Below, piece by piece: positions 1 to 64,000 of a DNA stretch of 64,000 bases (positions are counted from its first letter, which is position 1; every line of letters starts with the position of its first letter). This DNA comes from Amycolatopsis sp. EV170708-02-1 (lineage in GTDB: Bacteria; Actinomycetota; Actinomycetes; Mycobacteriales; Pseudonocardiaceae): the NCBI RefSeq assembly GCF_022479115.1, contig NZ_CP092497.1, positions 7,068,001-7,132,000 of the forward strand, given 5' to 3'. Below the pieces are notes generated by a model that had not been told where the DNA came from, ran no database searches, and saw only the letters and a list, made by a program, of their open reading frames with translations. Position numbers and translations under genes: made by a program.

Positions 1-37
1 CCGGTTCGGCTACGACCACGCGCGAACGCGGCGCGGA

Positions 38-445
38 TCACACGCGTTCGAGCACCACCACGGGGATCTCGCGGTCGGTCTTCTTCGCGTACTCGTTGTA
101 GTCCGGCCACACCGCGGCGAGCTTCTCCCACAGCTTCGCGCGCTCCTCGCCTTCGAGGGTCCGGGCGCGCGCGGTGAACTTGTCCGCCTTCACCTGGGCC
201 TTGACCTCGGGGTTGGCCTGCAGGTTCTTGTACCAGCCCGGGTCCTCCGGCGCGCCGCCCTTCGAGGCCACGATCACCGGGTTGTTCTGCTCGTCGAACT
301 GGTAGATCAGCGCGAACTTGCGGTCCTCGCCGGTCTTGCGGCCCTTGGTGGTGAGGATGAGGCAAGGCGCGCCCTTCTCCCAGTCGTGGCCCACCTCGCC
401 GTCGGTCTCTTCGTAGCGACGGACGTGCTCGTCACCGAAAAGCAT
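38..445 (-). CDS. Nitroreductase family deazaflavin-dependent oxidoreductase (alternative internal start)
   Basis: If read as its own gene, this is a 135-residue Ddn-like protein beginning MLFGDEHVRRYEETDG, which is the normal length and N-terminus for the family. An ATG at 445 is preceded by a good ribosome binding site eight bases upstream (454-460). Family members are split-barrel flavin/F420 proteins; the conserved GRKTG loop and the SKGG...PGWY segment line the cofactor pocket. The exact substrate cannot be read from sequence. It is listed apart from the fused reading frame because independent translation is at least as likely as the fusion. Confidence 0.55.
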   Translation of the reverse strand: MLFGDEHVRRYEETDGEVGHDWEKGAPCLILTTKGRKTGEDRKFALIYQFDEQNNPVIVASKGGAPEDPGWYKNLQANPEVKAQVKADKFTARARTLEGEERAKLWEKLAAVWPDYNEYAKKTDREIPVVVLERV

Positions 446-1456
446 GTCTGTGTTCCTCTCGTCCTGGCGTGTACCGGCGCCCACCCAGTCTGACGCGAAC
501 CGGTCGGTCGCGCTGATCAACTCGTGCAGGGTGCCGGGTTCGTCGAACGCGTGACCCGAGTCGCCGACCATCACCAGTTCGGCGGAGGGCAGCACCTGGC
601 TGAGCTCCCACGCGGTGATGGCCGGGGTGACCACGTCGTAGCGTCCCTGGACGAGAACACACGGGATGTCGCGGATCTTCCCGGCGTCGCGCAGCAGCTG
701 ATCTTCGGCCAGCCAGCCGCCGTGCCGGAAGTAGTGGTTCTCGATCCTCGCGATCGCGAGGGCGAACGCGGGATCGCTGAACGCGTCGATCACTTCGGCC
801 CGCGGACGCAGCTTGACCGTCTCCCCCTCCCACCGGCTCCACGCGATCGCGGCGGGGCCGTGCACGCTGGGATCCGGATGGCTCAGCAGTTCGTGATAGA
901 CCTCGATCAGGTTCTCCTGGCGGCGCGAGAACGGCACCGGGGCCAGGAACCGCGACCACGCTTCGGGGAAGAGGAAGGCCGCTCCCCCGCCGTAGAGCCA
1001 TTGCAGTTCCTTCACCCGCAAGGTGGCCACGCCGCGGAGGACGAGTTCGGTGACCCGGTCCGGATGCGTTTCCGCGTAGGTCAGCCCGAGCACACTCCCC
1101 CACGAGCCGCCGAAGACCATCCAGTGTTCGATGTCCAGATGCTCGCGCAAGCGCTCGATGTCGGCGACGAGGTGCCACGTCGTGTTGACGGAAAGATCCG
1201 CCTCCGGGGTGGCGCAGTTCGGCGTGCTGCGCCCGCAGCCGCGCTGATCGAAAAGGACGATCCGGTATCGCTCCGGATCGAACAGTCTGCGATGTCTCGG
1301 ACTCGACCCGCCCCCGGGGCCGCCGTGCAGGAAAATCACCGGCTTGCCCTCGGGATCGCCGCATTCCTCCCAATAGATCTCGTTGCCGTCACCGACGGGC
1401 AACATCCCTTGGACGTAAGGTTCGATTTCCGGATAAAGGCCGAGCATGTCCGCCAC
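38..1456 (-). CDS. pip: Proline iminopeptidase fused in frame to an F420/deazaflavin-dependent nitroreductase-family domain
   Basis: Residues 1 to about 322 form an alpha/beta-hydrolase of the proline iminopeptidase (S33) family, which removes N-terminal proline from peptides in the cytoplasm: oxyanion motif HGGPGGG (44-50), nucleophile GGSWGS with Ser118, acid Asp274 (GRYD) and His302 (GHAFDEP). Residues 338-472 are a complete Ddn/DUF385-type domain (TTKGRKTG, ASKGGAPEDPGWY, ending TDREIPVVVLERV), a family that uses F420H2 to reduce quinones or nitro compounds. The 15-residue joint looks like translated intergenic DNA. Starts are GTG at 1456 or ATG at 1447; the LacI gene diverges 29 bases away. 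One added base in the GGGTGGG stretch near 480-486 would end the peptidase at a TGA at 432-434, so the fusion may be an assembly error. Domains are certain; the single polypeptide is doubtful. Confidence 0.75.
   Translation of the reverse strand: MADMLGLYPEIEPYVQGMLPVGDGNEIYWEECGDPEGKPVIFLHGGPGGGSSPRHRRLFDPERYRIVLFDQRGCGRSTPNCATPEADLSVNTTWHLVADIERLREHLDIEHWMVFGGSWGSVLGLTYAETHPDRVTELVLRGVATLRVKELQWLYGGGAAFLFPEAWSRFLAPVPFSRRQENLIEVYHELLSHPDPSVHGPAAIAWSRWEGETVKLRPRAEVIDAFSDPAFALAIARIENHYFRHGGWLAEDQLLRDAGKIRDIPCVLVQGRYDVVTPAITAWELSQVLPSAELVMVGDSGHAFDEPGTLHELISATDRFASDWVGAGTRQDERNTDMLFGDEHVRRYEETDGEVGHDWEKGAPCLILTTKGRKTGEDRKFALIYQFDEQNNPVIVASKGGAPEDPGWYKNLQANPEVKAQVKADKFTARARTLEGEERAKLWEKLAAVWPDYNEYAKKTDREIPVVVLERV
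454..460 (-). promoter_or_regulatory. Ribosome binding site for the internal reductase start
   Basis: The minus strand reads GAGAGGA eight bases before the ATG at 445. A strong Shine-Dalgarno sequence inside an apparently continuous fusion gene argues that the reductase is, or was, a separate cistron. Confidence 0.5.
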
Positions 1457-1485
1457 TATGCCCCAAACGCCAGCTTGGAGGATCG

Positions 1486-2526
1486 ATGAAGGCCCGCCCC
1501 CACGTGACGCTGGAAGATGTGGCGCGCACCGCGGACGTGTCGCTCGCGACCGCGTCCCGCGTTCTCAACGGCACCGCCACCGTCCGGGGGGATCTCCGCG
1601 AACGAGTGATCGCCGCGGCGGCCGAGCTCTCGTATACCCCCAATGCTCACGCTCAGGCATTGGCCGGTGGCTCACAGCCGACCGTCGGAGTGATCTGCCA
1701 CGACGTCGGCGACCCGTATTTCGCCGCGATCGCCGGCGGGATCATGCGCGCGGCGAGTGAAAACGATCTTCTGGTGATGCTCGCGAGCACGTTCCGCGAT
1801 CCGGCCAAGGAGGTCGCCTACGTTTCGACGCTGCGCGCCCAGCGCGCCTCGGCCATTCTGCTGATCGGTTCCGCGTTCGAGGACAAGGCGTGGGAAAAGG
1901 CGATGGCCGCCGAACTCGAGCCGTACCGCCGCGGCGGCGGGCATGTCGCCGCGGTCAGCAGGCACCGGGGGCTCAAAGTGGACACCGTCCAGCCCGACAA
2001 CCGGGGTGGCGGCGCCGCGCTGGCGAAGGCCCTGCTGGACTTGGGGCACCGGCGTTTCGCCGTGCTCGCCGGGCCGAAGAGCCTGACCACCGTCGTCGAC
2101 CGCCTCGACGGGTTCGCCGCGGAACTGCTGGAGCACGGCGTCGAACTGGCCGAGGACGACGTCTCCGAGGCGGCGTTCACCCGCGACGGCGGCTACGAGG
2201 CGATGGAGAAGGTCCTCGCGCGGCCGCGGAAGCAGTGGCCGACGTGTGTGTTCGCGGTGACCGACGTGATGGCGATCGGCGCGATGTCCGCGCTCCGTGA
2301 CGCGGGTGTCTCCGTGCCCGGCGAGATGTCGATCGCCGGTTTCGACGACATCCCGGTAGTGCGCGATCTCACGCCCGCCCTGACCACGGTCGCGCTGCCG
2401 CTGGAGAAGCTGGGCGAACGGGCCATGGACCTGGCACTCAAGGCCTCACCCGGCACCCGGCCGCGTGTGGTGCGGATGTCCGGCGAGGTCGTCCTGCGCC
2501 GCAGCACCGCCGCCCCCGCTCGCTGA
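1486..2526 (+). CDS. LacI family transcriptional regulator
   Basis: A 346-residue LacI/GalR repressor. The N-terminal helix-turn-helix lies at about residues 7-30 (VTLEDVARTADVSLATASRVLNG), followed by the periplasmic-binding-protein-like effector domain with the family signatures GVICHDVGDPYF and SIAGFDDIPVVRDLTPALTTV. The start is set by a GGAGG eight bases upstream. It lies 78 bases before a DUF993/isomerase operon whose leader holds a perfect 18-base palindrome with the CG centre that LacI proteins prefer, so it very likely represses those genes in response to a sugar or sugar acid. The effector is unknown. Confidence 0.93.
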   Translation: MKARPHVTLEDVARTADVSLATASRVLNGTATVRGDLRERVIAAAAELSYTPNAHAQALAGGSQPTVGVICHDVGDPYFAAIAGGIMRAASENDLLVMLASTFRDPAKEVAYVSTLRAQRASAILLIGSAFEDKAWEKAMAAELEPYRRGGGHVAAVSRHRGLKVDTVQPDNRGGGAALAKALLDLGHRRFAVLAGPKSLTTVVDRLDGFAAELLEHGVELAEDDVSEAAFTRDGGYEAMEKVLARPRKQWPTCVFAVTDVMAIGAMSALRDAGVSVPGEMSIAGFDDIPVVRDLTPALTTVALPLEKLGERAMDLALKASPGTRPRVVRMSGEVVLRRSTAAPAR

Positions 2527-2565
2527 AACCCTTGTGTGCGGCCCGCCGGGTGACTTAACGTGGTC

Positions 2566-2583
2566 CGAGAAAGCGCTTTCTCG
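2566..2583. promoter_or_regulatory. LacI-type operator palindrome
   Basis: CGAGAAAGCGCTTTCTCG is a perfect 18-base palindrome with a central GCGC, 21 bases before the ATG of the DUF993 gene and 40 bases after the LacI stop. LacI/GalR operators are even palindromes with a central CG, so this is the expected site for the upstream regulator. Binding is inferred. Confidence 0.8.
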
Positions 2584-2604
2584 CACCCGTGCCACGGAGA
2601 CCCG

Positions 2605-3756
2605 ATGACCTTGATCGACCTTCCCACCGTCGACGGCGGACTGGTGGAGTGGACGCCGCGAGGGGCGGCGACGCCCGCGAAACCGGCCTCGCCGCCGACC
2701 TCCCGGATCGCCTACGCGGCCGCGCACGTGGTCGCCGACCCGCTCGCCGCCGCGGACCCCGAAGAGGGCGCCGTGCTGGACTGGGACACCACACTCGCCT
2801 TCCGTGAGCACCTGTGGTCCTGCGGCCTCGGCGTCGCCGAAGCCATGGACACCGCGCAGCGCGGGATGGGCCTGGACTGGGCCACCACCAAGGACCTGAT
2901 CCGCCGCACCGGGGCGCTCGCCGCCGGGCGGCCGTGGGTGGCGGGCGTCGGCACCGATCAGCTCCCCGCCGGCGCGGCCACCGCCGAGTCCATTGTGGAC
3001 GCTTGGCGCGAACAGCTGGAGCTGGTCGGCGAGGCGGGCGCGATCCCGGTCGTGATGGCCAGCCGCGCGCTCGCCGCGTCGGCCTCCGGGCCCGAGGATT
3101 ACCATGCCGCGTACGGAAAACTGCTCTCGGTCGCGGACCGTCCGGTCCTGCTGCACTGGCTGGGCGAGCAGTTCGACCCGGCGCTGGCCGGCTACTGGGG
3201 CCACGGTGACGTCCGCAAGGCGGCCGAGGAACTGGGCAGGCTCTGCGCCGAGCACGCGGGCGTGATCGCCGGGGTCAAGGTTTCCGTGCTCGACGCGTCG
3301 ATCGAGACCGAATTCCGCCGGGCACTGCCCGAAGGCGTCAGGTGCTACACCGGCGACGACTTCAACTATCCGGAGCTCATCGCCGGGGACGACCAGGGCC
3401 ACAGCGAAGCCCTGCTGGGCATTTTCGACGCCGTCGCGCAGGTCGCCGGTGCCGCGCTCGCCCGGCTCGACGAAGGCGACAAGGCCGGTTTCCACGGCTT
3501 GCTCGACCCGACGGTCGCGCTGAGCCGGGCCATCTTCCGGGCACCGACCAGGAACTACAAAACCGGCGTCGTCTTCCTCGCCTACCTCAACGGGCATCAG
3601 GACCATTTCCGCATGGTCGCCGGCCGCGAGTCGGCCAGGTCCATCACACATCTGGCCGAACTGCTGCGCCTGGCCGACGCCGCGGGCGCGCTCGCCGACC
3701 CGGATCTCGCCGTCGCGCGGATGCGGCCGCTGCTGGCCGCGGCGGGGGTGGCCTGA
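2605..3756 (+). CDS. DUF993 family protein (dihydrodipicolinate-synthase-like aldolase fold)
   Basis: A 383-residue DUF993 protein, a family related to the TIM-barrel dihydrodipicolinate synthase/KDPG aldolase group and usually found in sugar-catabolic clusters. Visible features are the conserved stretches GVAEAMDTAQRGMGLDW, VLLHWLGEQFDPALAGYWG and KVSVLD, the last placing a lysine where class I aldolases form a Schiff base. The ATG at 2605 follows GGAGA; an upstream in-frame start at 2560 would run through the operator and is rejected. Its stop overlaps the next start (TGATG). The substrate is not known; an aldolase or lyase role on a keto-sugar is an inference. Confidence 0.85.
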   Translation: MTLIDLPTVDGGLVEWTPRGAATPAKPASPPTSRIAYAAAHVVADPLAAADPEEGAVLDWDTTLAFREHLWSCGLGVAEAMDTAQRGMGLDWATTKDLIRRTGALAAGRPWVAGVGTDQLPAGAATAESIVDAWREQLELVGEAGAIPVVMASRALAASASGPEDYHAAYGKLLSVADRPVLLHWLGEQFDPALAGYWGHGDVRKAAEELGRLCAEHAGVIAGVKVSVLDASIETEFRRALPEGVRCYTGDDFNYPELIAGDDQGHSEALLGIFDAVAQVAGAALARLDEGDKAGFHGLLDPTVALSRAIFRAPTRNYKTGVVFLAYLNGHQDHFRMVAGRESARSITHLAELLRLADAAGALADPDLAVARMRPLLAAAGVA

Positions 3757-4562
3757 TGGACCGGTTGAGCCTGAACCAGATCACCACAAAGGCGTGGTCG
3801 CTGCCGGAGGCCGTCGCGGGCTGCGCCGAGGCGGGCGTCCGCTGGATCGGCCTGTGGCGGGACAAGGTCGCCGAGACCGGCGTCGAGGAGACCGCGCGGC
3901 TGCTCAAGGAGTACGACGTCGGTGTGTCGTCGTTGTGCCGTGGCGGTTTCTTCACCGGGGTCACCCCGGAAGGATCCCCTGTGGACGGTGTCGCGCAGAC
4001 CAGGGAGGCGATCGACGAAGCCGCTGCGCTCGGTGCGGACGTCCTCGTACTGGTCGTCGGCGGGGTGAACGGCGACCTCGCCTCGTCGCGGCAGCGCGTC
4101 GCGGACGCGGTCGGCGAGCTGGCGCCGTACGCCGGTGAGCGCGGGGTCCGGCTCGGCCTGGAACCGTTGCACCCCATGCAGTGCGCCGAACGCTCGGTCC
4201 TGTCCACTGTGGACCAGGCGCTGGCGATCGCGCGGGAGCATCCGGCGGACCAGGTCGGCGTGATCGTCGACGAGTTCCACGTGTGGTGGGACCCGCGGAT
4301 CGAGGAGTCGATCGCCGCGGCGGCGGGCCGCATCGCCGGATTCCACGTCTGCGACCAGAAAGTGCCCCTGACCGACACCTTGCTGGGCCGCGCGCTGCCC
4401 GGCGACGGCCCGATCGACCACCGGCACCTGAAGGCGTGCGTCGAGGCCGCCGGCTACACCGGCCCGATCGAGGTCGAGGTGTTCGACGCCGACCTCTGGC
4501 GCGCCCCCGGCGGCGAGGTGCTCGCGGAAACCATCCAGGCCTACCGCGACCACGTTTCCTGA
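3756..4562 (+). CDS. Sugar phosphate isomerase/epimerase family TIM-barrel protein
   Basis: A 268-residue AP-endonuclease-2-like TIM barrel, the fold of xylose isomerase-like and inosose dehydratase-like enzymes. Metal-ligand type residues are visible as the Glu in GLEPLHPM, the Asp/Glu-His pair in VIVDEFHVWWDP, the His in GFHVCDQ and the Glu in IEVEVFDADLW. The ATG overlaps the DUF993 stop by one base, so the two are translationally coupled and should act in the same sugar pathway under the LacI regulator. Isomerisation or epimerisation of a keto-sugar is the likely reaction; the exact substrate is open. Confidence 0.88.
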   Translation: MDRLSLNQITTKAWSLPEAVAGCAEAGVRWIGLWRDKVAETGVEETARLLKEYDVGVSSLCRGGFFTGVTPEGSPVDGVAQTREAIDEAAALGADVLVLVVGGVNGDLASSRQRVADAVGELAPYAGERGVRLGLEPLHPMQCAERSVLSTVDQALAIAREHPADQVGVIVDEFHVWWDPRIEESIAAAAGRIAGFHVCDQKVPLTDTLLGRALPGDGPIDHRHLKACVEAAGYTGPIEVEVFDADLWRAPGGEVLAETIQAYRDHVS

Positions 4563-4631
4563 CGAAAGTAAGGGTCGCCCGCTGCCCTAGGTCCGCTGTC
4601 CGGGCGGCCGTGGTTCCCTACCGTTCGCGGC

Positions 4632-6104
4632 ATGAAACCACGGCTGCTCTGGTGGCTGGGCACAGCGTTGCTGTTGCTCGCCGTCCACACCGACTGGAAC
4701 GTGCCGCTCGCGGCCTGGGTGTTCCCGGTCTTCCTCCTCCGCTACGCCCGCCTGGTACCCACGCGCCGCGCGATCCTGTTCGTGGGCCTGTCCCTGCTGA
4801 TCGGGCAGCTGTTCTGGCTCGGTGTCACGAGTCTGCTCTTCGTGCTGTCCGCTCTGCTCGCCTTCACCTTGCTCGCGGTTCTGCAGACGACGGCCTTCCT
4901 GGCCGATCGCCTGTTCGCCGACCGCGCCGGTCCGGTGAGGACACTGGTGTTCCCGGTGACGCTCGTCGCCGGTGAATACCTCTTCACGGTGATCACCGGG
5001 TTCGGCGACTTCGGCGCGCTCGGCAGCACCCAGTCCACGAACCTGCCGCTGCTCCAGACGGCGTCCGTGACCGGCGTGTACGGCCTCACGTTCGTCCTGG
5101 CGTGGTTCGCCTCGGTGGCGAACACCGTTTGGGCGGAAGGGTGGCGGCCGGTCAAGCGCACGGTCGTCGTCCACCTTTGCCTGCTCGGCGTGGTGTTCGC
5201 GGCGGGAGGCGCGCGGTTGCTGTTCGACGCCCCCACGACGAAGACGGTGCGGGTCGCGGGGATCAGCCCGTCGGCCGAGGCGGACCGGTCGAGCTCCGAG
5301 GCGCTGGAGCGGATCGGCGTGAAGTATTGGCGTGCCGGGGAAGTCGCCTCCGCCGACCCGGTCGCGGTCGGCGCGGCGTTCGCGCCGGTCACCGACGATC
5401 TCGTGACGAGGACCCGGCAGCAGGCGTCCGCTGGGGCGAAGATCGTGCTCTGGCCGGAAACACACGCGAGTGTGCTGGAACGCGACCAGGCGGCACTGCT
5501 CGCCCGCGTCGGCACCGAAGCGAAGCAGGCGGGGATCCACGTCGGTCTCGCGTACGCGCTCTACACCGCACAGGCTCCGTACATCCGCAACGTGGCCGTG
5601 CTCGTCGGGCCGTCCGGCGAGGTGCTGTGGACCTACGACAAGACGCATCCGACCCCGATGGAGCCGATGACACCCGGCCCGGGCGTCGTCCCGACCGCGG
5701 ATTCGCCGTACGGCCGGATCGCGTCGGTCATCTGCTACGACGCGGATTTCCCCGGCCTGATGCGCCAAGCCGCGGACAAGGGGACCTCGCTGATGCTCGT
5801 GCCTGCCAACGACTGGCCGGGATTCGGCTCGTTGCACGCGGAAAAGGCCGTCTTCCGCGCGGTGGAGAACGGATACTCGCTCTTCCGGCACTCCACCCAC
5901 GGGAATTCCACAGCTGTGGACGGTCAAGGCCGGGTGCTCGGGCACGCCGGCTACTACCGCACCGATCAGCAGACGCTCGTCGCCGATCTGCCGGTGCAGC
6001 CGAGAACACAGACCGTGTACGGCCGTGTCGGTGACGTGTTCGCCTGGCTGTGCCTCGCCGCGGCCGCGCTCTGTCCTTTATGGACATACCGAAGGAAACG
6101 TTAG
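4632..6104 (+). CDS. Apolipoprotein N-acyltransferase-like membrane nitrilase (carbon-nitrogen hydrolase)
   Basis: A 490-residue protein with several N-terminal membrane segments (about 5-195), an outward-facing nitrilase domain and a short C-terminal membrane anchor, the architecture of Lnt. The Glu-Lys-Cys triad is visible: Glu276 (WPETHAS), Lys337 (YDKTHPTPMEP) and Cys368 (VICYDADFP). Lnt transfers a third acyl chain to the N-terminal cysteine of lipoproteins. Divergence from enterobacterial Lnt is large, so another amide-forming or amide-cleaving role is possible. It ends 76 bases before the response regulator and appears to be a single-gene unit. Confidence 0.8.
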   Translation: MKPRLLWWLGTALLLLAVHTDWNVPLAAWVFPVFLLRYARLVPTRRAILFVGLSLLIGQLFWLGVTSLLFVLSALLAFTLLAVLQTTAFLADRLFADRAGPVRTLVFPVTLVAGEYLFTVITGFGDFGALGSTQSTNLPLLQTASVTGVYGLTFVLAWFASVANTVWAEGWRPVKRTVVVHLCLLGVVFAAGGARLLFDAPTTKTVRVAGISPSAEADRSSSEALERIGVKYWRAGEVASADPVAVGAAFAPVTDDLVTRTRQQASAGAKIVLWPETHASVLERDQAALLARVGTEAKQAGIHVGLAYALYTAQAPYIRNVAVLVGPSGEVLWTYDKTHPTPMEPMTPGPGVVPTADSPYGRIASVICYDADFPGLMRQAADKGTSLMLVPANDWPGFGSLHAEKAVFRAVENGYSLFRHSTHGNSTAVDGQGRVLGHAGYYRTDQQTLVADLPVQPRTQTVYGRVGDVFAWLCLAAAALCPLWTYRRKR

Positions 6105-6180
6105 CGCCCCGTTACGTCAGGCGTGGTGTTCCTAACGTCTCAGCCGAAAAGAACAGTGTTCAACGGTTAAGCTGCCCCGC

Positions 6181-6885
6181 ATGCCGAAACTGCTGGTGGT
6201 GGAAGACGACGACGCGATCGGCGGCGTCCTCGAATCGACCCTCCGTCTGCACGGCTACGAGGTTTCCTGGCAGCGCGACGGCCGCACCGCGCTCGCGGCC
6301 GCGGCGGACGGCGACATCGACTTCGTCCTGCTCGACCTCGGGCTGCCGGATCTGGACGGGGTCGAGGTCTGCCGTCGGCTGCGGGCGGAGCTGCCCGGCG
6401 CCGTCCTGGTCATCCTCACCGCGCGGCAGGAGGAGATGGACGTCGTCGTGGGCCTGGAGGCCGGCGCCGACGACTACCTCACCAAACCCATCCGGCTCGG
6501 CGAACTGCTCGCCAGGGTGCGGGCGCATCTGCGGCGCGGGACCGCTCCGCCGGAGAGCAGGCCCGCGATCGCCATCGGCTACCTGCGGGTGGACACCGCC
6601 GGCCGCCGGGTCAGCGTCGGCGGACGGGAGATCGCGTTGCGGGCCAAGGAGTTCGACCTGCTCGCCCGGCTGGCCGAGCAGCCGGGCGTCGCGGTCAGCC
6701 GCGACACCCTGATGTCCGAGGTGTGGGACGCGCACTGGTACGGCTCCACGAAGACGCTCGACGTCCACATCGCGGCGCTGCGCCGGAAGCTGACCGAATC
6801 GGCGCCCACGCCCGAGCAGGCACCCAGGATCTCGACCCTGCGGGGCCACGGCTACCGCCTCGAACAACCCTTCGAGAGTCAGTAG
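6181..6885 (+). CDS. OmpR-family response regulator
   Basis: A 234-residue regulator with an N-terminal receiver domain (acidic pocket D9-D11, phospho-acceptor Asp52 in LLDLGLP, Lys102 in YLTKP) and a C-terminal winged helix (RAKEFDLLARLAEQPG ... TLDVHIAALRRKL ... RGHGYRLE). No ribosome site precedes the ATG; a TAAGCT hexamer ends seven bases upstream, the actinobacterial -10 arrangement for a leaderless mRNA. Its natural partner kinase is at 9442-10773, on the far side of an inverted ABC transporter operon. Control of that transporter is the likely function. Confidence 0.93.
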   Translation: MPKLLVVEDDDAIGGVLESTLRLHGYEVSWQRDGRTALAAAADGDIDFVLLDLGLPDLDGVEVCRRLRAELPGAVLVILTARQEEMDVVVGLEAGADDYLTKPIRLGELLARVRAHLRRGTAPPESRPAIAIGYLRVDTAGRRVSVGGREIALRAKEFDLLARLAEQPGVAVSRDTLMSEVWDAHWYGSTKTLDVHIAALRRKLTESAPTPEQAPRISTLRGHGYRLEQPFESQ

Positions 6886-7047
6886 TCGCGCGATACGCGT
6901 GACTGGATGAACGACACTCGTGATCAGACGGACGACACGCGTGACTGAAGGGACGACACGCGAGCGGCCGGTTCCCCGTCCGTCCAGTCACGCGTGTCGT
7001 CCTGCTGGACACGCGTGTCGTCCATCTGATCACGCGGATCACCGTCG
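6886..7047. repeat. Degenerate inverted repeat array between convergent genes
   Basis: The 162 bases between two convergent stops are built from units of about 20-25 bases containing ACGACACGCGTGA, three in one orientation and then about three in the other, able to fold into long imperfect hairpins. A stretch of 27 identical bases recurs in the array at 35951-36213. Position suggests a bidirectional terminator; the tandem, mosaic build is unusual for that. Confidence 0.7.
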
Positions 7048-8163
7048 CTAGTAGTCGCGCAGGTCGGACACCTCGTCGCGGGCGGCGAGCTGCGCGATCC
7101 GCGCCGACGCCGCCACGCACGACACGATCACCACCACCGCCAGCAGCCCGAAGTAGCCGTGCGGCGAAGGCACCCTTTCCACCTTCGAGACGAAGACGAA
7201 CAGCACGCCCAGCAGATGCCCGGCGATCAGGCCGCCGCCGCCGACCACCAGCGCGTCGCCCGCGATGAACGCCGCCACCTGCCGCCGTTTCCCGCCGAGC
7301 GTGCTCACGATCAGCAGATCGCGGCGACGTTCGTTGAGCGCCGCCCCGAACGACGGCCCGGCCGCGGCGGCCGCGAGGATCAGCGAGGCGATCAGGTCCA
7401 CCTCGGCCTCGCCGCAGCCGTCCCTGGTGAGGGCGGTCGCCATGGCGAACGCCACCGCCAGCGCGACCAGCACCACCGACCGCGCCAGTAGCGCGCTCCG
7501 CCACGAAATGGACAGCGCGATCACGCCCGCCAGCCCCGAAACGAGCGGCCGGAGTATCCCGCCGATCGCCCGCTTCCCCTTCCGCAGCCCCAGCTCCACC
7601 AGCCGCCACAGCAGCATCGTGCCGCCCGCCCAGCCGAACAGCGGCCAGACGAAGGCGAGCGCGAGCAGGATGACGTCGAGGCCGTAGGGCGACCACCAGG
7701 GCGGCCCGCCGTCGGCCGGGACGAAATACCACTCACGCAGCACCGGGGGCAGGATGGCGAGTGCCGCGACGAGCAGCCCCGCGAGCAGCAAGAGAACGAT
7801 TTCCCGGACGATCGCCAAACCCGTGCCGGTCGAGTAACCACAGACCAGGGACAGGGTCACCCCGGCCACGCCGCCGGCCAGCCCGGCCGCCGCGGCCTCG
7901 GCGGCGGCCAGGCCGAACACCTGCCCGCCGGTGGCGCCGCGGGCACGCAGCAGGTCCTGATCCGCCCGCAGCACCCTCGCCGAGGGGGTGGCCAGCAGCA
8001 CCACGAGCACCATCGCGGGGATCCAGCGCGGTGCCGGGGCCCAGGTCCAGTCGTGCACCGCGAGCAGCGTGGTGACGATCGCGACCCCGGCCGCGGGCAC
8101 GCCGAGCCTGGCGGGGCGCACCCGCGCGATCCCGCCGACCCACAAGGTCATCGCCGCGATCAC
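7048..8163 (-). CDS. ABC transporter permease (FtsX-like)
   Basis: A 371-residue membrane protein with about eight to ten predicted membrane helices and the C-terminal FtsX-like segment (RRRDLLIVSTLGGKRRQVAAFIAGDALVVGGGGLIAGHLLG) typical of MacB/BceAB-type exporters, which move peptides, lipids or antibiotics outward through conformational coupling. The GTG start overlaps the ATPase stop (GTGA), and the first methionine is four codons later. It is the last gene of a three-gene leftward operon flanked by the two halves of a two-component system, so a stress or antimicrobial-efflux role is inferred. Substrate unknown. Confidence 0.85.
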   Translation of the reverse strand: MIAAMTLWVGGIARVRPARLGVPAAGVAIVTTLLAVHDWTWAPAPRWIPAMVLVVLLATPSARVLRADQDLLRARGATGGQVFGLAAAEAAAAGLAGGVAGVTLSLVCGYSTGTGLAIVREIVLLLLAGLLVAALAILPPVLREWYFVPADGGPPWWSPYGLDVILLALAFVWPLFGWAGGTMLLWRLVELGLRKGKRAIGGILRPLVSGLAGVIALSISWRSALLARSVVLVALAVAFAMATALTRDGCGEAEVDLIASLILAAAAAGPSFGAALNERRRDLLIVSTLGGKRRQVAAFIAGDALVVGGGGLIAGHLLGVLFVFVSKVERVPSPHGYFGLLAVVVIVSCVAASARIAQLAARDEVSDLRDY

Positions 8164-8819
8164 GGGTCCAGCACCAGCTTCCCGTCGACCATGGCCCAAT
8201 GTTCGCCGAAGAGTCCGGCGGGGGCAGGCTCGGCCGTGGCCACCAGCAGCCCGGCGGCCAGCTGGTCCGCGGCGCGTACCAGCCTGCCGAGGAGCCGCTC
8301 GCCCTCGCGCCGGTCGAGCCAGCCCGCCGGGTCGTCGGCGAGGATCAGTTTCGGCGCGGGCGCGAGCGCCCTGGCCAGGACGGCGAGCCGGATCTGCTCG
8401 CCGGTCAGGTCGCGGGGCGCCTTCTTGGCGAAGCCGTCGAGGCCGACGAGCTCCAGAGCGCCGTCGACGGCGTCACGGACCGCCGTGCCGGTCCGCCCGG
8501 CGAGCACGAGCGGCAGCGCGACGTTGAGCCGGACGTCGAGGTCGCGCAGCAGCCCGCCGTCCTGCAGCACCAGGCCGATCAGGTCGGGCCCCGGCGGCGA
8601 CGGCTCGAAGGCGGGCCAGTCGACGGTGCCCGCGGTCGGCTTCTTCATCCCGGCGAGCAGATGCAGCAGCGTGGTCTTCCCGGCGCCCGCCCTGCCGGTC
8701 ACCACCGCGCGGGTCTCCGCGGCGATCACGCAGGTGACGCCGTGCACGGCGACCACGGCGGTCAGCCCGGAACCGTAGGTGTGCGCCAGCTCGTCGGCGC
8801 GGACGAGTGGCGCCGTCAC
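8160..8819 (-). CDS. ABC transporter ATP-binding protein (intact P-loop)
   Basis: A 219-residue ABC ATPase. Walker A is intact (GRAGAGKTT, 42-50), the Q-loop is present (LVLQDGG), the signature is LTGEQ (139-142), and Walker B is LILADDP with Asp163 where the catalytic Glu normally sits. The usual H-loop histidine is missing (VATAEP). The GTG start overlaps the preceding gene's stop by four bases (GTGA) and its own stop overlaps the permease start, so the three genes are co-translated. The loss of catalytic Glu and His suggests weak ATPase activity or a requirement for its partner. Confidence 0.87.
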   Translation of the reverse strand: MTAPLVRADELAHTYGSGLTAVVAVHGVTCVIAAETRAVVTGRAGAGKTTLLHLLAGMKKPTAGTVDWPAFEPSPPGPDLIGLVLQDGGLLRDLDVRLNVALPLVLAGRTGTAVRDAVDGALELVGLDGFAKKAPRDLTGEQIRLAVLARALAPAPKLILADDPAGWLDRREGERLLGRLVRAADQLAAGLLVATAEPAPAGLFGEHWAMVDGKLVLDP

Positions 8820-9331
8820 GCCACTCTCACGATCCGCTGCGCGGCCGCCGCGATCTCGGGGTCGCGGGTCGCCACGACGACGGCCGTCCCGCGGGCCGCG
8901 ACGGCGCACAGCAGATCCATGAGTTCGAGCGCGGCGAGCCCGTCGAGTTCACCGGTCGGTTCGTCGGCCAGTACCACCTCGGGCGCCCCGGCCAGTGCGA
9001 CGGCGACGCCGGCCCGCGCGCTCTCCAGCGCCGACAGCGTGTCCGGGTAGTCGCCTCCCCGCCCGGCCAAGCCGACCAGTTCGAGCAGGTCGTCGGCCGT
9101 GCGGAGGGCACGGCGACCGGCGAGCCTGCCCGCCAAGACGACGTTCCGCCCGACGGTGAGGTGATCGAAGAGGTTCCCGCGCCGGAGCAGCACGCCGACC
9201 CCGGGAACGCCGATGGAGGCCTCGCCACCTCCGGCGGGCAGCACGGCCACACACTCGCCCGGGACGGCGAACCGGACGAGGGGGACGGATCCGGGCCCCG
9301 GGCCTGCCATGACGGCGGCACGTCGGCGCAT
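8816..9331 (-). CDS. Degenerate ABC transporter ATP-binding protein lacking Walker A
   Basis: A 171-residue ABC-type domain about 50 residues shorter than normal. The P-loop region has collapsed to PAGGGEAS with no GK[ST], and the segment between P-loop and Q-loop is missing; the Q-loop position reads LLRRGNLFDHLTV. The signature is LSALESA rather than LSGGQ, whereas Walker B (VVLADEPTGELD) keeps its Glu. The H-loop reads TRDP instead of THDP. First gene of the leftward transporter operon. It likely pairs with the next ATPase as a degenerate half-site. Start could be ATG 9331 or 9310; neither has a clear ribosome site. Confidence 0.78.
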   Translation of the reverse strand: MRRRAAVMAGPGPGSVPLVRFAVPGECVAVLPAGGGEASIGVPGVGVLLRRGNLFDHLTVGRNVVLAGRLAGRRALRTADDLLELVGLAGRGGDYPDTLSALESARAGVAVALAGAPEVVLADEPTGELDGLAALELMDLLCAVAARGTAVVVATRDPEIAAAAQRIVRVA

Positions 9332-9441
9332 GGCCCCAAGGTAGAGCGAAGGGGGTCAACATCGCCTTGATCTCAGGTCAACGGACGGCAAAATATCGCG
9401 TCGGGCGGGTGATCCTCGCGCTCTTCGGCCACACTCTGAGC

Positions 9442-10773
9442 GTGCGCCGCCGGATCGTCACCCTCACCGTGCTGGCCGCGGTGCTGGCGATCACCCTGTT
9501 CGGGGCGCCGCTGGCCGTCGCGGTCGCCCGGTTCCACGAGGGCAACTCGACCCACGACCTCGAACGGGTCGCCGACACCGTCGTCCTCGGCGTGGCCGGC
9601 GACCTGGCCAACGGCCGGATCCCGGAGGTGAGACCGGTCAAGGCGGAGGAAGGCCGGATCCGCGGGATCAGGGTCGCGGTCTACACCCCGACCGGCAGAC
9701 TCCTGGCGGGCAACGGCCCGGCCAGCGAAGACCGGTTCGTCCGCGAAGCGCACTACACCGACATGGCGACCGGAACCCGCGAGGACGAGGTCGTCCTGGC
9801 CGTTCCGGTGCTCAGCGGACCGTCGCTGGTCGGGGTGGTCCGCGCCGCCCATCCCCGGGCGGAACTGGATGCCAAGATCCGCCTGACCTGGCTGAAGATG
9901 ATCGCGCTCGGCGGGATCGCGATCGGCGCGAGCTGGTTGATCGGGCGCCGGATCGCCACCCGGCTGGCGCGGCCGCTGGAGGATCTGGCCGCCACCGCCG
10001 AGCGGCTCGGCGAGGGCGACTTCACCGTCCGCGCCGCCCGGACCGGGGTCCGCGAGATCGATCAGGTCGCCGAAGCCCTCGACGTGACGTCCGAGCGGAT
10101 CGGCGAGACGCTGGACCGCGAGCGGACCTTCTCCGCCGACGCCTCCCACCAGCTGCGGACGCCCTTGACCGGGCTGCGCCTGCAACTGGAGGCGGCGCTG
10201 GAAAGCCCTGACCGCGACCCCTACGCGACGATCCGCGACGGCATCGCCTCGGCCGACCGGCTCGAACGCACCATCGACGATCTGCTGACCCTTGCCAAGC
10301 AGACGAGGGCGCCGCGCGCCCGGCTCGACCTGGGCAAACTCTTCGAGGAGATCCGCCAGACCTGGCACGGCCTGCTCGCCGGACGCGGCCGCGCGCTGCG
10401 GATCAGCGGCCGTGACGCGCTGCCGGCTCGGGCGGCGGACGCGGCCGTACGGCAGGTGCTCGCCGTGCTGCTGGACAACGCGGCGACCCACGGACGCGGC
10501 ACGGTGTCCGTGCTGGCGCGCGACGCCGGGGACGCGCTGGCCATCGACGTGAGCGACGAGGGCGCCATCGCGGACGGGCACGATCCGTTCGTGACCGGGG
10601 AGCGGTCCGAGGACCACGAAGGCAACGGGATCGGGCTGCGGCTGGCGCGGAGCCTGGCCGAGGCGGAAGGCGGACGGCTGCGGCTGACCAGCCCGGCGCC
10701 GACGACGTTCACGCTGCTCCTGCCCGCCGAACGCCCCTCGCCGAAAGAAGAAGGCCCGGGCCTGGCGAGCTAG
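9442..10773 (+). CDS. Sensor histidine kinase
   Basis: A 443-residue membrane kinase: membrane segment near residues 7-30, an extracytoplasmic sensor of about 115 residues, a second membrane segment, a HAMP linker (RRIATRLARPLEDLAATAERLGEGDFTV), the H-box FSADASHQLRTPLTGLRLQLE with phospho-acceptor His236, the N-box region VLLDNAATHG and the G-box GNGIGLRLARSLAEAEGG. The GTG at 9442 gives the usual short basic N-terminus before the first helix; an in-frame ATG at 9367 would add 25 residues. It pairs with the response regulator at 6181-6885 even though three inverted transporter genes lie between them. The gene ends inside a terminator hairpin. Confidence 0.88.
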   Translation: MRRRIVTLTVLAAVLAITLFGAPLAVAVARFHEGNSTHDLERVADTVVLGVAGDLANGRIPEVRPVKAEEGRIRGIRVAVYTPTGRLLAGNGPASEDRFVREAHYTDMATGTREDEVVLAVPVLSGPSLVGVVRAAHPRAELDAKIRLTWLKMIALGGIAIGASWLIGRRIATRLARPLEDLAATAERLGEGDFTVRAARTGVREIDQVAEALDVTSERIGETLDRERTFSADASHQLRTPLTGLRLQLEAALESPDRDPYATIRDGIASADRLERTIDDLLTLAKQTRAPRARLDLGKLFEEIRQTWHGLLAGRGRALRISGRDALPARAADAAVRQVLAVLLDNAATHGRGTVSVLARDAGDALAIDVSDEGAIADGHDPFVTGERSEDHEGNGIGLRLARSLAEAEGGRLRLTSPAPTTFTLLLPAERPSPKEEGPGLAS

Positions 10774-10797
10774 GGGGGTTACTCGCCAGGCCGGGCC
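10753..10797 (+). terminator. Terminator hairpin overlapping the kinase stop codon
   Basis: The arms at 10753-10769 and 10782-10797 pair almost perfectly (one bulged G), with a 12-base loop that carries the TAG stop. Actinomycete terminators often lack a T-run, as here. Confidence 0.75.
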
Positions 10798-10895
10798 GGT
10801 AGGAGACAAACGCGCCCCGACAGCGCGCACGGCATGCCACCTGACTGAAGACGGTAAAGACCAGCGGGCCAACAGACGGTACACGCCGGATTAAC

Positions 10896-10918
10896 TGACA
10901 CTTTGCTTTTGCGTGTCA
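10896..10918. promoter_or_regulatory. Inverted repeat upstream of TetR gene
   Basis: TGACAC and GTGTCA are separated by 11 bases in an AT-richer stretch 56-78 bases before the TetR start. Spacing and position fit an autoregulatory TetR operator; binding is inferred. Confidence 0.5.
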
Positions 10919-10973
10919 CAGTGATTCGGCCATCGTCCGGCCGGGCTGAATCGATCGTGGGAAGATTGACCGC

Positions 10974-11594
10974 ATGACCACCGAGCCGGCGCCGAGATGG
11001 CGGAGACTGGAACCGGACGAACGCAAGGAGCAGATCTTCGCCTGCGCGGCCCGCCTTTTCGCCGACCGCCCGTACTCGGAAGTGTCCACTTCGGACATCG
11101 CGGCGGAGGCCGGGGTCGCCAGGGGGCTGATCAACCATTACTTCGGCACCAAACGCGAGCTCTATCTGGAGATCATCCGGCGGGCGCTGACCGTGCCGCG
11201 GCTCGCCGTCGAAATCCTGCCGGAGGGGCCGCTCGAACTGCGTGCCGACGTCGCCATCGACTGGTTCCTCGACATGGTCACCAGCCAGGAGAAGATGTGG
11301 CTGGCCGCGATCGCGCCGGAGGGTATCGGCCGCGACCTCGAGGTCGAGCGGATCCTGGAAGAAGCCGATCGCGAATCGGCGGACCGGGTGCTCGAAGCCG
11401 TCGGCCTCTCCCGCGAAAGCGAGCACGGGCCGGAGCTGAACGCGCTGGTCCGCGCGTTCGGCGGGATGGTCAAGGCGGCGGGCCGCGAATGGCTCGTGCG
11501 CGGTTCGCTCGATCGCGCGCAGGTGCACACCTTGCTCAGCAAATCGCTGGTCACCCTGGTCGGCGACGTCTTCCCCGAGATTCAGCGAGGCTGA
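10974..11594 (+). CDS. TetR/AcrR family transcriptional regulator
   Basis: A 206-residue TetR protein with the N-terminal helix-turn-helix at about residues 14-60 (RKEQIFACAARLFADRPYSEVSTSDIAAEAGVARGLINHYFGTKRELY) and an all-helical ligand domain. It is a single-gene unit, with a kinase terminator upstream and a terminator hairpin after it, so it probably regulates itself or a distant locus. A TGACAC inverted repeat at 10896-10918 is a candidate operator. No neighbouring target gene is obvious. Confidence 0.92.
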   Translation: MTTEPAPRWRRLEPDERKEQIFACAARLFADRPYSEVSTSDIAAEAGVARGLINHYFGTKRELYLEIIRRALTVPRLAVEILPEGPLELRADVAIDWFLDMVTSQEKMWLAAIAPEGIGRDLEVERILEEADRESADRVLEAVGLSRESEHGPELNALVRAFGGMVKAAGREWLVRGSLDRAQVHTLLSKSLVTLVGDVFPEIQRG

Positions 11595-11601
11595 ACGGGG
11601 A

Positions 11602-11645
11602 GAAGCCCCCGGCACCTCGAGGGGGAGGTTGGTGCCAGGGGCTTC
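11602..11645. terminator. Bidirectional terminator hairpin between convergent TetR genes
   Basis: Arms 11602-11616 (GAAGCCCCCGGCACC) and 11631-11645 pair over 15 bases with one mismatch and a 14-base loop. It sits between two genes facing each other, so it can serve both. Confidence 0.75.
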
Positions 11646-11694
11646 GGGACCGGTGACGAGCACCGGTATTCCTCCACACTACGCCGATTCGCTG

Positions 11695-12432
11695 TCACGG
11701 CTCTGTCAAACGTCCGATTGCGTTCAGCTGGGTGAGCCGGAGTTCGAGTCCGTCCAGGCAGCGCTGCACGGCGTAATGGTAAAGCCGCTCGTAGTAACCG
11801 GCCGCGAGGTCGGGGTCCGCGACCAGCTCGGAGATCGACTCGCCCAGCGCCGCCATCCCGGGCAGGTCCTCGCGCGTGCGGTACGCCGCGTAGCCCTCGC
11901 ATCGGTCGAGCTGGAGCGCCATCGCGCTCTCGCGGTCGTCCTCCATCGCGACGAACTGGCAGGCGGTGGCGAGCAGCAGGTTGTAGGCGAACGGCGCCTC
12001 GCCGCCGAAACCCGCCGCGAGCAGGCGGCCGATCCCGGTGTTCATGGTCGGCACGGCGGCGGCGACCGACGGACCGAACAGGGCCAGGCGTCGCGCCGAA
12101 CCGGGATAGCGGCGCAGCACGGTCCGCACGGTCGGCAGGAATTCGTCGAACCAGTCCCGCCACGACAAGGTCTCGTCGGGCAGCGTCAGTTCGCCGACCA
12201 CCCGGTCCAGCACCGCGACGACGACCGTGTCCCGGTCGCCGACGTGGTGGTAGACCACCGCGGGATAGGCGTCGACAGCGGCCGCGAGCTGCCGCAGCGT
12301 CCAGTTCTCCAGGCCCGACTCGGCCGACAGCTCCAGCGCGGCGTCGACGATCCGGTCCCTGGTGACGGCCGGCCGTCCGGAAGCCGCGCGGGACCTCGGC
12401 CGGGAACCCGCGTCTTCGGAGAAAGTCGGCAT
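11695..12432 (-). CDS. TetR family transcriptional regulator with TetR_C domain
   Basis: A 245-residue regulator: basic, disordered N-terminus, helix-turn-helix at about 23-68 (VTRDRIVDAALELSAESGLENWTLRQLAAAVDAYPAVVYHHVGDRDTVV), then the longer helical ligand domain of the tetracycline-repressor C class (EFLPTVRTVLRRYPGSARRLALFGPS). It diverges from the alpha/beta-hydrolase gene 62 bases away, which is the most likely target. Inducer unknown. Confidence 0.9.
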   Translation of the reverse strand: MPTFSEDAGSRPRSRAASGRPAVTRDRIVDAALELSAESGLENWTLRQLAAAVDAYPAVVYHHVGDRDTVVVAVLDRVVGELTLPDETLSWRDWFDEFLPTVRTVLRRYPGSARRLALFGPSVAAAVPTMNTGIGRLLAAGFGGEAPFAYNLLLATACQFVAMEDDRESAMALQLDRCEGYAAYRTREDLPGMAALGESISELVADPDLAAGYYERLYHYAVQRCLDGLELRLTQLNAIGRLTEP

Positions 12433-12493
12433 GCGGGCTACCGTATCCGCATTCGGCTGGTCGGACGGCGGGGGCTTCCGGCAGGATCAGGCC

Positions 12494-13363
12494 ATGCCCC
12501 GCGCGCGTGTGAACGGTCTCGAACTCGAGTACGACACCTTCGGCTCCCCCGCGGATCCGCCACTGGTCCTGGTGATGGGACTCGGCGCCCAGATGGTGAC
12601 GTGGGAGGCCGGCTTCTGCGAACTGCTCGCCGAGGGCGGGTTCCACGTCGTCCGCTTCGACAACCGCGACATCGGTCTCTCGTCCTATCTGGACGATCTG
12701 CCCGCGCCCGATCTGGCCGCGCTCGCCGCGGGCGACCTCGCCTCCGCACCGTATCTGCTGTCCGATCTCGCCGCCGACATCACCGGGCTGTTCGACGCGC
12801 TCGGATTCGAGCGCGCACACGTCGTCGGCGCGTCGATGGGCGGGATGATCGTGCAGCAGCTCGCGATCGACTCGCCCGAGCGGCTGCTCAGCCTCACGTC
12901 GATCATGTCGACCACCGGGGATCCCTCGGTCGGGCATCCGGAGCCCGCCGCGCTCGCCGGACTGACGCGGCCGCCCGCCGCCACCCGGGAGCAGGCGATC
13001 GAAGACGGGATCGCGTGGTTCAGGCTCGTGGGTTCGCCCGGTCACCCGTCCGACGAAGAGTTCCTGCGTATGAAGGCCACTCGCAATTACGACCGCGCGA
13101 ATCACCCCGAGGGCGCGCTGCGGCAGGCCGCCGCCGTCGTCGCTTCGGGTGACCGCACGGCGAAGCTGCGCGACGTCCACGTCCCCACGCTCGTCATCCA
13201 CGGCGAAAGCGATCCGCTGATCAACGTCAGCGGCGGGAAAGCGACCGCGGAAGCGATCCCGGACGCGGAACTGCTGCTGTTCCCCGGAATGGGGCACGAA
13301 CTGCCGCGGCAGTTGTGGCCCGCGATCGCCGACGCGATCATCGCGCACGCCCGAAAAGCCTGA
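12494..13363 (+). CDS. Alpha/beta hydrolase
   Basis: A 289-residue serine hydrolase of the family that includes the anthracycline methyl esterases RdmC/DnrP. Visible are the strand-loop LVLVMGLGAQMVTWE, the nucleophile elbow GASMGG, the acid in HGESDPLI and the His in GMGHELP. The ATG at 12494 starts a protein of typical family length; upstream in-frame codons overlap the TetR promoter. Divergent from the TetR gene, so repression by it is likely. The ester or amide substrate is not predictable from this. Confidence 0.88.
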   Translation: MPRARVNGLELEYDTFGSPADPPLVLVMGLGAQMVTWEAGFCELLAEGGFHVVRFDNRDIGLSSYLDDLPAPDLAALAAGDLASAPYLLSDLAADITGLFDALGFERAHVVGASMGGMIVQQLAIDSPERLLSLTSIMSTTGDPSVGHPEPAALAGLTRPPAATREQAIEDGIAWFRLVGSPGHPSDEEFLRMKATRNYDRANHPEGALRQAAAVVASGDRTAKLRDVHVPTLVIHGESDPLINVSGGKATAEAIPDAELLLFPGMGHELPRQLWPAIADAIIAHARKA

Positions 13364-13455
13364 GCGGGTCAGGATTCCGTCAAGGTTCCCGGTGGAGGCG
13401 TAGGGAACGCGTTCACGCGCGCGGCACGGCCCGTGACGCGGAGTTGACTGGGCGG

Positions 13456-13929
13456 ATGAGGAAACCCGAGTGCTTCGGCTTCCCGTTCGGTTGTGTCGCC
13501 GTCGTCGCCGCCGCGTCGGTGGCCGGCCTGCTCGGCTCGGCGCGACATCACGTCTTTTCCTTACTGGCCTTGGGTTTCGTAGTACTCGTCACCGGCGTCG
13601 TGACGAGCTTGACCGCGACCGCCGGGACGGCGCTGATCGCCTGGGGTGTCCATTCGGGATTCACCGCCGGGACACTGGGCGCGCTCCAGTTCACCACCGA
13701 AACGGGCGTCGCCGCCCTCGTGTTCACCGCCGCGACCGCGTTCGGCGCGCTCGCACGGCGGTTCGTCCGCGACGCCGGGTCCGAGTCGCCCCACCCCCTG
13801 GAAGGGGCGACTCGGACACGGCTTTCCGGCCCGGACACACCTGCCCACACCCCTCCGGTGGGCGAATGCGACGGGGATCATCGATCACGGGAAGGTTCCA
13901 GCTGGTCCGCCCGGACCCAGGTCGCGTGA
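13456..13929 (+). CDS. Hypothetical small membrane protein
   Basis: A 157-residue open frame whose first about 105 residues look real: short N-terminus MRKPECFG, then three hydrophobic helices separated by short loops (about 10-30, 33-55, 60-98), ending in a basic cytoplasmic RRFVRDAG. The tail after residue about 108 crosses a 14-base-pair hairpin (13779-13817) and overlaps the 3' end of the convergent carotenoid oxygenase gene by 52 bases, so it looks like read-through of a terminator. No family is recognised. A lost base near the GGG at 13777-13779 could have removed a stop, though simple one-base edits did not reveal one. Confidence 0.55.
   Translation: MRKPECFGFPFGCVAVVAAASVAGLLGSARHHVFSLLALGFVVLVTGVVTSLTATAGTALIAWGVHSGFTAGTLGALQFTTETGVAALVFTAATAFGALARRFVRDAGSESPHPLEGATRTRLSGPDTPAHTPPVGECDGDHRSREGSSWSARTQVA
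13779..13817. terminator. Perfect terminator-type hairpin inside the tail of the hypothetical gene
   Basis: Arms 13779-13792 (GTCCGAGTCGCCCC) and 13804-13817 pair over all 14 bases with an 11-base loop. It sits between convergent genes, 61 bases beyond the carotenoid oxygenase stop, and is best read as their shared terminator. Confidence 0.65.
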
Positions 13930-15353
13930 AAACCGAGCGGGACACGCTGGGGCAACAGGACCCTGGCCACGGGTCCGGCAGCGAGATCGGCGGCGTCGAA
14001 GACGTCCAGCTCCGAGCGCCCCTCACGCTCGTCCTGGACGAAGGTCACCAGATAGCCGTCGGCGGAACCGGCGGCCGCGCCGTCGCGGGGTGCGAACGGC
14101 GCCTCACTGCCCCACCGGCCCGGACCGAAACGGTGTTCGGTCTTGACGCCGGCACGATTGTCGTAGCACACCAGGCCGTCGAACTTGAGCGTCGACTCCG
14201 GCGAGATGTGCACCGCGTAGGAGAAGCGATTCCGGCCGCCGACCACCCTCGAATCGACGGACGGAAATTCGGTGTTGTCGTCGTCGAGCTGGTTCTCCAG
14301 GCACTGGCCGGTCCGGAGGTTGAACCGGTACCGGTGCAGTGAGGCGTCCAGCCGCAGATACGACAGCATCTTGGCGAGCGGGGTGCGCGCGTCTGCCCGC
14401 GGTTGCGGGCGCTGGACGCGGCAGACGTCGAGGACGATTTCCTCGCCCTGCTCCCAGGAATTGACGACGTGGTAGATGTAGCACGGGCTGGCTTCGAACC
14501 AGCGGATCTGGCTACCGTTACCGTAGCGAGGCAGCACCCCGAAACGGCTCGGCAGCGACCGGTCGAACGACAACCTGTGACGGCCGTTCCGGGCCGCCTC
14601 CCTGTCTTGGACCAGCGGTAAGTCCATCAAGACGGCGTGGTTCTCGGTGATCGCCATGTCGTGCGGCAGGCGCGGGCCGGGGAGTTCGATGTCGGTCGTG
14701 CTCGCGACCCTGCCGTCCGCGCTGATCACGCCGTAGCGCAGGTACGGCGGCCGCGGCCCGTAGTCGAACCAGAACATCTCGCCGGTGCGCTCGTCGACCT
14801 TCGGATGGGCCATCATGTCGCCGACCAGTGTGCCGAGGAAGTCTTCGGCGCCCAGCGTCTCCAGCGAAAGCGGGTCGACCGCGTACGGCGTGCCGCACAG
14901 GTACCAGGTGGAGAGCACCTTGCCGCGATGGAAGATCAGGTCGGTATTGGCGCTGTCCTTGATGTTCAGGCCGTGCGTGTTGCCGGACGGGTTGCCCTTG
15001 GGCGACTCCATGACGCCCTTCCACAGCGCCTTGCCCGCTTCGGATTCGGCCTCGAAGGCCTTGGTGCGGATCCAGCGGTTGCGGTAACGGGCCTTGCCGT
15101 TCTCCAGGTGGACGGCGTGGATCATGCCGTCGCCGTCGAACCAGTGGTAGCGGCCCTCCGGCTCGAACCGGGGGTTCGGCCCGTTGCGCAGGTACACGCC
15201 GTTGAGGTCTGCGGGGATCTTGCCGACGACTTCGAGATCGCTCGCGTCGATCTCTTCGCCGACCGGGGCGTACACGCCCATCAGGTACGGGTTGACCTCG
15301 GGTTCGCCGGTGGCGGCCGCCACCAGGACCGGTTGCTCGGAGGTGCTCGTCAT
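13878..15353 (-). CDS. Carotenoid cleavage oxygenase
   Basis: A 491-residue member of the RPE65/carotenoid oxygenase family, a seven-bladed propeller with a non-heme iron held by four histidines. Candidate ligands are in MMAHPKVDE, LPHDMAITE, CYIYHVVNSWE and the C-terminal LGFHATWV. The conserved N-terminus LNGVYLRNGPNPRFEP and YHWFDGDGMIHAV is complete. It cleaves a conjugated double bond of a carotenoid, apocarotenoid or stilbene with O2. The ATG follows GGGGAG. The divergent neighbour is a tandem HxlR regulator, and the shared promoter region contains paired direct repeats. Confidence 0.92.
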   Translation of the reverse strand: MTSTSEQPVLVAAATGEPEVNPYLMGVYAPVGEEIDASDLEVVGKIPADLNGVYLRNGPNPRFEPEGRYHWFDGDGMIHAVHLENGKARYRNRWIRTKAFEAESEAGKALWKGVMESPKGNPSGNTHGLNIKDSANTDLIFHRGKVLSTWYLCGTPYAVDPLSLETLGAEDFLGTLVGDMMAHPKVDERTGEMFWFDYGPRPPYLRYGVISADGRVASTTDIELPGPRLPHDMAITENHAVLMDLPLVQDREAARNGRHRLSFDRSLPSRFGVLPRYGNGSQIRWFEASPCYIYHVVNSWEQGEEIVLDVCRVQRPQPRADARTPLAKMLSYLRLDASLHRYRFNLRTGQCLENQLDDDNTEFPSVDSRVVGGRNRFSYAVHISPESTLKFDGLVCYDNRAGVKTEHRFGPGRWGSEAPFAPRDGAAAGSADGYLVTFVQDEREGRSELDVFDAADLAAGPVARVLLPQRVPLGFHATWVRADQLEPSRDR

Positions 15354-15396
15354 CGGTACTCCCCGGCTGGTTCGTGTTGACCGATGGCTGAGACAC

Positions 15397-15444
15397 TACG
15401 ATTGCTGTAGTCAGGTGTCAATAGGCTTCTACTGCTGTAGTCAG
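15397..15444. promoter_or_regulatory. Paired 12-base direct repeats in the divergent promoter
   Basis: TGCTGTAGTCAG occurs at 15403-15414 and again at 15433-15444, exactly 30 bases (about three helical turns) apart, each preceded by CTAC so that CTAC...GTAG half-palindromes form. The AT-richer region lies between the carotenoid oxygenase and HxlR genes. Two equal sites suit a regulator containing two DNA-binding domains. Confidence 0.65.
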
Positions 15445-15483
15445 TAGTACGCTGACAGCGACACCACCCGCGGAAGGAACCAC

Positions 15484-16449
15484 GTGACAGAGGCGACGGC
15501 GCACCGCGTCCGGCCGGCGGGCGATCCGCTGCGCCGGGCGCTCGAACTGCTCGGCGATCAGTGGACCTTGCTGATCCTGCAGAGCCTTTTCCTGCGCTTC
15601 CGCCGTTACGAGGAGCTCCGGCTGCGGCTCGGCATCTCCCCCACCGCGTTGTCCGGGCGGCTGCGCGACATGGTCGACGCGGGCGTGCTCGTCCGCACGC
15701 CGTACCGGGACGCGCGCCGCACCCGGCACGAGTACCGGCTCACCGGACGAGGCCTCGATCTGTGGCCGCTGCTGATCTCGATCTGGGCGTGGGAACGGGA
15801 ATGGGTCGAGGGACGGCGTGCCGTACTGCCGACGCTGATCCATCTCGACTGCGAACTGGCCACCTCGGCGCCGCTCGGCTGCGCCTCCTGTGAACGCCGG
15901 GTCGACGCCCGCGACGTCCGCGCGCGGCGGCTCGACGACACCGGCGTCGTCGAAGCGACGGCCTCGAAACGCTTCCGCCGCAAGGACGCCGAGTCGCTGG
16001 CGGGCGATCCGCTGATGTTCTTCCCGGACACCATGGAACTCCTCGGCGACCGGTGGTCGACCGGGGTCGTGGTGAGCGCCCTGCTCGGGGCACGGCATTT
16101 CTCGGAGTTCGAACGCGAACTGGGCATCGGGCCGAGCGTGCTTTCGGGGCGGCTGACGAGACTCGTGGACGCCGGCGTGCTGCGGACCGGGATCGCGAAG
16201 ACCCGCACCGACGCGCACGACTACCGGCTGACGGCGAAAGGGCTCGCGTTCTTCCCCGCGCTGGCCTTCATCGCCGAATGGTCGCGGGGCTTCGAAGTCC
16301 CCGGACAGGAGCCGGACATCACGCTGGAGCACGTGGACTGCGGCCACCGGCTGAAGCCGATCCTGCTGTGCGATCACTGCTGGCGCCCGCTGCTGCGGGA
16401 CCGGGTCCGGTTCGGCGGCACGGTCCAGCTGCCCGCCCCGCCCAGGTGA
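15484..16449 (+). CDS. Tandem HxlR transcriptional regulator with two CxxC modules
   Basis: A 321-residue protein made of two full HxlR-type winged helices: residues about 12-110 (ALELLGDQWTLLILQSLFLRFRRYEELRLRLGISPTALSGRLRDMVDAGVLVR) and about 180-275 (TMELLGDRWSTGVVVSALLGARHFSEFERELGIGPSVLSGRLTRLVDAGVL). Each half ends in a matching cysteine cluster, DCELATSAPLGCASC and DCGHRLKPILLCDHC, which could bind zinc or sense redox state. HxlR proteins normally have one domain and act as dimers; this covalent pair could bind two operator half-sites alone. GTG start after GGAAGGA. It likely controls the divergent carotenoid oxygenase. Confidence 0.92.
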   Translation: MTEATAHRVRPAGDPLRRALELLGDQWTLLILQSLFLRFRRYEELRLRLGISPTALSGRLRDMVDAGVLVRTPYRDARRTRHEYRLTGRGLDLWPLLISIWAWEREWVEGRRAVLPTLIHLDCELATSAPLGCASCERRVDARDVRARRLDDTGVVEATASKRFRRKDAESLAGDPLMFFPDTMELLGDRWSTGVVVSALLGARHFSEFERELGIGPSVLSGRLTRLVDAGVLRTGIAKTRTDAHDYRLTAKGLAFFPALAFIAEWSRGFEVPGQEPDITLEHVDCGHRLKPILLCDHCWRPLLRDRVRFGGTVQLPAPPR

Positions 16450-16523
16450 CGTAAATCGACTCGCCAAGCCGGTCGGTTCCTGACAGGCTGGCGTGGTCAC
16501 ACGTCGTCACCTCGGAGGTAAGA

Positions 16524-16712
16524 ATGACTGAACCCGCACCGTCCCCGGCGGATGGCGAAGAGGACGACACGAAGCGCAAGTTCCGCGAGGCCCTGGAGCG
16601 CAAGCAGGCTCAGGCCCGCTCCGGCTCGTCGCACGAGAACGGCGGCGGGAAGAACCTGCACGCGCACGGTCCGGCCGCGAACAAGCGCACCTTCCGTCGC
16701 AAGAGCGGCTGA
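16524..16712 (+). CDS. DUF5302 domain-containing small protein
   Basis: A 62-residue highly charged protein of the actinobacterial DUF5302 family: acidic N-terminus, KRKFREALERKQAQARSG helix, glycine-rich turn, and a basic C-terminus ending NKRTFRRKSG. It is predicted to be soluble and largely disordered apart from one helix. The ATG follows GGAGGTAAGA, an ideal ribosome site. Function of the family is unknown; the basic end suggests nucleic acid contact, which is only a guess. It is followed by a long perfect hairpin. Confidence 0.85.
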   Translation: MTEPAPSPADGEEDDTKRKFREALERKQAQARSGSSHENGGGKNLHAHGPAANKRTFRRKSG

Positions 16713-16750
16713 GTCCCCGGCACTGCCCGCTTGTCCGTCCCTCTGGACGA

Positions 16751-16811
16751 ACATGACGCGAAAGCCACTTTCGAGACATCTGGTGTCCCGAAAGTGGCTT
16801 TCGCGTCATGT
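16751..16811. terminator. Perfect 23-base-pair hairpin between convergent genes
   Basis: Arms 16751-16773 and 16789-16811 are exact reverse complements (outer part ACATGACGCGAAAGCC), with a 15-base loop that contains GACA...TGTC. It lies between the DUF5302 gene and the convergent dehydrogenase and can terminate both. Confidence 0.85.
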
Positions 16812-16841
16812 GGGGGCCCGCCGTGCCGAGGGGCGCCCCGG

Positions 16842-17912
16842 TTACACCGTCAGGATCGACCGCAGCCCGCCGACCTCGGCCATCCGCCGCTCGGCCAGCC
16901 GGTCCGCCGCCGTCGCCGGCGGGACCCCGTCGGCCTTCGCCAGCGCGAACACCGCCTTCGTGGTGTCGAAGATGGCCGTCGTCTTGCGCTTGGCGCGCGC
17001 GAAGTCGAAGCCGTGCCGCTCGTCGTCGACCTGGATCACGCCACCGGCGTTGACCAGGTAGTCCGGCGCGAAGAGGATGCCGCGGTCGTCGAGCTGCTTG
17101 CCGACGCCCGGGTGCGCGAGCTGGTTGTTGGCCGCGCCGCAGACGATCTTGGACCGGAGCTCGCCGACGGTCGCGTCGGTGAGCACCCCGCCCAGCGCGC
17201 ACGGCGCGAAGACGTCGAGTTCGGTGCGGATCAGCGCGTCGATGTCGTCGACGACCTCGACGCCGGGGTATGCCGCGCGGGTGCGCTCGATCGCCGCGGG
17301 CGAGACGTCGGTGATGACCACCTGCGCGCCCGCCTCGATCAGATGTCCGACCAGGATGTGCCCGACCTTGCCGACCCCGGCGACGCCGACCTTGCGGCCC
17401 GCGAGTTCCGGGACTCCCCAGACGGCGTCCGCGGAGGCGCGCATGCCCTGGTAGGTGCCGAAAGCGGTGAGCACCGAGGAGTCGCCGGCGCCGCCGTTCT
17501 CCGGCGAGCGGCCCGTGACGAACTCCGATTCGCGGGCGACGATGTCCATGTCCTGCACGTAGGTGCCCACGTCGCAGGCGGTGATGTAGCGGCCGCCCAG
17601 CGTCTGGACGAACCGGCCGAAGGCGCGAAGCAGCGCTTCGGTCTTGTGCTTCCGGGGGTCGCCGATGATGACGGCCTTGCCGCCGCCGAGGTCGAGCCCG
17701 GCGAGCGCGTTCTTGTACGCCATCCCCTTCGACAGCGCGAGGACGTCCGCGAGGGCGGCGTCTTCGGATTCGTAGGGGTAGAACCGGGTCCCGCCCAGTG
17801 ACGGCCCGAGCGCCGTCGAGTAGATCCCGATGATGGCCTTCAGGCCGGTGGCCTGGTCTTGACAGAAGACGACCTGTTCATGGCCGGTACCTTGGCCGAA
17901 CACTTCGGTCAC
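16842..17912 (-). CDS. Glu/Leu/Phe/Val amino acid dehydrogenase (valine or leucine dehydrogenase-like)
   Basis: A 356-residue NAD-dependent amino-acid dehydrogenase. The N-terminal catalytic domain has GGTRFYPY, the glycine-rich loop with catalytic Lys in [22 protein letters not shown] and Asp in TACDVGT; the C-terminal Rossmann domain has GVAGVGKVG. Length and motifs fit streptomycete valine dehydrogenase, which starts branched-chain amino acid breakdown by oxidative deamination; leucine or phenylalanine preference cannot be excluded. The GTG at 17912 ([14 protein letters not shown]) is placed eight bases after AAGGAG; earlier in-frame codons lack a site. Stands alone before the kynureninase gene. 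Confidence 0.88.
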
Positions 17913-18071
17913 TGTGGTGACTCCTTGTCCTGGAGTGCACGCTGCTTGTGGCTCACGTGCGAAGTTCCTGCAACAAGGCACAGTCCCCGACGAAGGTCGT
18001 CCGGCGGCGACGGTGCCACATCGCAAACCTAGATCGCCCCGGTCCGTTCGCCAAGCCGGGGGCGAGCAGTC

Positions 18072-19265
18072 TCAGCCGGTGACGACCTCTCGAAGGACGC
18101 GGAGCGCGGAATCGAGCTGACGGTCGGACAGATACGGCGCCGGCCCGAACCTCAGGTACGCGCCGCGGCTGTCGGTCCGGACGCCGCGTTCGGCGAGGGC
18201 GGCCTGCAGCGCGCCGGCGTCGGCGCACTTCAGCGACAGGAAACCGCCGACACGGTCCAGCGGCGTCTCCCGGTCACGGGTGACGACGTCCTCGGGCAGC
18301 CCGAGCTGGTCGAAGCCCTCGGCGAGGAAACCCACCTGGTGCCGCGACACCTCCCGCAGGAACTCGGGCGTGAGCCCGTGCTCGGCGAAGAACCGGAAGA
18401 CGCGAGCGCCCCGGTAGTGGCTCGTCGGGTCGTAGGTCGCTCCGGCGAACCTGTCCGATCCGGCGGCGTAGGCGGTCTGGCCGGGACGGCGCTCGTCCGC
18501 GAGCGCGCCGAACTCGGCGTACCAGCCGGTGACGACCGGCCGCAGTTCCTGCGCGTGCGCGGGCATCCGCAGGAAGCAGTTGCCCTCGCCGAGCTGGAGG
18601 TACTTGTACCCGCCGCCGAGCACCCAGGCGTTGGTGAGCCCGAGGTCGTGCAGCGAGAACGGGACGACGCCGAGCGCGTGGTAGGCGTCGACGACGAGGT
18701 TCACCGACTTCGAAAGGCAGACGTCGGCGAGGTGCGCGAGGCCCGGCACGAGCCGGGAGGTCTCGAACAGCACGGCCGAGACGAGCACGGCGCCGGTGTC
18801 TTCGGTGACCTCGGCCGCGACGCGTTCGGCCAGCGTGGCGACCGGCGCCGCGGGGACGCGGACCACCTCGACGCCTTCCTCCGCCAGCCTGCCCAGCTGA
18901 CGGCGCAGGGTGTGGAACTCGCCGTCGGTGGTGACCAGGCGCGGACGGCGAGGCAGGTCCATCGCCGAAAGGAACCGGATCACCAGATCGTGGGTGCTGG
19001 CGCCGAGCGCGATGGCGCCGTGCGGGTCGCCGAGCAGGGCCCGGAACCCGGCCCGCATCTCGTCGGCCTTCGCGAAGGCACGGTCCCACTTCGTGTCGAC
19101 CTCTTCGGCCGCATCGGCGAAGGCTTCGAGAAGGCCTTCCCGCGCGACGTCCGGCCAGGCCTGATGCGAGTGGCCGGTCAGCAGGATCCGGTCCGCCACA
19201 CCGAACGCCTTGTAGTGCTCCGCGAGCGCGTTGGGATCGCGGCGGAGTTCGTCGAGGTTCGTCAA
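18072..19265 (-). CDS. kynU: Kynureninase
   Basis: A 397-residue fold-type I PLP enzyme. Asp193 (VVDAYHALG) and the PLP lysine Lys221 (GGGYKYLQLGEGNCF) are visible, as is the typical N-terminus HSHQAWPD. Kynureninase cleaves kynurenine to anthranilate and alanine. The start is taken as TTG at 19265, which overlaps the dioxygenase stop in TTGA, coupling the two; the frame stays open upstream but that part is the dioxygenase tail in another frame. Directly downstream of tryptophan 2,3-dioxygenase, which confirms the pathway. Specificity for 3-hydroxykynurenine is possible. Confidence 0.88.
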   Translation of the reverse strand: MTNLDELRRDPNALAEHYKAFGVADRILLTGHSHQAWPDVAREGLLEAFADAAEEVDTKWDRAFAKADEMRAGFRALLGDPHGAIALGASTHDLVIRFLSAMDLPRRPRLVTTDGEFHTLRRQLGRLAEEGVEVVRVPAAPVATLAERVAAEVTEDTGAVLVSAVLFETSRLVPGLAHLADVCLSKSVNLVVDAYHALGVVPFSLHDLGLTNAWVLGGGYKYLQLGEGNCFLRMPAHAQELRPVVTGWYAEFGALADERRPGQTAYAAGSDRFAGATYDPTSHYRGARVFRFFAEHGLTPEFLREVSRHQVGFLAEGFDQLGLPEDVVTRDRETPLDRVGGFLSLKCADAGALQAALAERGVRTDSRGAYLRFGPAPYLSDRQLDSALRVLREVVTG

Positions 19266-20044
19266 AGCCTGCTCCGCACGGCCCAGAGATCCGGGAACAT
19301 CGGGGAGAAAAGCGTCGTACGCAGATAGTGCGCGCCCGACGAACCCCCCGTCCCGGTCTTGTCTCCGATGGTGCGCTCGACCATCTTCACGTGCCGATAC
19401 CGCCACTCCTGCATCCCTTCGTCCAGATCGACCAGGTGCTCCGCCACGACGGACGGCCCGGTGTCGTCGCGGTAGACCCGCAACAGAACCTCTTGGAGCG
19501 CCGGAGAGGGTTCGAGTGGCTTGGTGACATCGCGCCCGGTCGGGACGTCGTACTCCTTCACCGCGAGGTAGGTGACGAAGGAGTCGAAGAGCGACGGCCG
19601 TGACATCGCGTCCGCGATTTGGGCACGTTGTTCACCGCCTTCGGGGTAATGCGCGAACACCCGCTCGTCCCGGCGGCCGAGGACGGCCTCCAGGACACGG
19701 AACTGAGCAGACTGGAACCCGCTCGACGCGTCGAGTCGCGCACGGAAACTGGTGAACTGGCTCGGAGTCATCGTCTCGAGCACATCGATCTGCGCGACCA
19801 CCACCTTGAAGATAGTCAGGATTCGCCGCAAAGTGCGGATGGCGTGAGCGGTGTTACCCGCCTCGAGTTGCTCCTGCAGGTAAAGCGCCTCGTGAAGAAC
19901 TTGTTTGAACCAAAGTTCATACACTTGGTGGATCACGATGAAGAGCAATTCGTCGTGCTCGTCGGACCGCGGATGCTGTGCGTCCAGCAATTCGTCCAGT
20001 GAAAGGTAGGATGTGTAACTCAATGCGGCCTGAGTGTCGTTCAT
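19262..20044 (-). CDS. kynA: Tryptophan 2,3-dioxygenase
   Basis: A 260-residue heme enzyme that opens the indole ring of tryptophan to N-formylkynurenine. Conserved elements include LSYTSYLSLDELLDAQHPRS, the active-site HDELLFIVIHQVYELWFKQ with the distal-side residues, LETMTPSQFTSFR, and the C-terminal heme-ligand region VEHLVDLDEGMQEWRYRHVKMVERTIG and GTGGSSGAHYLRTTL. ATG start after GGAG. It is coupled at the 3' side to kynureninase (TTGA) and at the 5' side to a 58-codon frame that begins inside the stop of the PaaX-like regulator gene. No formamidase is adjacent on this strand. Confidence 0.95.
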   Translation of the reverse strand: MNDTQAALSYTSYLSLDELLDAQHPRSDEHDELLFIVIHQVYELWFKQVLHEALYLQEQLEAGNTAHAIRTLRRILTIFKVVVAQIDVLETMTPSQFTSFRARLDASSGFQSAQFRVLEAVLGRRDERVFAHYPEGGEQRAQIADAMSRPSLFDSFVTYLAVKEYDVPTGRDVTKPLEPSPALQEVLLRVYRDDTGPSVVAEHLVDLDEGMQEWRYRHVKMVERTIGDKTGTGGSSGAHYLRTTLFSPMFPDLWAVRSRL

Positions 20045-20217
20045 TTTTCTGTCACTCCATCGATATCGCGCCGACCGTGATCGCGCTGCCAGGGCGCACC
20101 CTTCCCGATCAGCGCACGTTGCCCGCGACGGCGCCCTGCCATCGCGATCACGAGGCCTGCCGGCCGAAAACGGCGCGACCCCGAAAAGATCAAGAGCCCC
20201 TCCCGGTCGCCAGTCAT
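20041..20217 (-). CDS. Possible 58-residue linker ORF between PaaX-like regulator and tryptophan dioxygenase
   Basis: A short frame (MTGDREGLLIFSGSRR ... DIDGVTEK) starts with an ATG that overlaps the regulator's stop (ATGA) and ends with a TGA that overlaps the dioxygenase ATG (ATGA). Both junctions share GTGACAGAAAAATGA, and similarity extends about 30 bases into the regulator's last codons (FDEVTEK versus IDGVTEK). So the junction appears duplicated. Its codons are less GC-rich in third position than in neighbouring genes and no family is recognised. It may be a real small protein, a translational relay, or a scar of duplication. Confidence 0.35.
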   Translation of the reverse strand: MTGDREGLLIFSGSRRFRPAGLVIAMAGRRRGQRALIGKGAPWQRDHGRRDIDGVTEK

Positions 20218-21035
20218 TTTTCTGTCACCTCGTCGAAATGGCGTTGCGCCGCCGTGGCCAGCGCCTGATAGAGATCGTGGAACAACTCGACCGCGGCCGC
20301 CCGGCTCGGCGGAGCGGGCACCAGCCCGACCGGGAGCTCCGGATCGAGGGACGGGAAGGCGCGGAACGTGTGCGTCAGCCAGGTTCGGACCCGGAACGCC
20401 TCGGCGTCGGGCAGGTCGGCTGAATAGCCCCCGAAATCCCGGACGAACGCGTCGTAACGCGCGGCGAGACCGTCGAGGTTCCAGGCCCGCGCGGCGAAGC
20501 GCCGGACGTCGAGGCCGGCCGAGGGTTTTCCGAGCATCAGCCCGGCGTGTTCGGCGACGTCCAGGTCGGCCAGCAGGGCGAGCACCTCGGCCTCGCGGTC
20601 GTGCGGGGCGATCCAGGTGCCGTCCTGGACCGGGCCGAACCCGAGGAAGCGCAGCCGCCGCACCAACCGCTCCCTGGCCTGGCGGCGGCTCTCCGGGATG
20701 CTCTGCCACAGCACGGTCCACTCCCCCACCTCGCGTTCACGCCTGCCGAGGGAGAAGATCCGGCGGTCGCCGTCCTCCAGCAGCGCGATCGTGCGGCGGG
20801 TCAGCGAGTAGTGGACGAGCCTGCCCGCCTTGTGCCTCGCGAGCAGGTCGCGGCGGGCGAGCCTGGCCAGCGCGATCCGCGCGGCGCCGTCGGAGAAGCC
20901 GAGCCCGGCGAGCACGCCGACCAGGCCGCCGGACCAGACACGGCGGGTCTCGCGCGGCGACACGTAGGTGCCGAGCAGGGTCATCACCAGCTCCTGGGGA
21001 CCTGGGTCGCCGTGGGGCGTGGCCGATTCGGGCAT
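20214..21035 (-). CDS. PaaX family transcriptional regulator
   Basis: A 273-residue PaaX-like repressor: N-terminal winged helix (QELVMTLLGTYVSPRETRRVWSGGLVGVLAGLGFSDGAARIALARLARRDLL) and the C-terminal PaaX effector domain (RIFSLGRREREVGEWTVLWQSIPESRRQARERLVRRLRFLGFGPVQDGTWIAP). PaaX itself is released from DNA by phenylacetyl-CoA, so an aryl-CoA made by the divergent ligase is the expected ligand here. The ATG at 21035 has no ribosome site but lies six bases after TAGAGT, a -10 box suggesting a leaderless mRNA. It heads the leftward dioxygenase-kynureninase operon and faces the creatininase operon 48 bases away. Confidence 0.9.
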   Translation of the reverse strand: MPESATPHGDPGPQELVMTLLGTYVSPRETRRVWSGGLVGVLAGLGFSDGAARIALARLARRDLLARHKAGRLVHYSLTRRTIALLEDGDRRIFSLGRREREVGEWTVLWQSIPESRRQARERLVRRLRFLGFGPVQDGTWIAPHDREAEVLALLADLDVAEHAGLMLGKPSAGLDVRRFAARAWNLDGLAARYDAFVRDFGGYSADLPDAEAFRVRTWLTHTFRAFPSLDPELPVGLVPAPPSRAAAVELFHDLYQALATAAQRHFDEVTEK

Positions 21036-21048
21036 GCGCGCAACTCTA

Positions 21049-21072
21049 TACACCTCAGGCCGCTGCGGTGTA
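21049..21072. promoter_or_regulatory. Inverted-repeat operator in the 48-base divergent promoter of the tryptophan island
   Basis: TACACC (21049-21054) and GGTGTA (21067-21072) are inverted around a 12-base spacer. Each half runs into a TANNNT -10 box, TAGCTT toward the right (7 bases before GTG 21084) and TAGAGT toward the left (6 bases before ATG 21035). One bound repressor dimer could block both leaderless promoters. The PaaX-like protein is the likely binder. Confidence 0.65.
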
Positions 21073-21083
21073 GCTTGATTCGA

Positions 21084-21808
21084 GTGACGTACTTCGCGGA
21101 GTTGAGCTCGCGTCAGGTGGCCGCGCTCGCGTCCGACGCGCGCGTTCCCGTGCTGCTGCTCCCGGTGGGCGCCGTCGAGCCGCACGGACCGCACGCGCCG
21201 CTGGGCACCGATCCCCTGATCTCCCGGGGATGTGCGAGCGGGCCGCCGCGCGGCTGGCAGGCGATCCCGGCCTGCGCGTGCTGATCCTGCCCGAGGTGCC
21301 GTACGGGGTGACGCGGTTCGCCGCCGGGTTCGCGGGCGGCGTCTCGATCGGCGAGGAGACCCTGTACGCGCTGCTGACCGAGATCTGCGGCGCGCTCACC
21401 GAGCAGGGGCTCACCAGGATCCTGCTGGTCAACAACCATTTCGAACCGGCGCATCTCGCCGTGCTGCGGCGGGTTGCGGAGACGGCGGGCGTCGGTTTCG
21501 TCGACCTCGTCCGCCGCCGGTACGCCGCGCGCCTCACCGACGAGTTCCGCTCGGGCGAATGCCATGCCGGGCAGTACGAGACGTCGCTGGTGCTCGCCGA
21601 CCGGCCGGATCTCGTCGACGCCGCCGTCCAGCGCGCGCTGCCCGCGGTCCACGTCGACCTGGCGCGCGGCGGGGTCACGGACTTCGCCTCGGCCGGGATG
21701 ACCGAGGCCTACTGCGGAACCCCCGCCCAGGCGACCGCCGAGGAAGGCGAGAAGACCTTCTCGGTACTCACCGACATCCTGATCGAAGCGATCCGGGAGC
21801 TCGTATGA
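21084..21808 (+). CDS. Creatininase family metal-dependent amidohydrolase, frameshifted
   Basis: The gene starts at GTG 21084 (VTYFAELSSRQVAALASDARVPVLLLPVGAVEPHGPHAPLGTD), which holds the family metal ligands EPHG and D, then breaks at the CCCGGGG run 21223-21229 and resumes at 21230 (MCERAAARLAGDPGLRVLILPEVPYGVTRF ... LLVNNHFEPAHL). Adding one base restores a 241-residue protein of normal length. The rest carries GVSIGEETLY, NNHFE and GECHAGQYETS as expected. Creatininase-fold enzymes cleave cyclic or N-acyl amides with two metals; because no other formylkynurenine formamidase is present, that role is a candidate, as is a later amide cleavage. Its stop overlaps the ligase ATG. Likely a sequencing deletion. 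Confidence 0.75.
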
Positions 21809-23307
21809 CCTTCAATCTGGCGACCCATTTCGTGGACCGCCTCCCCGGCGAGCGGACGGCGTTGCTGTGCGGCGACGAGGAAGTCACGTACGCGGAGCTC
21901 GCGGCGCTGGTGAACCGGGCCGGGAACGTGCTGCGCGAGCTCGGTGTCCGAAGTGGACAGCGGGTCCTGCTGGCGCTGAACGACGGCGTCGAGTTCGTGG
22001 CCGTGTGGTACGCGGCGCAGAAGATCGGCGCGGTCACCGCCGAGGTCTATTCCTTCCTGCAGCCCAAGGATTACGCGTACTACCTCGGCTACACCGAGGC
22101 CGCGGTCGTCATCGCGGACGCCTCGACGTTGCCGGCGCTGCGCGAAGCCGGCGCGCGGAACCTGCTGGTCGTCGGCGATGTGGAGTTGCTCCCCGGCGAG
22201 CATTCGTTCTCCACGCTGATCGCCTCGGCATCGGCCGAGCTGGAGGCCGCGCCGACCACGCTGGACGACGTCGCGATCTGGAAGTTCACCACCGGCAGCA
22301 CCGGTGCGCCCAAGGCGTGCGTGCACCCGGCGCGCAGTGCGCTGGAAAGCTTCGACCGGTACGCGCTCGGCGTGCTGGGACTCCGCGAGGACGACCGCGT
22401 GCTCGCCGTGCCGAAGCTGTTCTTCGGCTACGCACGGGATCTGACCGCGCTGTTCCCGTTCGGCGTGGGGGCCTCCGGGATCGTGTTCCCCCAGCGCAGC
22501 ACCGCCGACCTCCTGTTCTCGCTGATCGAGCGCTACCGGCCGACGATCCTGGTCAACGTGCCGACCATGATGAGCGCGATGATCGCCCATCCAGCCGCGT
22601 CTACTGTGGACATGAGTTCGCTTCGGCTCGCGACGTCGGCGGGCGAGGCGTTGCCGTCGGAGCTGCATCGCAAGTGGGACAACCTGTTCGGGGTTCCGGT
22701 GATCGACGGGATCGGCTCGTCGGAGGCGTACCACATCTATCTGTCCAATGTGCCCGGAGCGCAGCGGGTCGGCAGCCTCGGCCGCGAGGTCCCCGGCTAC
22801 ATCGCTCGCGTGCTGGACGAAAGCGGCGATCCCTTGCCGGACGGGGAGATCGGCACCCTGGAGGTGACCGGGCCGACCATCGCCCGCGAGTACCACGGCG
22901 ACACGGAGAAGACCGCGCGGACGTTCCACGGCGACACCCTGCGCACCGGCGATCTGTTCAGCCGCGACGCCGACGGGTACTTCCACCACCACGGCCGCGC
23001 CGACGACCTGCTGAAGGTGTCCGGTGTCTTCGTCGCGCCGAGCGAGATCGAAGACTGTCTCATCGGTCATCCCGCCGTCGTCGACTGCGCAGTGCTGGGC
23101 GTGACCGTCGACGGCCTGGTCGTCCCGCGGGCGTGCGTCGTCCTGGCCGAGGGCGCTTCCGTCACGCCCGAGGAACTCAAGGATCACGCGCGGGCCCAGC
23201 TGGCGAAGCACAAATACCCGCGCGAGGTGGTGTTCGTGACCGAACTCCCCCGCACCGCCAACGGAAAACTCGATCGGCGCGCGTTGCGCCGGGTGGAGGC
23301 AGAGTGA
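21805..23307 (+). CDS. Benzoate-CoA ligase family protein (probable anthranilate/aryl-CoA ligase)
   Basis: A 500-residue acyl-adenylate-forming ligase of the benzoate/2-aminobenzoate-CoA ligase group. AMP-binding motifs are complete: the P-loop TTGSTGAPK (about 162-170), the GSSEAYH motif, LRTGDLFSRDADGYF and the C-terminal catalytic lysine in PRTANGKLDR. It forms an aryl-CoA thioester from the acid, ATP and CoA. Kynureninase in the facing operon makes anthranilate, so 2-aminobenzoate is the favoured substrate; benzoate or a hydroxybenzoate are alternatives. ATG overlaps the creatininase stop (ATGA) and its stop overlaps the SDR start (GTGA). Confidence 0.88.
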   Translation: MTFNLATHFVDRLPGERTALLCGDEEVTYAELAALVNRAGNVLRELGVRSGQRVLLALNDGVEFVAVWYAAQKIGAVTAEVYSFLQPKDYAYYLGYTEAAVVIADASTLPALREAGARNLLVVGDVELLPGEHSFSTLIASASAELEAAPTTLDDVAIWKFTTGSTGAPKACVHPARSALESFDRYALGVLGLREDDRVLAVPKLFFGYARDLTALFPFGVGASGIVFPQRSTADLLFSLIERYRPTILVNVPTMMSAMIAHPAASTVDMSSLRLATSAGEALPSELHRKWDNLFGVPVIDGIGSSEAYHIYLSNVPGAQRVGSLGREVPGYIARVLDESGDPLPDGEIGTLEVTGPTIAREYHGDTEKTARTFHGDTLRTGDLFSRDADGYFHHHGRADDLLKVSGVFVAPSEIEDCLIGHPAVVDCAVLGVTVDGLVVPRACVVLAEGASVTPEELKDHARAQLAKHKYPREVVFVTELPRTANGKLDRRALRRVEAE

Positions 23308-23996
23308 GCAGGATCGTCGTCGTCACCGGCGGGACCCGCGGGATCGGCGCGGCCATCGCCGCCCGCTTCCAGGCCGCCGGCGACAAGGTGCACGCCCCCG
23401 GCCGGGCCGACTGCGACGTCACCGACGAAGACGCCGTCGCCCGGTACTTCGACGGCCTCGGGCCGGTGGACGTGCTGGTGAACAACGCCGGGATCTCGGC
23501 GAGCGCCCCGCTGGCGAAGACCTCGCTGGAGCAGTGGCGCACGCAGATCGAGGTCAACGCGACCGGCGCTTTCCTCTGCACCCGGGCGGTCCTGCCCGGC
23601 ATGCGTTCGCGCGACACCGGGCGGATCGTCACCGTCGCCTCGACGGCGTCGCATATCGGCTACCGCTACACGGCCGGGTACACCGCGTCGAAGCACGCCG
23701 CCGTCGGCCTGATGCGGGCGACCGCCGCGGAACTGGCGGGCACCGGCGTCACCGCGAACGCCGTCTGCCCGGCCTTCGTCCGCACGGACATGACGGCCGC
23801 GTCGGTGGCCCGCATCCAGGAACGGACCGGCCGCGGCGAAGCCGACGCGGAAGCCGCCCTCGCCGCCGCGTCGCCGCTCGGCCGCCTGCTCGAACCCGAC
23901 GAGGTCGCCCACGCGGTGACCTTCTTCGCGGCGCCCGAAGCCGCCGCGATCAACGGACAGACACTCGTCCTCGATGGAGGTGGGATCCAGTCATGA
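23304..23996 (+). CDS. SDR family oxidoreductase
   Basis: A 230-residue classical short-chain dehydrogenase/reductase: cofactor motif TGGTRGIG near the N-terminus, NNAG, catalytic Ser in VASTAS, and YTASK (Tyr-x-x-x-Lys). The GTG start overlaps the ligase stop and the stop overlaps the hydratase ATG, so all four genes are coupled. In the context of an aryl-CoA ligase and a crotonase it probably oxidises or reduces a hydroxyacyl-CoA or ring-derived CoA intermediate, by analogy with beta-oxidation-like steps. NAD versus NADP preference is not clear. Confidence 0.9.
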   Translation: MSRIVVVTGGTRGIGAAIAARFQAAGDKVHAPGRADCDVTDEDAVARYFDGLGPVDVLVNNAGISASAPLAKTSLEQWRTQIEVNATGAFLCTRAVLPGMRSRDTGRIVTVASTASHIGYRYTAGYTASKHAAVGLMRATAAELAGTGVTANAVCPAFVRTDMTAASVARIQERTGRGEADAEAALAAASPLGRLLEPDEVAHAVTFFAAPEAAAINGQTLVLDGGGIQS

Positions 23997-24820
23997 GCCC
24001 GTTCCGCGCCACGCCGCCGATCACGACGGACTGGGAGCACTTCGACTTCACCGTGGACGACGGCGTCGCCACGGTCACCTTGAACCGCCCCGACAAACTG
24101 AACGCGCTCACCTTCGACAGCTACGCCGACCTGCGCGATCTGCTTGCCGAGCTGCCGCACCGCGGCGACGTCAGGGTGCTGATCATCACCGGCGAGGGAC
24201 GCGGTTTCTGCTCCGGCGGCGACGTCGAAGAGATCATCGGCGAACTGCAGAAAATGGAGTCCGCGGAACTGCTGGAGTTCACGCGCATGACCGGCGCGGT
24301 GGTGAAGGCGCTGCGGGAATGCCCCATCCCGGTGATCGCCGCGGTGAACGGTGTCGCCGCGGGCGCGGGCTCGGTGATCGCGCTGGCGAGTGACTTCCGG
24401 CTTTTGGCGTCGTCGGCGAAGTTCGCCTTCCTGTTCACGAAGGTCGGCCTGGCAGGCGCGGACATGGGCTCGGCGTACCTGCTGCCGCGGCTGGTCGGAC
24501 TCGGCCGCGCGACGGAACTGCTGATGCTGGGCGACAAGATCGACGCCGCCCGGGCCGAGGCCATCGGGCTGGCTTCTCAGGTCGTCCCCGACTCCGACCT
24601 GGCTTCTGCCGCCTCTGCTTTGGCGCGGCGTTTGGCCGACGGGCCGGCTTTGGCGTACAGCACGACGAAGGTGCTGCTGACGCGTGAACTCGACATGGAT
24701 TTGGGGAGTTCCATCGAGCTGGAGGCGATCACGCAGGCCCTGCTGATGACGGCGAAGGACCATGGGGAGTTCTATGCGGCCTGGACGGCCGGGCGTTCGC
24801 CTCAGTGGACCGGCCGGTGA
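23993..24820 (+). CDS. Enoyl-CoA hydratase/isomerase family protein
   Basis: A 275-residue crotonase-fold protein: VATVTLNRPDKLNALTF, the oxyanion-hole loops GEGRGFCSGGDV and NGVAAGAGSVIALASDFRL, and FTKVGLAGADMGSAYLLPRLVG. At the second catalytic position an Asp (GADMG) stands where hydratases have Glu, a pattern seen in isomerases, hydrolases and ring-opening crotonases. It is the last gene of the ligase operon and is followed at once by a 27-base-pair hairpin. It probably handles a CoA intermediate derived from the aryl-CoA; plain enoyl-CoA hydration is possible. Confidence 0.9.
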   Translation: MSPFRATPPITTDWEHFDFTVDDGVATVTLNRPDKLNALTFDSYADLRDLLAELPHRGDVRVLIITGEGRGFCSGGDVEEIIGELQKMESAELLEFTRMTGAVVKALRECPIPVIAAVNGVAAGAGSVIALASDFRLLASSAKFAFLFTKVGLAGADMGSAYLLPRLVGLGRATELLMLGDKIDAARAEAIGLASQVVPDSDLASAASALARRLADGPALAYSTTKVLLTRELDMDLGSSIELEAITQALLMTAKDHGEFYAAWTAGRSPQWTGR

Positions 24821-24824
24821 GCCT

Positions 24825-24880
24825 CACGTCTCGTGAGTGGTAAGGACGGTTAGAACCGTCCTTACCACTCACGAGACGTG
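24825..24880. terminator. 27-base-pair perfect hairpin, member of the CGTGAGTGG family
   Basis: Arms 24825-24851 and 24854-24880 are exact reverse complements with only AG between them. It separates the convergent hydratase and WYL regulator genes and overlaps the latter's stop codon. The same core (GTGAGTGG ... AGGACGG) recurs at 61763-61810 and, split by an insertion sequence, at 47871-47902 plus 49214-49245. Confidence 0.9.
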
Positions 24881-25813
24881 ACCGGCCGCACCGAGCAACC
24901 GCTCGGCCAGCACCCGGCACCGCTCCCCCAATTCCGCCGGCTCGATCACCTTGAAAGCATGACCCAGCACCACCACGTGCATCAGCAGGAAATCGAGGTC
25001 CCCCGCCCCGCTCAACACCTCGCACCGCGAACGCCCGAGATCCCGCACTACCGCCGCCGACGCCGGGATCTGCGAACGCACCACCGGAGCGGGCGCGTGC
25101 ACGAGGAAACGCGCCTGGTGCCGGTAGACCCGGCTGGCGATGTTCTCCTGCACATACGCCGCCGCGTCGGGCGCCGGGCGCGGGCGGAAACGCCACGAAC
25201 GCGCGGAAACCTCGGTCATCTTGTCGACGCGGAAGGTGCGCCAGTCGTCGCGGTCGAGGTCGTAGGCGAGCAGGTACCAGCGCCGTCCCGAGGCCACCAA
25301 GCGGTACGGCTCGACCCGCCGCGGCGCGGAACCCGAAGACGGATACTCGAAGCCCACCTCGACCTCGTCGCGGCACGCACGGGCGAGGGTCATGAGCACG
25401 TCGGGGTCGATCGGCGCGCGGCTTCCGTCGAAGGCGACCACCGAGCCGGACAGCGCGCTCACCTCGTGCCGCAGCCTGGTCGGCAGCACCCGGTCGAGTT
25501 TCGTCAGCGCCCGCAGCGCGGCTTCCCCGTTGCCCGCGCCGGCGAGCAGCGACACCGCGGTGGCGATCGCCTCCTCGTCGTCCAGCAGCAACGGCGGCAT
25601 GTCGTGGCCTGGCCCCAGCTGGTAGCCGCCGCCGACGCCGTTGCTGGCCTGCACCGGATACCCGAGCGCGCGCAGGCGCTCGACGTCGCGCCGGATCGTG
25701 CGAGGGGTGACGCCGAGCCGTTCGCCGAGCTCCGGGCCGGTCCACACCGCGCGCTGCTGCAACAGCCCGAGCAGCGTGAGCACCCGCTCGGTGGTCCCGC
25801 GCTCGTCCTCCAT
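24869..25813 (-). CDS. HTH-WYL domain transcriptional regulator (YafY type)
   Basis: A 314-residue regulator with an N-terminal winged helix (TTERVLTLLGLLQQRAVWTGPELGERLGVTPRTIRRDVERLRALGYPV) and a WYL sensor domain containing RWYLLAYDLDRDDWRTFRVDKM, followed by the WCX extension. Such proteins sense small ligands or nucleic acid fragments. ATG at 25813; an upstream in-frame codon at 25861 would cover the operator. A perfect inverted repeat lies in the 62-base divergent region with the VOC gene, so it likely regulates that gene and itself. The stop codon lies inside the long hairpin. Confidence 0.9.
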   Translation of the reverse strand: MEDERGTTERVLTLLGLLQQRAVWTGPELGERLGVTPRTIRRDVERLRALGYPVQASNGVGGGYQLGPGHDMPPLLLDDEEAIATAVSLLAGAGNGEAALRALTKLDRVLPTRLRHEVSALSGSVVAFDGSRAPIDPDVLMTLARACRDEVEVGFEYPSSGSAPRRVEPYRLVASGRRWYLLAYDLDRDDWRTFRVDKMTEVSARSWRFRPRPAPDAAAYVQENIASRVYRHQARFLVHAPAPVVRSQIPASAAVVRDLGRSRCEVLSGAGDLDFLLMHVVVLGHAFKVIEPAELGERCRVLAERLLGAAGHVS

Positions 25814-25833
25814 GTCACCCACTCTGCCAGAGA

Positions 25834-25856
25834 TAGCGGACCGATCCTGTCCGCTA
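25834..25856. promoter_or_regulatory. Operator-like inverted repeat between WYL regulator and VOC gene
   Basis: TAGCGGAC and GTCCGCTA are exact inverted repeats around seven bases (25834-25841 and 25849-25856), midway between the two divergent starts. Probable binding site of the WYL regulator. Confidence 0.65.
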
Positions 25857-25875
25857 GGCATGTCAGAGTGATCCC

Positions 25876-26346
25876 ATGAACCGCAAGAGCCGCGAATTCC
25901 AGGTCAGCTTCGACGCCCTCGACCCGAAGGCCCTGTCCACCTTCTGGCGTGACGCCCTGGGCTACGTCCACCCCGGCCCTCCTGGGGTCGAGGTGCCCGA
26001 GGGCACCGACCCGCTGGACGCGTGGGACGAGTTCCTCGAACGGGTCGGCGTGCCCGTGGATCAGCGCAACACCCGCTCGGCCCTCGAAGACCCGGACGGC
26101 GAAGGGCCCAGGATCTTCTTCCAGCAGGTCCCGGAGGACAAGATCGCGAAGAACCGCGTACACCTCGACATCCGCGCCGCTCCCGGCCTGCAGGGCGACG
26201 AGCGCATGGCGGCGCTCGAAGCCGAATGCGACCGTCTCGTCGCCCTCGGGGCGAAGCGGGTTCAGCGCTTCGAGCCCGAGCAGCCGTTGAGCCTCGGCTT
26301 CATCGTGATGAACGACCCGGAGGGCAACGAATTCTGCCTAGACTGA
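25876..26346 (+). CDS. VOC family protein (glyoxalase/bleomycin-resistance fold)
   Basis: A 156-residue vicinal-oxygen-chelate protein made of two beta-alpha-beta-beta-beta modules: FQVSFDALDPKALSTFWRDALGY in the first and RVHLDIRA ... LGFIVMNDPEGNEFCLD in the second, with metal-ligand-like His and Glu. Such proteins act as glyoxalases, dioxygenases or drug-binding proteins; the exact function cannot be assigned. It is divergent from the WYL regulator and overlaps the convergent SMP-30 gene by nine bases at the 3' end. Confidence 0.88.
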   Translation: MNRKSREFQVSFDALDPKALSTFWRDALGYVHPGPPGVEVPEGTDPLDAWDEFLERVGVPVDQRNTRSALEDPDGEGPRIFFQQVPEDKIAKNRVHLDIRAAPGLQGDERMAALEAECDRLVALGAKRVQRFEPEQPLSLGFIVMNDPEGNEFCLD

Positions 26347-27255
26347 GGTGACGGCGATCGCGTTGTCCTCCAGGGAGCCGAAGTAGAGCTTCCCGGCCCG
26401 CTCGCGAACGCCGACGAGCACATGGAACCCGTCGATCGCCCCGCGTAGTTCGTGGACCTGCTTCCCGTCCGGAGCCACCGCGCGCACCCCGCATTCCCGC
26501 GCGGGAGCGGGCTGCAGCGCGGTCGGCAACGCCCGGACACCGGCCCGCAGCGGCGCGGGGAGCTTCTGCACCAAGGAAAGCGCGGGCACCTTCGGGCTCG
26601 CCACGGTGATCCAGATCAGCCCGTCGCTGCCGGTCGAGATGTTGTCGGGATAGCCCCACAGATCGTCGACGAGGTAGTCCCGCGTGCCCGCCTTGTCGCC
26701 CGTGAGCCACACGCGCGCGACCCGGCAGGCACCGGTCTCGGCGACGGCCACAAAGGACTCGTCGGGCGGGAGCGCGACGCCGTTGGCGAACTGGAAACCG
26801 TCCGCGAGCTGCTCGATCTTCCCGTCCGGCGTCCGCCGCAGCAGCCGTCCGCCGCCGGTCTGCTCGATCAGGTCGTCCCGCCATTTCTCGATGCCGAAGC
26901 GGCGCGACGAGTCGGTGAAGTACACCGTGCCGTCGGAGGCGACGGCGGCGTTGTTGCAGAACACGAAGTCGAGGCCCACCGCCGAAGTCGCCAAGGTGGT
27001 CACGGGGCCGCCCGCGAGCGGCATGGTGAGCAGACCGGCCTTGGCGTCGCAGATCAGGAGGTCTTCGCCGTAGAACTCCAGTCCCAGGGGGCGGCCGCCG
27101 GTGTCGCCGAGGACGTCGATCCGCTTGCCGTCCGGCGTGACGCGCAGGATCCGCCCGTCGTCGACGCCGGTGTAGATCCGCCCCTGGTCGTCGACCACGA
27201 CGTCCTCGGGACCGTGCCCGTTGACCGGGATGACCGTGACCTCGCCGAACGCCAT
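26338..27255 (-). CDS. SMP-30/gluconolactonase/strictosidine-synthase-like protein
   Basis: A 305-residue six-bladed beta-propeller. Recognisable segments are GPEDVVVDDQGRIYTGVDDGRI, RPLGLEFYGEDLLICDAKAGLL, VYFTDSSRRFGIEKW, FANGVALPPDESFVAVAETG and DLWGYPDNISTGSDGLIWI; these loops carry the metal-binding Glu, Asn and Asp of lactonases. Strictosidine synthase-like spacing suggests hydrolysis of a lactone or ester rather than a Pictet-Spengler reaction. ATG at 27255; a start 13 codons upstream lies inside the adjacent inverted-repeat element and is rejected. Confidence 0.88.
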   Translation of the reverse strand: MAFGEVTVIPVNGHGPEDVVVDDQGRIYTGVDDGRILRVTPDGKRIDVLGDTGGRPLGLEFYGEDLLICDAKAGLLTMPLAGGPVTTLATSAVGLDFVFCNNAAVASDGTVYFTDSSRRFGIEKWRDDLIEQTGGGRLLRRTPDGKIEQLADGFQFANGVALPPDESFVAVAETGACRVARVWLTGDKAGTRDYLVDDLWGYPDNISTGSDGLIWITVASPKVPALSLVQKLPAPLRAGVRALPTALQPAPARECGVRAVAPDGKQVHELRGAIDGFHVLVGVRERAGKLYFGSLEDNAIAVTSV

Positions 27256-27265
27256 CGCGTGTCTC

Positions 27266-27432
27266 CTAGTGTCGCGCACCGGAATGCGGTGCATGAGTCG
27301 GTGGATTCAGGTTTCCGCTGGCGGTGTTGCCGGTTCGTCCTCGTACCGGGTTGTACTCGGGCGGACCGGCAACGCCGCCAGCGGGAAGCTGGGCCGCCGA
27401 ATCATGTGCCGCATTCCGGTGCGGGACACTAG
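27266..27432. repeat. 167-base inverted-repeat element (MITE-like)
   Basis: Arms of about 70 bases are imperfect inverted copies: outer CTAGTGTC...GACACTAG, then GCACCGGAATGCGG and its complement, then CCGCTGGCGG...CCGCCAGCGG, around a 25-base centre. The left end begins 11 bases upstream of the SMP-30 start and the right end supplies the stop codon of the histidine phosphatase gene. It has no coding potential. A small non-autonomous transposable element or a large RNA hairpin are both possible. Confidence 0.8.
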
Positions 27433-28085
27433 CGATAAGTGAGTAGTTCCGCGGCTTCCGCCTCGAAATGCGGATGTTCGTTGAACGACAACAAGGTCAC
27501 CCCGCCGCGGCCGGACACCAGTTTGGTGATGCCCGCGTTCACGGTGACCCGGTTCAATTTCAGCAGCCCCGCCTCCGGCGTGCCCATGAGCGCGCCGCAG
27601 ACCGTCGCGATCACGCCACCGGAGCTGAAGACGACGGCGTGTTCGCCCTTGGCCAGCGACGCCACGACATCGGCCAGCGCGCCCTTGACCCGGTCCAGGA
27701 ACTGCGGCCAGGTCTCGGCGCACGGACCCGAAGCACCCGCCGTGACCCAAGCGTTGAGCGCACCGTCCAGCGCGGCCTGATACGCCCGCGAATCGGTCTG
27801 CTGGACACCGGCGGCGTGATGCTTCGCGATGTCGACGTGGTCGTACTCGTTCCAGCGCTCGTCCTCGACGACGGCTATCCCGGAGCCGAGCACCTTCAAC
27901 GCCGTCGCGGCCGTGTCCCGTTGGCGGGCAAGGGAACCCGCCCGCGCCTGGGTGAACTCGACGCCCCGCCGGAGCAGTTCCTCACCGACCACAGTGGACT
28001 GTTCGAAGCCGCGCGGCGAGAGCTGGTCGTAGTTCTCCGCGCCGAACGACGCCTGCCCGTGCCGGACCAGGTAGATCGCGCCCAT
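27429..28085 (-). CDS. Histidine phosphatase family protein
   Basis: A 218-residue phosphoglycerate-mutase-like phosphatase with the catalytic RHG motif (YLVRHGQASFG) near the N-terminus and the second His in EHAVVFSSGGVIATV. It should hydrolyse a small phosphate ester through a phosphohistidine. It is the last of three coupled leftward genes; the ATG overlaps the phosphotransferase stop (TGATG), with an alternative GTG one codon earlier. The TAG stop lies in the end of the inverted-repeat element. Substrate unknown, possibly the phosphate product of the upstream kinase-fold protein. Confidence 0.9.
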   Translation of the reverse strand: MGAIYLVRHGQASFGAENYDQLSPRGFEQSTVVGEELLRRGVEFTQARAGSLARQRDTAATALKVLGSGIAVVEDERWNEYDHVDIAKHHAAGVQQTDSRAYQAALDGALNAWVTAGASGPCAETWPQFLDRVKGALADVVASLAKGEHAVVFSSGGVIATVCGALMGTPEAGLLKLNRVTVNAGITKLVSGRGGVTLLSFNEHPHFEAEAAELLTYR

Positions 28086-29149
28086 CACGCGTGCCCTTTC
28101 GCGATGATCCGGCGGCAGCGGCCGTCGAGGTACCCGACGAACTGCCAGAGGTCCTTCAGCGCCGGATTGGCCGTCTGCCCCGCGTGGTAGCGGTAGTAGA
28201 TCTGCTGGATCACCACCGCGAGCCGGAACAGGCCGTACACCTCGTAGAACGTCCAGTCCCCGATTTCGAGACCGGACCGCTCCGCGTACCGCCGCACGAA
28301 TTCCTCGCGCGTGTACATCCCCGGCAGGTGCGTCGGCTGACGGCGGCTGAGCTTCATGACGTCGTCATCGTCGTCCTGCACCCAGTACGCCAGGGTGCTG
28401 CCCAGTTCCATCAGCGGATCGCCGAGGGTGGCCATCTCCCAGTCGAGGACTCCGACGATCCGCAGCTCGTCGTCGAGCACCAGGTTGTCGAGCCGGTAGT
28501 CGTTGTGGATCAGGCAGATCTTGACCTCGGACGGCTGATTGTCCTTCAGCCACGCCATCACCTCGGCGCAGTCCGGGACGTTCTCCGTACGCGCCTTGAG
28601 GAATCGCTCCGACCAGCCGCGCACCTGGCGTTCGACGTAGCCGGCGCCCTTGCCGAGATCGGCCAGCCCGGCGGCCTCGACGTCGACGGCGTGCAGCTCG
28701 ACCAGCCGGTCGACGACCTTGCCGCACAGTTCGCGCGCGCCCGCCGGCGACAGGTCGAAACCGGCGGGCAGATCTCCGCGCAGGATCAGGCCTTCGAGCC
28801 GCTCCATCACGTAGAAGTCGCCGCCGAGCACGCCTTCGTCGTCGCAGAAGGCGAGAACCTCGGGTACGTAAGGGAAGACCGGCCGTAACCCTTGCTGCAC
28901 CCGGAACTCGCGGCGCATGTCGTGCGCGGACGCGGCCTTGTGCCCCAGCGGCGGGCGCCGCAGGATCAGCTCGCGATCCGGATAGGTCAGCAGATACGTG
29001 AGATTCGAGGCGCCGCCGGGGAACTGGCGGACCCCGGGCGGCGCGTCGCCGAGCCCGGGCACCCGTGCGGCCAGCCAGGCGTGCACCGCGGCGGGGTCGA
29101 ACGAGTCCTCACCGCGTACCTCGACGGTCTTGTCCGCGGCGACCGTCAT
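28085..29149 (-). CDS. Phosphotransferase family protein (APH/ACAD10-like)
   Basis: A 354-residue aminoglycoside-phosphotransferase-fold protein of the type linked with acyl-CoA dehydrogenases. It has the nucleotide-binding GGASNLTYLLTYPDRELILRRPP, catalytic loop LIHNDYRLDNLVLDD (HxDxxxxN) and metal Asp in VLDWEMATLGDPLMELG. Members probably phosphorylate hydroxyacyl compounds or act in lipid breakdown rather than confer resistance. The ATG overlaps the SDR stop (ATGA), and the stop is shared with the histidine phosphatase start, so the three genes form a coupled operon. Confidence 0.9.
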   Translation of the reverse strand: MTVAADKTVEVRGEDSFDPAAVHAWLAARVPGLGDAPPGVRQFPGGASNLTYLLTYPDRELILRRPPLGHKAASAHDMRREFRVQQGLRPVFPYVPEVLAFCDDEGVLGGDFYVMERLEGLILRGDLPAGFDLSPAGARELCGKVVDRLVELHAVDVEAAGLADLGKGAGYVERQVRGWSERFLKARTENVPDCAEVMAWLKDNQPSEVKICLIHNDYRLDNLVLDDELRIVGVLDWEMATLGDPLMELGSTLAYWVQDDDDDVMKLSRRQPTHLPGMYTREEFVRRYAERSGLEIGDWTFYEVYGLFRLAVVIQQIYYRYHAGQTANPALKDLWQFVGYLDGRCRRIIAKGHA

Positions 29150-29898
29150 CCGAACTTCTTCAGCAACGGCGCCGGGACGAACGGGAAGAGCTTCGAAAGC
29201 ACGCTCCACGGCCACGTCGGCACGAACGCCTTCGCCGTCTCGGATTCGATCGCCTTCACCAGCGCCTGCGCGCCGGGCTCCGCCCTGACCGCGCCCGGGA
29301 GCTTCGAGATGTCTTCGTTCATCTCCGATTCGATGAACCCGGGGTGCAGCGTGGTGACCTTGATCGGGGTCTTCAGCAGCTCGATCCGGGTGCCCTCGGC
29401 GAACGACGAGATACCCGCCTTCGAGGCGGCGTACGCGGTGGCGTTGCCGGGCACACCGCGAAGCGCGAGGAACGAGGACACGACCACGAGGTGGCCGTCC
29501 TTCTGCTTGCGGAAGATGCCGACGGCGGCCTCGATCTGGGCGGCCGCGGCGAGGAAGTTCGTCTGGAGGGTCTCGCGGTTGGCGTCGAAGCGGCCGGTGC
29601 CGATCTTCTGGCCTTTGCCGAGCCCCGCGTTCACGATCACACGATCGAGGGAGCCCAGCTCCTCGCGGAACTCCTCGAAGACGGCGAAGACCTGGTCGTG
29701 GTCGTTCACGTCGAGCTTCCGGGTGACCACGGTGATGCCGGGGTACGCCTTCTTGAGCTCCGCGGCGAGGGCTTCGAGCCGGTCGACACGGCGGGCGGCC
29801 AACGCCAGGTTGCGGCCTCTCGCGGCGTACTGCCTGGCCATTCCTTCGCCGAGTCCGGAGCTCGCCCCGGTGATCAGGATGTTCTTCCGCAGGACCAT
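29146..29898 (-). CDS. SDR family oxidoreductase
   Basis: A 250-residue short-chain dehydrogenase: TGASSGLGEGMARQYAARG at the N-terminus, NAG, Ser in VVSSFLALRG and YAASK. The C-terminus (WPWSVLSKLFPFVPAPLLKKFG) is hydrophobic and basic, suggesting a membrane-surface location. Homologues with this end are often called SDR proteins of lipid metabolism. First gene of the operon with the phosphotransferase and histidine phosphatase. ATG at 29898; a perfect terminator hairpin from the upstream subtilisin gene lies just before. Confidence 0.9.
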   Translation of the reverse strand: MVLRKNILITGASSGLGEGMARQYAARGRNLALAARRVDRLEALAAELKKAYPGITVVTRKLDVNDHDQVFAVFEEFREELGSLDRVIVNAGLGKGQKIGTGRFDANRETLQTNFLAAAAQIEAAVGIFRKQKDGHLVVVSSFLALRGVPGNATAYAASKAGISSFAEGTRIELLKTPIKVTTLHPGFIESEMNEDISKLPGAVRAEPGAQALVKAIESETAKAFVPTWPWSVLSKLFPFVPAPLLKKFG

Positions 29899-29949
29899 GG
29901 GCAGGAGCTTACCCGTTGGTAACAAGTCTGGGATCCCCTTGGACACGGC

Positions 29950-29984
29950 GCTGCCCCCGGCGCCTGGAGTTCGCCGGGGGCAGC
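29950..29984. terminator. Terminator hairpin after the subtilisin gene
   Basis: GCTGCCCCCGGCG (29950-29962) pairs perfectly with 29972-29984 across a nine-base loop. It lies 16 bases past the subtilisin stop, read leftward, and upstream of the SDR operon. Confidence 0.85.
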
Positions 29985-29999
29985 TTGTCCGCAAGGGTC

Positions 30000-31250
30000 T
30001 TACTTGACCTGGAGCAGCTTGTTCGCCGTTCCACCGGTCGGGTTGCTGATCTTGCCGTCCGCGGCGGCACCGACCAGGCCTTCGGCGACCTGGGCCGGGG
30101 TGGCGTCAGGGTGCGCCGAGAGGTACAGCGCGGCGGCACCGGCGACGTGCGGCGCGGCCATCGAGGTACCGCTGATGGTGTTGGTGGCGTCGTCACCGGT
30201 CGCCCACGACGAGGTGATGTCGACACCCGGCGCGTACAGGTCGACCACCGAACCGTAGTTCGAGAAGCTGGCCTGCTTGTCGGTCTTGTCGCTGGCGGCC
30301 ACCGTGATGGCCTCCTTCACCCGGGCGGGCGAAGTGGTGCCGGCGTCGGAGGACTCGTTGCCCGCCGCGAGCGCGAAGGTCACGCCCTTGTCGATGGCGC
30401 CCTTGACCGCCGCGTCCAGCGCGTCGTCCGCGCCGCCGCCCAGGCTCATGTTGGCGACCGACGGGCCCTTGGCGTTTGCCGCGACCCAGTCGACACCGGC
30501 GACGACACCCTCGGTGGTGCCGCTGCCGTTGGCGTCCAGCACGCGGACGCCGACGATCTTGACGCCCTTGGCCAGGCCGTGGTCCGTGCCGCCGATGGTG
30601 CCGGCGACGTGCGTGCCGTGGCCGTGCTCGTCGTTGGGGGTGTCGTCGTTGTCGACGAAGTCCTTGCCGCCGGCCGCGCGGTCACCGAAGTCCTTGTGCG
30701 AGCCGCGGACACCGGTGTCGATGACGTAGGCGGTGACGTTGTCGGCCTTCGTCGGGTAGGTGTACTTGTTGTCGAGCGGAAGGTCCGCCTGGTCGACCCG
30801 GTCCAGGCCCCACGACGGCGGGTTGTCCTGGGTCTCGCTGATCTTGAACGTCTTGTTCTGGACGACGTACGCGACCTGCGGGTCGGCGGCGAGACGCTTC
30901 GCGGCGGCCTCGTCGGCCTTGATCGAGAAGCCGTTCAGCGCCGAGCCGAAGGTGCGGGACAGCGTGGTGCCGTACTGACCGGTGAGGCCCTGCGCCTTGG
31001 CGGCCACGTTCGCGGTGATCTCGCTCGCCGCGGCGACGCCCTGGCCGACCGCGGTGGGCTTGAGGACGACGATGTAGCTGCCGCCGACCGCGTTGGCCGC
31101 ACCGGCGCCGCGGATCTCGCCCTGCTGCTCGGCGTTGGCCGCACCCGCGCCGAACGTGGCGACCGCCGCGGTCACACCGGCGAGGGCGACTCCCGCCACG
31201 AGGCCGCTACGGGTCTTTCGGGACTTCAGGTTCTTCCGGGACTTGCTCAC
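30000..31250 (-). CDS. Secreted S8 family serine peptidase (subtilisin/proteinase K-like)
   Basis: A 416-residue preproprotease. A basic N-terminus and hydrophobic stretch end at ANA (residue 40), a signal peptide; residues about 57-137 form the I9 propeptide; the S8 domain follows with Asp178 (VIDTG), His211 (HGHGTHVAG), oxyanion Asn298 (AAGNESS) and Ser363 (GTSMAAPH). It should be exported, self-cleave its propeptide and act as an extracellular endoprotease. The long, AT-richer 261-base region upstream probably carries its promoter. No C-terminal P-domain is present. Confidence 0.95.
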   Translation of the reverse strand: MSKSRKNLKSRKTRSGLVAGVALAGVTAAVATFGAGAANAEQQGEIRGAGAANAVGGSYIVVLKPTAVGQGVAAASEITANVAAKAQGLTGQYGTTLSRTFGSALNGFSIKADEAAAKRLAADPQVAYVVQNKTFKISETQDNPPSWGLDRVDQADLPLDNKYTYPTKADNVTAYVIDTGVRGSHKDFGDRAAGGKDFVDNDDTPNDEHGHGTHVAGTIGGTDHGLAKGVKIVGVRVLDANGSGTTEGVVAGVDWVAANAKGPSVANMSLGGGADDALDAAVKGAIDKGVTFALAAGNESSDAGTTSPARVKEAITVAASDKTDKQASFSNYGSVVDLYAPGVDITSSWATGDDATNTISGTSMAAPHVAGAAALYLSAHPDATPAQVAEGLVGAAADGKISNPTGGTANKLLQVK

Positions 31251-31511
31251 TGGTTCCCTTCCTGCCGCGCCGTGCGGATCACCCGGGAGGATGATCGTTG
31301 TTAAGGGCCATGCAAGCCGGTGCGCAGGTGGCCGGGCAATGATTCACAGTTACCAGTACTAGGCCATCCGGAGTAACGACGCTCGTCCGGAAAGTCGTTT
31401 TCGCCTGGCAGAAGGCGCCCCTGAAGCGTTACCTCAGACTGTTAAAGTTATTCGTGTTGTTATCAACCGGGCGGTGTCAGGGAACGGCAGACGGGGGCGG
31501 TCGGGCAGCAT
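31251..31511. promoter_or_regulatory. Divergent intergenic region between subtilisin and HTH regulator genes
   Basis: These 261 bases hold no plausible gene. They are less GC-rich than the surroundings, especially 31437-31470 (GTTAAAGTTATTCGTGTTG), as expected for promoters. The subtilisin ribosome site AGGAAGGGAACC lies at its left edge. No clear operator was found. Confidence 0.4.
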
Positions 31512-32462
31512 ATGGTGGCGGGGAGCGCGGCGGACCGAGTGACCACGGACGATGAGGATCAACCGCGTACCGCGTTCGCCACCGCGTTGCGATCGGCCAT
31601 CGCCACGAGCGGCCTGAGTCTCGACCGTATCCAAGCCCGGCTGCTCGCGCGCGGCGCGTCGGTGAGCGTGACCGCGCTGAGTTACTGGCAATCGGGCAAA
31701 CGTCAGCCGGAACGGCAGAGTTCGCTGTCCGCGGTCCGCGTGCTCGAAGAGGTGCTGGCGATCCCCGCCGGTTCCCTGCTCGGCCTGCTGCCGCCGCCAC
31801 GGCCGCGCGGGGCGTCGTCACGCCGCAGCCGGGCCACCACCGAGCAGCCGCTGACCTTCCCGCTCGAAGCGCTCCAGGCGCTGCTGGAGAAGGTCGGCGC
31901 GCCCAACGCGCTCGAACAACACCATCAGCTGAAACTCGTCGGCCTGCACGACCTGTGCGAGATCGCCGAGGACGGCGGGCAACGCGCGGTGACCGCGCGG
32001 GCGGTGTTCCAGGCCGGCGCGGACGGACAGGACCGCTGGCTGCTGGTCTACGCCCAGGGCGACCCGGAGGCCGGGCCGCCGGTGCTGAACACACTGCGCA
32101 ACTGCCACGTCGGCCGCGCCGAGGTCGACGACGAACACGGGCTCACGGTGGCCGAACTGCTCTTCGACCGGCCCATCGACCGCGGCGAGACCCACCTGAT
32201 CGAGTACTCGCTGACCAACCCCGGGCCGCCGTATCCGGAATGCCGGAACACGCATTACCGCGAGTTCCGGCGTCCCGTGCGCGAGTACCTGCTGGAGGTC
32301 CGGTTCGACCCGGAGTCCAGCCCGGCGAAGTGCTGGCAATATTCGCGCCAAGGCACCTCGCCGATGGACCGCAAGGAACTCAAACCGGACCAGGGCAACG
32401 GCGTCCACGCCGTCGCGCTCGACTTCGGCCCCGGCGTGTTCGGCATCGACTGGGAGTACTAG
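31512..32462 (+). CDS. Helix-turn-helix (XRE-type) domain-containing regulator
   Basis: A 316-residue protein with an N-terminal Cro/C1-like helix-turn-helix (FATALRSAIATSGLSLDRIQARLLARGASVSVTALSYWQSGKRQPERQSSLSAVRVLEEVLAIPAG), a proline/arginine linker, and a C-terminal domain of about 200 residues rich in beta-strands with no recognised family. The layout is common in actinomycetes. The start is uncertain: ATG 31512, or GTG 31539 nine codons later. It diverges from the subtilisin gene, which it may regulate, and its last four bases overlap the convergent acyl-CoA synthetase stop. Confidence 0.82.
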   Translation: MVAGSAADRVTTDDEDQPRTAFATALRSAIATSGLSLDRIQARLLARGASVSVTALSYWQSGKRQPERQSSLSAVRVLEEVLAIPAGSLLGLLPPPRPRGASSRRSRATTEQPLTFPLEALQALLEKVGAPNALEQHHQLKLVGLHDLCEIAEDGGQRAVTARAVFQAGADGQDRWLLVYAQGDPEAGPPVLNTLRNCHVGRAEVDDEHGLTVAELLFDRPIDRGETHLIEYSLTNPGPPYPECRNTHYREFRRPVREYLLEVRFDPESSPAKCWQYSRQGTSPMDRKELKPDQGNGVHAVALDFGPGVFGIDWEY

Positions 32463-34093
32463 TGCAACTTGTTGCGCAGCACCTTCCCGGTCGCGTTGCG
32501 CGGTAGCTCGTCGAGGAACTCCACATCGCGCGGCACCTTGTACCGGGCGAGGTTCGCCTTGACGTACTCGCGTACGCCGTCGACGTCCAGCTCCGATTTC
32601 TCGGCCCGCACCACGAACGCCTTCAGCCGCTGCCCGAACTCGGGATCCTCGACCCCGACGACCGCGGCCTCGATCACGTCCTCGCGTTCGACCAGGAGGT
32701 TCTCCACCTCGATCGGGAAGACGTTCTCGCCGCCCGAGACGATCATCTCGTCGTCGCGGCCGTCGATGAACAGCAGACCGTCTTCGTCGAAATGGCCGAC
32801 GTCGCCGCTGGAGAGGAGACCGTCGATGATCTCCTTGTTCCGCCCGTCGGTGTAGCCCTGGAAGCTCAGCCCGCTGCCGACGAACACCCGGCCGGTGACA
32901 TGCGGCTCGGTGATCTTGCCGCCCTTTTCGTCGTACAGCGCCACCTTGCAGCCCACCGGCGCGCGGCCGACGGTGCCCGGCGCCTTGCGCCAGTCCTCGG
33001 GCGTCGCGACCGTCGCGACCGCGACCTCGGTGGAGCCGTAGAGGTTGTGCACGACGTCGCCGAACGCGGCGGTCGCCCGGTTCCCCAGATCCGGTGACAG
33101 CGCGGAGCCGGCGACGAAGATGATCCGCAGGGACGAGGTGTCGTACTTGGCGCGGATCTCCTCGGGCAGGTCGACGATGCGCTGCAGCATCGTCGGCACG
33201 AGGACCAGCGTGGTGCAGCGGTTCTCCGCGACCCCGCGCAACGTCTCCTCCGGCACGAACTTGCGCCGCATGACGACCTTCGAGCCGAGCGCGAAGGACA
33301 GGATGAACTGCGACAACCCGGTGCCGTGGAACAGCGGCGCGCCCATGTAGGTCGCCTCGCCGGTGCGCAGCGGGATGCGGTCGAGGAACTGCGCCGAGGC
33401 GAGCGCGGAGGTGTGCGGCCGTGGCGCGCCCTTTGGCGTCCCGGTGGTGCCGCTGGTCAGCAGGATGAACCCGCCGGGTTTGGCCGGCGCGGGCCACGGT
33501 CGGTCGTCGGTGCTGGCGACCAGTTCGGCGACGACCGGGATATCGGCCGGGCGAGCCGTGTCCGAATCGACCCACGCGAGATAGTGCTCGACGTCGCCTT
33601 CGACGGCGTCCAGCAGGTCGGTGAACTCCTGGTCGTACACGAGCGCCGTGACGCCTTCACGCTTCGCGACGTCCGCGAGCTGGGGTTTGGCGAACCCGGT
33701 GTTCATCAGCAGCAGTTTGGCGCCGAGTTTGCCCGAGGCGAGCATCGTCAGCACGAGACCACGGTGGTCGCGGCAGAGCGCGGCGATCACCGAACCCGGG
33801 CCGAGGCCGCGTTCGGACCATGCCCTGGCCAGCGCGTTCGACTGGGTGTCGAGCTGTTTGAAGGTCAGCGGCCCCAGCTCGTCGATGATGCCGGTCGCGG
33901 TCGGGTCCCGGCGGGCGGCGATCATGTTCGCGCCGGCGAACGGGCCCCACTTCCGCACCATGACCAGCGAACGCAGGCCCTCGTCCACCCGCGGGATGGG
34001 GAGCAGGCCCGCTTGGCGCATCACGTCGATGCTGCGCACGGTCTCGGTCACCTTGCCCGCCACCAGGGTGGCGAGGCCGGTGGGGTTTCTCAT
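32459..34093 (-). CDS. Acyl-CoA synthetase (FadD-like AMP-binding enzyme)
   Basis: A 544-residue adenylate-forming ligase: P-loop LLTSGTTGTPKGAPRPH, YGSTEVAVAT, GDVGHFDEDGLLFIDGRDDEMIVSGGENVFPIEVE and the catalytic lysine region PRNATGKVLRNKLH at the extreme C-terminus. It activates a fatty or other carboxylic acid to its CoA ester. The ATG at 34093 follows GGAGGT; a start 12 codons earlier is less likely. An inverted repeat (GCTACT-N4-AGTAGC) about 70 bases upstream may be a fatty-acid regulator site. Chain-length preference is unknown. Confidence 0.92.
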   Translation of the reverse strand: MRNPTGLATLVAGKVTETVRSIDVMRQAGLLPIPRVDEGLRSLVMVRKWGPFAGANMIAARRDPTATGIIDELGPLTFKQLDTQSNALARAWSERGLGPGSVIAALCRDHRGLVLTMLASGKLGAKLLLMNTGFAKPQLADVAKREGVTALVYDQEFTDLLDAVEGDVEHYLAWVDSDTARPADIPVVAELVASTDDRPWPAPAKPGGFILLTSGTTGTPKGAPRPHTSALASAQFLDRIPLRTGEATYMGAPLFHGTGLSQFILSFALGSKVVMRRKFVPEETLRGVAENRCTTLVLVPTMLQRIVDLPEEIRAKYDTSSLRIIFVAGSALSPDLGNRATAAFGDVVHNLYGSTEVAVATVATPEDWRKAPGTVGRAPVGCKVALYDEKGGKITEPHVTGRVFVGSGLSFQGYTDGRNKEIIDGLLSSGDVGHFDEDGLLFIDGRDDEMIVSGGENVFPIEVENLLVEREDVIEAAVVGVEDPEFGQRLKAFVVRAEKSELDVDGVREYVKANLARYKVPRDVEFLDELPRNATGKVLRNKLH

Positions 34094-34164
34094 CCGGGCA
34101 CCTCCGTTGCTGCTGCGGCGAGACACCATGCCCCCGGCGGTTCGCGTACCGGCGGTATGGGGTT

Positions 34165-34180
34165 GCTACTCGACAGTAGC
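34165..34180. promoter_or_regulatory. Inverted repeat upstream of acyl-CoA synthetase gene
   Basis: GCTACT CGAC AGTAGC is a perfect 6-4-6 inverted repeat in the divergent region between the acyl-CoA synthetase and the polymerase genes. It resembles operators of TetR-type lipid regulators in form; the binder is unknown. Confidence 0.5.
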
Positions 34181-34243
34181 CGACCGATAGCGCAGGCGCA
34201 CTAGCCGTCTGGTGACAGAAATGTCGGGGGGAACCACCACAAT

Positions 34244-35950
34244 GTGAGTGTGCAGGCGATCGCAGGTCAAGAGGAAGATGGCGACTTCGCGATCGCTCTT
34301 TCCGGGCAGCCGCCGCTGCGGGGCCTGAAGCTCCCGGAGTTCGTCGGCGAAGTGCGGCGTTTGGAGGCGGAGCACTCACCCCGTTGGGTGTTCCCGTCGG
34401 TCGAAGGGACGTATCCGGCGCTGATCAAGGCGGGCGTCCGGGTGCGGCGCTGCCACGATCTGACGCTGATCGAGGGCTTGCTCCTCGCCCACGAAGGCCG
34501 CCCACAGGAGTCGCGAAGCCTGCGCGCGGCGTTGGCCAGGGCGAACGGCCAGGAGGCACCCGCCGACGAGCCGCCGCTCTGGGCCGAGGACGACCAGCCG
34601 ACGCTGTTCGAGACGCGCGGCCCTCGGCTGCCCGCCGGCGTCACGGTGATCGACGCGGCGCGCCGGGTGCTGGCCGAGCAGGAGAAACGAGTCGCGCCGA
34701 CCGATCATCCGGAACGGCTGCGGCTGCTCTTCGCGGCGGAGTCGGCGAGCGCGCTGGCGGCGGCCGAGATGTCGGCCGACGGTTTGCCCTGGCGGGCGGA
34801 CCTGCACTCGGCGTTGCTCGCCGAACAGCTCGGTCCCCGTGTCCCGGCAGGGCAGCGGCCGAAACGCCTGGTCGAGCTGGCGGCGAAGATCAGCGACGCG
34901 TTCGGCGGGCGCCCGGTCAATCCGGACGCCCCGGCCAGCGTCGTGCGGGCGCTCGGGCGGGAGGGCATCGAGGTCTCGTCGGCCAGGAAGTACCTGCTGC
35001 GCGACATCGACCATCCCGCCGTCCCGCCGCTGCTGGAGTACAAGGAGCTCGCGCGGCTGCATTCGGCCAACGGCTGGACCTGGCTCGACGAGTGGGTGCG
35101 CGACGGCCGGTTCCGCCCGCATTACGTCGTCGGCGGGGTCGTCTCGGGCCGGTGGGCGAGCCGGGGCGGGGGCGCGCTGCAGATCCCGAAGGTCCTGCGG
35201 ACCTGCGTCCGGGCCGATCCGGGCTGGAAGCTGGTCGTCGCCGACGCCGCGCAGCTGGAGCCGCGAGTGCTGACTGCGTTGTCCGGAGACCGCAAGCTGG
35301 CCGACGTCGCCGCGGCCACGGATCTGTACGCGAGCCTCGCCGAGGCGATGTTCTCCGGCGTGCGCCGCGTGCCGGTGCCCGCGTGGGACGACAGGGACGA
35401 TCGGGACCGCGCGAAGATCGCGATGCTGTCGGCGATGTACGGCGGCACGTCCGGCGAGGCCGGGCCGCTGCTGGCGTTGCTGCGCACCAGGTTCCCGGAC
35501 GCGGTGTCCTATGTGGAGCGTGCCGCGCAGGCCGGGGAACGCGGCGAGCGCGTCCGCTCCCGGCTGGGCCGGACGTCGCCCGCGCCGTCGGAGGCGTGGC
35601 GCGCGCTGACCGGCGGGGTCGCGGCGGACGAGGCCGGCGAGCTGAAGGCGCGGCAGGCGTCCCGCAACTGGGGCCGGTTCACCCGCAACTTCGTCGTGCA
35701 GGCGAGTGCGGCGGATATGACCGCGGTCCTGCTGGCGACCCTGCGGAGCAGGCTCCCCTCCCCCGCGCACCTGGTGTTCTTCCAGCACGACGAGGTCCTG
35801 GTGCACACCCCGGCCGAGTTCGCCGACGAGGTCTCGCAGTCCATTGTGGACAGCATGTCCGAAGCGGCGCGGCTGCTGTTCGGGGCCGCTTGCCCGGTCC
35901 GGTTCCCGTTGCACATCGCCGCCGTGGACACCTACGCCGACGCGAAATGA
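34244..35950 (+). CDS. Bifunctional 3'-5' exonuclease/DNA polymerase-type protein (family A)
   Basis: A 568-residue stand-alone family A polymerase-like protein found in actinomycetes. The C-terminal half has motif A (VVADAAQLEPRVLTALSGD), motif B-like helix (DRAKIAMLSAMYGGTSGEAGPLL) and motif C (FFQHDEVLVHTP). The N-terminal part aligns with the exonuclease position but shows no DxE motif, so proofreading is probably absent. It lacks the 5'-nuclease domain of Pol I and may act in repair or damage tolerance. GTG start after GGGGGAA; codon four is a second possible GTG. It converges on hrpA across a repeat array. Confidence 0.87.
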   Translation: MSVQAIAGQEEDGDFAIALSGQPPLRGLKLPEFVGEVRRLEAEHSPRWVFPSVEGTYPALIKAGVRVRRCHDLTLIEGLLLAHEGRPQESRSLRAALARANGQEAPADEPPLWAEDDQPTLFETRGPRLPAGVTVIDAARRVLAEQEKRVAPTDHPERLRLLFAAESASALAAAEMSADGLPWRADLHSALLAEQLGPRVPAGQRPKRLVELAAKISDAFGGRPVNPDAPASVVRALGREGIEVSSARKYLLRDIDHPAVPPLLEYKELARLHSANGWTWLDEWVRDGRFRPHYVVGGVVSGRWASRGGGALQIPKVLRTCVRADPGWKLVVADAAQLEPRVLTALSGDRKLADVAAATDLYASLAEAMFSGVRRVPVPAWDDRDDRDRAKIAMLSAMYGGTSGEAGPLLALLRTRFPDAVSYVERAAQAGERGERVRSRLGRTSPAPSEAWRALTGGVAADEAGELKARQASRNWGRFTRNFVVQASAADMTAVLLATLRSRLPSPAHLVFFQHDEVLVHTPAEFADEVSQSIVDSMSEAARLLFGAACPVRFPLHIAAVDTYADAK

Positions 35951-36213
35951 GTCCCGCCCCCAGTCACGCGTGTCGTCCATCTGATCACGCGAGTTCGCCC
36001 TCCAATCACGTGAGTTACGCCTTCAAGCACGTGAGTTCCGTCTTCGAGCACGCGAGTTCCGCGTTCCATCCCGCGGCTCGCGCGTGCTCAGGCGGCGAAC
36101 TCGCGTGACCGGACGGACGACACACGTGATCAGATGGACGACACACGTGATTGGGGGCGTAACTCGCGTGCTTGGGGACGTAACTCGCGTGTTTGGGGGC
36201 GTAACTCGCGGGA
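35951..36213. repeat. Second degenerate repeat array between convergent genes
   Basis: This 263-base region is built from about twelve units of 20-23 bases. The left half reads ATCACGTGAGTTACGCC-like and the right half is inverted (GGGGCGTAACTCGCGTG-like), centred near 36075. The left edge shares 27 identical bases with the array at 6886-7047. No coding potential was seen. It separates two convergent genes and could fold into alternative hairpins. Confidence 0.75.
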
Positions 36214-39200
36214 TCAGGTGGCGGCGTCGTCCAGGGCCTTGATGACTCGCTTGAGGGAGACGGGGTGGGCGGTACCGAGGGTCTGGGCGAAGAAGCTCAC
36301 TCGCAGCTCCTCGATCATCCACCGGATCTCCCGCAGCGCGGGGACGAAGTCCCCGGCGGAAGCGCGTCCAGTGCGGCCTGGTACTCGTTGCGGAGCCAGG
36401 CGATGTCGCCGGTGCGCTGGATGTCCCGGGTCGGCTCGGTCGGGAGCTTCTCCAGCCGCCGTTCGATGCCCCGCAGGTACCGGACGACGTGCTTCAGCCG
36501 GTCCTGCCCGGTCTCGGTGACGAAACCCTTGTGCACCAGCCCGTCCAGCTGCGCGCGGATGTCGGCGAGCGAATCCTTCGGGCCGCGCGTGTCGGCCAGC
36601 CGGGTTTCGACGTCGTTGGCCGCGCGCAGGATCTTCTCGACGTTGGTCAGCACGTCGAGCACCCCCGCGTTCAGGCCCGCGCGCACCTTTTCCAGCAGGA
36701 CGGCGAAACCGGCCTCGTCCCAGCGCGGTCCGCCGTTGTCGGCCACGAGCTTGTCGACCGCGCAATCCACACAGTCTTCGAGCAGCGCCGCCACCGAGCC
36801 GTGCGGATTCCGGTTCAGCACGAGTTTCGACGAGTTGCCGAGGCTGCGGGTGATGAACTTCATCGGCGACGGGATGTTCAGCCGCAGCATCCGCCGCGTG
36901 CCCGCCCACATCGACTGCTCCTGCTGGCCCGGCGTGTCCAGCAGCCGCACCGCCACGGAACCGCCTTCGTCGACCAGCGCCGGATACGCCTTGACGTCGT
37001 GCCCGCGCTGCTTGCTGGCGAACACCTTCGGCAGTTCGCCGAACGCGGGCGTCGTCAGGCCCTCGCGCTCGATGCTGTCGGCGGCCTTGGAGATCGTCGC
37101 GCGCACCTGGCCGCTCAGGTCCCGTTTGAGCGCCTCGATGTCCTTGCCTTCGGACACCTTCTTGCCGCGGACGTCGACGACGCGGAAGGTCATCTTCAGA
37201 TGTTCGGGGACCGCCGGCAGCTGCCAGGCGTCGTCGGGGATCACCACCCCGCGCAACGCTTCCAGCTCGTCGGCGACGGCGTGCAGCAGCGGCCCGTCGG
37301 CCGGGCCGACCCGCGACAACACCAGCTTCGCGTGGTCGGGCGCCGGCACGAAGTTCCGCCGAAGAGCCTTCGGCAGCGACTTGATCAGCTGCGTCACCAG
37401 TTCTTCGCGCAGGCCGGGGACCTGCCAGTCGAAGCCGTCCGGGGTCACCTGGTTCAGCACGGGCAGCGGGATGTGCACGGTGACACCGTCCGCGTCGGCG
37501 CCCGGCTCGAACTGGTACGTGAGCTTGAAGGTCTGCGTGCCCTGCGTCCAGAAGTCGGGGTAGTCGGCCTCGCGCACGCCGCCCGCGGTCTCGTTGATGA
37601 GCATCGTCTTCTCGAAGCTCAGCAGGTCGGGCTGGGTGTGCCGCGCCTTCTTCCACCAGCTGTCGAAATGCCGCGCGGAGACGACATCGGCCGGGACACG
37701 CTGGTCGTAGAACTCGAACAGCGTCTCGTCGTCGACCAGGATGTCGCGACGGCGGGCCCGGTTCTCCAGGTCTTCGACCTCGTCGAGCAGCGCGCGGTTC
37801 TCGCGGAAGAAGTGGTGCCTGGTCTCCCAGTCGCCCTCGACCAGCGCGTGCCGGATGAACAGCTCGCGACTGACCTCCGGATCGATGCGGCCGTAGTTGA
37901 CGCGGCGGTCGGCGACGAGCGGGACGCCGTACAGCGTCACCTTCTCCTTCGCCATCACCGCGCCCTGCTTGCGTTCCCAGTGTGGCTCGGAATAGTTCCG
38001 CTTCACCACGTGCCCGGCGAGCGGCTCGACCCATTCCGGCTCGATCCGCGCGTTGACCCGCCCCCACAGGCGCGAGGTCTCGACGAGTTCGGCCGACATG
38101 ACGAATCGCGGCTGCTTCTTGAACAACGCCGAACCCGGGAACACCGAGAACCGTGCCCCGCGCGCGCCGAGATAGTCGCCCTTGGCCGGATCCTTGAGGC
38201 CCACGTGCGACAACAGCCCGGCGATCAGCGACGTGTGCACCCGTTGCGGATCGGCCGGGCCGTCCGTGTTGAGGGTGATGCCGAGCGGTTTGGCCAGCTG
38301 GCGCAGCTGGCTGAAGATGTCCTGCCATTCGCGGATGCGCAGGTAGTTCAGGTATTCGTTGCGGCACATCCGGCGGAACTGGTTGCTGGACAACGCCTTC
38401 TGCTGCTCGGTGACGTACTCCCACAGGTTCAGGTACGCCAGGAAGTCCGACGTCTTGTCCGCGAACCGCGCGTGCTGCTCGTCCGCCGCCTGCTGCTTCT
38501 CCGCCGGCCGCTCGCGCGGGTCCTGAATGGACAGTGCGGCGGCGATGATCATCACTTCGCGGACGCAGCCGTTGCGGGAGGCCTCCAGCACCATCCGCGC
38601 CATCCGCGGGTCGACCGGGAGCTGCGCGAGTTTGCGGCCGGTCTCGGTGAGCTTCTTGCCGTCCGACATCTCGAACGCGCCGAGTTCCTGCAGCAGCTGG
38701 ACACCGTCGGTGACCTGACGGCGATCCGGCGGCTCGACGAAGGGGAACGCCGCGATGTCGCCGAGGCCGAGCGAGGTCATCTGCAGGATGACCGACGCGA
38801 GGTTGGTCCGCAGGATCTCCGGATCGGTGAACTCGGGGCGGGCGTCGAAGTCGTCCTCGGAGTACAGCCGGATGCAGATACCGTCCGACGTCCGGCCGCA
38901 GCGGCCCTTGCGCTGGTTCGCTGACGCCTGCGAGACCGGCTCGATCGGCAGCCGCTGCACCTTGGTGCGGTGGCTGTACCGCGAGATCCGCGCGGTGCCG
39001 GGGTCGACGACGTACTTGATGCCGGGCACGGTCAGCGACGTCTCGGCGACGTTGGTGGCGAGCACCACGCGGCGCCCGGTGTGGCGCTGGAACACCCGAT
39101 GCTGGTCCGACGACGAGAGCCGGGCGTACAGCGGCAGGATTTCGGTGTTCCTCAGGTCCTGTTTGGACAGTGCGTCGGCGGCGTCGCGGATCTCCCGCTC

Positions 39201-40094
39201 ACCGGAGAGGAACACCAGGATGTCGCCGGGGCCCTCGTGCTGCAGTTCGTCGACGGCGTCGCAGATGGCCTGCGTCTGGTCCCGATCCTGATCGGCGTCC
39301 GGATCGTCCGGGTCGATGATCGGCCGGTAGCGGACCTCGACCGGATACGTCCGGCCCGAGACCTCCACGATCGGCGCGTCGTCGAAATGCTTGGAGAACC
39401 GCTCCGGGTCGATCGTCGCCGACGTGATGATCACCTTGAGATCGGGGCGGCGCGGCAGGAGCTGCTTGACGTAACCGAGGATGAAGTCGATGTTGAGGCT
39501 GCGCTCGTGTGCCTCGTCGATGATCAGCGTGTCGTACTGGCGCAGCATCCGGTCGGTCTGGATCTCGGCGAGCAGGATGCCGTCGGTCATCAGCTTGACC
39601 AGCGTGTCCTGCCCGGAGTGGTCGGTGAACCGGACCTTGTAGCCGACGGCCTCGCCGAGCTCGGTGTTCAGCTCGGAGGCGATGCGATCGGCGACCGTGC
39701 GCGCGGCCAGCCGCCGCGGCTGTGTGTGCCCGATCTGGCCCCGGATGCCCCGGCCGAGTTCGAGGCAGATCTTGGGCAGCTGCGTCGTCTTCCCCGACCC
39801 GGTCTCCCCGGCGACGATCACGACCTGGTGGTCGCGGATGGCCTCGGCGATCTCGTCCTTGCGCTGGCTGACGGGCAGCTCTTCGGGGAACGAGATCTTC
39901 GGGACGCCGTCGCGCCTGCGGGTGACCCGTAGCTCGGCGGCCTCGATGTCGGCCTCGATCTGGGCGGCGATCGACTCGGCGTTACGCGCTTTGCGGGCAC
40001 CGTCGAGCCGGCGCCGGAGGCGGTGCTCGTCGCGCGACATCAATTCGGGCAGGCGAGCGCGCAGGGCGCCGAGCGGGGAAGGTTGAGAAGCCAT
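36214..40094 (-). CDS. hrpA: ATP-dependent RNA helicase HrpA, frameshifted near the C-terminus
   Basis: A DEAH-box helicase. Motifs seen are the P-loop GETGSGKTT, QPRRLAART, DEAH in IIDEAHERSLNIDF, SAT, and QRKGRCGR, followed by the HA2, OB-fold and DUF3418 domains. Frame continues to 36351 and then needs one extra C in the CCCC run 36351-36354 to read ALPPGDFVPALREIRWMIEELRVSFFAQTLGTAHPVS and end at 36214. As written it stops early at 36315 after a 10-residue false tail. Restored length is 1293 residues, normal for the family. ATG at 40094, with a GTG three codons earlier as alternative. It remodels RNA or ribosomes. Confidence 0.88.
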
Positions 40095-40163
40095 GACCGG
40101 CACCAGGATAGCCGTGCGTGACGATCCGGGCCTCCGAATATGCCGGAGGCGACACCGCGCTGG

Positions 40164-41326
40164 TCAGGAGCGGGTGAGCGACCCGGGCGTGAGATCGGCG
40201 AGGGTGCGGTGCCCGGACAGGCCCATGGTCAGGTCGAGGTCGGCGAGCAGGCTCCGCAGCACGTGCCGCACGCCCTCCTCTCCCGCGTGCGCCAGCCCGT
40301 ACACCCAGGGCCGCCCCACCAGCACGGCCTTGGCCCGAGCGCGAGCGCCTTGGCGATGTCGGCGCCGGTGCGGATCCCGGAGTCGAACAGGATCTCGAGC
40401 CGGTCGCCGACCGCGGCCACGATCTCCGGGAGCGCGTCGAGCGACGCGACCGCGCCGTCGACCTGGCGGCCGCCGTGGTTGGACACGACGATCCCGTCCA
40501 TCCCGGCCTCGACGGCACGGCGCGCGTCGTCGGGGTGCTGGATGCCCTTGAGCACGATCGGCCCGTCCCAGTGCTCGCGCAGGAACGGCAGCCGGTCCCA
40601 GGTGCTGTCGGTGCCGGTGATCATCGAGATCCAGCGCAGGATCGCCGTCGGCGCGTCCTCTTCGGGCGTCTTCTCCAGGAGACCGCGGAACACCGGGTCG
40701 CTCAGCGGGACACCGAGCCCGACGCCCTTGATGAACGGCAGGTACGCGTGGTCGAGGTCGTTCGGGCGCCACGCGAGGGTCCAGGTGTCGAGCGTGACGA
40801 CGAGCGTCGTGAAGCCCGCCGCCTTCGCCCGCGCCAGGATGCTCGCGCAGACGTCGTTGTCGGTCGGCCAGTACAGCTGGAACCAGCGCGGCCCCTCGCC
40901 ACTGGCCTCGGCGACGTCTTCGATGCTCGTGGACGACGCCGTCGACATGACGTAGGGCAGGCCGACCGACGCCGCGGCACGCGCGGCCGCCGGTTCGGCG
41001 CCCTCGTGCACGATCGACTGGACGCCGACCGGCGCCAGCAGCACCGGCGCCGGAACGGGCGTGCCCAGGACGGTCGTGGACAGGTCGCGCTCGGTGGCGC
41101 CGGTGAGCATCCGGGGCACCAGGCGCCAGCGGTCGAACGCCTCGCGGTTCGCCCGGGCGGTGGCGCCGGACCCGGCCGAGCCGGCGACGTACCAGAACGG
41201 TCCGGGCTCCAGGATCTCCCGCGCCGACTCCTCCAGCTTCGTGGCGTCGGTGGAGCACGGCGGGAAGACACCGCCGAGTCCTTGCAGGTAGATCTCGTTC
41301 TGGTAGCCGCCGAACCGCTCCGTCAC
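40164..41326 (-). CDS. FMN-dependent alpha-hydroxy acid oxidase (lactate 2-monooxygenase-like), frameshifted
   Basis: A TIM-barrel flavoenzyme. Visible are FWYVAGSAGSGATARANREAFDRWRLVPRML, the flavin-binding APVGVQSIVHEGAE and STASSTSIEDVAEASG, the active-site lysine in VLKGIQHPDDARRAVEAG and the His/Arg of SNHGGRQVDGA. After IRTGADIAKALALG the frame breaks at the CCC run 40334-40336; with one added base it continues AKAVLVGRPWVYGLAHAGEEGVRHVLRSLLADLDLTMGLSG to 40164, giving 387 residues. It oxidises lactate or a related 2-hydroxyacid; the long N-terminus favours the lactate monooxygenase branch. Likely a sequencing deletion, not a true pseudogene. Confidence 0.85.
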
Positions 41327-41339
41327 CCGGGCCTCCTAG

Positions 41340-42551
41340 TCACGTCGCCCTGGCCGGCTCGTCGCGGCGGGTCGAAGTCCCCCGGACAATACTCGCCGGT
41401 AGCAACCAGGTGAGTTTCTCGGAACGGATGACCGCGACTGGACCGATCACGGCCAGCAGGAGAACGTAGCCCGCGACGAACGGCGCGACCCGCGAGTCGA
41501 GCCCGGCCGCGGTCGCCATCGCCGCGAGCACCAGCGAGAACTCGCCCCTGGTGAGCACGGTCAGCCCGATGTTCACCCCGGCCTGGCGATCGAAGCCGTT
41601 CACCCGCGCGGCCAGCGCGCCCGCGCCCAGGTTCAGCACGATCGTCAGCGCCACCGCGATCAGCACCGGCACGACCACCGAACCGACCGCGTTCGGGTCG
41701 ATGCTGAGCCCGAAGATGAAGAAGAACAGCGCGCCGAACGCGTCCCGCAGCGGAAGCACCAGCTTGTGGATACGCGGCGCGACCTTCGAGCCGCCGAGCA
41801 TCATGCCGACCATGAACGCGCCGATGGCGTCGGACACCCCGACCTCCTCGGCGACGGCGGCACCCATGACCGCGACACCGACGAAGCAGACGGTCAGCAG
41901 TTCGTCGTCCGCCGAGCCGAACAGCTTCGACACGACCCGGCCACCCCAGCGGGCGAGCGCGGCCATGACGATCAGGAACGCGAAGGCCTTGCCGAAGTCG
42001 GCGAGCGCCGAGCCGAAGCTCCCGGCGCCGGACAGCACCGGCTGCAGCAACGCCAGGTACAGCGCGAGGAAGATGTCCTCGATCACGATGATGCCCATGA
42101 TCAGCCGGGATTCGGGGTTGTCCATCCGGCGGGATTCGAGCAGGAGTTTGGTGACGATCGCCGACGACGAGATCCCGATGGCACCGGCGATGACCAGCGC
42201 TTCCCTGGTCCCCCAGCCCAGCAGGAAGCCGAAGGCGAGCCCGCCGCCGATGTTCAGGATCAGGTAGATCAGGCCGGACCAGACGAGTTTGCGCCCGCCC
42301 TTGGCCAGATCGTCGAGGGAGAACTCGAGACCGAGGTAGAACAGGAGGAAGACGAGGCCGAGCCCGGCGAGCACACCGAGTTCGGCCGGATCGTCCACAA
42401 GGGACAGTCCGGGGGTGTTGGGGCCGAAGACGAAACCGGCCAGCATGAACAGGGGGATGGTGGGCAGCCCGATCCGGGCGCCGGCTCTGGCGATGACACC
42501 GGCGGCGAGGAACGCCCCGCCGACGGCCAGCAAAGCATGACCGGAACTCAT
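41340..42551 (-). CDS. Cation:proton antiporter (CPA2 family, KefB-like membrane domain)
   Basis: A 403-residue integral membrane protein of about twelve helices, with conserved AGFVFGP at the N-terminal half, the two-helix cross region GISSSAIVTKLLLE and the ion-path FLALYLALLQPVL and DAIGAFMVGMMLGG, plus LTRGEFSLVLA. It lacks a C-terminal TrkA-N regulatory domain, so it may need a separate subunit. It exchanges K+ or Na+ for protons. The ATG overlaps or nearly abuts the small membrane-protein gene upstream, suggesting joint transcription. Confidence 0.92.
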   Translation of the reverse strand: MSSGHALLAVGGAFLAAGVIARAGARIGLPTIPLFMLAGFVFGPNTPGLSLVDDPAELGVLAGLGLVFLLFYLGLEFSLDDLAKGGRKLVWSGLIYLILNIGGGLAFGFLLGWGTREALVIAGAIGISSSAIVTKLLLESRRMDNPESRLIMGIIVIEDIFLALYLALLQPVLSGAGSFGSALADFGKAFAFLIVMAALARWGGRVVSKLFGSADDELLTVCFVGVAVMGAAVAEEVGVSDAIGAFMVGMMLGGSKVAPRIHKLVLPLRDAFGALFFFIFGLSIDPNAVGSVVVPVLIAVALTIVLNLGAGALAARVNGFDRQAGVNIGLTVLTRGEFSLVLAAMATAAGLDSRVAPFVAGYVLLLAVIGPVAVIRSEKLTWLLPASIVRGTSTRRDEPARAT

Positions 42552-42593
42552 GGAGACCTCCGATGGATGGCTGATGCGGGAAGAAGACGCCGA

Positions 42594-42904
42594 TCAGCGC
42601 GGAGGTGCCCGCGCGGGCGCCTGGGGCACCGCACGGGTGATGACGACGGGTTCGCCCTGCTCAGGGACGTGACCCGCGTCGGGGAGGTCGACGGTCTCCG
42701 CTTCGGCGGGAGCGTCGGCGAGGGGAACGGCCTGTCCGCCGTGGAAGGCGGGCAGCGGATGGGTCGCGAAGACGGCGACGGGATCTTCCTTCGCGGCCCG
42801 GCCGTGCCCATGGGGACGGTCGGCGTGACGAAGGCGAAGACGAGCAAGATCAGCAGGAAGAAGACGGAACGGTGCCGTGTCGCGGGGGCACGGTTCGTCG
42901 TCAT
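42594..42904 (-). CDS. Small membrane-anchored or secreted hypothetical protein, frameshifted
   Basis: The N-terminus MTTNRAPATRHRSVFFLLILLVFAFVTPTV is a basic head plus one hydrophobic helix. The frame then breaks at the GGGG run 42812-42815; one added base gives PHGHGRAAKEDPVAVFATHPLPAFHGGQAVPLADAP and so on, ending ARAPPR at a TGA (42594-42596), 103 residues in all. As written the frame instead runs to 42548 with a low-complexity Pro/Ser/Arg tail. It sits 42 bases upstream of the antiporter gene and could be a small partner subunit. No family is recognised. Confidence 0.5.
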
Positions 42905-42996
42905 CTGCCCACCACTTTACCAGTCCTTTATAGAGTCACGGCTCGCGCCGCCGAAGTGGCATCCGGATCACACTGTCCTCTTCGGACGGACGGTGA

Positions 42997-44469
42997 TCAT
43001 CGCCCCGCCCGCAGCTTGACCGGTTCGTCGTCCTCTTCGAGCGGCCCGCCGATGGCGGCATACGTCTCCGGATCCTTCGTCCGCAACACTTCCGCGCGCA
43101 GAAAACCCGCAAGGGCGGCGACGAGCACGAGACCGGGCAGCCCCCAGCGCAACAGGAACGTCCCGGCCGGGCCGAGCAGCAGATCGAAGTTGAGCAGGAT
43201 CAGCGCGAGCACGGCCGACAGCGCGAGAATCGCCAGCGAGGGCGCGATCCAGCGGCGCCAGGCGTTTTCGGCTTGGCGGCGCCGTTTGAAGAAGCCGATC
43301 ACCGAAAGCGAGACCGCGATCATGATCACCACGACGCCGGTGGACGCAGTCGTGCCGAGCCAGGTGAACAGTTCGGTCACCGGGTCGCGGCCCGCGATCG
43401 CGAACAGCGACACGACCACCAGCGCGAGCGCGGTCTGCGTGAGCGAACCGGCCACCGGCGCGCCGGTGCGTTTGCTGGTCTTGGCCAGCGAGCGCGGCAG
43501 CAGCCCTTCCCTGCCGAGGGCGAAGAAATACCGCGCGACGGCGTTGTGGAAGCTCAGCAGCGCCGCGCATTGGCCGGTCACGAACAGCGTGTACGCCACA
43601 TCGGAGAACGTGTCGCCGAGATGTTCGCCCGCCAGGTTGAACAGCAGATCCGGCCCCTGGGCGGCCGCGGTCGTCACGATGACGTCCGGCCCGGCGCCCA
43701 CGGCCAGCGCGAGCGACGAGACGACGTAGAGCACCGCGGTGAGCACGATCGCGGCGAACGTCGCCCGGCCGACCGTGCGGCTGGGTTCCCTGGTCTCCTC
43801 GCCGTAGGTCGCCGCGCCCTCGAAACCGATGAACGCGGCCGCGGAGAACGCGAACACCGCGCCCACACCCGTGGTGAACAGGCTCGACGGCTCCAGCGGG
43901 GCCCAGGAAACGCTGCCGCCGGCCGGATTCGAGAACAACGCGATGTCGACGACCGCGACCACGGCCACTTCGAGGCACAGCGCCACCCCGAGCACCTTGG
44001 CGTTGAGATCCACCCGCAGGACGCCGAGCGCGCCGACGAGAAGCACCATCACCAGCGCGCACAACCACCACGGCGGCGGGGAACCGGTGAGCGTGCCCAG
44101 CCAGGTCGACACCGACCAGCCGAACAGGCCGTAGATGCTGATCTGGATGGCGTTGTAGGAGACCAGCGTGACGAACGCGATCCCGGCGCCGGTGGATTTG
44201 CCGACCCCGTTGGCGACGTACGGGTAGAAGGCGCCCGCGTTGGTGATGTAACGGCTCATCGCCGCGTACCCGACGGCGAACAGCCCCAGGATCGGGGCGA
44301 GCAGGAGGAACGACAGCGGCACCCCGATACTGCCGGTGACCGCGTAGTTCGTCGGGACCCCGCCCGCGATGGCGAAGAGCGGGCCTGCCGCGGCCACCAC
44401 GAAGAACACGATCTGGGCGGCCCCGAGCCGCCGATGACCGAGGCCGCGCCGCGGTCTTTGCGTACCCAT
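42997..44469 (-). CDS. APC family amino acid/polyamine permease
   Basis: A 490-residue transporter with about twelve to thirteen membrane helices. The N-terminal conserved segments LGAAQIVFFVVAAAGPLFAIAGGVPTNYAVTGSIGVPLSF and FAFSAAAFIGFEGAATYGEETREPSRTVGRAT match the amino acid-polyamine-organocation family, the second including the conserved glutamate of the sixth helix. It takes up an amino acid or amine by proton symport; which one cannot be told. The ATG at 44469 follows GGGGGAACGG, and an earlier codon at 44547 is rejected. Single-gene unit. Confidence 0.9.
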   Translation of the reverse strand: MGTQRPRRGLGHRRLGAAQIVFFVVAAAGPLFAIAGGVPTNYAVTGSIGVPLSFLLLAPILGLFAVGYAAMSRYITNAGAFYPYVANGVGKSTGAGIAFVTLVSYNAIQISIYGLFGWSVSTWLGTLTGSPPPWWLCALVMVLLVGALGVLRVDLNAKVLGVALCLEVAVVAVVDIALFSNPAGGSVSWAPLEPSSLFTTGVGAVFAFSAAAFIGFEGAATYGEETREPSRTVGRATFAAIVLTAVLYVVSSLALAVGAGPDVIVTTAAAQGPDLLFNLAGEHLGDTFSDVAYTLFVTGQCAALLSFHNAVARYFFALGREGLLPRSLAKTSKRTGAPVAGSLTQTALALVVVSLFAIAGRDPVTELFTWLGTTASTGVVVIMIAVSLSVIGFFKRRRQAENAWRRWIAPSLAILALSAVLALILLNFDLLLGPAGTFLLRWGLPGLVLVAALAGFLRAEVLRTKDPETYAAIGGPLEEDDEPVKLRAGR

Positions 44470-44657
44470 GAACCCGTTCCCCCGGACGCCGGTTCGGCGA
44501 TAGACGGTCTTGATCTTGCGAAGCCATCCCACCCTAGGGCCGGGCACCCCGGGCAGGTACGTCCGTTCAGGCTAAAAACGGACCTCGGGTCGCAGTGGTC
44601 CGCGCGCTACCGCTACTTTGGCCGTCCCGCACTACAACGCCGGAGGGCGTGCCATTC

Positions 44658-45299
44658 ATGCGTCGGCTGACCTTGGTCGATTCCCTGTTCTTTCTCGCCC
44701 ACGACGAGTTCACCGGAAAACCCGCGCTGCGCCGCACGGGACTCGGCATCGGAATGGCCGGTTCCGCCCTCTGCGATCTCCTCCTCGCCGAGCGGATCAC
44801 CGTGGAACGCAAGCGAATCCGCCCGCTGTCACGACGCGGCCTCGCCCATCCCCCGCTCGACGCGGTGTTCTCGGAAATCCTCCGCGAACGCGAACGGCAC
44901 ACCGTCCGGGAATGGGTCACCCATCTGCGGCACGACCTCAGGGAAACGGTCGCGGACAATCTGCTCGCCGCCGGGGTGATCGACCGCGAGACCGACCGGA
45001 TGCTCATGCGGAAGAATCACCGGTACCCGCCACGGGATCTGCTGATGTCGACGGCCGCGCGCAGCAAGGTGCGGGCGGCCGTCCTCGGCACCGAACAGCC
45101 GGATCCGCATTCGGTCTGCCTGGCCCTGCTGGCCTGGACCATCGGGCTCGACGACTTCTGCGAACCGGAACTCGACCGGGCGGGCCTGCGCGCCTGGGCC
45201 GAGTCCACCCATCGGGAACTTCCGAAGGCGCTCGCCGAGCTGATCTCGGGGGTCGACGCGGTATGCGCCGCCGTCGTCTACACCGGCGACAGGCGGTAA
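44658..45299 (+). CDS. GPP34 (GOLPH3-like) family phosphoprotein
   Basis: A 213-residue actinobacterial member of the GPP34 fold, shared with eukaryotic GOLPH3, which binds phosphatidylinositol phosphate. Seen are LVDSLFFLAHDEFTGKPALRRTGLGIGMAGSALCDLLLAERI at the N-terminus and the central AGVIDRETDRMLMRKNHRYPPRD. Bacterial members are numerous in Streptomyces and relatives; roles in membrane or secondary metabolism are suspected but not established. The ATG follows CGGAGGG eight bases upstream. Ends at a hairpin shared with the convergent secreted-protein gene. Confidence 0.88.
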   Translation: MRRLTLVDSLFFLAHDEFTGKPALRRTGLGIGMAGSALCDLLLAERITVERKRIRPLSRRGLAHPPLDAVFSEILRERERHTVREWVTHLRHDLRETVADNLLAAGVIDRETDRMLMRKNHRYPPRDLLMSTAARSKVRAAVLGTEQPDPHSVCLALLAWTIGLDDFCEPELDRAGLRAWAESTHRELPKALAELISGVDAVCAAVVYTGDRR

Positions 45300-45370
45300 C
45301 CTCGCCGGTTTCCCCTCCCTCGCAAGGAAAACCGAGCAGTCCGCCCGGTGCCTCCTGCCGGCGACCGCGA

Positions 45371-45395
45371 TGGGGCGTTTCGCGACTCCGCCCCA
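45371..45395. terminator. Short hairpin between convergent genes
   Basis: TGGGGCG (45371-45377) and CGCCCCA (45389-45395) pair perfectly around an 11-base loop, 72 bases after the GPP34 stop and 16 bases after the secreted-protein stop read leftward. Confidence 0.5.
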
Positions 45396-45410
45396 CCGCG
45401 CGACCGAGGA

Positions 45411-45791
45411 CTAGCCCGCCGGCACCGAGGACAGGTGCGCCCACGGGTTCGCGGCCTTGAGCCCGGTGAAGGTGAAACTCTGATTCGTGTTCTTGGGGCA
45501 GGCCTTGCGGCTGGTGTCCCAGCGCTTCTCGCTCGGCCAGTAGATCTTGAGCACGATGCAGCGGTTGTCGGCCGCGCTGTCGTAGACCTTGCCCTTGATC
45601 GTGACGGTGTTACCACTGCAGGACGCCCAGAACTCGGTCCACCCGCCAGAGACGACCTCGTTGAACTGGAACTGCCTGCACTTCACTTCCCAGCTGTTGG
45701 TCGTCGCCGCCTGGGCGGGTGCGGCCGCGAACAACGTCCCGAACGCCATCGCCGCACCCACGGCGGCGATGCCGAGCTTCCTGATGTTCAT
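45411..45791 (-). CDS. Small secreted protein with four cysteines
   Basis: A 126-residue protein with a clear signal peptide (MNIRKLGIAAVGAAMAFGTLFAAAPAQA, cut after AQA). The mature part of about 98 residues is rich in Trp, Ser and Thr, with four cysteines (CRQF, ASCSG, NRCIV, RKACP) able to form two disulfides, and reads like a small beta-sandwich. No family is recognised. It is transcribed leftward and stands alone. An extracellular binding or inhibitor role is conceivable but not supported by any motif. Confidence 0.8.
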   Translation of the reverse strand: MNIRKLGIAAVGAAMAFGTLFAAAPAQAATTNSWEVKCRQFQFNEVVSGGWTEFWASCSGNTVTIKGKVYDSAADNRCIVLKIYWPSEKRWDTSRKACPKNTNQSFTFTGLKAANPWAHLSSVPAG

Positions 45792-45936
45792 TCTTCATCC
45801 CCTCAGTAGTGGATCTGACCCGGCGAACCGTGTCAGGCGCCCCCGGCCGCCCGGCGCCGTTTTAGTTCTGGCTGAAACATCGCCAAGACGGACGTTTCGT
45901 GCGTTAATTCCTGCGGGGACCTGGGGAGGGGGAGCT

Positions 45937-46893
45937 GTGCTGCGCGTGCATTTTTCCGGGGAGGACCTTGGCCGCGTCAGGGTCGCGACGAGGCCGGATC
46001 CGCTGTGGGAGACGACGCTGAGCCTGCACCGGCTGCAGCGGGGGGACGGTGGCCTGGCGGTGCGGAAGTGGCGCGGCACCGTCCGTAGCCGCCTCCCGAA
46101 GGCGGCCGGGCCGCTGCTGACGCTTGTCCCGCCCAGCGGGTACTTCCCGGACTTCCTCACCCCGTCCGGCGAAGACCTCGAAGAGCAGCTGGACCTGTTG
46201 TGCGGCACCAAACGCTGCGAGCTGCGCCGGGATCTGGCGATACTGGCGCGCTCCCGGCGGCCGACGCCGTGGGCACGGGATCTGGGTGACGCCAACCCGG
46301 CGGCGCTCGGGGCGCTGACCCGCGCGATCCGGTCCTACCACCATGCGGCGATCGAGCCCGTCTGGAACGACATCCTCGCGTGCTTCGACCGTCAGCGCGC
46401 GAGACAAGCGCGGATTCTGCTCGCGGACGGTGTCGAAGGACTGCTGCGCGGGCTTTCCCCGGCGATGCGGTGGAAAGCACCGGTGCTCGAAGCCGACTAC
46501 CCGGTGCACCAGGACCTCCACCTCGACGGGCGGGGGCTGTTGCTCGTCCCGTCGTACTTCTGCTGGCGGACCGGGGTGACGCTGGTCGAGAACGACCAGG
46601 TGCCGGTGCTCGTCCACCCCATCGAAGGGCACGTTCCCGCGACCGTGCACCCCGACCACGCAACCGCCTTGTCCGTGCTGCTGGGACACACCCGTGCCGC
46701 CGTACTGGAGACGATCGAAGGCGGCGGCCGGACCAGCGATGTCGCTCGCCGCGCGGGGATCTCCATCTCGTCGGCGAGCCAGCACGCCACGGTGCTGCGT
46801 GAAGCGGGTCTCGTGCTCAGCACGCGTGAGGGCAACACCGTGCGACATCACCTCACGCAACTGGGGTCGGCCCTGCTGCGCAAGAATCTTTAA
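45937..46893 (+). CDS. ArsR-type winged-helix regulator with DUF5937 domain
   Basis: A 318-residue actinobacterial regulator. Residues 1 to about 235 form the DUF5937-type domain (VLRVHFSGEDLGRVRVATRPDPLWETTLSLHRLQ ...) and the C-terminal 80 residues an ArsR winged helix (RAAVLETIEGGGRTSDVARRAGISISSASQHATVLREAGLVLSTREGNTVRHHLT). No metal-binding cysteines are visible, so the signal is probably organic. The GTG at 45937 follows GGAGGGGGAG; the frame is open far upstream but runs antisense through the secreted-protein gene. Upstream of the chitosanase gene by about 107 bases. Confidence 0.88.
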   Translation: MLRVHFSGEDLGRVRVATRPDPLWETTLSLHRLQRGDGGLAVRKWRGTVRSRLPKAAGPLLTLVPPSGYFPDFLTPSGEDLEEQLDLLCGTKRCELRRDLAILARSRRPTPWARDLGDANPAALGALTRAIRSYHHAAIEPVWNDILACFDRQRARQARILLADGVEGLLRGLSPAMRWKAPVLEADYPVHQDLHLDGRGLLLVPSYFCWRTGVTLVENDQVPVLVHPIEGHVPATVHPDHATALSVLLGHTRAAVLETIEGGGRTSDVARRAGISISSASQHATVLREAGLVLSTREGNTVRHHLTQLGSALLRKNL

Positions 46894-46974
46894 CCGGATC
46901 TCCCCCTTGCCGGAAACTGTCACCCGTGGTTATCGTATGCGCACGCCGCAGCACCACCCTGACAGAAAATGACA

Positions 46975-46989
46975 ATTTCCTGTGGAAAG
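46975..46989. promoter_or_regulatory. GAAA-N7-TTTC inverted repeat before chitosanase gene
   Basis: In the chitosanase leader the bases near 46963-46980 read GACAGAAAATGACAATTTCC, where GAAA and TTTC are inverted around seven bases. Streptomyces chitosanase genes are controlled by a GAAA/TTTC palindrome bound by the ROK-family repressor CsnR; this may be a related site. Coordinates are approximate. Confidence 0.3.
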
Positions 46990-47000
46990 GGACACCTTTC

Positions 47001-47852
47001 ATGAGTGACACCCTGCGGCCCGCGATGCGTCGTGCTCTCGGCGCGGTCTCCGTTCTCGCCCTCGCCGTTTCCGGCCCCGTCGCGATCTCCTCGCTCGCGT
47101 CCGCGGCGCCCGTCCCGGCGTCGGCGTCGATCTTCGCTTCCGGTGGCGATCTCGCCTCGCCGGAGAAGAAGGAGATCGCGATGCAGATCGTCTCCAGTGC
47201 GGAAAACTCTTCCCTGGACTGGAAAGCGCAGTACTCCTACATCGAGGACATCGGCGACGGGCGCGGGTACACCGCCGGCATCATCGGGTTCTGCTCCGGT
47301 ACCGGGGACATGCTGGAGCTCGTCGAGCGCTATACGAACTCGGTCCCGGACAACCCGCTCGCGGAATACCTCCCGGCGCTGCGCAAGGTCGACGGCACCG
47401 ATTCGCACGAAGGGCTCGGCAGCGGTTTCGAAAACGCGTGGCGGGAGGCCGCCGGTCGCGAGGACTTCCAGGCCGCGCAGAACAGCGAACGCGATCGCGT
47501 CTATTTCGACCCGTCGGTGAATCAGGCGAAATCGGACGGTTTGGGCGCACTGGGACAATTCATCTACTACGACGCCATCGTGATGCACGGCCCGGGCACC
47601 AGCCAGGACAGCTTCGGCGGGATCCGCTCGGCCGCGCTCCAGCAGGCGAAGCCGCCCGCGCAGGGTGGCGACGAGACGGCGTACCTCAAGGCGTTCCTCG
47701 ACGCGCGGCGCGTGGTCATGAAGCAGGAAGAGGCGCACGCGGACACCTCGCGGATCGACACCGCCCAGCTGGTGTGGCTCAACGACGGCAATCTCGACCT
47801 GCACACCCCGCTGAAGTGGGCGGTCTACGGGGACCCGTACGAGATCGGCTAG
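47001..47852 (+). CDS. csn: Chitosanase, glycoside hydrolase family 46
   Basis: A 283-residue secreted enzyme. The signal peptide ends near SLASAAP (35-38). The GH46 catalytic residues are visible: Glu68 in SSAENSSLDW and Asp86 in IEDIGDGRGYTAG, with the same 18-residue spacing as Glu22 and Asp40 of Streptomyces N174 chitosanase. Other conserved parts are GIIGFCSGTGDMLELVERY and the C-terminal WAVYGDPYEIG. It cuts chitosan internally with inversion. ATG at 47001; an earlier in-frame start at 46926 would cover the promoter. Converges on the PHP gene across an IS-disrupted hairpin. Confidence 0.95.
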   Translation: MSDTLRPAMRRALGAVSVLALAVSGPVAISSLASAAPVPASASIFASGGDLASPEKKEIAMQIVSSAENSSLDWKAQYSYIEDIGDGRGYTAGIIGFCSGTGDMLELVERYTNSVPDNPLAEYLPALRKVDGTDSHEGLGSGFENAWREAAGREDFQAAQNSERDRVYFDPSVNQAKSDGLGALGQFIYYDAIVMHGPGTSQDSFGGIRSAALQQAKPPAQGGDETAYLKAFLDARRVVMKQEEAHADTSRIDTAQLVWLNDGNLDLHTPLKWAVYGDPYEIG

Positions 47853-47870
47853 CGCACCACACGCTTCCGG

Positions 47871-47902
47871 CCTCGTGAGTGGCAAGGACGGTTCTAACCG
47901 TC
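47871..47902. repeat. Left part of a CGTGAGTGG-family hairpin, cut by an insertion sequence
   Basis: CCTCGTGAGTGGCAAGGACG and the following bases are the left arm and centre of the same hairpin family found at 24825-24880 and 61763-61810. The last 16 bases (47887-47902, GACGGTTCTAACCGTC) are repeated exactly at 49214-49229 on the other side of the element. Confidence 0.85.
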
Positions 47903-49213
47903 TGTCTGAGTTCAGGACATGTCGGACAGTTGATGTTTCAGGACCTCACGGACACTGACCGGCCTGTCGGTGTGGTGACCAGGGCTTTCGTGGTGATCAT
48001 GCGACGATGGGCAGTACAGGGTTTTCGATGGATCCTGAGTTCGTCGCCGCGGTCGCTCGGGCGGCCGCGGGCGAGAAGGTCAACGTGGCGCAGTTCTGCC
48101 GCGAGCACGGGGTGTCCCGGGACACGTTCTATCGGTATGTGACCCGGGTCCGGAACGAGGCGGCGAACGGGTTCATCCGCCGCAGCACCGCCCCGCACCA
48201 CCGTCCCACCGCGTTCGGGGCGGAGGTGGTCGAGGCGGTGCTGCGGGCCCGCAAGGAACTCGCGGACGAGGGCTGGGACAACGGGCCGATCTCGATCCGC
48301 TGGCGGCTGGAGAAGGCCGGGTTCATACCGTTGCCGTCGAAGTCGGCGATCTACCGGATCCTGCGCGAGCACGGCCAGATCGAACCGGAGCCCCGCAAGA
48401 GACCCCGCACGAGACGCCGGTTCGAGTACTCCGACCCGAACGGGTGCTGGCAGATCGACGGCATGGAGTACTACCTGGCCGACGGCCAGAAGGTCTGCAT
48501 CATCCAGATCCTCGACGACCACTCCCGCCTCGACGTCGGCTCCTACGCCGCGAGCAGTGAGAACGGCACCGACACCTGGGCCGCGCTGCAACAGGCCTTC
48601 GCCGGCCACGGTCTACCGGTCAAAGTGTTGTCCGACAACGGATTGGCTTTCTCCGGAAAACACCGTGGGCAGATGGTCGAACTCGAACGCCACCTCGCCG
48701 AACACGGCGTCACCGCCATCGCCTCCAGGCCCTATCGCCCGCAAACCTGCGGCAAGAACGAACGCGTCCACCGAACCCTGCGGAAATGGCTCGCCGCCCG
48801 CCCACCGGCCGAGAACCTTGCCGTCCTGCAACAGCTTCTCGAGGACTACCGCCACATCTACAACAACCACCGGCGCCACCAAAGCCTCGACGGCCACACC
48901 CCACGGCAACGCTACGACGCCAGCCCCAAAGCCACCCCCGCCACCGGCCGCGAAGCCCCCAGCGGCCGCACTCAACGCACCGTCTCAGCCACCGGCGTCA
49001 TCGCCTTCTCTGGCTGCTCCATCGTCCTGGGCCGAAACTGGACCGGACACACAGCCACCGTGTTCTGGCAAGGCGACCGCGTCACCATCATGATCGGCGA
49101 CACCATCGCCCGCCAGCTCACCCTCAACCGAGCAGTACGCTACCAACCACTCAACAACAAACTGTCCGACAAGTCCTGAAACACATCTGTCCGTGAGGTC
49201 CTGAAACAGCACA
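47903..49213 (+). mobile_element. IS481-like insertion sequence, 1311 bases, complete
   Basis: The element runs from TGTCTGAG to CAGCACA and is flanked by 16-base direct repeats (47887-47902 and 49214-49229). Because the target is itself palindromic, the true duplication could be shorter. The ends are compound: on the left a type-A repeat (47911-47929) precedes a type-B repeat (47936-47953); on the right B (49189-49206) is outermost and A (49162-49181) inner. The B copies are exact inverted repeats over 18 bases and the A copies differ at one base. One intact transposase gene lies inside, so it may be active. Confidence 0.88.
48007..49179 (+). CDS. IS481/IS3-type DDE transposase (integrase core)
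   Basis: A 390-residue transposase: N-terminal helix-turn-helix (VNVAQFCREHGVSRDTFYRYV), a second basic helical region, and an RNase H-like rve domain with Asp151 (WQIDGMEYY), Asp210 (VLSDNGLAF) and Glu252 (QTCGKNERVHRTLRKW). A C-terminal extension of about 90 residues ends in a small beta domain. It catalyses cut or copy of the surrounding element. The ATG at 48007 or 48028 could start translation. Its last codons are part of the inner right terminal repeat. Single reading frame, no frameshift needed. Confidence 0.92.
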   Translation: MGSTGFSMDPEFVAAVARAAAGEKVNVAQFCREHGVSRDTFYRYVTRVRNEAANGFIRRSTAPHHRPTAFGAEVVEAVLRARKELADEGWDNGPISIRWRLEKAGFIPLPSKSAIYRILREHGQIEPEPRKRPRTRRRFEYSDPNGCWQIDGMEYYLADGQKVCIIQILDDHSRLDVGSYAASSENGTDTWAALQQAFAGHGLPVKVLSDNGLAFSGKHRGQMVELERHLAEHGVTAIASRPYRPQTCGKNERVHRTLRKWLAARPPAENLAVLQQLLEDYRHIYNNHRRHQSLDGHTPRQRYDASPKATPATGREAPSGRTQRTVSATGVIAFSGCSIVLGRNWTGHTATVFWQGDRVTIMIGDTIARQLTLNRAVRYQPLNNKLSDKS

Positions 49214-49245
49214 GACGGTTCTAACCGTCCTCACCACTCACGAGG
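49214..49245. repeat. Right part of the interrupted CGTGAGTGG-family hairpin
   Basis: The right arm (to CCACTCACGAGG) completes the hairpin begun at 47871. Compared with the left arm it has two changes (GTGGTGAGG read in complement versus GTGGCAAGG on the left), so the arms no longer match perfectly. It also supplies the TGA stop of the PHP gene. Confidence 0.8.
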
Positions 49246-50230
49246 CCAGCAGCTCCTTGGCGGTCCGCGTGTTGATCACCCGGTCCGGCCCGATCCCCAG
49301 CTCGTTGGCCCGCGCGCAGCCGAAGACCAGCCAGTCCAGCTGGCCGGGGGCGTGCGCGTCGCTGTCGATCGCGAAGTCGCAGCCCAGGTCCACGGCCAGG
49401 TTCAGCAGCCGCGTCGGCGGATCCCGGCGCTCGGGGCGCGAGTTGATCTCGACGGCGACGCCGTTGTCGCGGCACGCGGTGAACACCGCCTCCGCGTCGA
49501 ACTCCGACTCGGGCCGCTTCCCTCGGCCGCCCATCACCAGCCGCCCGGTGCAATGTCCGAGCACGCGGACCAGCGGATGCTGCACGGCGGCGATCATCCG
49601 CGGCGTCATCTCCTTCGCGGGCATCCGCAGTTTCGAGTGGACGCTCGCGACGACGAAGTCCAGCCGCTCCAGCAGCTCTTCCTCTTGGTCGAGCGTGCCG
49701 TCCAGGTGGATGTCGACCTCGATACCGTGCAGGATCCGGAACGGCGCCATGGTCTCGTTCAGTTCCGCGACGACGTCCATCTGACGGCGCAGCCGCTCGG
49801 GTGAGAGTCCGTTCGCGACGGTCAGCCGCGGCGAGTGGTCGGTCAGCACCATCCATTCGTGGCCGAGCGCACGGGCGGCCTCGGCCATCTCCTCGATCGG
49901 GCTCCCGCCGTCGGACCAGTCCGAATGGGTGTGGCAGTCGCCGCGCAGGGCCGCCCGCATCGCGCCGCCGTCGGGCAGCTTCGGCTCACCGATCTTCTCG
50001 AAGTACGCGGGGCGACGGCCGGCGAGGACGTCTTCGACGACGGCCGCGGTCGCCTTGCCGATATTCGGCAACGCGGTCAAGGTGCCCGCCGCGGCGCGTT
50101 TGCGCAGGTCGTCCGGCTCGACCTTGGCGATCACCGAGGCCGCCTGCCGGAACGCCCGCACCCGGTAGGTCGGCTCGCCCGCGCGCTCCAGCCGGAACGC
50201 GATCTCCCTCAACGCCTGCGCCGGTTCCAT
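49238..50230 (-). CDS. PHP domain-containing protein (PolX/histidinol-phosphatase-like)
   Basis: A 330-residue protein with an N-terminal helix-hairpin-helix region (AFRQAASVIAKVEPDDLRKRAAAGTLTALPNIGKATAAVVED) and a C-terminal PHP metal-hydrolase domain: DCHTHSDWSDGG, LTDHSPR, HGIEVDIHLDG, VASVHSKL, HCTGR and DSDAHAPGQL give the nine usual metal ligands. It resembles bacterial PolX without the polymerase domain, so a DNA 3' phosphatase, exonuclease or AP-endonuclease role is likely. Stop codon lies in the hairpin next to the insertion sequence, which has therefore landed seven bases past its coding end region without harming it. Confidence 0.9.
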   Translation of the reverse strand: MEPAQALREIAFRLERAGEPTYRVRAFRQAASVIAKVEPDDLRKRAAAGTLTALPNIGKATAAVVEDVLAGRRPAYFEKIGEPKLPDGGAMRAALRGDCHTHSDWSDGGSPIEEMAEAARALGHEWMVLTDHSPRLTVANGLSPERLRRQMDVVAELNETMAPFRILHGIEVDIHLDGTLDQEEELLERLDFVVASVHSKLRMPAKEMTPRMIAAVQHPLVRVLGHCTGRLVMGGRGKRPESEFDAEAVFTACRDNGVAVEINSRPERRDPPTRLLNLAVDLGCDFAIDSDAHAPGQLDWLVFGCARANELGIGPDRVINTRTAKELLAS

Positions 50231-50248
50231 GCCTACCTGTCTACCCCG

Positions 50249-50752
50249 TCAGCGGCGAAGAGGCAGCTCATGCAGCGTGACGTCGCGCAACTCGCCGTCG
50301 CGGATCTCGGCGGTCTGATAGGTGCAGAACGGCTGCCGCCGCCGGTCGGTCGGCGAGCCGGGGTTCAGCAGCCGCAGCCCGTTCGGCGTGACGGTGTCCC
50401 AGGGGATGTGGCTGTGCCCGAACACGAGGACGTCGAGGTCCGGGAACTGTTCGTCGCAGCGCCGCTCGCGTCCTTGTTTGCCGCCGGTTTCGTGGATGAC
50501 CGCCAGGCGGACGCCGTCGAGGTCCGCCCGCGCGATCTCGGGGAGCCGCGCCCGCAGGTCCGCGTCGTCGTTGTTGCCGTAGACCCCGATGAGCCGCCCG
50601 CTCCGAGCCTCGAGTTCGTCCAGCAGGGCCACCTCGACCCAGTCGCCGGCGTGGACGACGACGTCCGCCTCGCCGACCTCGCGCCAGACCTGATCCGGCA
50701 GCGCCTTCGCGCGCAGCGGCAGATGGGTGTCGGCGATCAGCAGAAGCCGCAT
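50249..50752 (-). CDS. Metallophosphoesterase (YfcE/MJ0936 type)
   Basis: A 167-residue calcineurin-like phosphodiesterase with the complete two-metal signature: LIADTHLP, HAGDWVEV, GNNDD, VIHETGGKQG (usually VTHG) and VFGHSHIPWD. Proteins of this size hydrolyse small phosphodiesters such as bis-pNPP or cyclic nucleotides in vitro. The ATG overlaps the GntR gene stop by one base (TGATG), so it is co-transcribed with that regulator. Physiological substrate unknown. Confidence 0.9.
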   Translation of the reverse strand: MRLLLIADTHLPLRAKALPDQVWREVGEADVVVHAGDWVEVALLDELEARSGRLIGVYGNNDDADLRARLPEIARADLDGVRLAVIHETGGKQGRERRCDEQFPDLDVLVFGHSHIPWDTVTPNGLRLLNPGSPTDRRRQPFCTYQTAEIRDGELRDVTLHELPLRR

Positions 50753-51411
50753 CAAGCGTCTCCGATGGTCTCGAGCGTCCGCTCCAGGAAGTCACCGATG
50801 TGGGCGCGCAGCAACCCGGCCGCACCGTCGGCGTCGCCCTTCTTCGCCGCCGCCAGCACCGCCTTGTGCTCGGTCCATTCCTTGCGCCAGCTGGGATTCG
50901 CCTCCCAGCCGACCACGCTGATCAGCGCGGCGCGGTCCCTCAGGTCGTCCAGTATCGACACCATCAGCGGATTGCCGCAGCCGCTGTACAGCGCGCGGTG
51001 GAACCGGCGGTTGAGCAGGCTGAGCGCGGCGTGATCCTTGTCCGAGAGCGCCGCCGACGCCTCTTTCAACGCTTCCGCGGCGTCTTCGAGCAGGTCCGGG
51101 GAGCGGCGTTCGACCGAGCGGCGCACGGCCTCGGGCTCCAGCACCATGCGGACGTCGTACACGGACTTCGCCAGTTCCGCGTCCACCACGCACACCGAAG
51201 CACCCTTGTACGGGCTGAACGTGACGAGTCCCGTGTTCGACAGCACCTTGAGCGCCTCGCGGACCGGCGTCTTCGAGACGCCGAGCCTGGCCGCGAGCTC
51301 GGCTTCGACCAGCGGCTGGCCGGGCTTCAACTCCCGGGTGAGGATGCCGCGGCGGATCTCGTCGAGCACCACTTCGGTCCGGGAAGCGGGCAGGCTGAAG
51401 GTCGAAGACAT
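50752..51411 (-). CDS. GntR family (FadR subfamily) transcriptional regulator
   Basis: A 219-residue regulator: N-terminal winged helix (VVLDEIRRGILTRELKPGQPLVEAELAARLGVSKTPVREALKVLSNTGLVTFSPYKGASV) and an FCD effector domain with metal-ligand pattern (DVRMVLEPEAVRRSVE, NRRFHRALYSGCGN, EHKAVLAAAKKGD). FCD regulators commonly sense sugar acids. It diverges from a sugar-acid dehydratase gene 34 bases away, so it very probably represses that gene until the aldonate is present. ATG at 51411. Confidence 0.92.
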   Translation of the reverse strand: MSSTFSLPASRTEVVLDEIRRGILTRELKPGQPLVEAELAARLGVSKTPVREALKVLSNTGLVTFSPYKGASVCVVDAELAKSVYDVRMVLEPEAVRRSVERRSPDLLEDAAEALKEASAALSDKDHAALSLLNRRFHRALYSGCGNPLMVSILDDLRDRAALISVVGWEANPSWRKEWTEHKAVLAAAKKGDADGAAGLLRAHIGDFLERTLETIGDA

Positions 51412-51419
51412 GGGCCGAT

Positions 51420-51427
51420 CATATATG
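51420..51427. promoter_or_regulatory. CATATATG palindrome in GntR/dehydratase promoter
   Basis: The perfect palindrome CATATATG, within imperfect outer arms (GGCCGATCATATATGAGATGCC), lies in the 34-base gap between the divergent starts. It is the only AT-rich stretch there and could be both -10 region and GntR operator. Confidence 0.45.
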
Positions 51428-51445
51428 AGATGCCATACTCGCCCC

Positions 51446-53164
51446 ATGAGGAACCCTGAGGAACTCCGGAGCCATCGCTGGTTCGGCGGCGACGAACTGC
51501 GCGGCTTCAGCCATCGGGCCAGGAGCAGGCAACTCGGCTACAACCCGGAGGAACACCTCGGGAAACCCGTCATCGCGATCCTCAACACCTGGAGCGACAT
51601 CAACCCCTGCCACATGCATCTGCGCGAGCGGGCCCAACAGGTCAAACGCGGGGTGTGGCAGGCGGGCGGATTCCCGCTGGAGTTCCCGGTCGCCACTCTG
51701 TCGGAGACGTTCCAGAAGCCGACGCCGATGCTCTACCGCAACCTGCTTTCCCTGGAGACCGAAGAGATCCTGCGGTCCTATCCGATCGACGGCACGGTGC
51801 TCATGGGCGGCTGCGACAAGACGACACCGGCGTTGCTGATGGGCGCGGCGAGCGCGGGGCTGCCCGCCATCTTCGTCCCCGCGGGGCCGATGCTGCGCGG
51901 GCATTGGCGGAACGAGGTGCTCGGCAGCGGCACCGACATGTGGAAGTACTGGGACGACAAGCGGGCCGGGCTGATCGGCGACGAGGAACTGTCCGAATTG
52001 GAGCGTGGGCTGGCCCGCTCCCCCGGAACCTGTATGACGATGGGCACCGCGTCCACGATGATGTCGGTCGCCGAAGTGCTTGGGCTGACCTTGCCCGGCG
52101 CCGCGTCGATCCCCGCCGTCGACTCGGCGCACCACCGGATGGCCTCGGCGAGCGGCGCCCGTGCCGTCGAGATGGTGTGGGAAGACCTCACGATCACGAA
52201 GATCCTCGACGAGCGCGCGTACGCCGACGCGATCACCACCGTGCTGGCGCTGGGCGGCTCCACCAACGCCGTCATCCACCTGATCGCGATGGCCGGGCGC
52301 GGACGGATCCCGTTGTCCGTCGGCGATTTCGACGCGATCGCCCGCCGGGTTCCCGTACTGGCGAACATCAGGCCGGGCGGCGACTGGCTGATGGAGGACT
52401 TCTACTACGCCGGCGGGCTCCCCGGCCTGCTCTCCCGGCTGACCGACCTGCTGCATACCGATCGCGTCACGGTCACCGGCCGGACCCTCGGTGAGAACCT
52501 GGCTTCGGCGCGGGTGCACGACGACGACGTCATCCGCACGCGTGACGACCCGGTCGCCGCGGAAGGCGGAGTCGCGGTGCTGCGCGGCAATCTCGCGCCG
52601 TCCGGCGCGGTGATCAAGCACCTCGCCGCCGAGCCCCGGCTCCTCGTCCACACTGGACCCGCGGTGGTCTTCGACGACTACCGGGACTTGAAGAAGCGCA
52701 TCAACGACCCCGCGCTCGGCATCACCGAGGACTCCGTGCTGGTACTGCGGGGATCCGGCCCGCTCGGCGGCCCCGGCATGCCCGAATACGGGATGCTGCC
52801 GCTGCCGGATCACCTGCTGGCCAAGGGGGTCCGCGACATGGTCCGCGTTTCCGACGCCCGGATGAGCGGCACCAGCTACGGGGCCTGCGTGCTGCACGTC
52901 GCGCCGGAGTCCCATGTGGGCGGTCCGCTGGCGCTGGTCCGCGATGGCGACCCGATCACCTTGGACGTCCCTTCGCGACGGCTGAGCCTCGACGTCGATG
53001 ATGCGGAATTGCAACGCCGCCGGGCGGCCTGGAACCCGCCCGCGCCGCGGTACGAACGTGGTTACGGCGCGTTGTACTCCGAACACATCACGCAAGCCGA
53101 TGAAGGCTGTGACTTCGATTTTCTCGCGCGGGTGGGCGAAAACCCGGAACCTGACGCCCAGTGA
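51446..53164 (+). CDS. IlvD/Edd family dehydratase (sugar-acid dehydratase-like)
   Basis: A 572-residue iron-sulfur dehydratase. Cluster-binding and active-site features include NTWSDINPCHMHLRERAQQVKRGV, GGCDKTTPALLMGA and SPGTCMTMGTASTMMSVAEVLG (three cysteines), and the C-terminal DARMSGTSYGACVLHVAPES. It removes water from a 2,3-dihydroxy acid. Similarity of RSHRWFGGDELRGFSHR and neighbouring FCD-type GntR point to L-arabonate, xylonate or galactonate rather than the branched-chain amino acid substrate. The ATG has no ribosome site, so initiation may be leaderless or weak. Confidence 0.9.
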   Translation: MRNPEELRSHRWFGGDELRGFSHRARSRQLGYNPEEHLGKPVIAILNTWSDINPCHMHLRERAQQVKRGVWQAGGFPLEFPVATLSETFQKPTPMLYRNLLSLETEEILRSYPIDGTVLMGGCDKTTPALLMGAASAGLPAIFVPAGPMLRGHWRNEVLGSGTDMWKYWDDKRAGLIGDEELSELERGLARSPGTCMTMGTASTMMSVAEVLGLTLPGAASIPAVDSAHHRMASASGARAVEMVWEDLTITKILDERAYADAITTVLALGGSTNAVIHLIAMAGRGRIPLSVGDFDAIARRVPVLANIRPGGDWLMEDFYYAGGLPGLLSRLTDLLHTDRVTVTGRTLGENLASARVHDDDVIRTRDDPVAAEGGVAVLRGNLAPSGAVIKHLAAEPRLLVHTGPAVVFDDYRDLKKRINDPALGITEDSVLVLRGSGPLGGPGMPEYGMLPLPDHLLAKGVRDMVRVSDARMSGTSYGACVLHVAPESHVGGPLALVRDGDPITLDVPSRRLSLDVDDAELQRRRAAWNPPAPRYERGYGALYSEHITQADEGCDFDFLARVGENPEPDAQ

Positions 53165-53314
53165 CCACCCGACGGAGTGACCCGCTCACCCAACCGGGCG
53201 AGTTGCAGGCCCACAAAACGCGCCCCGTATCTTGAAGCCACGTCCGGAACGTGTGGAAGGCCCGGATGTTCGATCACGAAGCCCGGCTGTCGCCGGACCG
53301 TGGAGGGTGGAGAG

Positions 53315-55117
53315 TTGCCGCAGGAACCGCGCTGGCCCGAGTCCCACGCTGAGCAGACGGACATTCTCCCGGTCGTCACGCCCGGGTTCGCGGAGTCTGC
53401 CACGCCGCAGGAGCCCGCGCCACCGAAGCGCCGTCGCAGCTACCGCAAGGCCGCCTTCATCGGCGGCGGCGTGTTCGGCCTCCTGGTCGTCGCGTACGCC
53501 CTCGACGTGCTGGTCTCCCAGGGCAGCGTCCCCCGCGGCGTCACCGTCGCCGGGGTCGACGTCGGCGGGATGGACCGCATCGCGGCCGAGAAGGAGCTCC
53601 GGGGCGGCATCGAACCGCGGCTGACCCGGCCGGTGAAGATCGTCGCGGGCGACGCCGAGGAGTCGCTGGCGCCGAACAACGCGGGCCTGCGCCTCGACTG
53701 GCCCGCCACCCTGGACCAGGCCGGCGACCAGCCGCTGAACCCGTTCACGCGGATCGCGTCGTTCTTCTCGACCACCGAGGTCGGCGTCGTCACCCAGACC
53801 GACGACGCCAAGCTCACCGGCGCGCTGGAGAACCTGCGCGACAAGGTCGACCGCGACCCCGTCGAAGGCACCGTGCGCTTCGAAGAGGCCAAGCCGATCG
53901 CCGTCGAGCCGAAGACCGGGCAGAAGCTCGACCTCGAAGCCGCCAAGAAGACCATCCTGGAGCGCTGGGCCAGTGGCGAGCCGCTGAACCTCGCGGTCAC
54001 CCAGACCCCGGTCAAGGTCTCGCCGGAGGCCGTCCACGCCGCCCTCGAGCAGATCGCGAAGCCCGCCGTGGGGGCGCCGATGGTCATCAAGGGCGAGGGC
54101 AAGGACGCCGTCGTCAAACCCGAGCAGATCGCGGGCGCGCTGACCTTCGAGCCCGTCGACGGCGGCGTGCTGAACCCGAAGGTGGACAACAACAAGATCA
54201 TCGAGGCCGCGGGCCCGCAGCTGAAGTCCACCGAGAAGGAGGGCAAGGACGCGCAGATCGTCTTCGAAGGCGGCAAGCCGACCGTCCAGCCTTCCGAGGA
54301 CGCCAACGTCGTCGACTGGGAGCCGAGCCTCAAGCCGGTGCTCGACGTGCTCAAACGCGCAGCGCCGCGCGAGCTGCCGGTGACCTACAAGAAGACCCCG
54401 GCCAAGGTGACCACCGAGCAGGCGAACCAGCTCGGCATCAAGGAGGTCGTCAGCGAGTTCAAGACCGGCGGGTTCGCCCCGGACTCGGGGACGAACATCC
54501 GCGTCGTCGCGCAGAAGGTGAACGGCGCCATCGTGAAGCCGAACGAGACGTTCAGCCTCAACGGGTTCACCGGGCCGCGGGGTGCCGCACAGGGTTACGT
54601 CGAAGCCGGTGTCATCAAGGACGGCGCACCCGGCCGCGAGGTCGGCGGCGGGATCTCGCAGTTCGCGACCACGCTGTACAACGCCTCGTACTTCGCCGGT
54701 ATGAAGGACACCGAGCACAAGGAACACAGCTACTACATCAGCCGCTACCCGGCCGCGCGCGAGGCGACCGTGTTCCAGAACCACAACGGCGGCAGCGTGA
54801 TCGACCTGAAGTTCACCAACGACGGGGACACCGGTGTCGCGATCCAGACCATCTGGACGCCGTCGGACATCACGATCCGGCTGTGGGGCACCAAGAAGTA
54901 CACCGTCGAGTCGATCCCGGGCGGCCGCACCAACCCGTCCGAGCCGCCGACGAAGCCCGGCCCCGCCGAGAACTGCAAGCCCAGCAACGGCGCGCCCGGT
55001 TTCACCACGTCGGACACCCGGGTCATCAAGGACGCCGCGACCGGCCGCGAGATCCGGCGCCACACCCGGAACGTGCACTACAACCCGCAGCCGAAGATCA
55101 CCTGCGGCACGGAGTAG
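53315..55117 (+). CDS. VanW family membrane-anchored protein with peptidoglycan-binding domains
   Basis: A 600-residue protein: short acidic/proline N-terminus with RRRSYRK, one membrane helix (about 46-65), two putative PG_binding_4 repeats (about 70-350), and a VanW domain from about 385 (GGFAPDSGTNIRVVAQKVNGAIVKPNETFSLNGFTGPRGAAQGYVEAGVI, GGGISQFATTLYNASYFAGM, SYYISRYPAAREATV). It should sit outside the membrane and contact peptidoglycan. VanW's biochemical role is unknown. The start is a TTG at 53315 eight bases after GGAGG; GTG 53300 is the alternative. A hairpin region follows. Confidence 0.9.
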   Translation: MPQEPRWPESHAEQTDILPVVTPGFAESATPQEPAPPKRRRSYRKAAFIGGGVFGLLVVAYALDVLVSQGSVPRGVTVAGVDVGGMDRIAAEKELRGGIEPRLTRPVKIVAGDAEESLAPNNAGLRLDWPATLDQAGDQPLNPFTRIASFFSTTEVGVVTQTDDAKLTGALENLRDKVDRDPVEGTVRFEEAKPIAVEPKTGQKLDLEAAKKTILERWASGEPLNLAVTQTPVKVSPEAVHAALEQIAKPAVGAPMVIKGEGKDAVVKPEQIAGALTFEPVDGGVLNPKVDNNKIIEAAGPQLKSTEKEGKDAQIVFEGGKPTVQPSEDANVVDWEPSLKPVLDVLKRAAPRELPVTYKKTPAKVTTEQANQLGIKEVVSEFKTGGFAPDSGTNIRVVAQKVNGAIVKPNETFSLNGFTGPRGAAQGYVEAGVIKDGAPGREVGGGISQFATTLYNASYFAGMKDTEHKEHSYYISRYPAAREATVFQNHNGGSVIDLKFTNDGDTGVAIQTIWTPSDITIRLWGTKKYTVESIPGGRTNPSEPPTKPGPAENCKPSNGAPGFTTSDTRVIKDAATGREIRRHTRNVHYNPQPKITCGTE

Positions 55118-55126
55118 CCCGGGGGC

Positions 55127-55200
55127 TGAAGGGGACTTTCCCCGCATCTCACGCGACGAAGGGCGCTTTCCCCGCATCACATGCGGGGAAAGCGCCCTTC
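55127..55200 (+). terminator. Terminator with duplicated AAGGGC-type arms
   Basis: Arms 55158-55177 and 55181-55200 are exact 20-base complements around a 3-base loop. A related left arm (TGAAGGGGACTTTCCCCGCAT) occurs just before, at 55127-55147, itself a GGGGA-CTT-TCCCC mini-hairpin. So one right arm can pair with either left arm. Confidence 0.8.
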
Positions 55201-55278
55201 AGCCTCTAGACGGTTCACCACCCGCGCCCGGAGCGGTACGCTCAGTGACTCACTCGATCGGGCGGGGGTGGTCACCTC

Positions 55279-56490
55279 GTGGAATCCCAGGCGACCTTCC
55301 GGCAGATCCTCGCGGTCGGTGAACTGCGGGCGATCTGGTTCGCGGAACTCCAGTCCATCCTCGGTGACCAGGTGGCCAGGGTCGCCCTGTCGGTGCTGGT
55401 GTTCCAGCGCACCGGTTCGGCGACGTGGCCCGCGCTGACGTACGCGCTCACCTACCTCCCCGATCTGGTCGGCGGACCGTTGCTCGGCGGTCTGGCCGAC
55501 CGGTACCCGCGCCGCGCGGTGATGGTCTGCTCCGACGTCGTCCGCGCGCTCCTGGTCGCAGTGCTCGCCGTCCCCGGCATCCCGTTGCCCGTGCTCGCCG
55601 CCGTGCTGGTGGTGGTGCAGCTGGCCAACGCGCCGTTCACCGCCGCGCAGGCCGCGGTCCTCCCGTCGGTGCTCAGCGGGGACTCCTACGTGCTCGGCCA
55701 GTCCCTGCTGAAGATCACCAACCAGATCGGCCAGCTCGCCGGGTTCGCGCTGGGCGGCGCGGTGATCGCCGCGATCGGGCCGGGCCGCGGGCTGACGCTG
55801 GACGCGGTGACGTTCGCCGTCTCGGCGATCGTCCTGCGGCTGGGTGTCCGCGCGAGGCCCGCGACGGGGGCGGAAGGCCCCGCGAAGTCGACCCTGCGGC
55901 GGCTTTCGGCCGGCGCCAGGACGATCTGGCGTGACCGCCGATTGCGCGCGCTGGTCGGCCTGGCCTGGCTGGCGGGTTTCGTGATCGTGCCGGAAGGGCT
56001 CGCCGTGCCGTACGCCGCGGAGATCGGCGGCGGGCCGGTGACCGCGGGGCTGCTGCTCGCGGCGCATCCCGCGGGGATCGTGCTCGGGGCGTTCGCGCTG
56101 GGCCGCCTGGTGCGGCCCGAGGTCCGGTTGCGCCTGGTCGGCGCGCTGGCGCTCGGCGCGATCGTGCCGCTCGCGGCGTTCTGGTTCCGGCCATCGCTCC
56201 CCTACGCCGCCGGACTGCTCGTGCTGTCCGGGATGTGCGCGGCCTACCAGGTCACCGCGAGCACCACGTTCATGCGGTTGGTACCCGACACCGAACGAGG
56301 CCAGGCCTTCGGCCTCGCCGGGTCGGGACTCATCGCCGTGCAGGGAATCGGGCTGATCGCCGGCGGCCTGCTCGTCGGCGTGCTCGGTTCACCGGCGACG
56401 ACGGTCTCGGTCATCGCACTCGCCGGTCTCGTAGTGGCTGTTCCGGCCACCCGGGCTTGGCGCCACGTGGCCCCACCGCACCCCCTTTAG
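55279..56490 (+). CDS. MFS transporter (EntS-like exporter)
   Basis: A 403-residue major facilitator with about eleven to twelve helices. The A-motif-like loop GGPLLGGLADRYPRRAVMVCSD follows helix 2, and the first helices (LRAIWFAELQSILGDQVARVALSVLVFQRTGSATWPALTYALTYLPD) are typical of the EntS/MefA branch, which exports siderophores or macrolides by proton antiport. The start is GTG 55279 with GGGGGTGG nine bases before it. It is a single gene between VanW and GGDEF; substrate unknown. Confidence 0.88.
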   Translation: MESQATFRQILAVGELRAIWFAELQSILGDQVARVALSVLVFQRTGSATWPALTYALTYLPDLVGGPLLGGLADRYPRRAVMVCSDVVRALLVAVLAVPGIPLPVLAAVLVVVQLANAPFTAAQAAVLPSVLSGDSYVLGQSLLKITNQIGQLAGFALGGAVIAAIGPGRGLTLDAVTFAVSAIVLRLGVRARPATGAEGPAKSTLRRLSAGARTIWRDRRLRALVGLAWLAGFVIVPEGLAVPYAAEIGGGPVTAGLLLAAHPAGIVLGAFALGRLVRPEVRLRLVGALALGAIVPLAAFWFRPSLPYAAGLLVLSGMCAAYQVTASTTFMRLVPDTERGQAFGLAGSGLIAVQGIGLIAGGLLVGVLGSPATTVSVIALAGLVVAVPATRAWRHVAPPHPL

Positions 56491-56595
56491 ACCGGAACCC
56501 GGTACTCACCAGTTCTGCCCGCGCATAGGGCTCACCCCCTCCGCATTCCCGCTCCCGGTCACGCGTGGTGCACCCACGCCTACCCATACAGCGTA

Positions 56596-57846
56596 GTGAC
56601 ACCTAGTATCCAACCGATTACGTTCGTCTCCGTGGCGCTAACGAATTGGGCGCTGTGGCGGCTACCCAACCGTGGTTTGATCGGCTTCGTCCTCCTGGTG
56701 GACGTCGCGGCGATCGCCGGATCCGCCTGGTCTTTTGTCCGGGTGCCGTTCACCGAGGGCGACGCCCTCCCCTTCGCGATCCTGATCCTCAGCGCCGTGC
56801 TGTACACGGAATTGTCGCGTCCGGTGGAGCGAGTCCGCGAACGGTTCGCCGGGACGCCGCACATCTCGCTCGACAGCGTGTGGACCTTCGCCGCCGTGCT
56901 GCTGGTGCATCCGGCGCTCGCCGCGCTGGTCATCGCCGTGTCGTTCTTCTACCGCTGGTTCCGCGGGCAGCCGAACCCGTTGTTCCGGCGGATGTTCTCC
57001 ACCTCGGCGACCGTGCTCTCGGGGTTCGCGGCGGCCGCCTACCTTTCCCGCTACGCGGTCCCGTTCGACGTGCTCCCCCGCGACGCCTCGTCGTTCGGTG
57101 CGGTGGTCGCGGCGGGCGGGGTGTTCCTGCTGGTCAACACCGCGCTGATGACCGTCGCGGTGTACTACGGCACCCCGCACGAACGCCTGCGCGACGCGCT
57201 GGCGAAGCCGTTCGAGTACGCGCTCGAAGCGGCGACGATCGCGCTCGGCGTCATCGTCGCGTGGGCGCTGCGGGACTGGCCGGTGGTGCTGCTGCTGGTC
57301 GTCGGGATCACGCTGGTGCTGCATCGCGGTGTCCTGCTGCGGCAACTGAAACGGCAGGCGCGCAGCGACGCCAAGACCGGGCTGCTCAACGCCAAGGCGT
57401 GGCGTGAGGCCGCGGCCGACGAACTCGACCGCGCGCGGCGCGCGGGGCGGCACACGAGCCTGCTGATGGTCGACGTCGACCGGTTCAAACTGATCAACGA
57501 CCGGCACGGGCATCTGGTCGGCGACCGGTATCTGGCGGCGATCGCGGAAACGCTGCGCACCGAGGTGCGGGGCACGGATCTGGTCGGGCGTTTCGGCGGC
57601 GAGGAGTTCGTCGTCCTGCTGCCCGGCACACCCGCCGTGCACGCCCACGCGATCGCGGAACGGATCCGGTCGAGTGTGGCTTCGCGCGCCGGCGACCTGC
57701 CCGAACACGTCACCGTGTCGATCGGCCTCGCCGACCGGCCGGGCGTCGCCGATCTGGACACGGTGCTCGCCGTCGCGGACCGGGCGCTGTACGAGGCCAA
57801 GAACACCGGGCGGAACCGGACTTCGGGCTACCAGGTCACCGGCTGA
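56596..57846 (+). CDS. Membrane-anchored GGDEF diguanylate cyclase
   Basis: A 416-residue protein with six to eight N-terminal membrane helices (about 10-245; a MASE-like sensor) and a C-terminal GGDEF domain. The active-site GGEEF motif is intact (RFGGEEFVVLLPG, near residue 333), with substrate-binding residues in MVDVDRFKLINDRHGHLVGDRYL and an RxxD inhibitory site (RGTD) five residues before it. It should make cyclic di-GMP, which in filamentous actinomycetes controls development. No EAL domain is present. GTG at 56596 or GTG at 56632 could be the start. Confidence 0.9.
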   Translation: MTPSIQPITFVSVALTNWALWRLPNRGLIGFVLLVDVAAIAGSAWSFVRVPFTEGDALPFAILILSAVLYTELSRPVERVRERFAGTPHISLDSVWTFAAVLLVHPALAALVIAVSFFYRWFRGQPNPLFRRMFSTSATVLSGFAAAAYLSRYAVPFDVLPRDASSFGAVVAAGGVFLLVNTALMTVAVYYGTPHERLRDALAKPFEYALEAATIALGVIVAWALRDWPVVLLLVVGITLVLHRGVLLRQLKRQARSDAKTGLLNAKAWREAAADELDRARRAGRHTSLLMVDVDRFKLINDRHGHLVGDRYLAAIAETLRTEVRGTDLVGRFGGEEFVVLLPGTPAVHAHAIAERIRSSVASRAGDLPEHVTVSIGLADRPGVADLDTVLAVADRALYEAKNTGRNRTSGYQVTG

Positions 57847-57850
57847 CCCC

Positions 57851-57914
57851 CGCGTTTCGTCCTCTGAATGCGGTCCTTGCGCGTGCAACTACCGCGTTCA
57901 GAGGACGAAACGCG
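57851..57914. terminator. 24-base-pair hairpin between convergent genes
   Basis: Arms 57851-57874 (CGCGTTTCGTCCTCTGAATG...) and 57891-57914 pair with one mismatch and a 16-base loop. It lies between the GGDEF and TrpB2 stops and probably terminates both. Confidence 0.85.
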
Positions 57915-57915
57915 C

Positions 57916-59268
57916 TCAGGGGAGGCCGGCGAGGGACTTCTCCAGGACTTCGTCCGGCAGCGCGTGGTCGGAGATGTCGCCCGCCAAGTACGCCCCGTAC
58001 GCCGGGAGATCGAGGTGCGCGTGCCCGCACAGCGCGGTCAGGATCACCTTCTCCTCCCCGGTTTCCTTGCACCGCAACGCTTCCTGGATGCACGCCGCGA
58101 GCGCGTGGGTCGGCTCGGGCGCGGGGATGATGCCCTCCGTCCTGGCGAACCGCACGCCCGCGGCGAAGCAGTCCTCCTGCCCGATGGCGACCGCGTCGAT
58201 CAGCCCGAGTTCGTAGATATGCGAGATCAGCGGTGACATCCCGTGATAGCGCAGGCCACCGGCGTGGATGGGGTCGGGGATGAAGTCGTGACCGAGCGTA
58301 TGCATCTTCAGCAGCGGTGTCAGCCCCGCGGTGTCCCCGAAGTCGTACGCGTACTTCCCTCGGGTGAGCGTTGGGCAGGCGGCCGGTTCGACCGCGCGGA
58401 TCACCGGATCCATCCGCCCGGCGAGCTTCTCGCGCAGGAACGGGAAGGCGAGCCCGCCGAAGTTCGACCCGCCGCCGGTGCAGCCGACGAGGACGTCGGG
58501 CGTGTCCCCGGCCAGCTCGAACTGCTTGAGCGCCTCTTCGCCGATGATCGTCTGGTGCAGCAGCACATGGTTGAGCACGCTGCCGAGCGCGTAGCGCGTG
58601 TTCTCCGCCTGCGCCGCCTGCTCGACCGCCTCGCTGATCGCGATACCGAGGCTGCCGGTCGATCCCGGGTCGGCGGCCAGGATCGCGCGGCCGGATTCGG
58701 TCAGCTCGGACGGGCTCGGGTGCACCGTCGCGCCGAAGGTCTCCATCATCAGCTTGCGATACGGCTTCTGGTCGTAGGAAGCGCGGACCTGCCACACCTC
58801 GCACTCGAGCCCGAAGACGGCGGAAGCGAACGCGAGCGCGCTCCCCCACTGCCCGGCGCCGGTCTCGGTGGTCAGCCTGGTGACGCCCTCGGCCGCGTTG
58901 TAGAACGCCTGCGGCACGGCGGTGTTGGGCTTGTGCGAGCCGACCGGGCTGACGCCCTCGTACTTGTAGTAGATGCGGGCGGGGGTGCCGAGCGCCTTCT
59001 CCAGCCGCCTCGCCCGGAACAGCGGCGACGGACGCCACAGCCGGTAGACGTCCAGTACCTCTTCCGGGATGTCGATGTACCGCTCGGTGCTGACCTCTTG
59101 GGCGATGAGCGCCTGCGGGAACAGCGGCGCGAGGTCGTCCGGGCCGACCGGTTCACGGGTGCCGGGATGCAACGGCGGTGGCGGCGGCTCCGGGAGATCC
59201 GGGACGACGTTGTACCACCTGGTCGGCATATCGGCTTCGTCGAGGATGTATTTGGTCCGCTCCGCCAT
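57916..59268 (-). CDS. TrpB2-type tryptophan synthase beta-like PLP enzyme
   Basis: A 450-residue member of the TrpB2 group, longer at the N-terminus than TrpB1. The PLP lysine lies in [13 protein letters not shown], the phosphate loop is [12 protein letters not shown], and the conserved catalytic Glu region is [17 protein letters not shown]. TrpB2 enzymes join indole or similar nucleophiles to serine or phosphoserine without a tight TrpA partner; some favour O-phosphoserine. No trp operon is nearby. The start is fixed by GGAGGAGG. It may salvage indole or serve another beta-substitution reaction. Confidence 0.92.
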
Positions 59269-59344
59269 TGAGCCTCCTCCGTCCGTCCCTTCAACCTAAA
59301 GGGACGGACGGCGTGACACCAGAGGTCGCTACTACGGTGTGCAC

Positions 59345-60229
59345 ATGGGGAATTTCGTACTGCTCGACGCACCGTCCAATCTCGGACTGCGCCCGCCGGC
59401 CGAAGGGGCGGTCCCCGGCTGCCACAAGGCACCGGGCGCGCTGCGTGACCACGGCCTGCTCACCCGTTTGGGGGCAACCGACGGCGGCGTCGTCACCCCG
59501 CCGCGGTACCTGCCCGACTGGTCACCCGGGAGCGGCGTGCGGAACGCGGCCGGGATCGCGGCCTACACCGCGGCCCTCGCCGGACGCCTCGCGAAGATCC
59601 GCGCGGACGGCGGCTTCCCGGTGGTGCTCGGCGGCGACTGCTCGATCGCGCTCGCCGCGATGCTGACGCTGCGTCGCGAAGGCCGCTACGGCATCGTCTA
59701 CTTCGACGGGCACGACGACTTCCGCCATCTCGGCAATTCCGAGCACGTCGCCAACGTGGGCGGCGAGGCCCTCGCCGTCGTCACCGGCCGGGGCCAACCG
59801 GAACTGGCCGATGTGGACGGTCTGAATCCCTATGTCCGCGACGAAGACGTCCTCGTGCTCGGCGTTCGCGCGGAGGAATCCGCCGAGGCGCGGGAAGCCG
59901 GGCTTCGGATCGTGACCAGCCAGGAGATCATGGCGTCCGGCACCGACGGCGCGCTCGCCGCCGCCCGGGAGATTTTCGCGCCACTGGACGGTTTCTGGAT
60001 CCACATCGACATCGACACGCTCGATCCGGAGTTCGTGTCCGCTGTGGACAGTCCCGATCCCGGCGGGCTCAGCCCGGACAAGCTCGTCGAACTGCTCCGC
60101 GGCCTGCTCGCGATCCCCGGTGCCGCCGGGCTGGAGCTGACCATCTTCGATCCCGACCTCGACCCCGACGGCACGCAGGCCGCCCTCGTGACGGACTGCC
60201 TCGTGCGCGCACTGGAAGGAACCCGATGA
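59345..60229 (+). CDS. Arginase/ureohydrolase family protein with a Cys-for-His metal ligand
   Basis: A 294-residue ureohydrolase-fold protein. Metal motifs are GGDCS (Cys99 where arginases have His), DGHDD (121-125) and DIDTLDPEF. Substrates of related enzymes are arginine, agmatine, guanidinobutyrate or formiminoglutamate; the altered ligand makes assignment unsafe, and other members of the subfamily also have Cys. ATG at 59345; a GTG two codons earlier exists. TACGGT six bases before the ATG could be a leaderless -10 box. Its stop overlaps the hydrolase start (ATGA). Confidence 0.87.
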   Translation: MGNFVLLDAPSNLGLRPPAEGAVPGCHKAPGALRDHGLLTRLGATDGGVVTPPRYLPDWSPGSGVRNAAGIAAYTAALAGRLAKIRADGGFPVVLGGDCSIALAAMLTLRREGRYGIVYFDGHDDFRHLGNSEHVANVGGEALAVVTGRGQPELADVDGLNPYVRDEDVLVLGVRAEESAEAREAGLRIVTSQEIMASGTDGALAAAREIFAPLDGFWIHIDIDTLDPEFVSAVDSPDPGGLSPDKLVELLRGLLAIPGAAGLELTIFDPDLDPDGTQAALVTDCLVRALEGTR

Positions 60230-60915
60230 CCGAGGTGACCGTCGCCGACGGCTCGTTCGACGCCCCGCTCTGGCTGCCCGAATCCGGCTCCGGCCCGGGC
60301 CTGGTGCTGATCCAGGAGATCTTCGGCCTCGACGACTACCTCAAGTCGGTCGCCGCCGACCTGGCCGCCCTCGGCTACGTCGTCGCGGTGCCCGAACTGT
60401 TCTGGCGGATCTCCCCGGGCTGGTCGGCCACGCACGACGAGGCAGGCGTCTCGGCGTCGATGGCCGTCGCCGGCCAACTGGACCCGGCGAGCGCCGTCAC
60501 CGACGTGCTCGCCACTCTGGCGACGCTGCGGGCGCTGCCCGAAACCGACGGCCGCGCGGGCGTCTTCGGCTTCTGCCTCGGCGGCTCGATGGCCTACGCG
60601 GCCGCCGCCGAAGGCGACCCGGACGTCGCGGTCTCGTACTACGGCTCGCGCGTTCCCGAGCAGCTTCCGTTGCTGGACGAGATCACCTGCCCGATCCAGT
60701 TCCAGTTCGGCGGCGCGGATCCCTACATCCCCGTCGAGGGGGTGCGCCGCCTGGCCGACGCGGTCGCCGCTCACGACGGGGCGGAGATCCACATCCACGA
60801 GGGCGCGGGGCACGCGTTCCACAACCACGTGGCGCCGATGTTCCATCAGCCGGAGCCCGCCGCGGCGGCCTGGGCGCTGACGCTGGAGTTCCTGGGGCGG
60901 ACCTTCCCGGCTTGA
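60226..60915 (+). CDS. Dienelactone hydrolase family protein
   Basis: A 229-residue alpha/beta hydrolase of the dienelactone hydrolase type, with the cysteine nucleophile in GFCLGG (Cys117), acid in GGADPYIP and His in GAGHAFHNH. EIFGLDDYLKSVAADLAALGYVVAVPELF matches the family N-terminus. Dienelactone hydrolase opens lactones in aromatic catabolism, but many members act on other esters or carbamates. It is coupled to the arginase-like gene by a 4-base overlap, so the two enzymes probably act in the same small pathway. Confidence 0.9.
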   Translation: MTEVTVADGSFDAPLWLPESGSGPGLVLIQEIFGLDDYLKSVAADLAALGYVVAVPELFWRISPGWSATHDEAGVSASMAVAGQLDPASAVTDVLATLATLRALPETDGRAGVFGFCLGGSMAYAAAAEGDPDVAVSYYGSRVPEQLPLLDEITCPIQFQFGGADPYIPVEGVRRLADAVAAHDGAEIHIHEGAGHAFHNHVAPMFHQPEPAAAAWALTLEFLGRTFPA

Positions 60916-60964
60916 GGTGGCCGGACACCGGAATATGTCGGTGCCTCCCGGTAGTTTCCCCACC

Positions 60965-61759
60965 ATGGCCACATTGGTGAGTTTTCACGCCCACCCCGAC
61001 GACGAGTGCATCGTCGCGGGTGGCGTCATGCGCAAGGCCTTCGAGGAAGGTCACCGTGTCGTGCTCGTCGTCGCGACCAGGGGGGAGGTCGGCGAGGTGC
61101 CGGACGGTTTCCTCGACGACGGAGAGGAGTTGTGGCAGCGCCGCGTGCAGGAGACGCACGCATCCGCCGAGGTCCTGGGGGCCAAACGCGTGGAGTTCCT
61201 GGGGTACACCGATTCCGGCATGATGGGCGAGCCGCGCAACGAAGTGCCCGGCACGTTCTGGCAGGCCGACGTCGAGGAGGCCGCGCAGCGGCTGGCCGCG
61301 ATCCTGCGCGAGGAGGAGGCCGACGTCCTGACCGTCTACGACGACAACGGCGGCTACGGGCATCCGGACCACATCCAGGTGCATCGCGTCGGGATGCGCG
61401 CGGCCGAGCTGGCGGGCACGCCGCGGGTCTACGAGGCGACCAGCAACAGCGACGAGATGCGCCGCGGCATGGAGGAGGCGGTGCGGACCGGGCAGATGAA
61501 GGCCGAGGACCTTCCCGATTTCGAGGACGGGTCCGAATTCGGCAAGCCGGAGGCGATCCTGACGGCGAGGGTCGACGTCACCGCGTACCTGCCGGCCAAG
61601 CGGGCCGCGATGCGCGCGCACGCCAGTCAGATCAGCGAGGATTCGTTCTTCCTCGCGATGCCCGACGAGGCCTTCGCGCAGGCGTTCGGCGTCGAGTGGT
61701 TCATCCGTGCCGGGCAGGGTCCGGGCATCACGGAGACCGACCTCATGGCGGGTCTCTGA
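60965..61759 (+). CDS. PIG-L family deacetylase
   Basis: A 264-residue zinc amidase of the PIG-L/LmbE family, with zinc ligands in AHPDDE (residues 9-14) and HPDH (about 142-145). The family includes MshB and Mca of mycothiol metabolism, which actinomycetes use in place of glutathione; length and N-terminus are consistent with that group, but a role in other N-acetylglucosaminyl compounds is possible. ATG at 60965. It ends just before a long hairpin shared with the convergent RidA gene. Confidence 0.88.
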   Translation: MATLVSFHAHPDDECIVAGGVMRKAFEEGHRVVLVVATRGEVGEVPDGFLDDGEELWQRRVQETHASAEVLGAKRVEFLGYTDSGMMGEPRNEVPGTFWQADVEEAAQRLAAILREEEADVLTVYDDNGGYGHPDHIQVHRVGMRAAELAGTPRVYEATSNSDEMRRGMEEAVRTGQMKAEDLPDFEDGSEFGKPEAILTARVDVTAYLPAKRAAMRAHASQISEDSFFLAMPDEAFAQAFGVEWFIRAGQGPGITETDLMAGL

Positions 61760-61762
61760 GTT

Positions 61763-61810
61763 CCTCGTGAGTGGCTAGGACGGCTCTAACCGTCCTAGCC
61801 ACTCACGAGG
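61763..61810. terminator. CGTGAGTGG-family hairpin, third copy
   Basis: CCTCGTGAGTGGCTAGGACG and its complement fold with one G-T-type mismatch near the tip. Relative to the copy at 24825-24880, TAAGG/CCTTA has become CTAGG/CCTAG, so two base pairs changed on both sides together. It lies between convergent PIG-L and RidA genes. Confidence 0.9.
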
Positions 61811-61828
61811 CGCAAGGCGGCAGCGGGG

Positions 61829-62227
61829 TCAGGCCGTGGCGGCGGTGACGTCGAGTTCGACGAGCTGCCCGGGGTAGCCGAGCTGCGCGACGCCGAGCAG
61901 GGTGCTCGCGGTGGTGAAGGCCTCCCCGATCGCCGACTCGACGAACCGGTCCCACACCGCCGAAAGCACGTCCGCGTCCGGCGTCACCACGTAGATCACC
62001 GTGCGCACCACGTCCGCCGGGGTCGCCTTGGCGAAGGCGAGCGCGGCGGCGGTGTTCGCGACCACCTGGTCGACCTGGGCGAGCACATCGCCTTCGACGA
62101 CCTTGCCGTCTTCGGTGAGCGGGCACTGGCCGGCGAGGTGGACGTCCCTCCGGCCTTCGACGATGGTCACGTGGTGGTAGGTCGGTGTGGGGTGCAGACC
62201 GGGCGGATGGTGGCGTTCAATGGTCAC
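61829..62227 (-). CDS. RidA family protein
   Basis: A 132-residue YjgF/YER057c/UK114-type protein. The RidA fold signature is seen in HHVTIVEGRRDVHLAGQCP, the trimer-interface DVLAQVDQVVANTAAALAFAKATPADVVRTVIYVV and the C-terminal LGVAQLGYPGQLVELDVTA. The catalytic Arg of true RidA (in the GRxP-like region) is not evident, so it may bind rather than deaminate imines. GTG at 62227 follows GAGGA by eight bases and gives the standard TIERxxPPGLHP start. Divergent from mtnA. Confidence 0.85.
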   Translation of the reverse strand: MTIERHHPPGLHPTPTYHHVTIVEGRRDVHLAGQCPLTEDGKVVEGDVLAQVDQVVANTAAALAFAKATPADVVRTVIYVVTPDADVLSAVWDRFVESAIGEAFTTASTLLGVAQLGYPGQLVELDVTAATA

Positions 62228-62284
62228 GAACCGCATCCTCACCGAGGCGGTCGCGACGGGACAACCGGATTTCACGGGGGAGCC

Positions 62285-63250
62285 ATGCGCAGGACGATCG
62301 ACTGGACCGGGGACGCGGTCACGATCATCGACCAGACCCTCCTTCCCGCCGAGTATCGCGTGCTCGAACTGCGCACGGTCGGCGAACTCGTCGCCGCCAT
62401 CCAGCGGCTCGCGGTGCGCGGGGCACCGGCGCTCGGCGCGGCGGGGGCGCTCGGCGTCGTGCTCGCCACCCGCGCGCAAGGCGACGTCGAGGCCGAGGCG
62501 CGCCGCGTCGCCCAGGCCCGGCCGACCGCGGTCAACCTGAGCTGGGGCGTCTCCCGCGCCCTCGCGAAGCTGCCGGAGGGGCCGGAAGCCGTCCTCGCCG
62601 AAGCCCTCGCGATCCTCGACGAGGACGAACGGATCAACCACGAAGCCTCCCGGCTGGCGGCGGACGTGGTGATCGAACACTGCGGGCGGCGGCCGTTGCG
62701 GCTGCTGAGCCACTGCAACGCCGGTCACCTCGCGACAGTCGCCTGGGGCAGCGCGCTCGGCGTCGTCTGGCATCTGCAGGCCCGCGGCCTGGTCGAGTCC
62801 GTGCTCGTCGACGAGACCCGGCCCCTGCTGCAGGGCGCCCGCCTGACCGCCTGGGAACTGGCCGAAGCCGGTGTCCCGTACCGGATCCAGCCCGACGGAG
62901 CGGCCGCCGCGGCGATGAGCCGCGGCCTGGTCGACTGCGTGCTCGTCGGCGCCGACCGGATCGCCGCCAACGGCGACGTCGCCAACAAGATCGGCACCTA
63001 CGGCCTGGCGATCGCGGCGAAGCACCACGGAATTCCCTTCGTGGTCGTCGCCCCTTCGTCCACTGTGGACACCGCGATGTCGGACGGCGCCGGGATCGTG
63101 ATCGAGGAACGCGATCCCGGCGAGGTCCTGGCCTTCGGCGGTACGAAGGTCGCGCCCGAAGGCGCGGAGGTGTTCAACCCGGCCTTCGACGTGACGCCGC
63201 ACGAGCTGATCACCGCGGTGGTGACCGAACAAGGAATCCTGAAGGCCTAG
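62285..63250 (+). CDS. mtnA: S-methyl-5-thioribose-1-phosphate isomerase
   Basis: A 321-residue eIF2B-like isomerase of the methionine salvage pathway, which converts methylthioribose-1-phosphate to methylthioribulose-1-phosphate. The catalytic Cys144 lies in LLSHCNAGHLATV and Asp224 in VLVGADRIAANGDVANKIGTYGLA; substrate-binding segments RGAPALGAAGALGV, VDETRPLLQGARLTAWEL and the C-terminal FNPAFDVTPHELITAVVTEQGI are complete. The ATG follows GGGGGAG. No other salvage genes lie in the window. Its stop overlaps the convergent Eis-like gene by four bases. Confidence 0.93.
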   Translation: MRRTIDWTGDAVTIIDQTLLPAEYRVLELRTVGELVAAIQRLAVRGAPALGAAGALGVVLATRAQGDVEAEARRVAQARPTAVNLSWGVSRALAKLPEGPEAVLAEALAILDEDERINHEASRLAADVVIEHCGRRPLRLLSHCNAGHLATVAWGSALGVVWHLQARGLVESVLVDETRPLLQGARLTAWELAEAGVPYRIQPDGAAAAAMSRGLVDCVLVGADRIAANGDVANKIGTYGLAIAAKHHGIPFVVVAPSSTVDTAMSDGAGIVIEERDPGEVLAFGGTKVAPEGAEVFNPAFDVTPHELITAVVTEQGILKA

Positions 63251-64000
63251 AAGGATTCCAGGCAGGAGGGCTCACGGTCGCCGGCGAACGCCGCCGTCGC
63301 CCGCGAAACCGCGCCGGCGGTCCGCTCCTTGATCCGGCCCGCCGCGGACAGGGTGCTCGGCCTGGTGCCGCCGAGGAAGATCGCGCCGAGGTCGGTGACG
63401 TCCAGTTCGAGATCCGGCGCGTCCTCCACCCGCGTCACCTCCGCGTGGCCGTCCGCGCCGGCGACGAGCCGCCAGTTCCCGGTGTTCCACGGGCAGAAGG
63501 CGTCGCGGACGCCGAACACCAGGTCCACCGGGGCGTTGTAGTGCCGAGTGACCAGGGCCCGATCGACGTCGACGAGCCGCAGCCACAGGGAGTCGCCACC
63601 GGACCGGGTCATGGCGCGCGGGTTGGCGAGCAGATGGACGAGCGGTTCGTCGAGGGCGGCCAGCACCTCCACCGTGACGACGAGGTCGTAGTCGAGCAGG
63701 AAGCGGTACAGCGTCGCGTACGCCTCCGGCGTGGTCGCGACCAGCTCCTGCACGCTCAGGATCCCTCGCGGGCCTTCCTCGTTCCAGTCGTTCTTCACCC
63801 GGTAGATCACGTAGCCGTCGGGCAGGACGGCGAACCGCAGCGCGGTCGCGCCGTTCCTCCGCCGCTCCGGGTCGTCGAGGTTGAACTCCCACGTCGCCCC
63901 GGGCCGGTCCAGCGCGCCGACCCGTTGGGGCGCTTCCTTTTCGTAGATCGCCTTGATCAGCGGGATCGCCTGCTCGCGGCCGACTTCGCGTACTCGCTCG
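63247..64000 (-). CDS. Eis-like GNAT N-acetyltransferase, 5' end beyond the window
   Basis: The visible 251 residues are the central and C-terminal part of an Eis-type (enhanced intracellular survival) acetyltransferase. The frame is open across the whole interval, so the gene continues past 64000. Recognisable are RVGALDRPGATWEFNLDDPERRRNG, VIYRVKNDWNEEGPRGILSVQELVATTPEAYATLYRFLLDYDL, and the sterol-carrier-like C-terminus ending ATAAFAGDREPSCLESF with the terminal carboxylate that acts as the catalytic base in Eis. Family members acetylate aminoglycosides and protein lysines. A GTG at 63810 is internal, not the start. Confidence 0.85.
   Translation of the reverse strand, partial: ERVREVGREQAIPLIKAIYEKEAPQRVGALDRPGATWEFNLDDPERRRNGATALRFAVLPDGYVIYRVKNDWNEEGPRGILSVQELVATTPEAYATLYRFLLDYDLVVTVEVLAALDEPLVHLLANPRAMTRSGGDSLWLRLVDVDRALVTRHYNAPVDLVFGVRDAFCPWNTGNWRLVAGADGHAEVTRVEDAPDLELDVTDLGAIFLGGTRPSTLSAAGRIKERTAGAVSRATAAFAGDREPSCLESF

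Follow-up and report, generated by a model that had tools for sequence, protein, structure and literature searches.

A near-palindromic 13-mer, GTCCAYTGTGGAC, recurs inside unrelated genes of an actinobacterial chromosome, which raises the question of whether its frequency exceeds what composition and codon use would produce, whether the DNA or the encoded peptide is kept, and what such a word might be for. The window, that is, the whole 64,000-nt stretch analysed here, comes from Amycolatopsis sp. EV170708-02-1 (assembly GCF_022479115.1, contig NZ_CP092497.1, positions 7,068,001-7,132,000, forward strand).

Excess and architecture of the motif

The excess of the 13-mer is confirmed and is bigger than first noted. 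Exact copies number 4 in the window and 220 in the 9.66 Mb genome, with 0 for the reversed-word control; the four in the window (2988, 4202, 35839 and 63058) lie where the initial annotation had placed them, as do the single-mismatch copies at 22599 and 60037. When up to two mismatches were allowed, the window held 23 strand-matches at 15 places, compared with a mean of 3.4 and a maximum of 9 in 100 dinucleotide shuffles counted alike. The count against a codon-preserving expectation that the initial annotation had called for gave 50 exact genic copies versus a mean of 0.7 and a maximum of 3 in 20 shuffles of the called genes in a 2.46 Mb sample, the codon shuffle being an imperfect null because several unrelated gapped palindromes also exceed it, by up to ~3-fold.

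The 13-mer is the peak of a broader motif, GTCC-NNWNN-GGAC, with 5 bp between the arms, an A/T centre and the consensus ACTGTCCACWGTGGACAGT. Whole-genome counts are 1,643 for this wider motif, mostly within genes, and 37 for its control, so that, together with the exact copies and the shuffle excess, the description of the word as a highly iterated palindrome is borne out. The core, given initially as a GTCCAC/GTGGAC inverted repeat, is corrected to GTCC-NNWNN-GGAC, of which the window contains 15 copies. Three of the looser copies noted initially (21946, 42393 and 52646) belong to this motif, and TCCACAGCTGTGGA at 5907-5920, which has a different spacing, does not. The copies in the window, with one near-member, are as follows.

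2988..3000, + strand: exact GTCCATTGTGGAC; DUF993 gene; Ser-Ile-Val-Asp; motif in 25 of 29 same-genus loci
4202..4214, + strand: exact GTCCACTGTGGAC; xylose-isomerase-like TIM-barrel gene; Ser-Thr-Val-Asp; full motif in 13 of 29 loci, A/T centre in 27 of 29
4930..4942, + strand: wider motif GTCCGGTGAGGAC; CN-hydrolase/LNT-like gene; only 2 of 29 loci
6073..6085, + strand: wider motif GTCCTTTATGGAC; close to the end of the same CN-hydrolase/LNT-like gene as 4930..4942
11084..11096, + strand: wider motif GTCCACTTCGGAC; TetR-family gene
12682..12694, + strand: wider motif GTCCTATCTGGAC; called gene
21946..21958, + strand: wider motif GTCCGAAGTGGAC; AMP-binding enzyme gene
22599..22611, + strand: near-member GTCTACTGTGGAC, one arm mismatch; AMP-binding enzyme gene of the 21946 site; Ser-Thr-Val-Asp
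35839..35851, + strand: exact GTCCATTGTGGAC; family-A DNA polymerase gene
38520..38532, - strand: wider motif GTCCATTCAGGAC; DUF3418 helicase (HrpA-like) gene; same place in 6 genomes, 4 genera
39156..39168, - strand: wider motif GTCCAAACAGGAC; same DUF3418 helicase gene; common to 3 genomes, 2 genera
42393..42405, - strand: wider motif GTCCCTTGTGGAC; Na/H exchanger gene
42975..42987, no strand given: wider motif GTCCTCTTCGGAC; outside called genes
52646..52658, + strand: wider motif GTCCACACTGGAC; IlvD/Edd dehydratase gene
60037..60049, + strand: wider motif GTCCGCTGTGGAC; arginase-family gene; Ser-Ala-Val-Asp
63058..63070, + strand: exact GTCCACTGTGGAC; IF-2B-family gene

The spacing is fixed: among gapped 4-bp palindromes in genes, N5 has the highest significance (522 observed versus 148 expected, 6 codon-preserving shuffles), and all other spacings from 0 to 15 are at or below expectation except N9 (77 versus 63, 6 shuffles). 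The excess resides in the A/T-centred form, with 384 genic copies versus 25.7 expected, compared with 137 versus 122.5 for C/G centres, and intergenic DNA is also enriched (62 for N5, 10-16 for N3, N4, N6, N7 and N8). Flank preferences are graded at -1, -2 and -3, with C favoured 1.55-fold and T at 0.81-fold at -2 and A/T favoured at -3; further out, they are merely ~0.7-1.2-fold. Extended 19-mers with at most one mismatch recur in 10 of 21 genomes tested, four of these from families other than f1.

The DnaA box has the consensus TTGTCCACA, and the perfect palindrome GTCCACWGTGGAC carries GTCCACA on one strand. DnaA boxes were nevertheless rejected, given the -2 preference for C over T and strongly enriched members without GTCCACA, such as GTCCACTTCGGAC.

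Distribution over the chromosome and among taxa

No trend in the motif with distance from the skew-inferred origin was found (rho -0.02). Of 439 sites in the sample, in which one site is counted double because loci L011 and L130 share 7.5 kb, 383 lie inside called genes, amounting to 18.3 per 100 kb of genic and 13.1 per 100 kb of intergenic DNA. The motif is depleted within the initial 120 bp of called genes (p 0.0014) and shows no concentration at gene ends. The lowest-GC tenth of loci has 1.4 sites per 20 kb versus 4.6 in the highest quarter, and 2 of 120 sampled loci carry 15-16 sites, the mean being 3.5.

Operators of an ordinary transcription factor, accompanied by many intragenic decoys, would explain an operator-like symmetric motif, and the half-site GTCCAC agrees with the motif of NdgR, an IclR regulator, in Streptomyces coelicolor, GTCCAC-N3-GTGGAC (PMC4340878). 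However, regular NdgR sites in that paper have 7 bp between the GTCC and GGAC arms, and N7 is not enriched here (128 observed, 216 expected), so that the NdgR operator itself was rejected; the number of sites and their greater density within genes further argue against operators in general, and we consider this explanation quite unlikely.

Every one of the 11 genomes sampled from the genus has GTCC-NNWNN-GGAC at high frequency. Its occurrence is patchy within the family and within three others, and close to background in the remaining taxa sampled; in families f8, f13 and f15, large genomes contain at most 3 exact copies each. Matches of the 14-mer TGTCCACTGTGGAC in viral contigs are scattered, single in 79 of 80 loci among the matches listed, and look like chance.

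Reading phase, peptides and conservation

Translation agrees with the claim that the six best copies all encode SIVD, STVD or SAVD, and the T-ending codons involved are indeed rare (2.7% of Thr codons are ACT, 2.3% of Ile codons ATT and 3.2% of Ala codons GCT). The same codon phase, initially said to be invariable, is preferred rather than universal: it is used by 44 of 50 exact genic copies and 298 of 384 wider ones, and the codon shuffle alone places about half of the expected copies there (13.98 of 26.7). STVD occurs 50 times versus 13 expected, 34 of these written by the motif; SAVD, also among the peptides first listed, shows no excess (30 versus 26.1, 2 written by the motif), and neither do the permuted peptides TSVD, SVTD and DVTS. 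Because the two middle residues vary widely, Ser-x-x-Asp is a consequence of the DNA word, and peptide selection was rejected as the cause on this ground and for the lack of excess of the order-permuted peptides. The motif thus alters protein sequence, with amino acids shaped by the DNA word. That the nucleotide word rather than the peptide is kept, as originally proposed, is supported by the shuffle excess, the conservation at aligned sites and the peptide counts.

For the aligned sites, 29 same-genus loci were compared; 33 genomes had a DUF993 match, and 4 at only 51-52% identity (L280 among them) were left out. At the DUF993 site (2988), 25 of the 29 loci retain the motif with the rare ATT codon, T included. 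At the TIM-barrel site (4202), the centre is T in 18 loci, A in 9 and C/G in only 2, and the last base matches in only half of the loci. Because genomes without the word align at both sites without a gap, an origin by insertion is not supported there. Conservation is uneven from site to site, as the CN-hydrolase/LNT-like copy at 4930 illustrates. The HrpA comparison comprised 28 genomes (30 loci minus L309 and L310, fragments of G033), and the gene has no motif copy in 14 of these, five of them motif-rich. The 38520 site is the most shared HrpA site and lies in a conserved peptide, so that protein conservation helps to keep it; its 6 genomes include G076, in which the word falls in a different alignment column and is placed at this site by its peptide context.

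Biased mutation or repair acting alone, or biased codon use, might be invoked, given that codon use partly predicts the phase preference and that other palindromes also somewhat exceed the codon shuffle. The gap between 0.7 shuffled and 50 observed copies, the near-absence of C/G from the TIM-barrel centre and the scarcity of exact copies in the large genomes of f8, f13 and f15 make this very improbable.

Methylases and iterated palindromes

HIP1 (GCGATCGC) and the alternate HIPs are cyanobacterial palindromes iterated chromosome-wide and patchy among lineages (PMC4390886). GTCC-NNWNN-GGAC resembles HIP1 in that it far exceeds the counts expected from composition and codon use, is spread over the chromosome and is lineage-patchy; it differs as an A/T-centred bipartite dyad of 13-19 bp with no fitting methylase among three Pfam families. 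The methyltransferase site suggested initially is disfavoured, since PF00145, PF01555 and PF02384 do not track the motif. Of the 15 genomes tested that carry at least 39 exact copies, 6 gave no match to PF00145 (C5 methylase), including one with 774, and 5 of 12 tested genomes gave none to PF01555 (N6/N4 methylase), among them every one of the 4 genus members tested. PF02384 (N6 methylase) was matched in 11 of the 12 motif-bearing genomes searched for it, which would suit the mechanism proposed for HIP1, in which DNA methylation and methyl-directed repair give rise to the palindrome or maintain it. However, the PF02384-type gene of G000 (HTH N6-methylase-like) was rejected, as it has matches in 11 of 21 genomes rich in the motif and in 8 of 17 poor in it, motif-rich G022 (574 wider-motif copies) has no match to any of the three families, and the graded 19-bp preferences are unlike a methylase site. 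A methylation-driven origin is accordingly held to be highly doubtful.

Discussion

The DNA uptake sequences found in Pasteurellaceae and Neisseria number hundreds to thousands of copies, are intragenic and have one orientation commoner in frame, and those of Pasteurellaceae are biased to gene termini, as reported in PMC2346458. GTCC-NNWNN-GGAC shares the copy number, the intragenic placement and the preferred orientation in the reading frame, and differs in being a symmetric dyad that is depleted where genes start and shows no concentration where they end. Molecular drive, in which transfer or repair would favour word-bearing DNA, through an uptake-type sequence or through biased gene conversion, with no service to the chromosome, would fit the ~1,640 dispersed, mainly intragenic copies with their preferred phase and altered peptides, the poverty of low-GC loci and the two site-rich gene clusters. 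Known uptake sequences, however, are asymmetric, and the motif has inverted arms at a fixed spacing around an A/T centre; we regard molecular drive as unlikely.

Copies far above chance, some of them kept across species despite a rare codon, look like an address for a DNA-binding protein that acts chromosome-wide. We give about even chances that the word forms the core of a 13-19 bp site for a putative sequence-specific dimeric DNA-binding protein at ~1,600 places chromosome-wide. Each monomer would read one GTCC half-site in the major groove, and the A/T centre and A/T-favouring -3 position may reflect minor-groove contacts or bendability. Selection on the DNA would, at least in part, hold the sites, and may in this way impose rare codons and even amino acids on unrelated proteins, mainly in one reading phase. 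Protein binding, the dimeric state and a part in chromosome architecture rather than in local gene control are what we infer from these patterns, and a nucleoid-protein site appears to be the best remaining of the ideas in the initial annotation. The sites of matS (a 13-bp palindrome bound by MatP), Noc and SlmA are sequence addresses of chromosome proteins and are regional on the chromosome. GTCC-NNWNN-GGAC is like matS in form; it is more numerous and, lacking an origin-terminus trend, is not confined to one chromosomal region.

Around the best 19-mers (21 genomes, 10 with one), no recurring neighbour gene suggestive of an autoregulated candidate was found in 16 loci with rough gene calls, one of them without any called gene. 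This negative result, the uneven site conservation, the motif-less HrpA genes, the conserved peptide around the most shared HrpA site, the two site-rich loci and the imperfect codon null count against the binding-protein model.

No report of this motif was found among the matches listed in the open-access literature. It is unusual for a bacterial DNA word to be under selection within hundreds of unrelated genes, and the motif represents a second highly-iterated-palindrome system besides that of cyanobacteria, in actinobacteria and apparently without a matching methylase. Because the motif is sharp and related lineages occur with and without it, the search for the protein is directly testable. 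The motif may also have consequences for codon design and for the heterologous expression of these hosts' genes. Tentatively, and at somewhat less than even odds, Pseudonocardiaceae-type actinobacteria would possess a chromosome-wide, sequence-addressed nucleoid system of one dimeric protein and ~1,600 mostly intragenic sites, which genera would acquire or lose as a whole, and in which selection for the sites is strong enough to dictate rare codons and residues in unrelated proteins.

Genome sampling and codon-preserving expectation

The Amycolatopsis genome was sampled as 120 evenly spaced stretches of 20 kb plus the window (contig positions 7,068,001-7,132,000), amounting to 2.464 Mb of the 9,660,387-base contig; the stretch overlapping the window was swapped for the last 20 kb of the contig. 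Genes were called by a simple, codon-based procedure (85% of the sample covered), and the expectation for the exact word was derived by shuffling synonymous codons inside genes (20 shuffles). The contig end repeats its first 7.5 kb (sampled loci L011:1-7472 and L130:12528-20000, same orientation, 99.9% identity), as in an untrimmed circular assembly.

An over-represented palindromic word

All four exact copies of the 13-mer GTCCAYTGTGGAC claimed in the window by the initial annotation were found where it had placed them, and allowing up to 2 mismatches yielded 23 strand-matches at 15 places, whereas shuffled sequence scored in the same manner averaged 3.4. The whole genome contains 220 exact copies, split 112/108 between strands, and 0 copies of the reversed form. 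In the sample, 50 of the 58 exact copies lie inside called genes, where synonymous-codon shuffling produced a mean of 0.7 and a maximum of 3. The T-ending codons used by the copies, described earlier as rare, are indeed rare in the codon usage of the sample; given this rarity and the excess over the codon shuffle, the word withstood both checks set to refute it on the sampled quarter of the genome. The AGGACGGTTCT, TGAAGGACGCT, and CCGTGAAGGCCT families, also over-represented in the sampled loci, are perhaps intergenic repeats.

Architecture of the wider motif

Many single-letter variants of GTCCAYTGTGGAC are also far above the codon-model expectation. Across gapped 4-bp palindromes with spacings of 0-15, GTCC-N5-GGAC was the most significant (522 versus 148 expected), and the same arms at the remaining spacings did not exceed expectation, save N9 (77 versus 63). 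Because several unrelated palindromes surpass the same null, including CTCG-N1-CGAG (768 versus 353) and GATC-N15-GATC (105 versus 33.5), the codon null is imperfect. The N5 excess appears only with an A/T centre (384 versus 25.7; C/G centre, 137 versus 122.5), and the interior ACWGT is preferred. The motif has the consensus ACTGTCCACWGTGGACAGT. Against phase-matched composition (375 sites), A is enriched 3.6-fold and T 2.1-fold at position -3, C 1.55-fold at -2, and T 1.7-fold at -1, where G falls to 0.4-fold; flanks beyond -3 vary by only ~0.7-1.2-fold. Altering one arm letter reduces the 16-fold excess to 1.0-3.4-fold. Genome-wide, the wider motif (GTCC-NNWNN-GGAC) occurs 1,643 times versus 37 for the reversed pattern.

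Effect on encoded proteins

The third codon position is where 298 of 384 genic wider sites begin, and where the codon shuffle by itself puts about half of sites. This phase encodes S-x-x-D with varied middle residues. The peptide STVD was observed 50 times versus 13.3 expected, 34 of the 50 being written by the motif, and its Thr codon is ACT or ACA in 44 of 50, two codons that jointly make up 5.8% of Thr codons. SIVD (18 versus 7.3 expected) and SEVD (28 versus 9.4) are also in excess; SAVD (30 versus 26.1), STVE, ATVD, TSVD, SVTD, and DVTS showed no excess.

Conservation at aligned sites

For the DUF993/TIM-barrel region, 40 same-genus genomes were searched, 33 matched, and 29 loci at ≥73% identity, including that of the genome under study, were aligned; the species being related, counts over these 29 loci are not independent. 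The DUF993 site is kept in 25 of 29 loci, with a central T every time, that is, the rare ATT. The TIM-barrel site has the full motif in 13 of 29 (a central T in 18 loci and A in 9, with one locus each carrying C and G), the usual change being at the last base, which matches the reference in half only. A third place has the motif in 18 of 29 loci and lacks it in the study genome, and the site at window position 4930 is found in just 2 of 29. Mean agreement with the reference at other A/T-ending third positions is 32% (41 positions, 4 at ≥80%) and, for a further set, 35% (21 positions, 2 at ≥80%).

At least one copy is present in the HrpA-like helicase gene of 14 of 28 genomes. The site at window position 38520 is common to six genomes from four genera (five by alignment, G076 by peptide context); the peptide there is conserved too, which leaves the site's rare ATT as the only argument for the DNA. 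A second HrpA site is common to three genomes of two genera, another column in genus g2 to three genomes with three different inner sequences, and the remaining HrpA sites are private. This mixed sharing thus indicates both conservation and turnover.

Placement on the chromosome

Called genes hold 383 of the 439 wider sites in the sample, at 18.3 per 100 kb compared with 13.1 in intergenic DNA, where N5 occurs 62 times versus 10-16 at spacings 3, 4, 6, 7, and 8. Some intergenic copies may be part of terminator-like repeats; a mirror-image motif pair 22 bp apart between convergent genes (L020:16991-17025) may form a terminator and not belong with the dispersed sites. Site density was unrelated to the distance from the origin, which skew places near 9.26 Mb. 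Site number correlates with the GC of the locus (rho 0.35), low-GC loci being poor in sites, and gene starts, as set by the simple caller, are depleted (22 sites/213 kb in the first 120 bp versus 326/1,634 kb, p 0.0014). Loci L013 (16 sites) and L081 (15 sites) have ~4x the usual density, many of their sites falling in very long genes of clusters that, by size and sequence, look like putative polyketide or peptide synthetase clusters.

Taxonomic distribution

Among 298 genomes of the order, the exact word has 134-280 copies in 11 of 11 same-genus genomes, 0 to 774 in other genera of the family, tens to hundreds in some genomes of families f5, f9, and f12, and 0-3 in the well-sampled families f8, f15, and f16. 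Across a phylum sample of 295 further genomes, GTCCANWNTGGAC occurs 0-5 times per genome and its reversed control 0-6 times, compared with 375 and 1 in the study genome. In a 38-genome panel, 21 genomes contain 349-1,749 copies of the wider motif and 17 contain 24-208, a split that is unclean because three poor genomes (G011, G020, and G025) hold 78, 23, and 39 exact copies.

Contigs with the 17-mer, among the matches listed, belong to Amycolatopsis, Crossiella, Allokutzneria, Lentzea, Saccharothrix, Fodinicola, and Virgisporangium, as well as to scattered unrelated bacteria. Additional sites lie nearby in three of these genera: over 32 kb, Crossiella has nine and Allokutzneria four, and over 24 kb Virgisporangium has five; four 8-kb Amycolatopsis loci with the 17-mer have two in one and none in three. 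Rhodobacterales/Tabrizicola metagenome loci carry CTGTCCACTGTGGACAG (L327, L341, L342, L344, L346, L353, L359, L360, L367, L384, L386, L398, L400, and L402); in 10 of these 14 it is preceded by a TTGAAAT or TTGATTT box, nine at identical distance. Dispersed variants are nearly absent from these contigs, and CTGTCCACTGTGGACAG there has the look of a distinct element, either promoter-like or a repeat.

Relation to known systems and candidate mechanisms

Among the papers found, the nearest known systems are HIP1, an iterated palindrome of cyanobacteria (PMC4390886), and DNA uptake sequences (PMC2346458); no mention of actinobacter, Frankia, or Amycolatopsis was found in the HIP1 paper. No prior report of the motif was found in the open-access literature searched, among the matches listed. 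We file it with the iterated palindromes, from the known examples of which it differs in length, architecture, and lineage, and in that no matching methylase was found among those tested.

Methylation as the cause did not fit the methylase families tested (PF00145, PF01555, and PF02384). One gene, L450 (G000:C1:9536803-9538440), fuses an N-terminal segment, which we take to be helix-turn-helix-like, to an N6-methylase-like domain with what is presumably a DPPF motif. It is kept in the same-genus genomes tested, plus some others, and was rejected as a partner since its presence does not track the palindrome. No candidate for a binding protein was found: in the 16 loci compared, no gene recurred next to the strongest sites, the extended 19-mers.

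The symmetric half-sites at fixed spacing, the A/T centre, and the graded footprint of ~19 bp fit a dimeric DNA-binding protein, which would recognise those half-sites. The main rival is molecular drive, by which the sites would be spread via transfer or repair. For the preferred reading, that of a dimeric protein, we infer from the number of sites and their even spread that it may have an architectural role on the chromosome.
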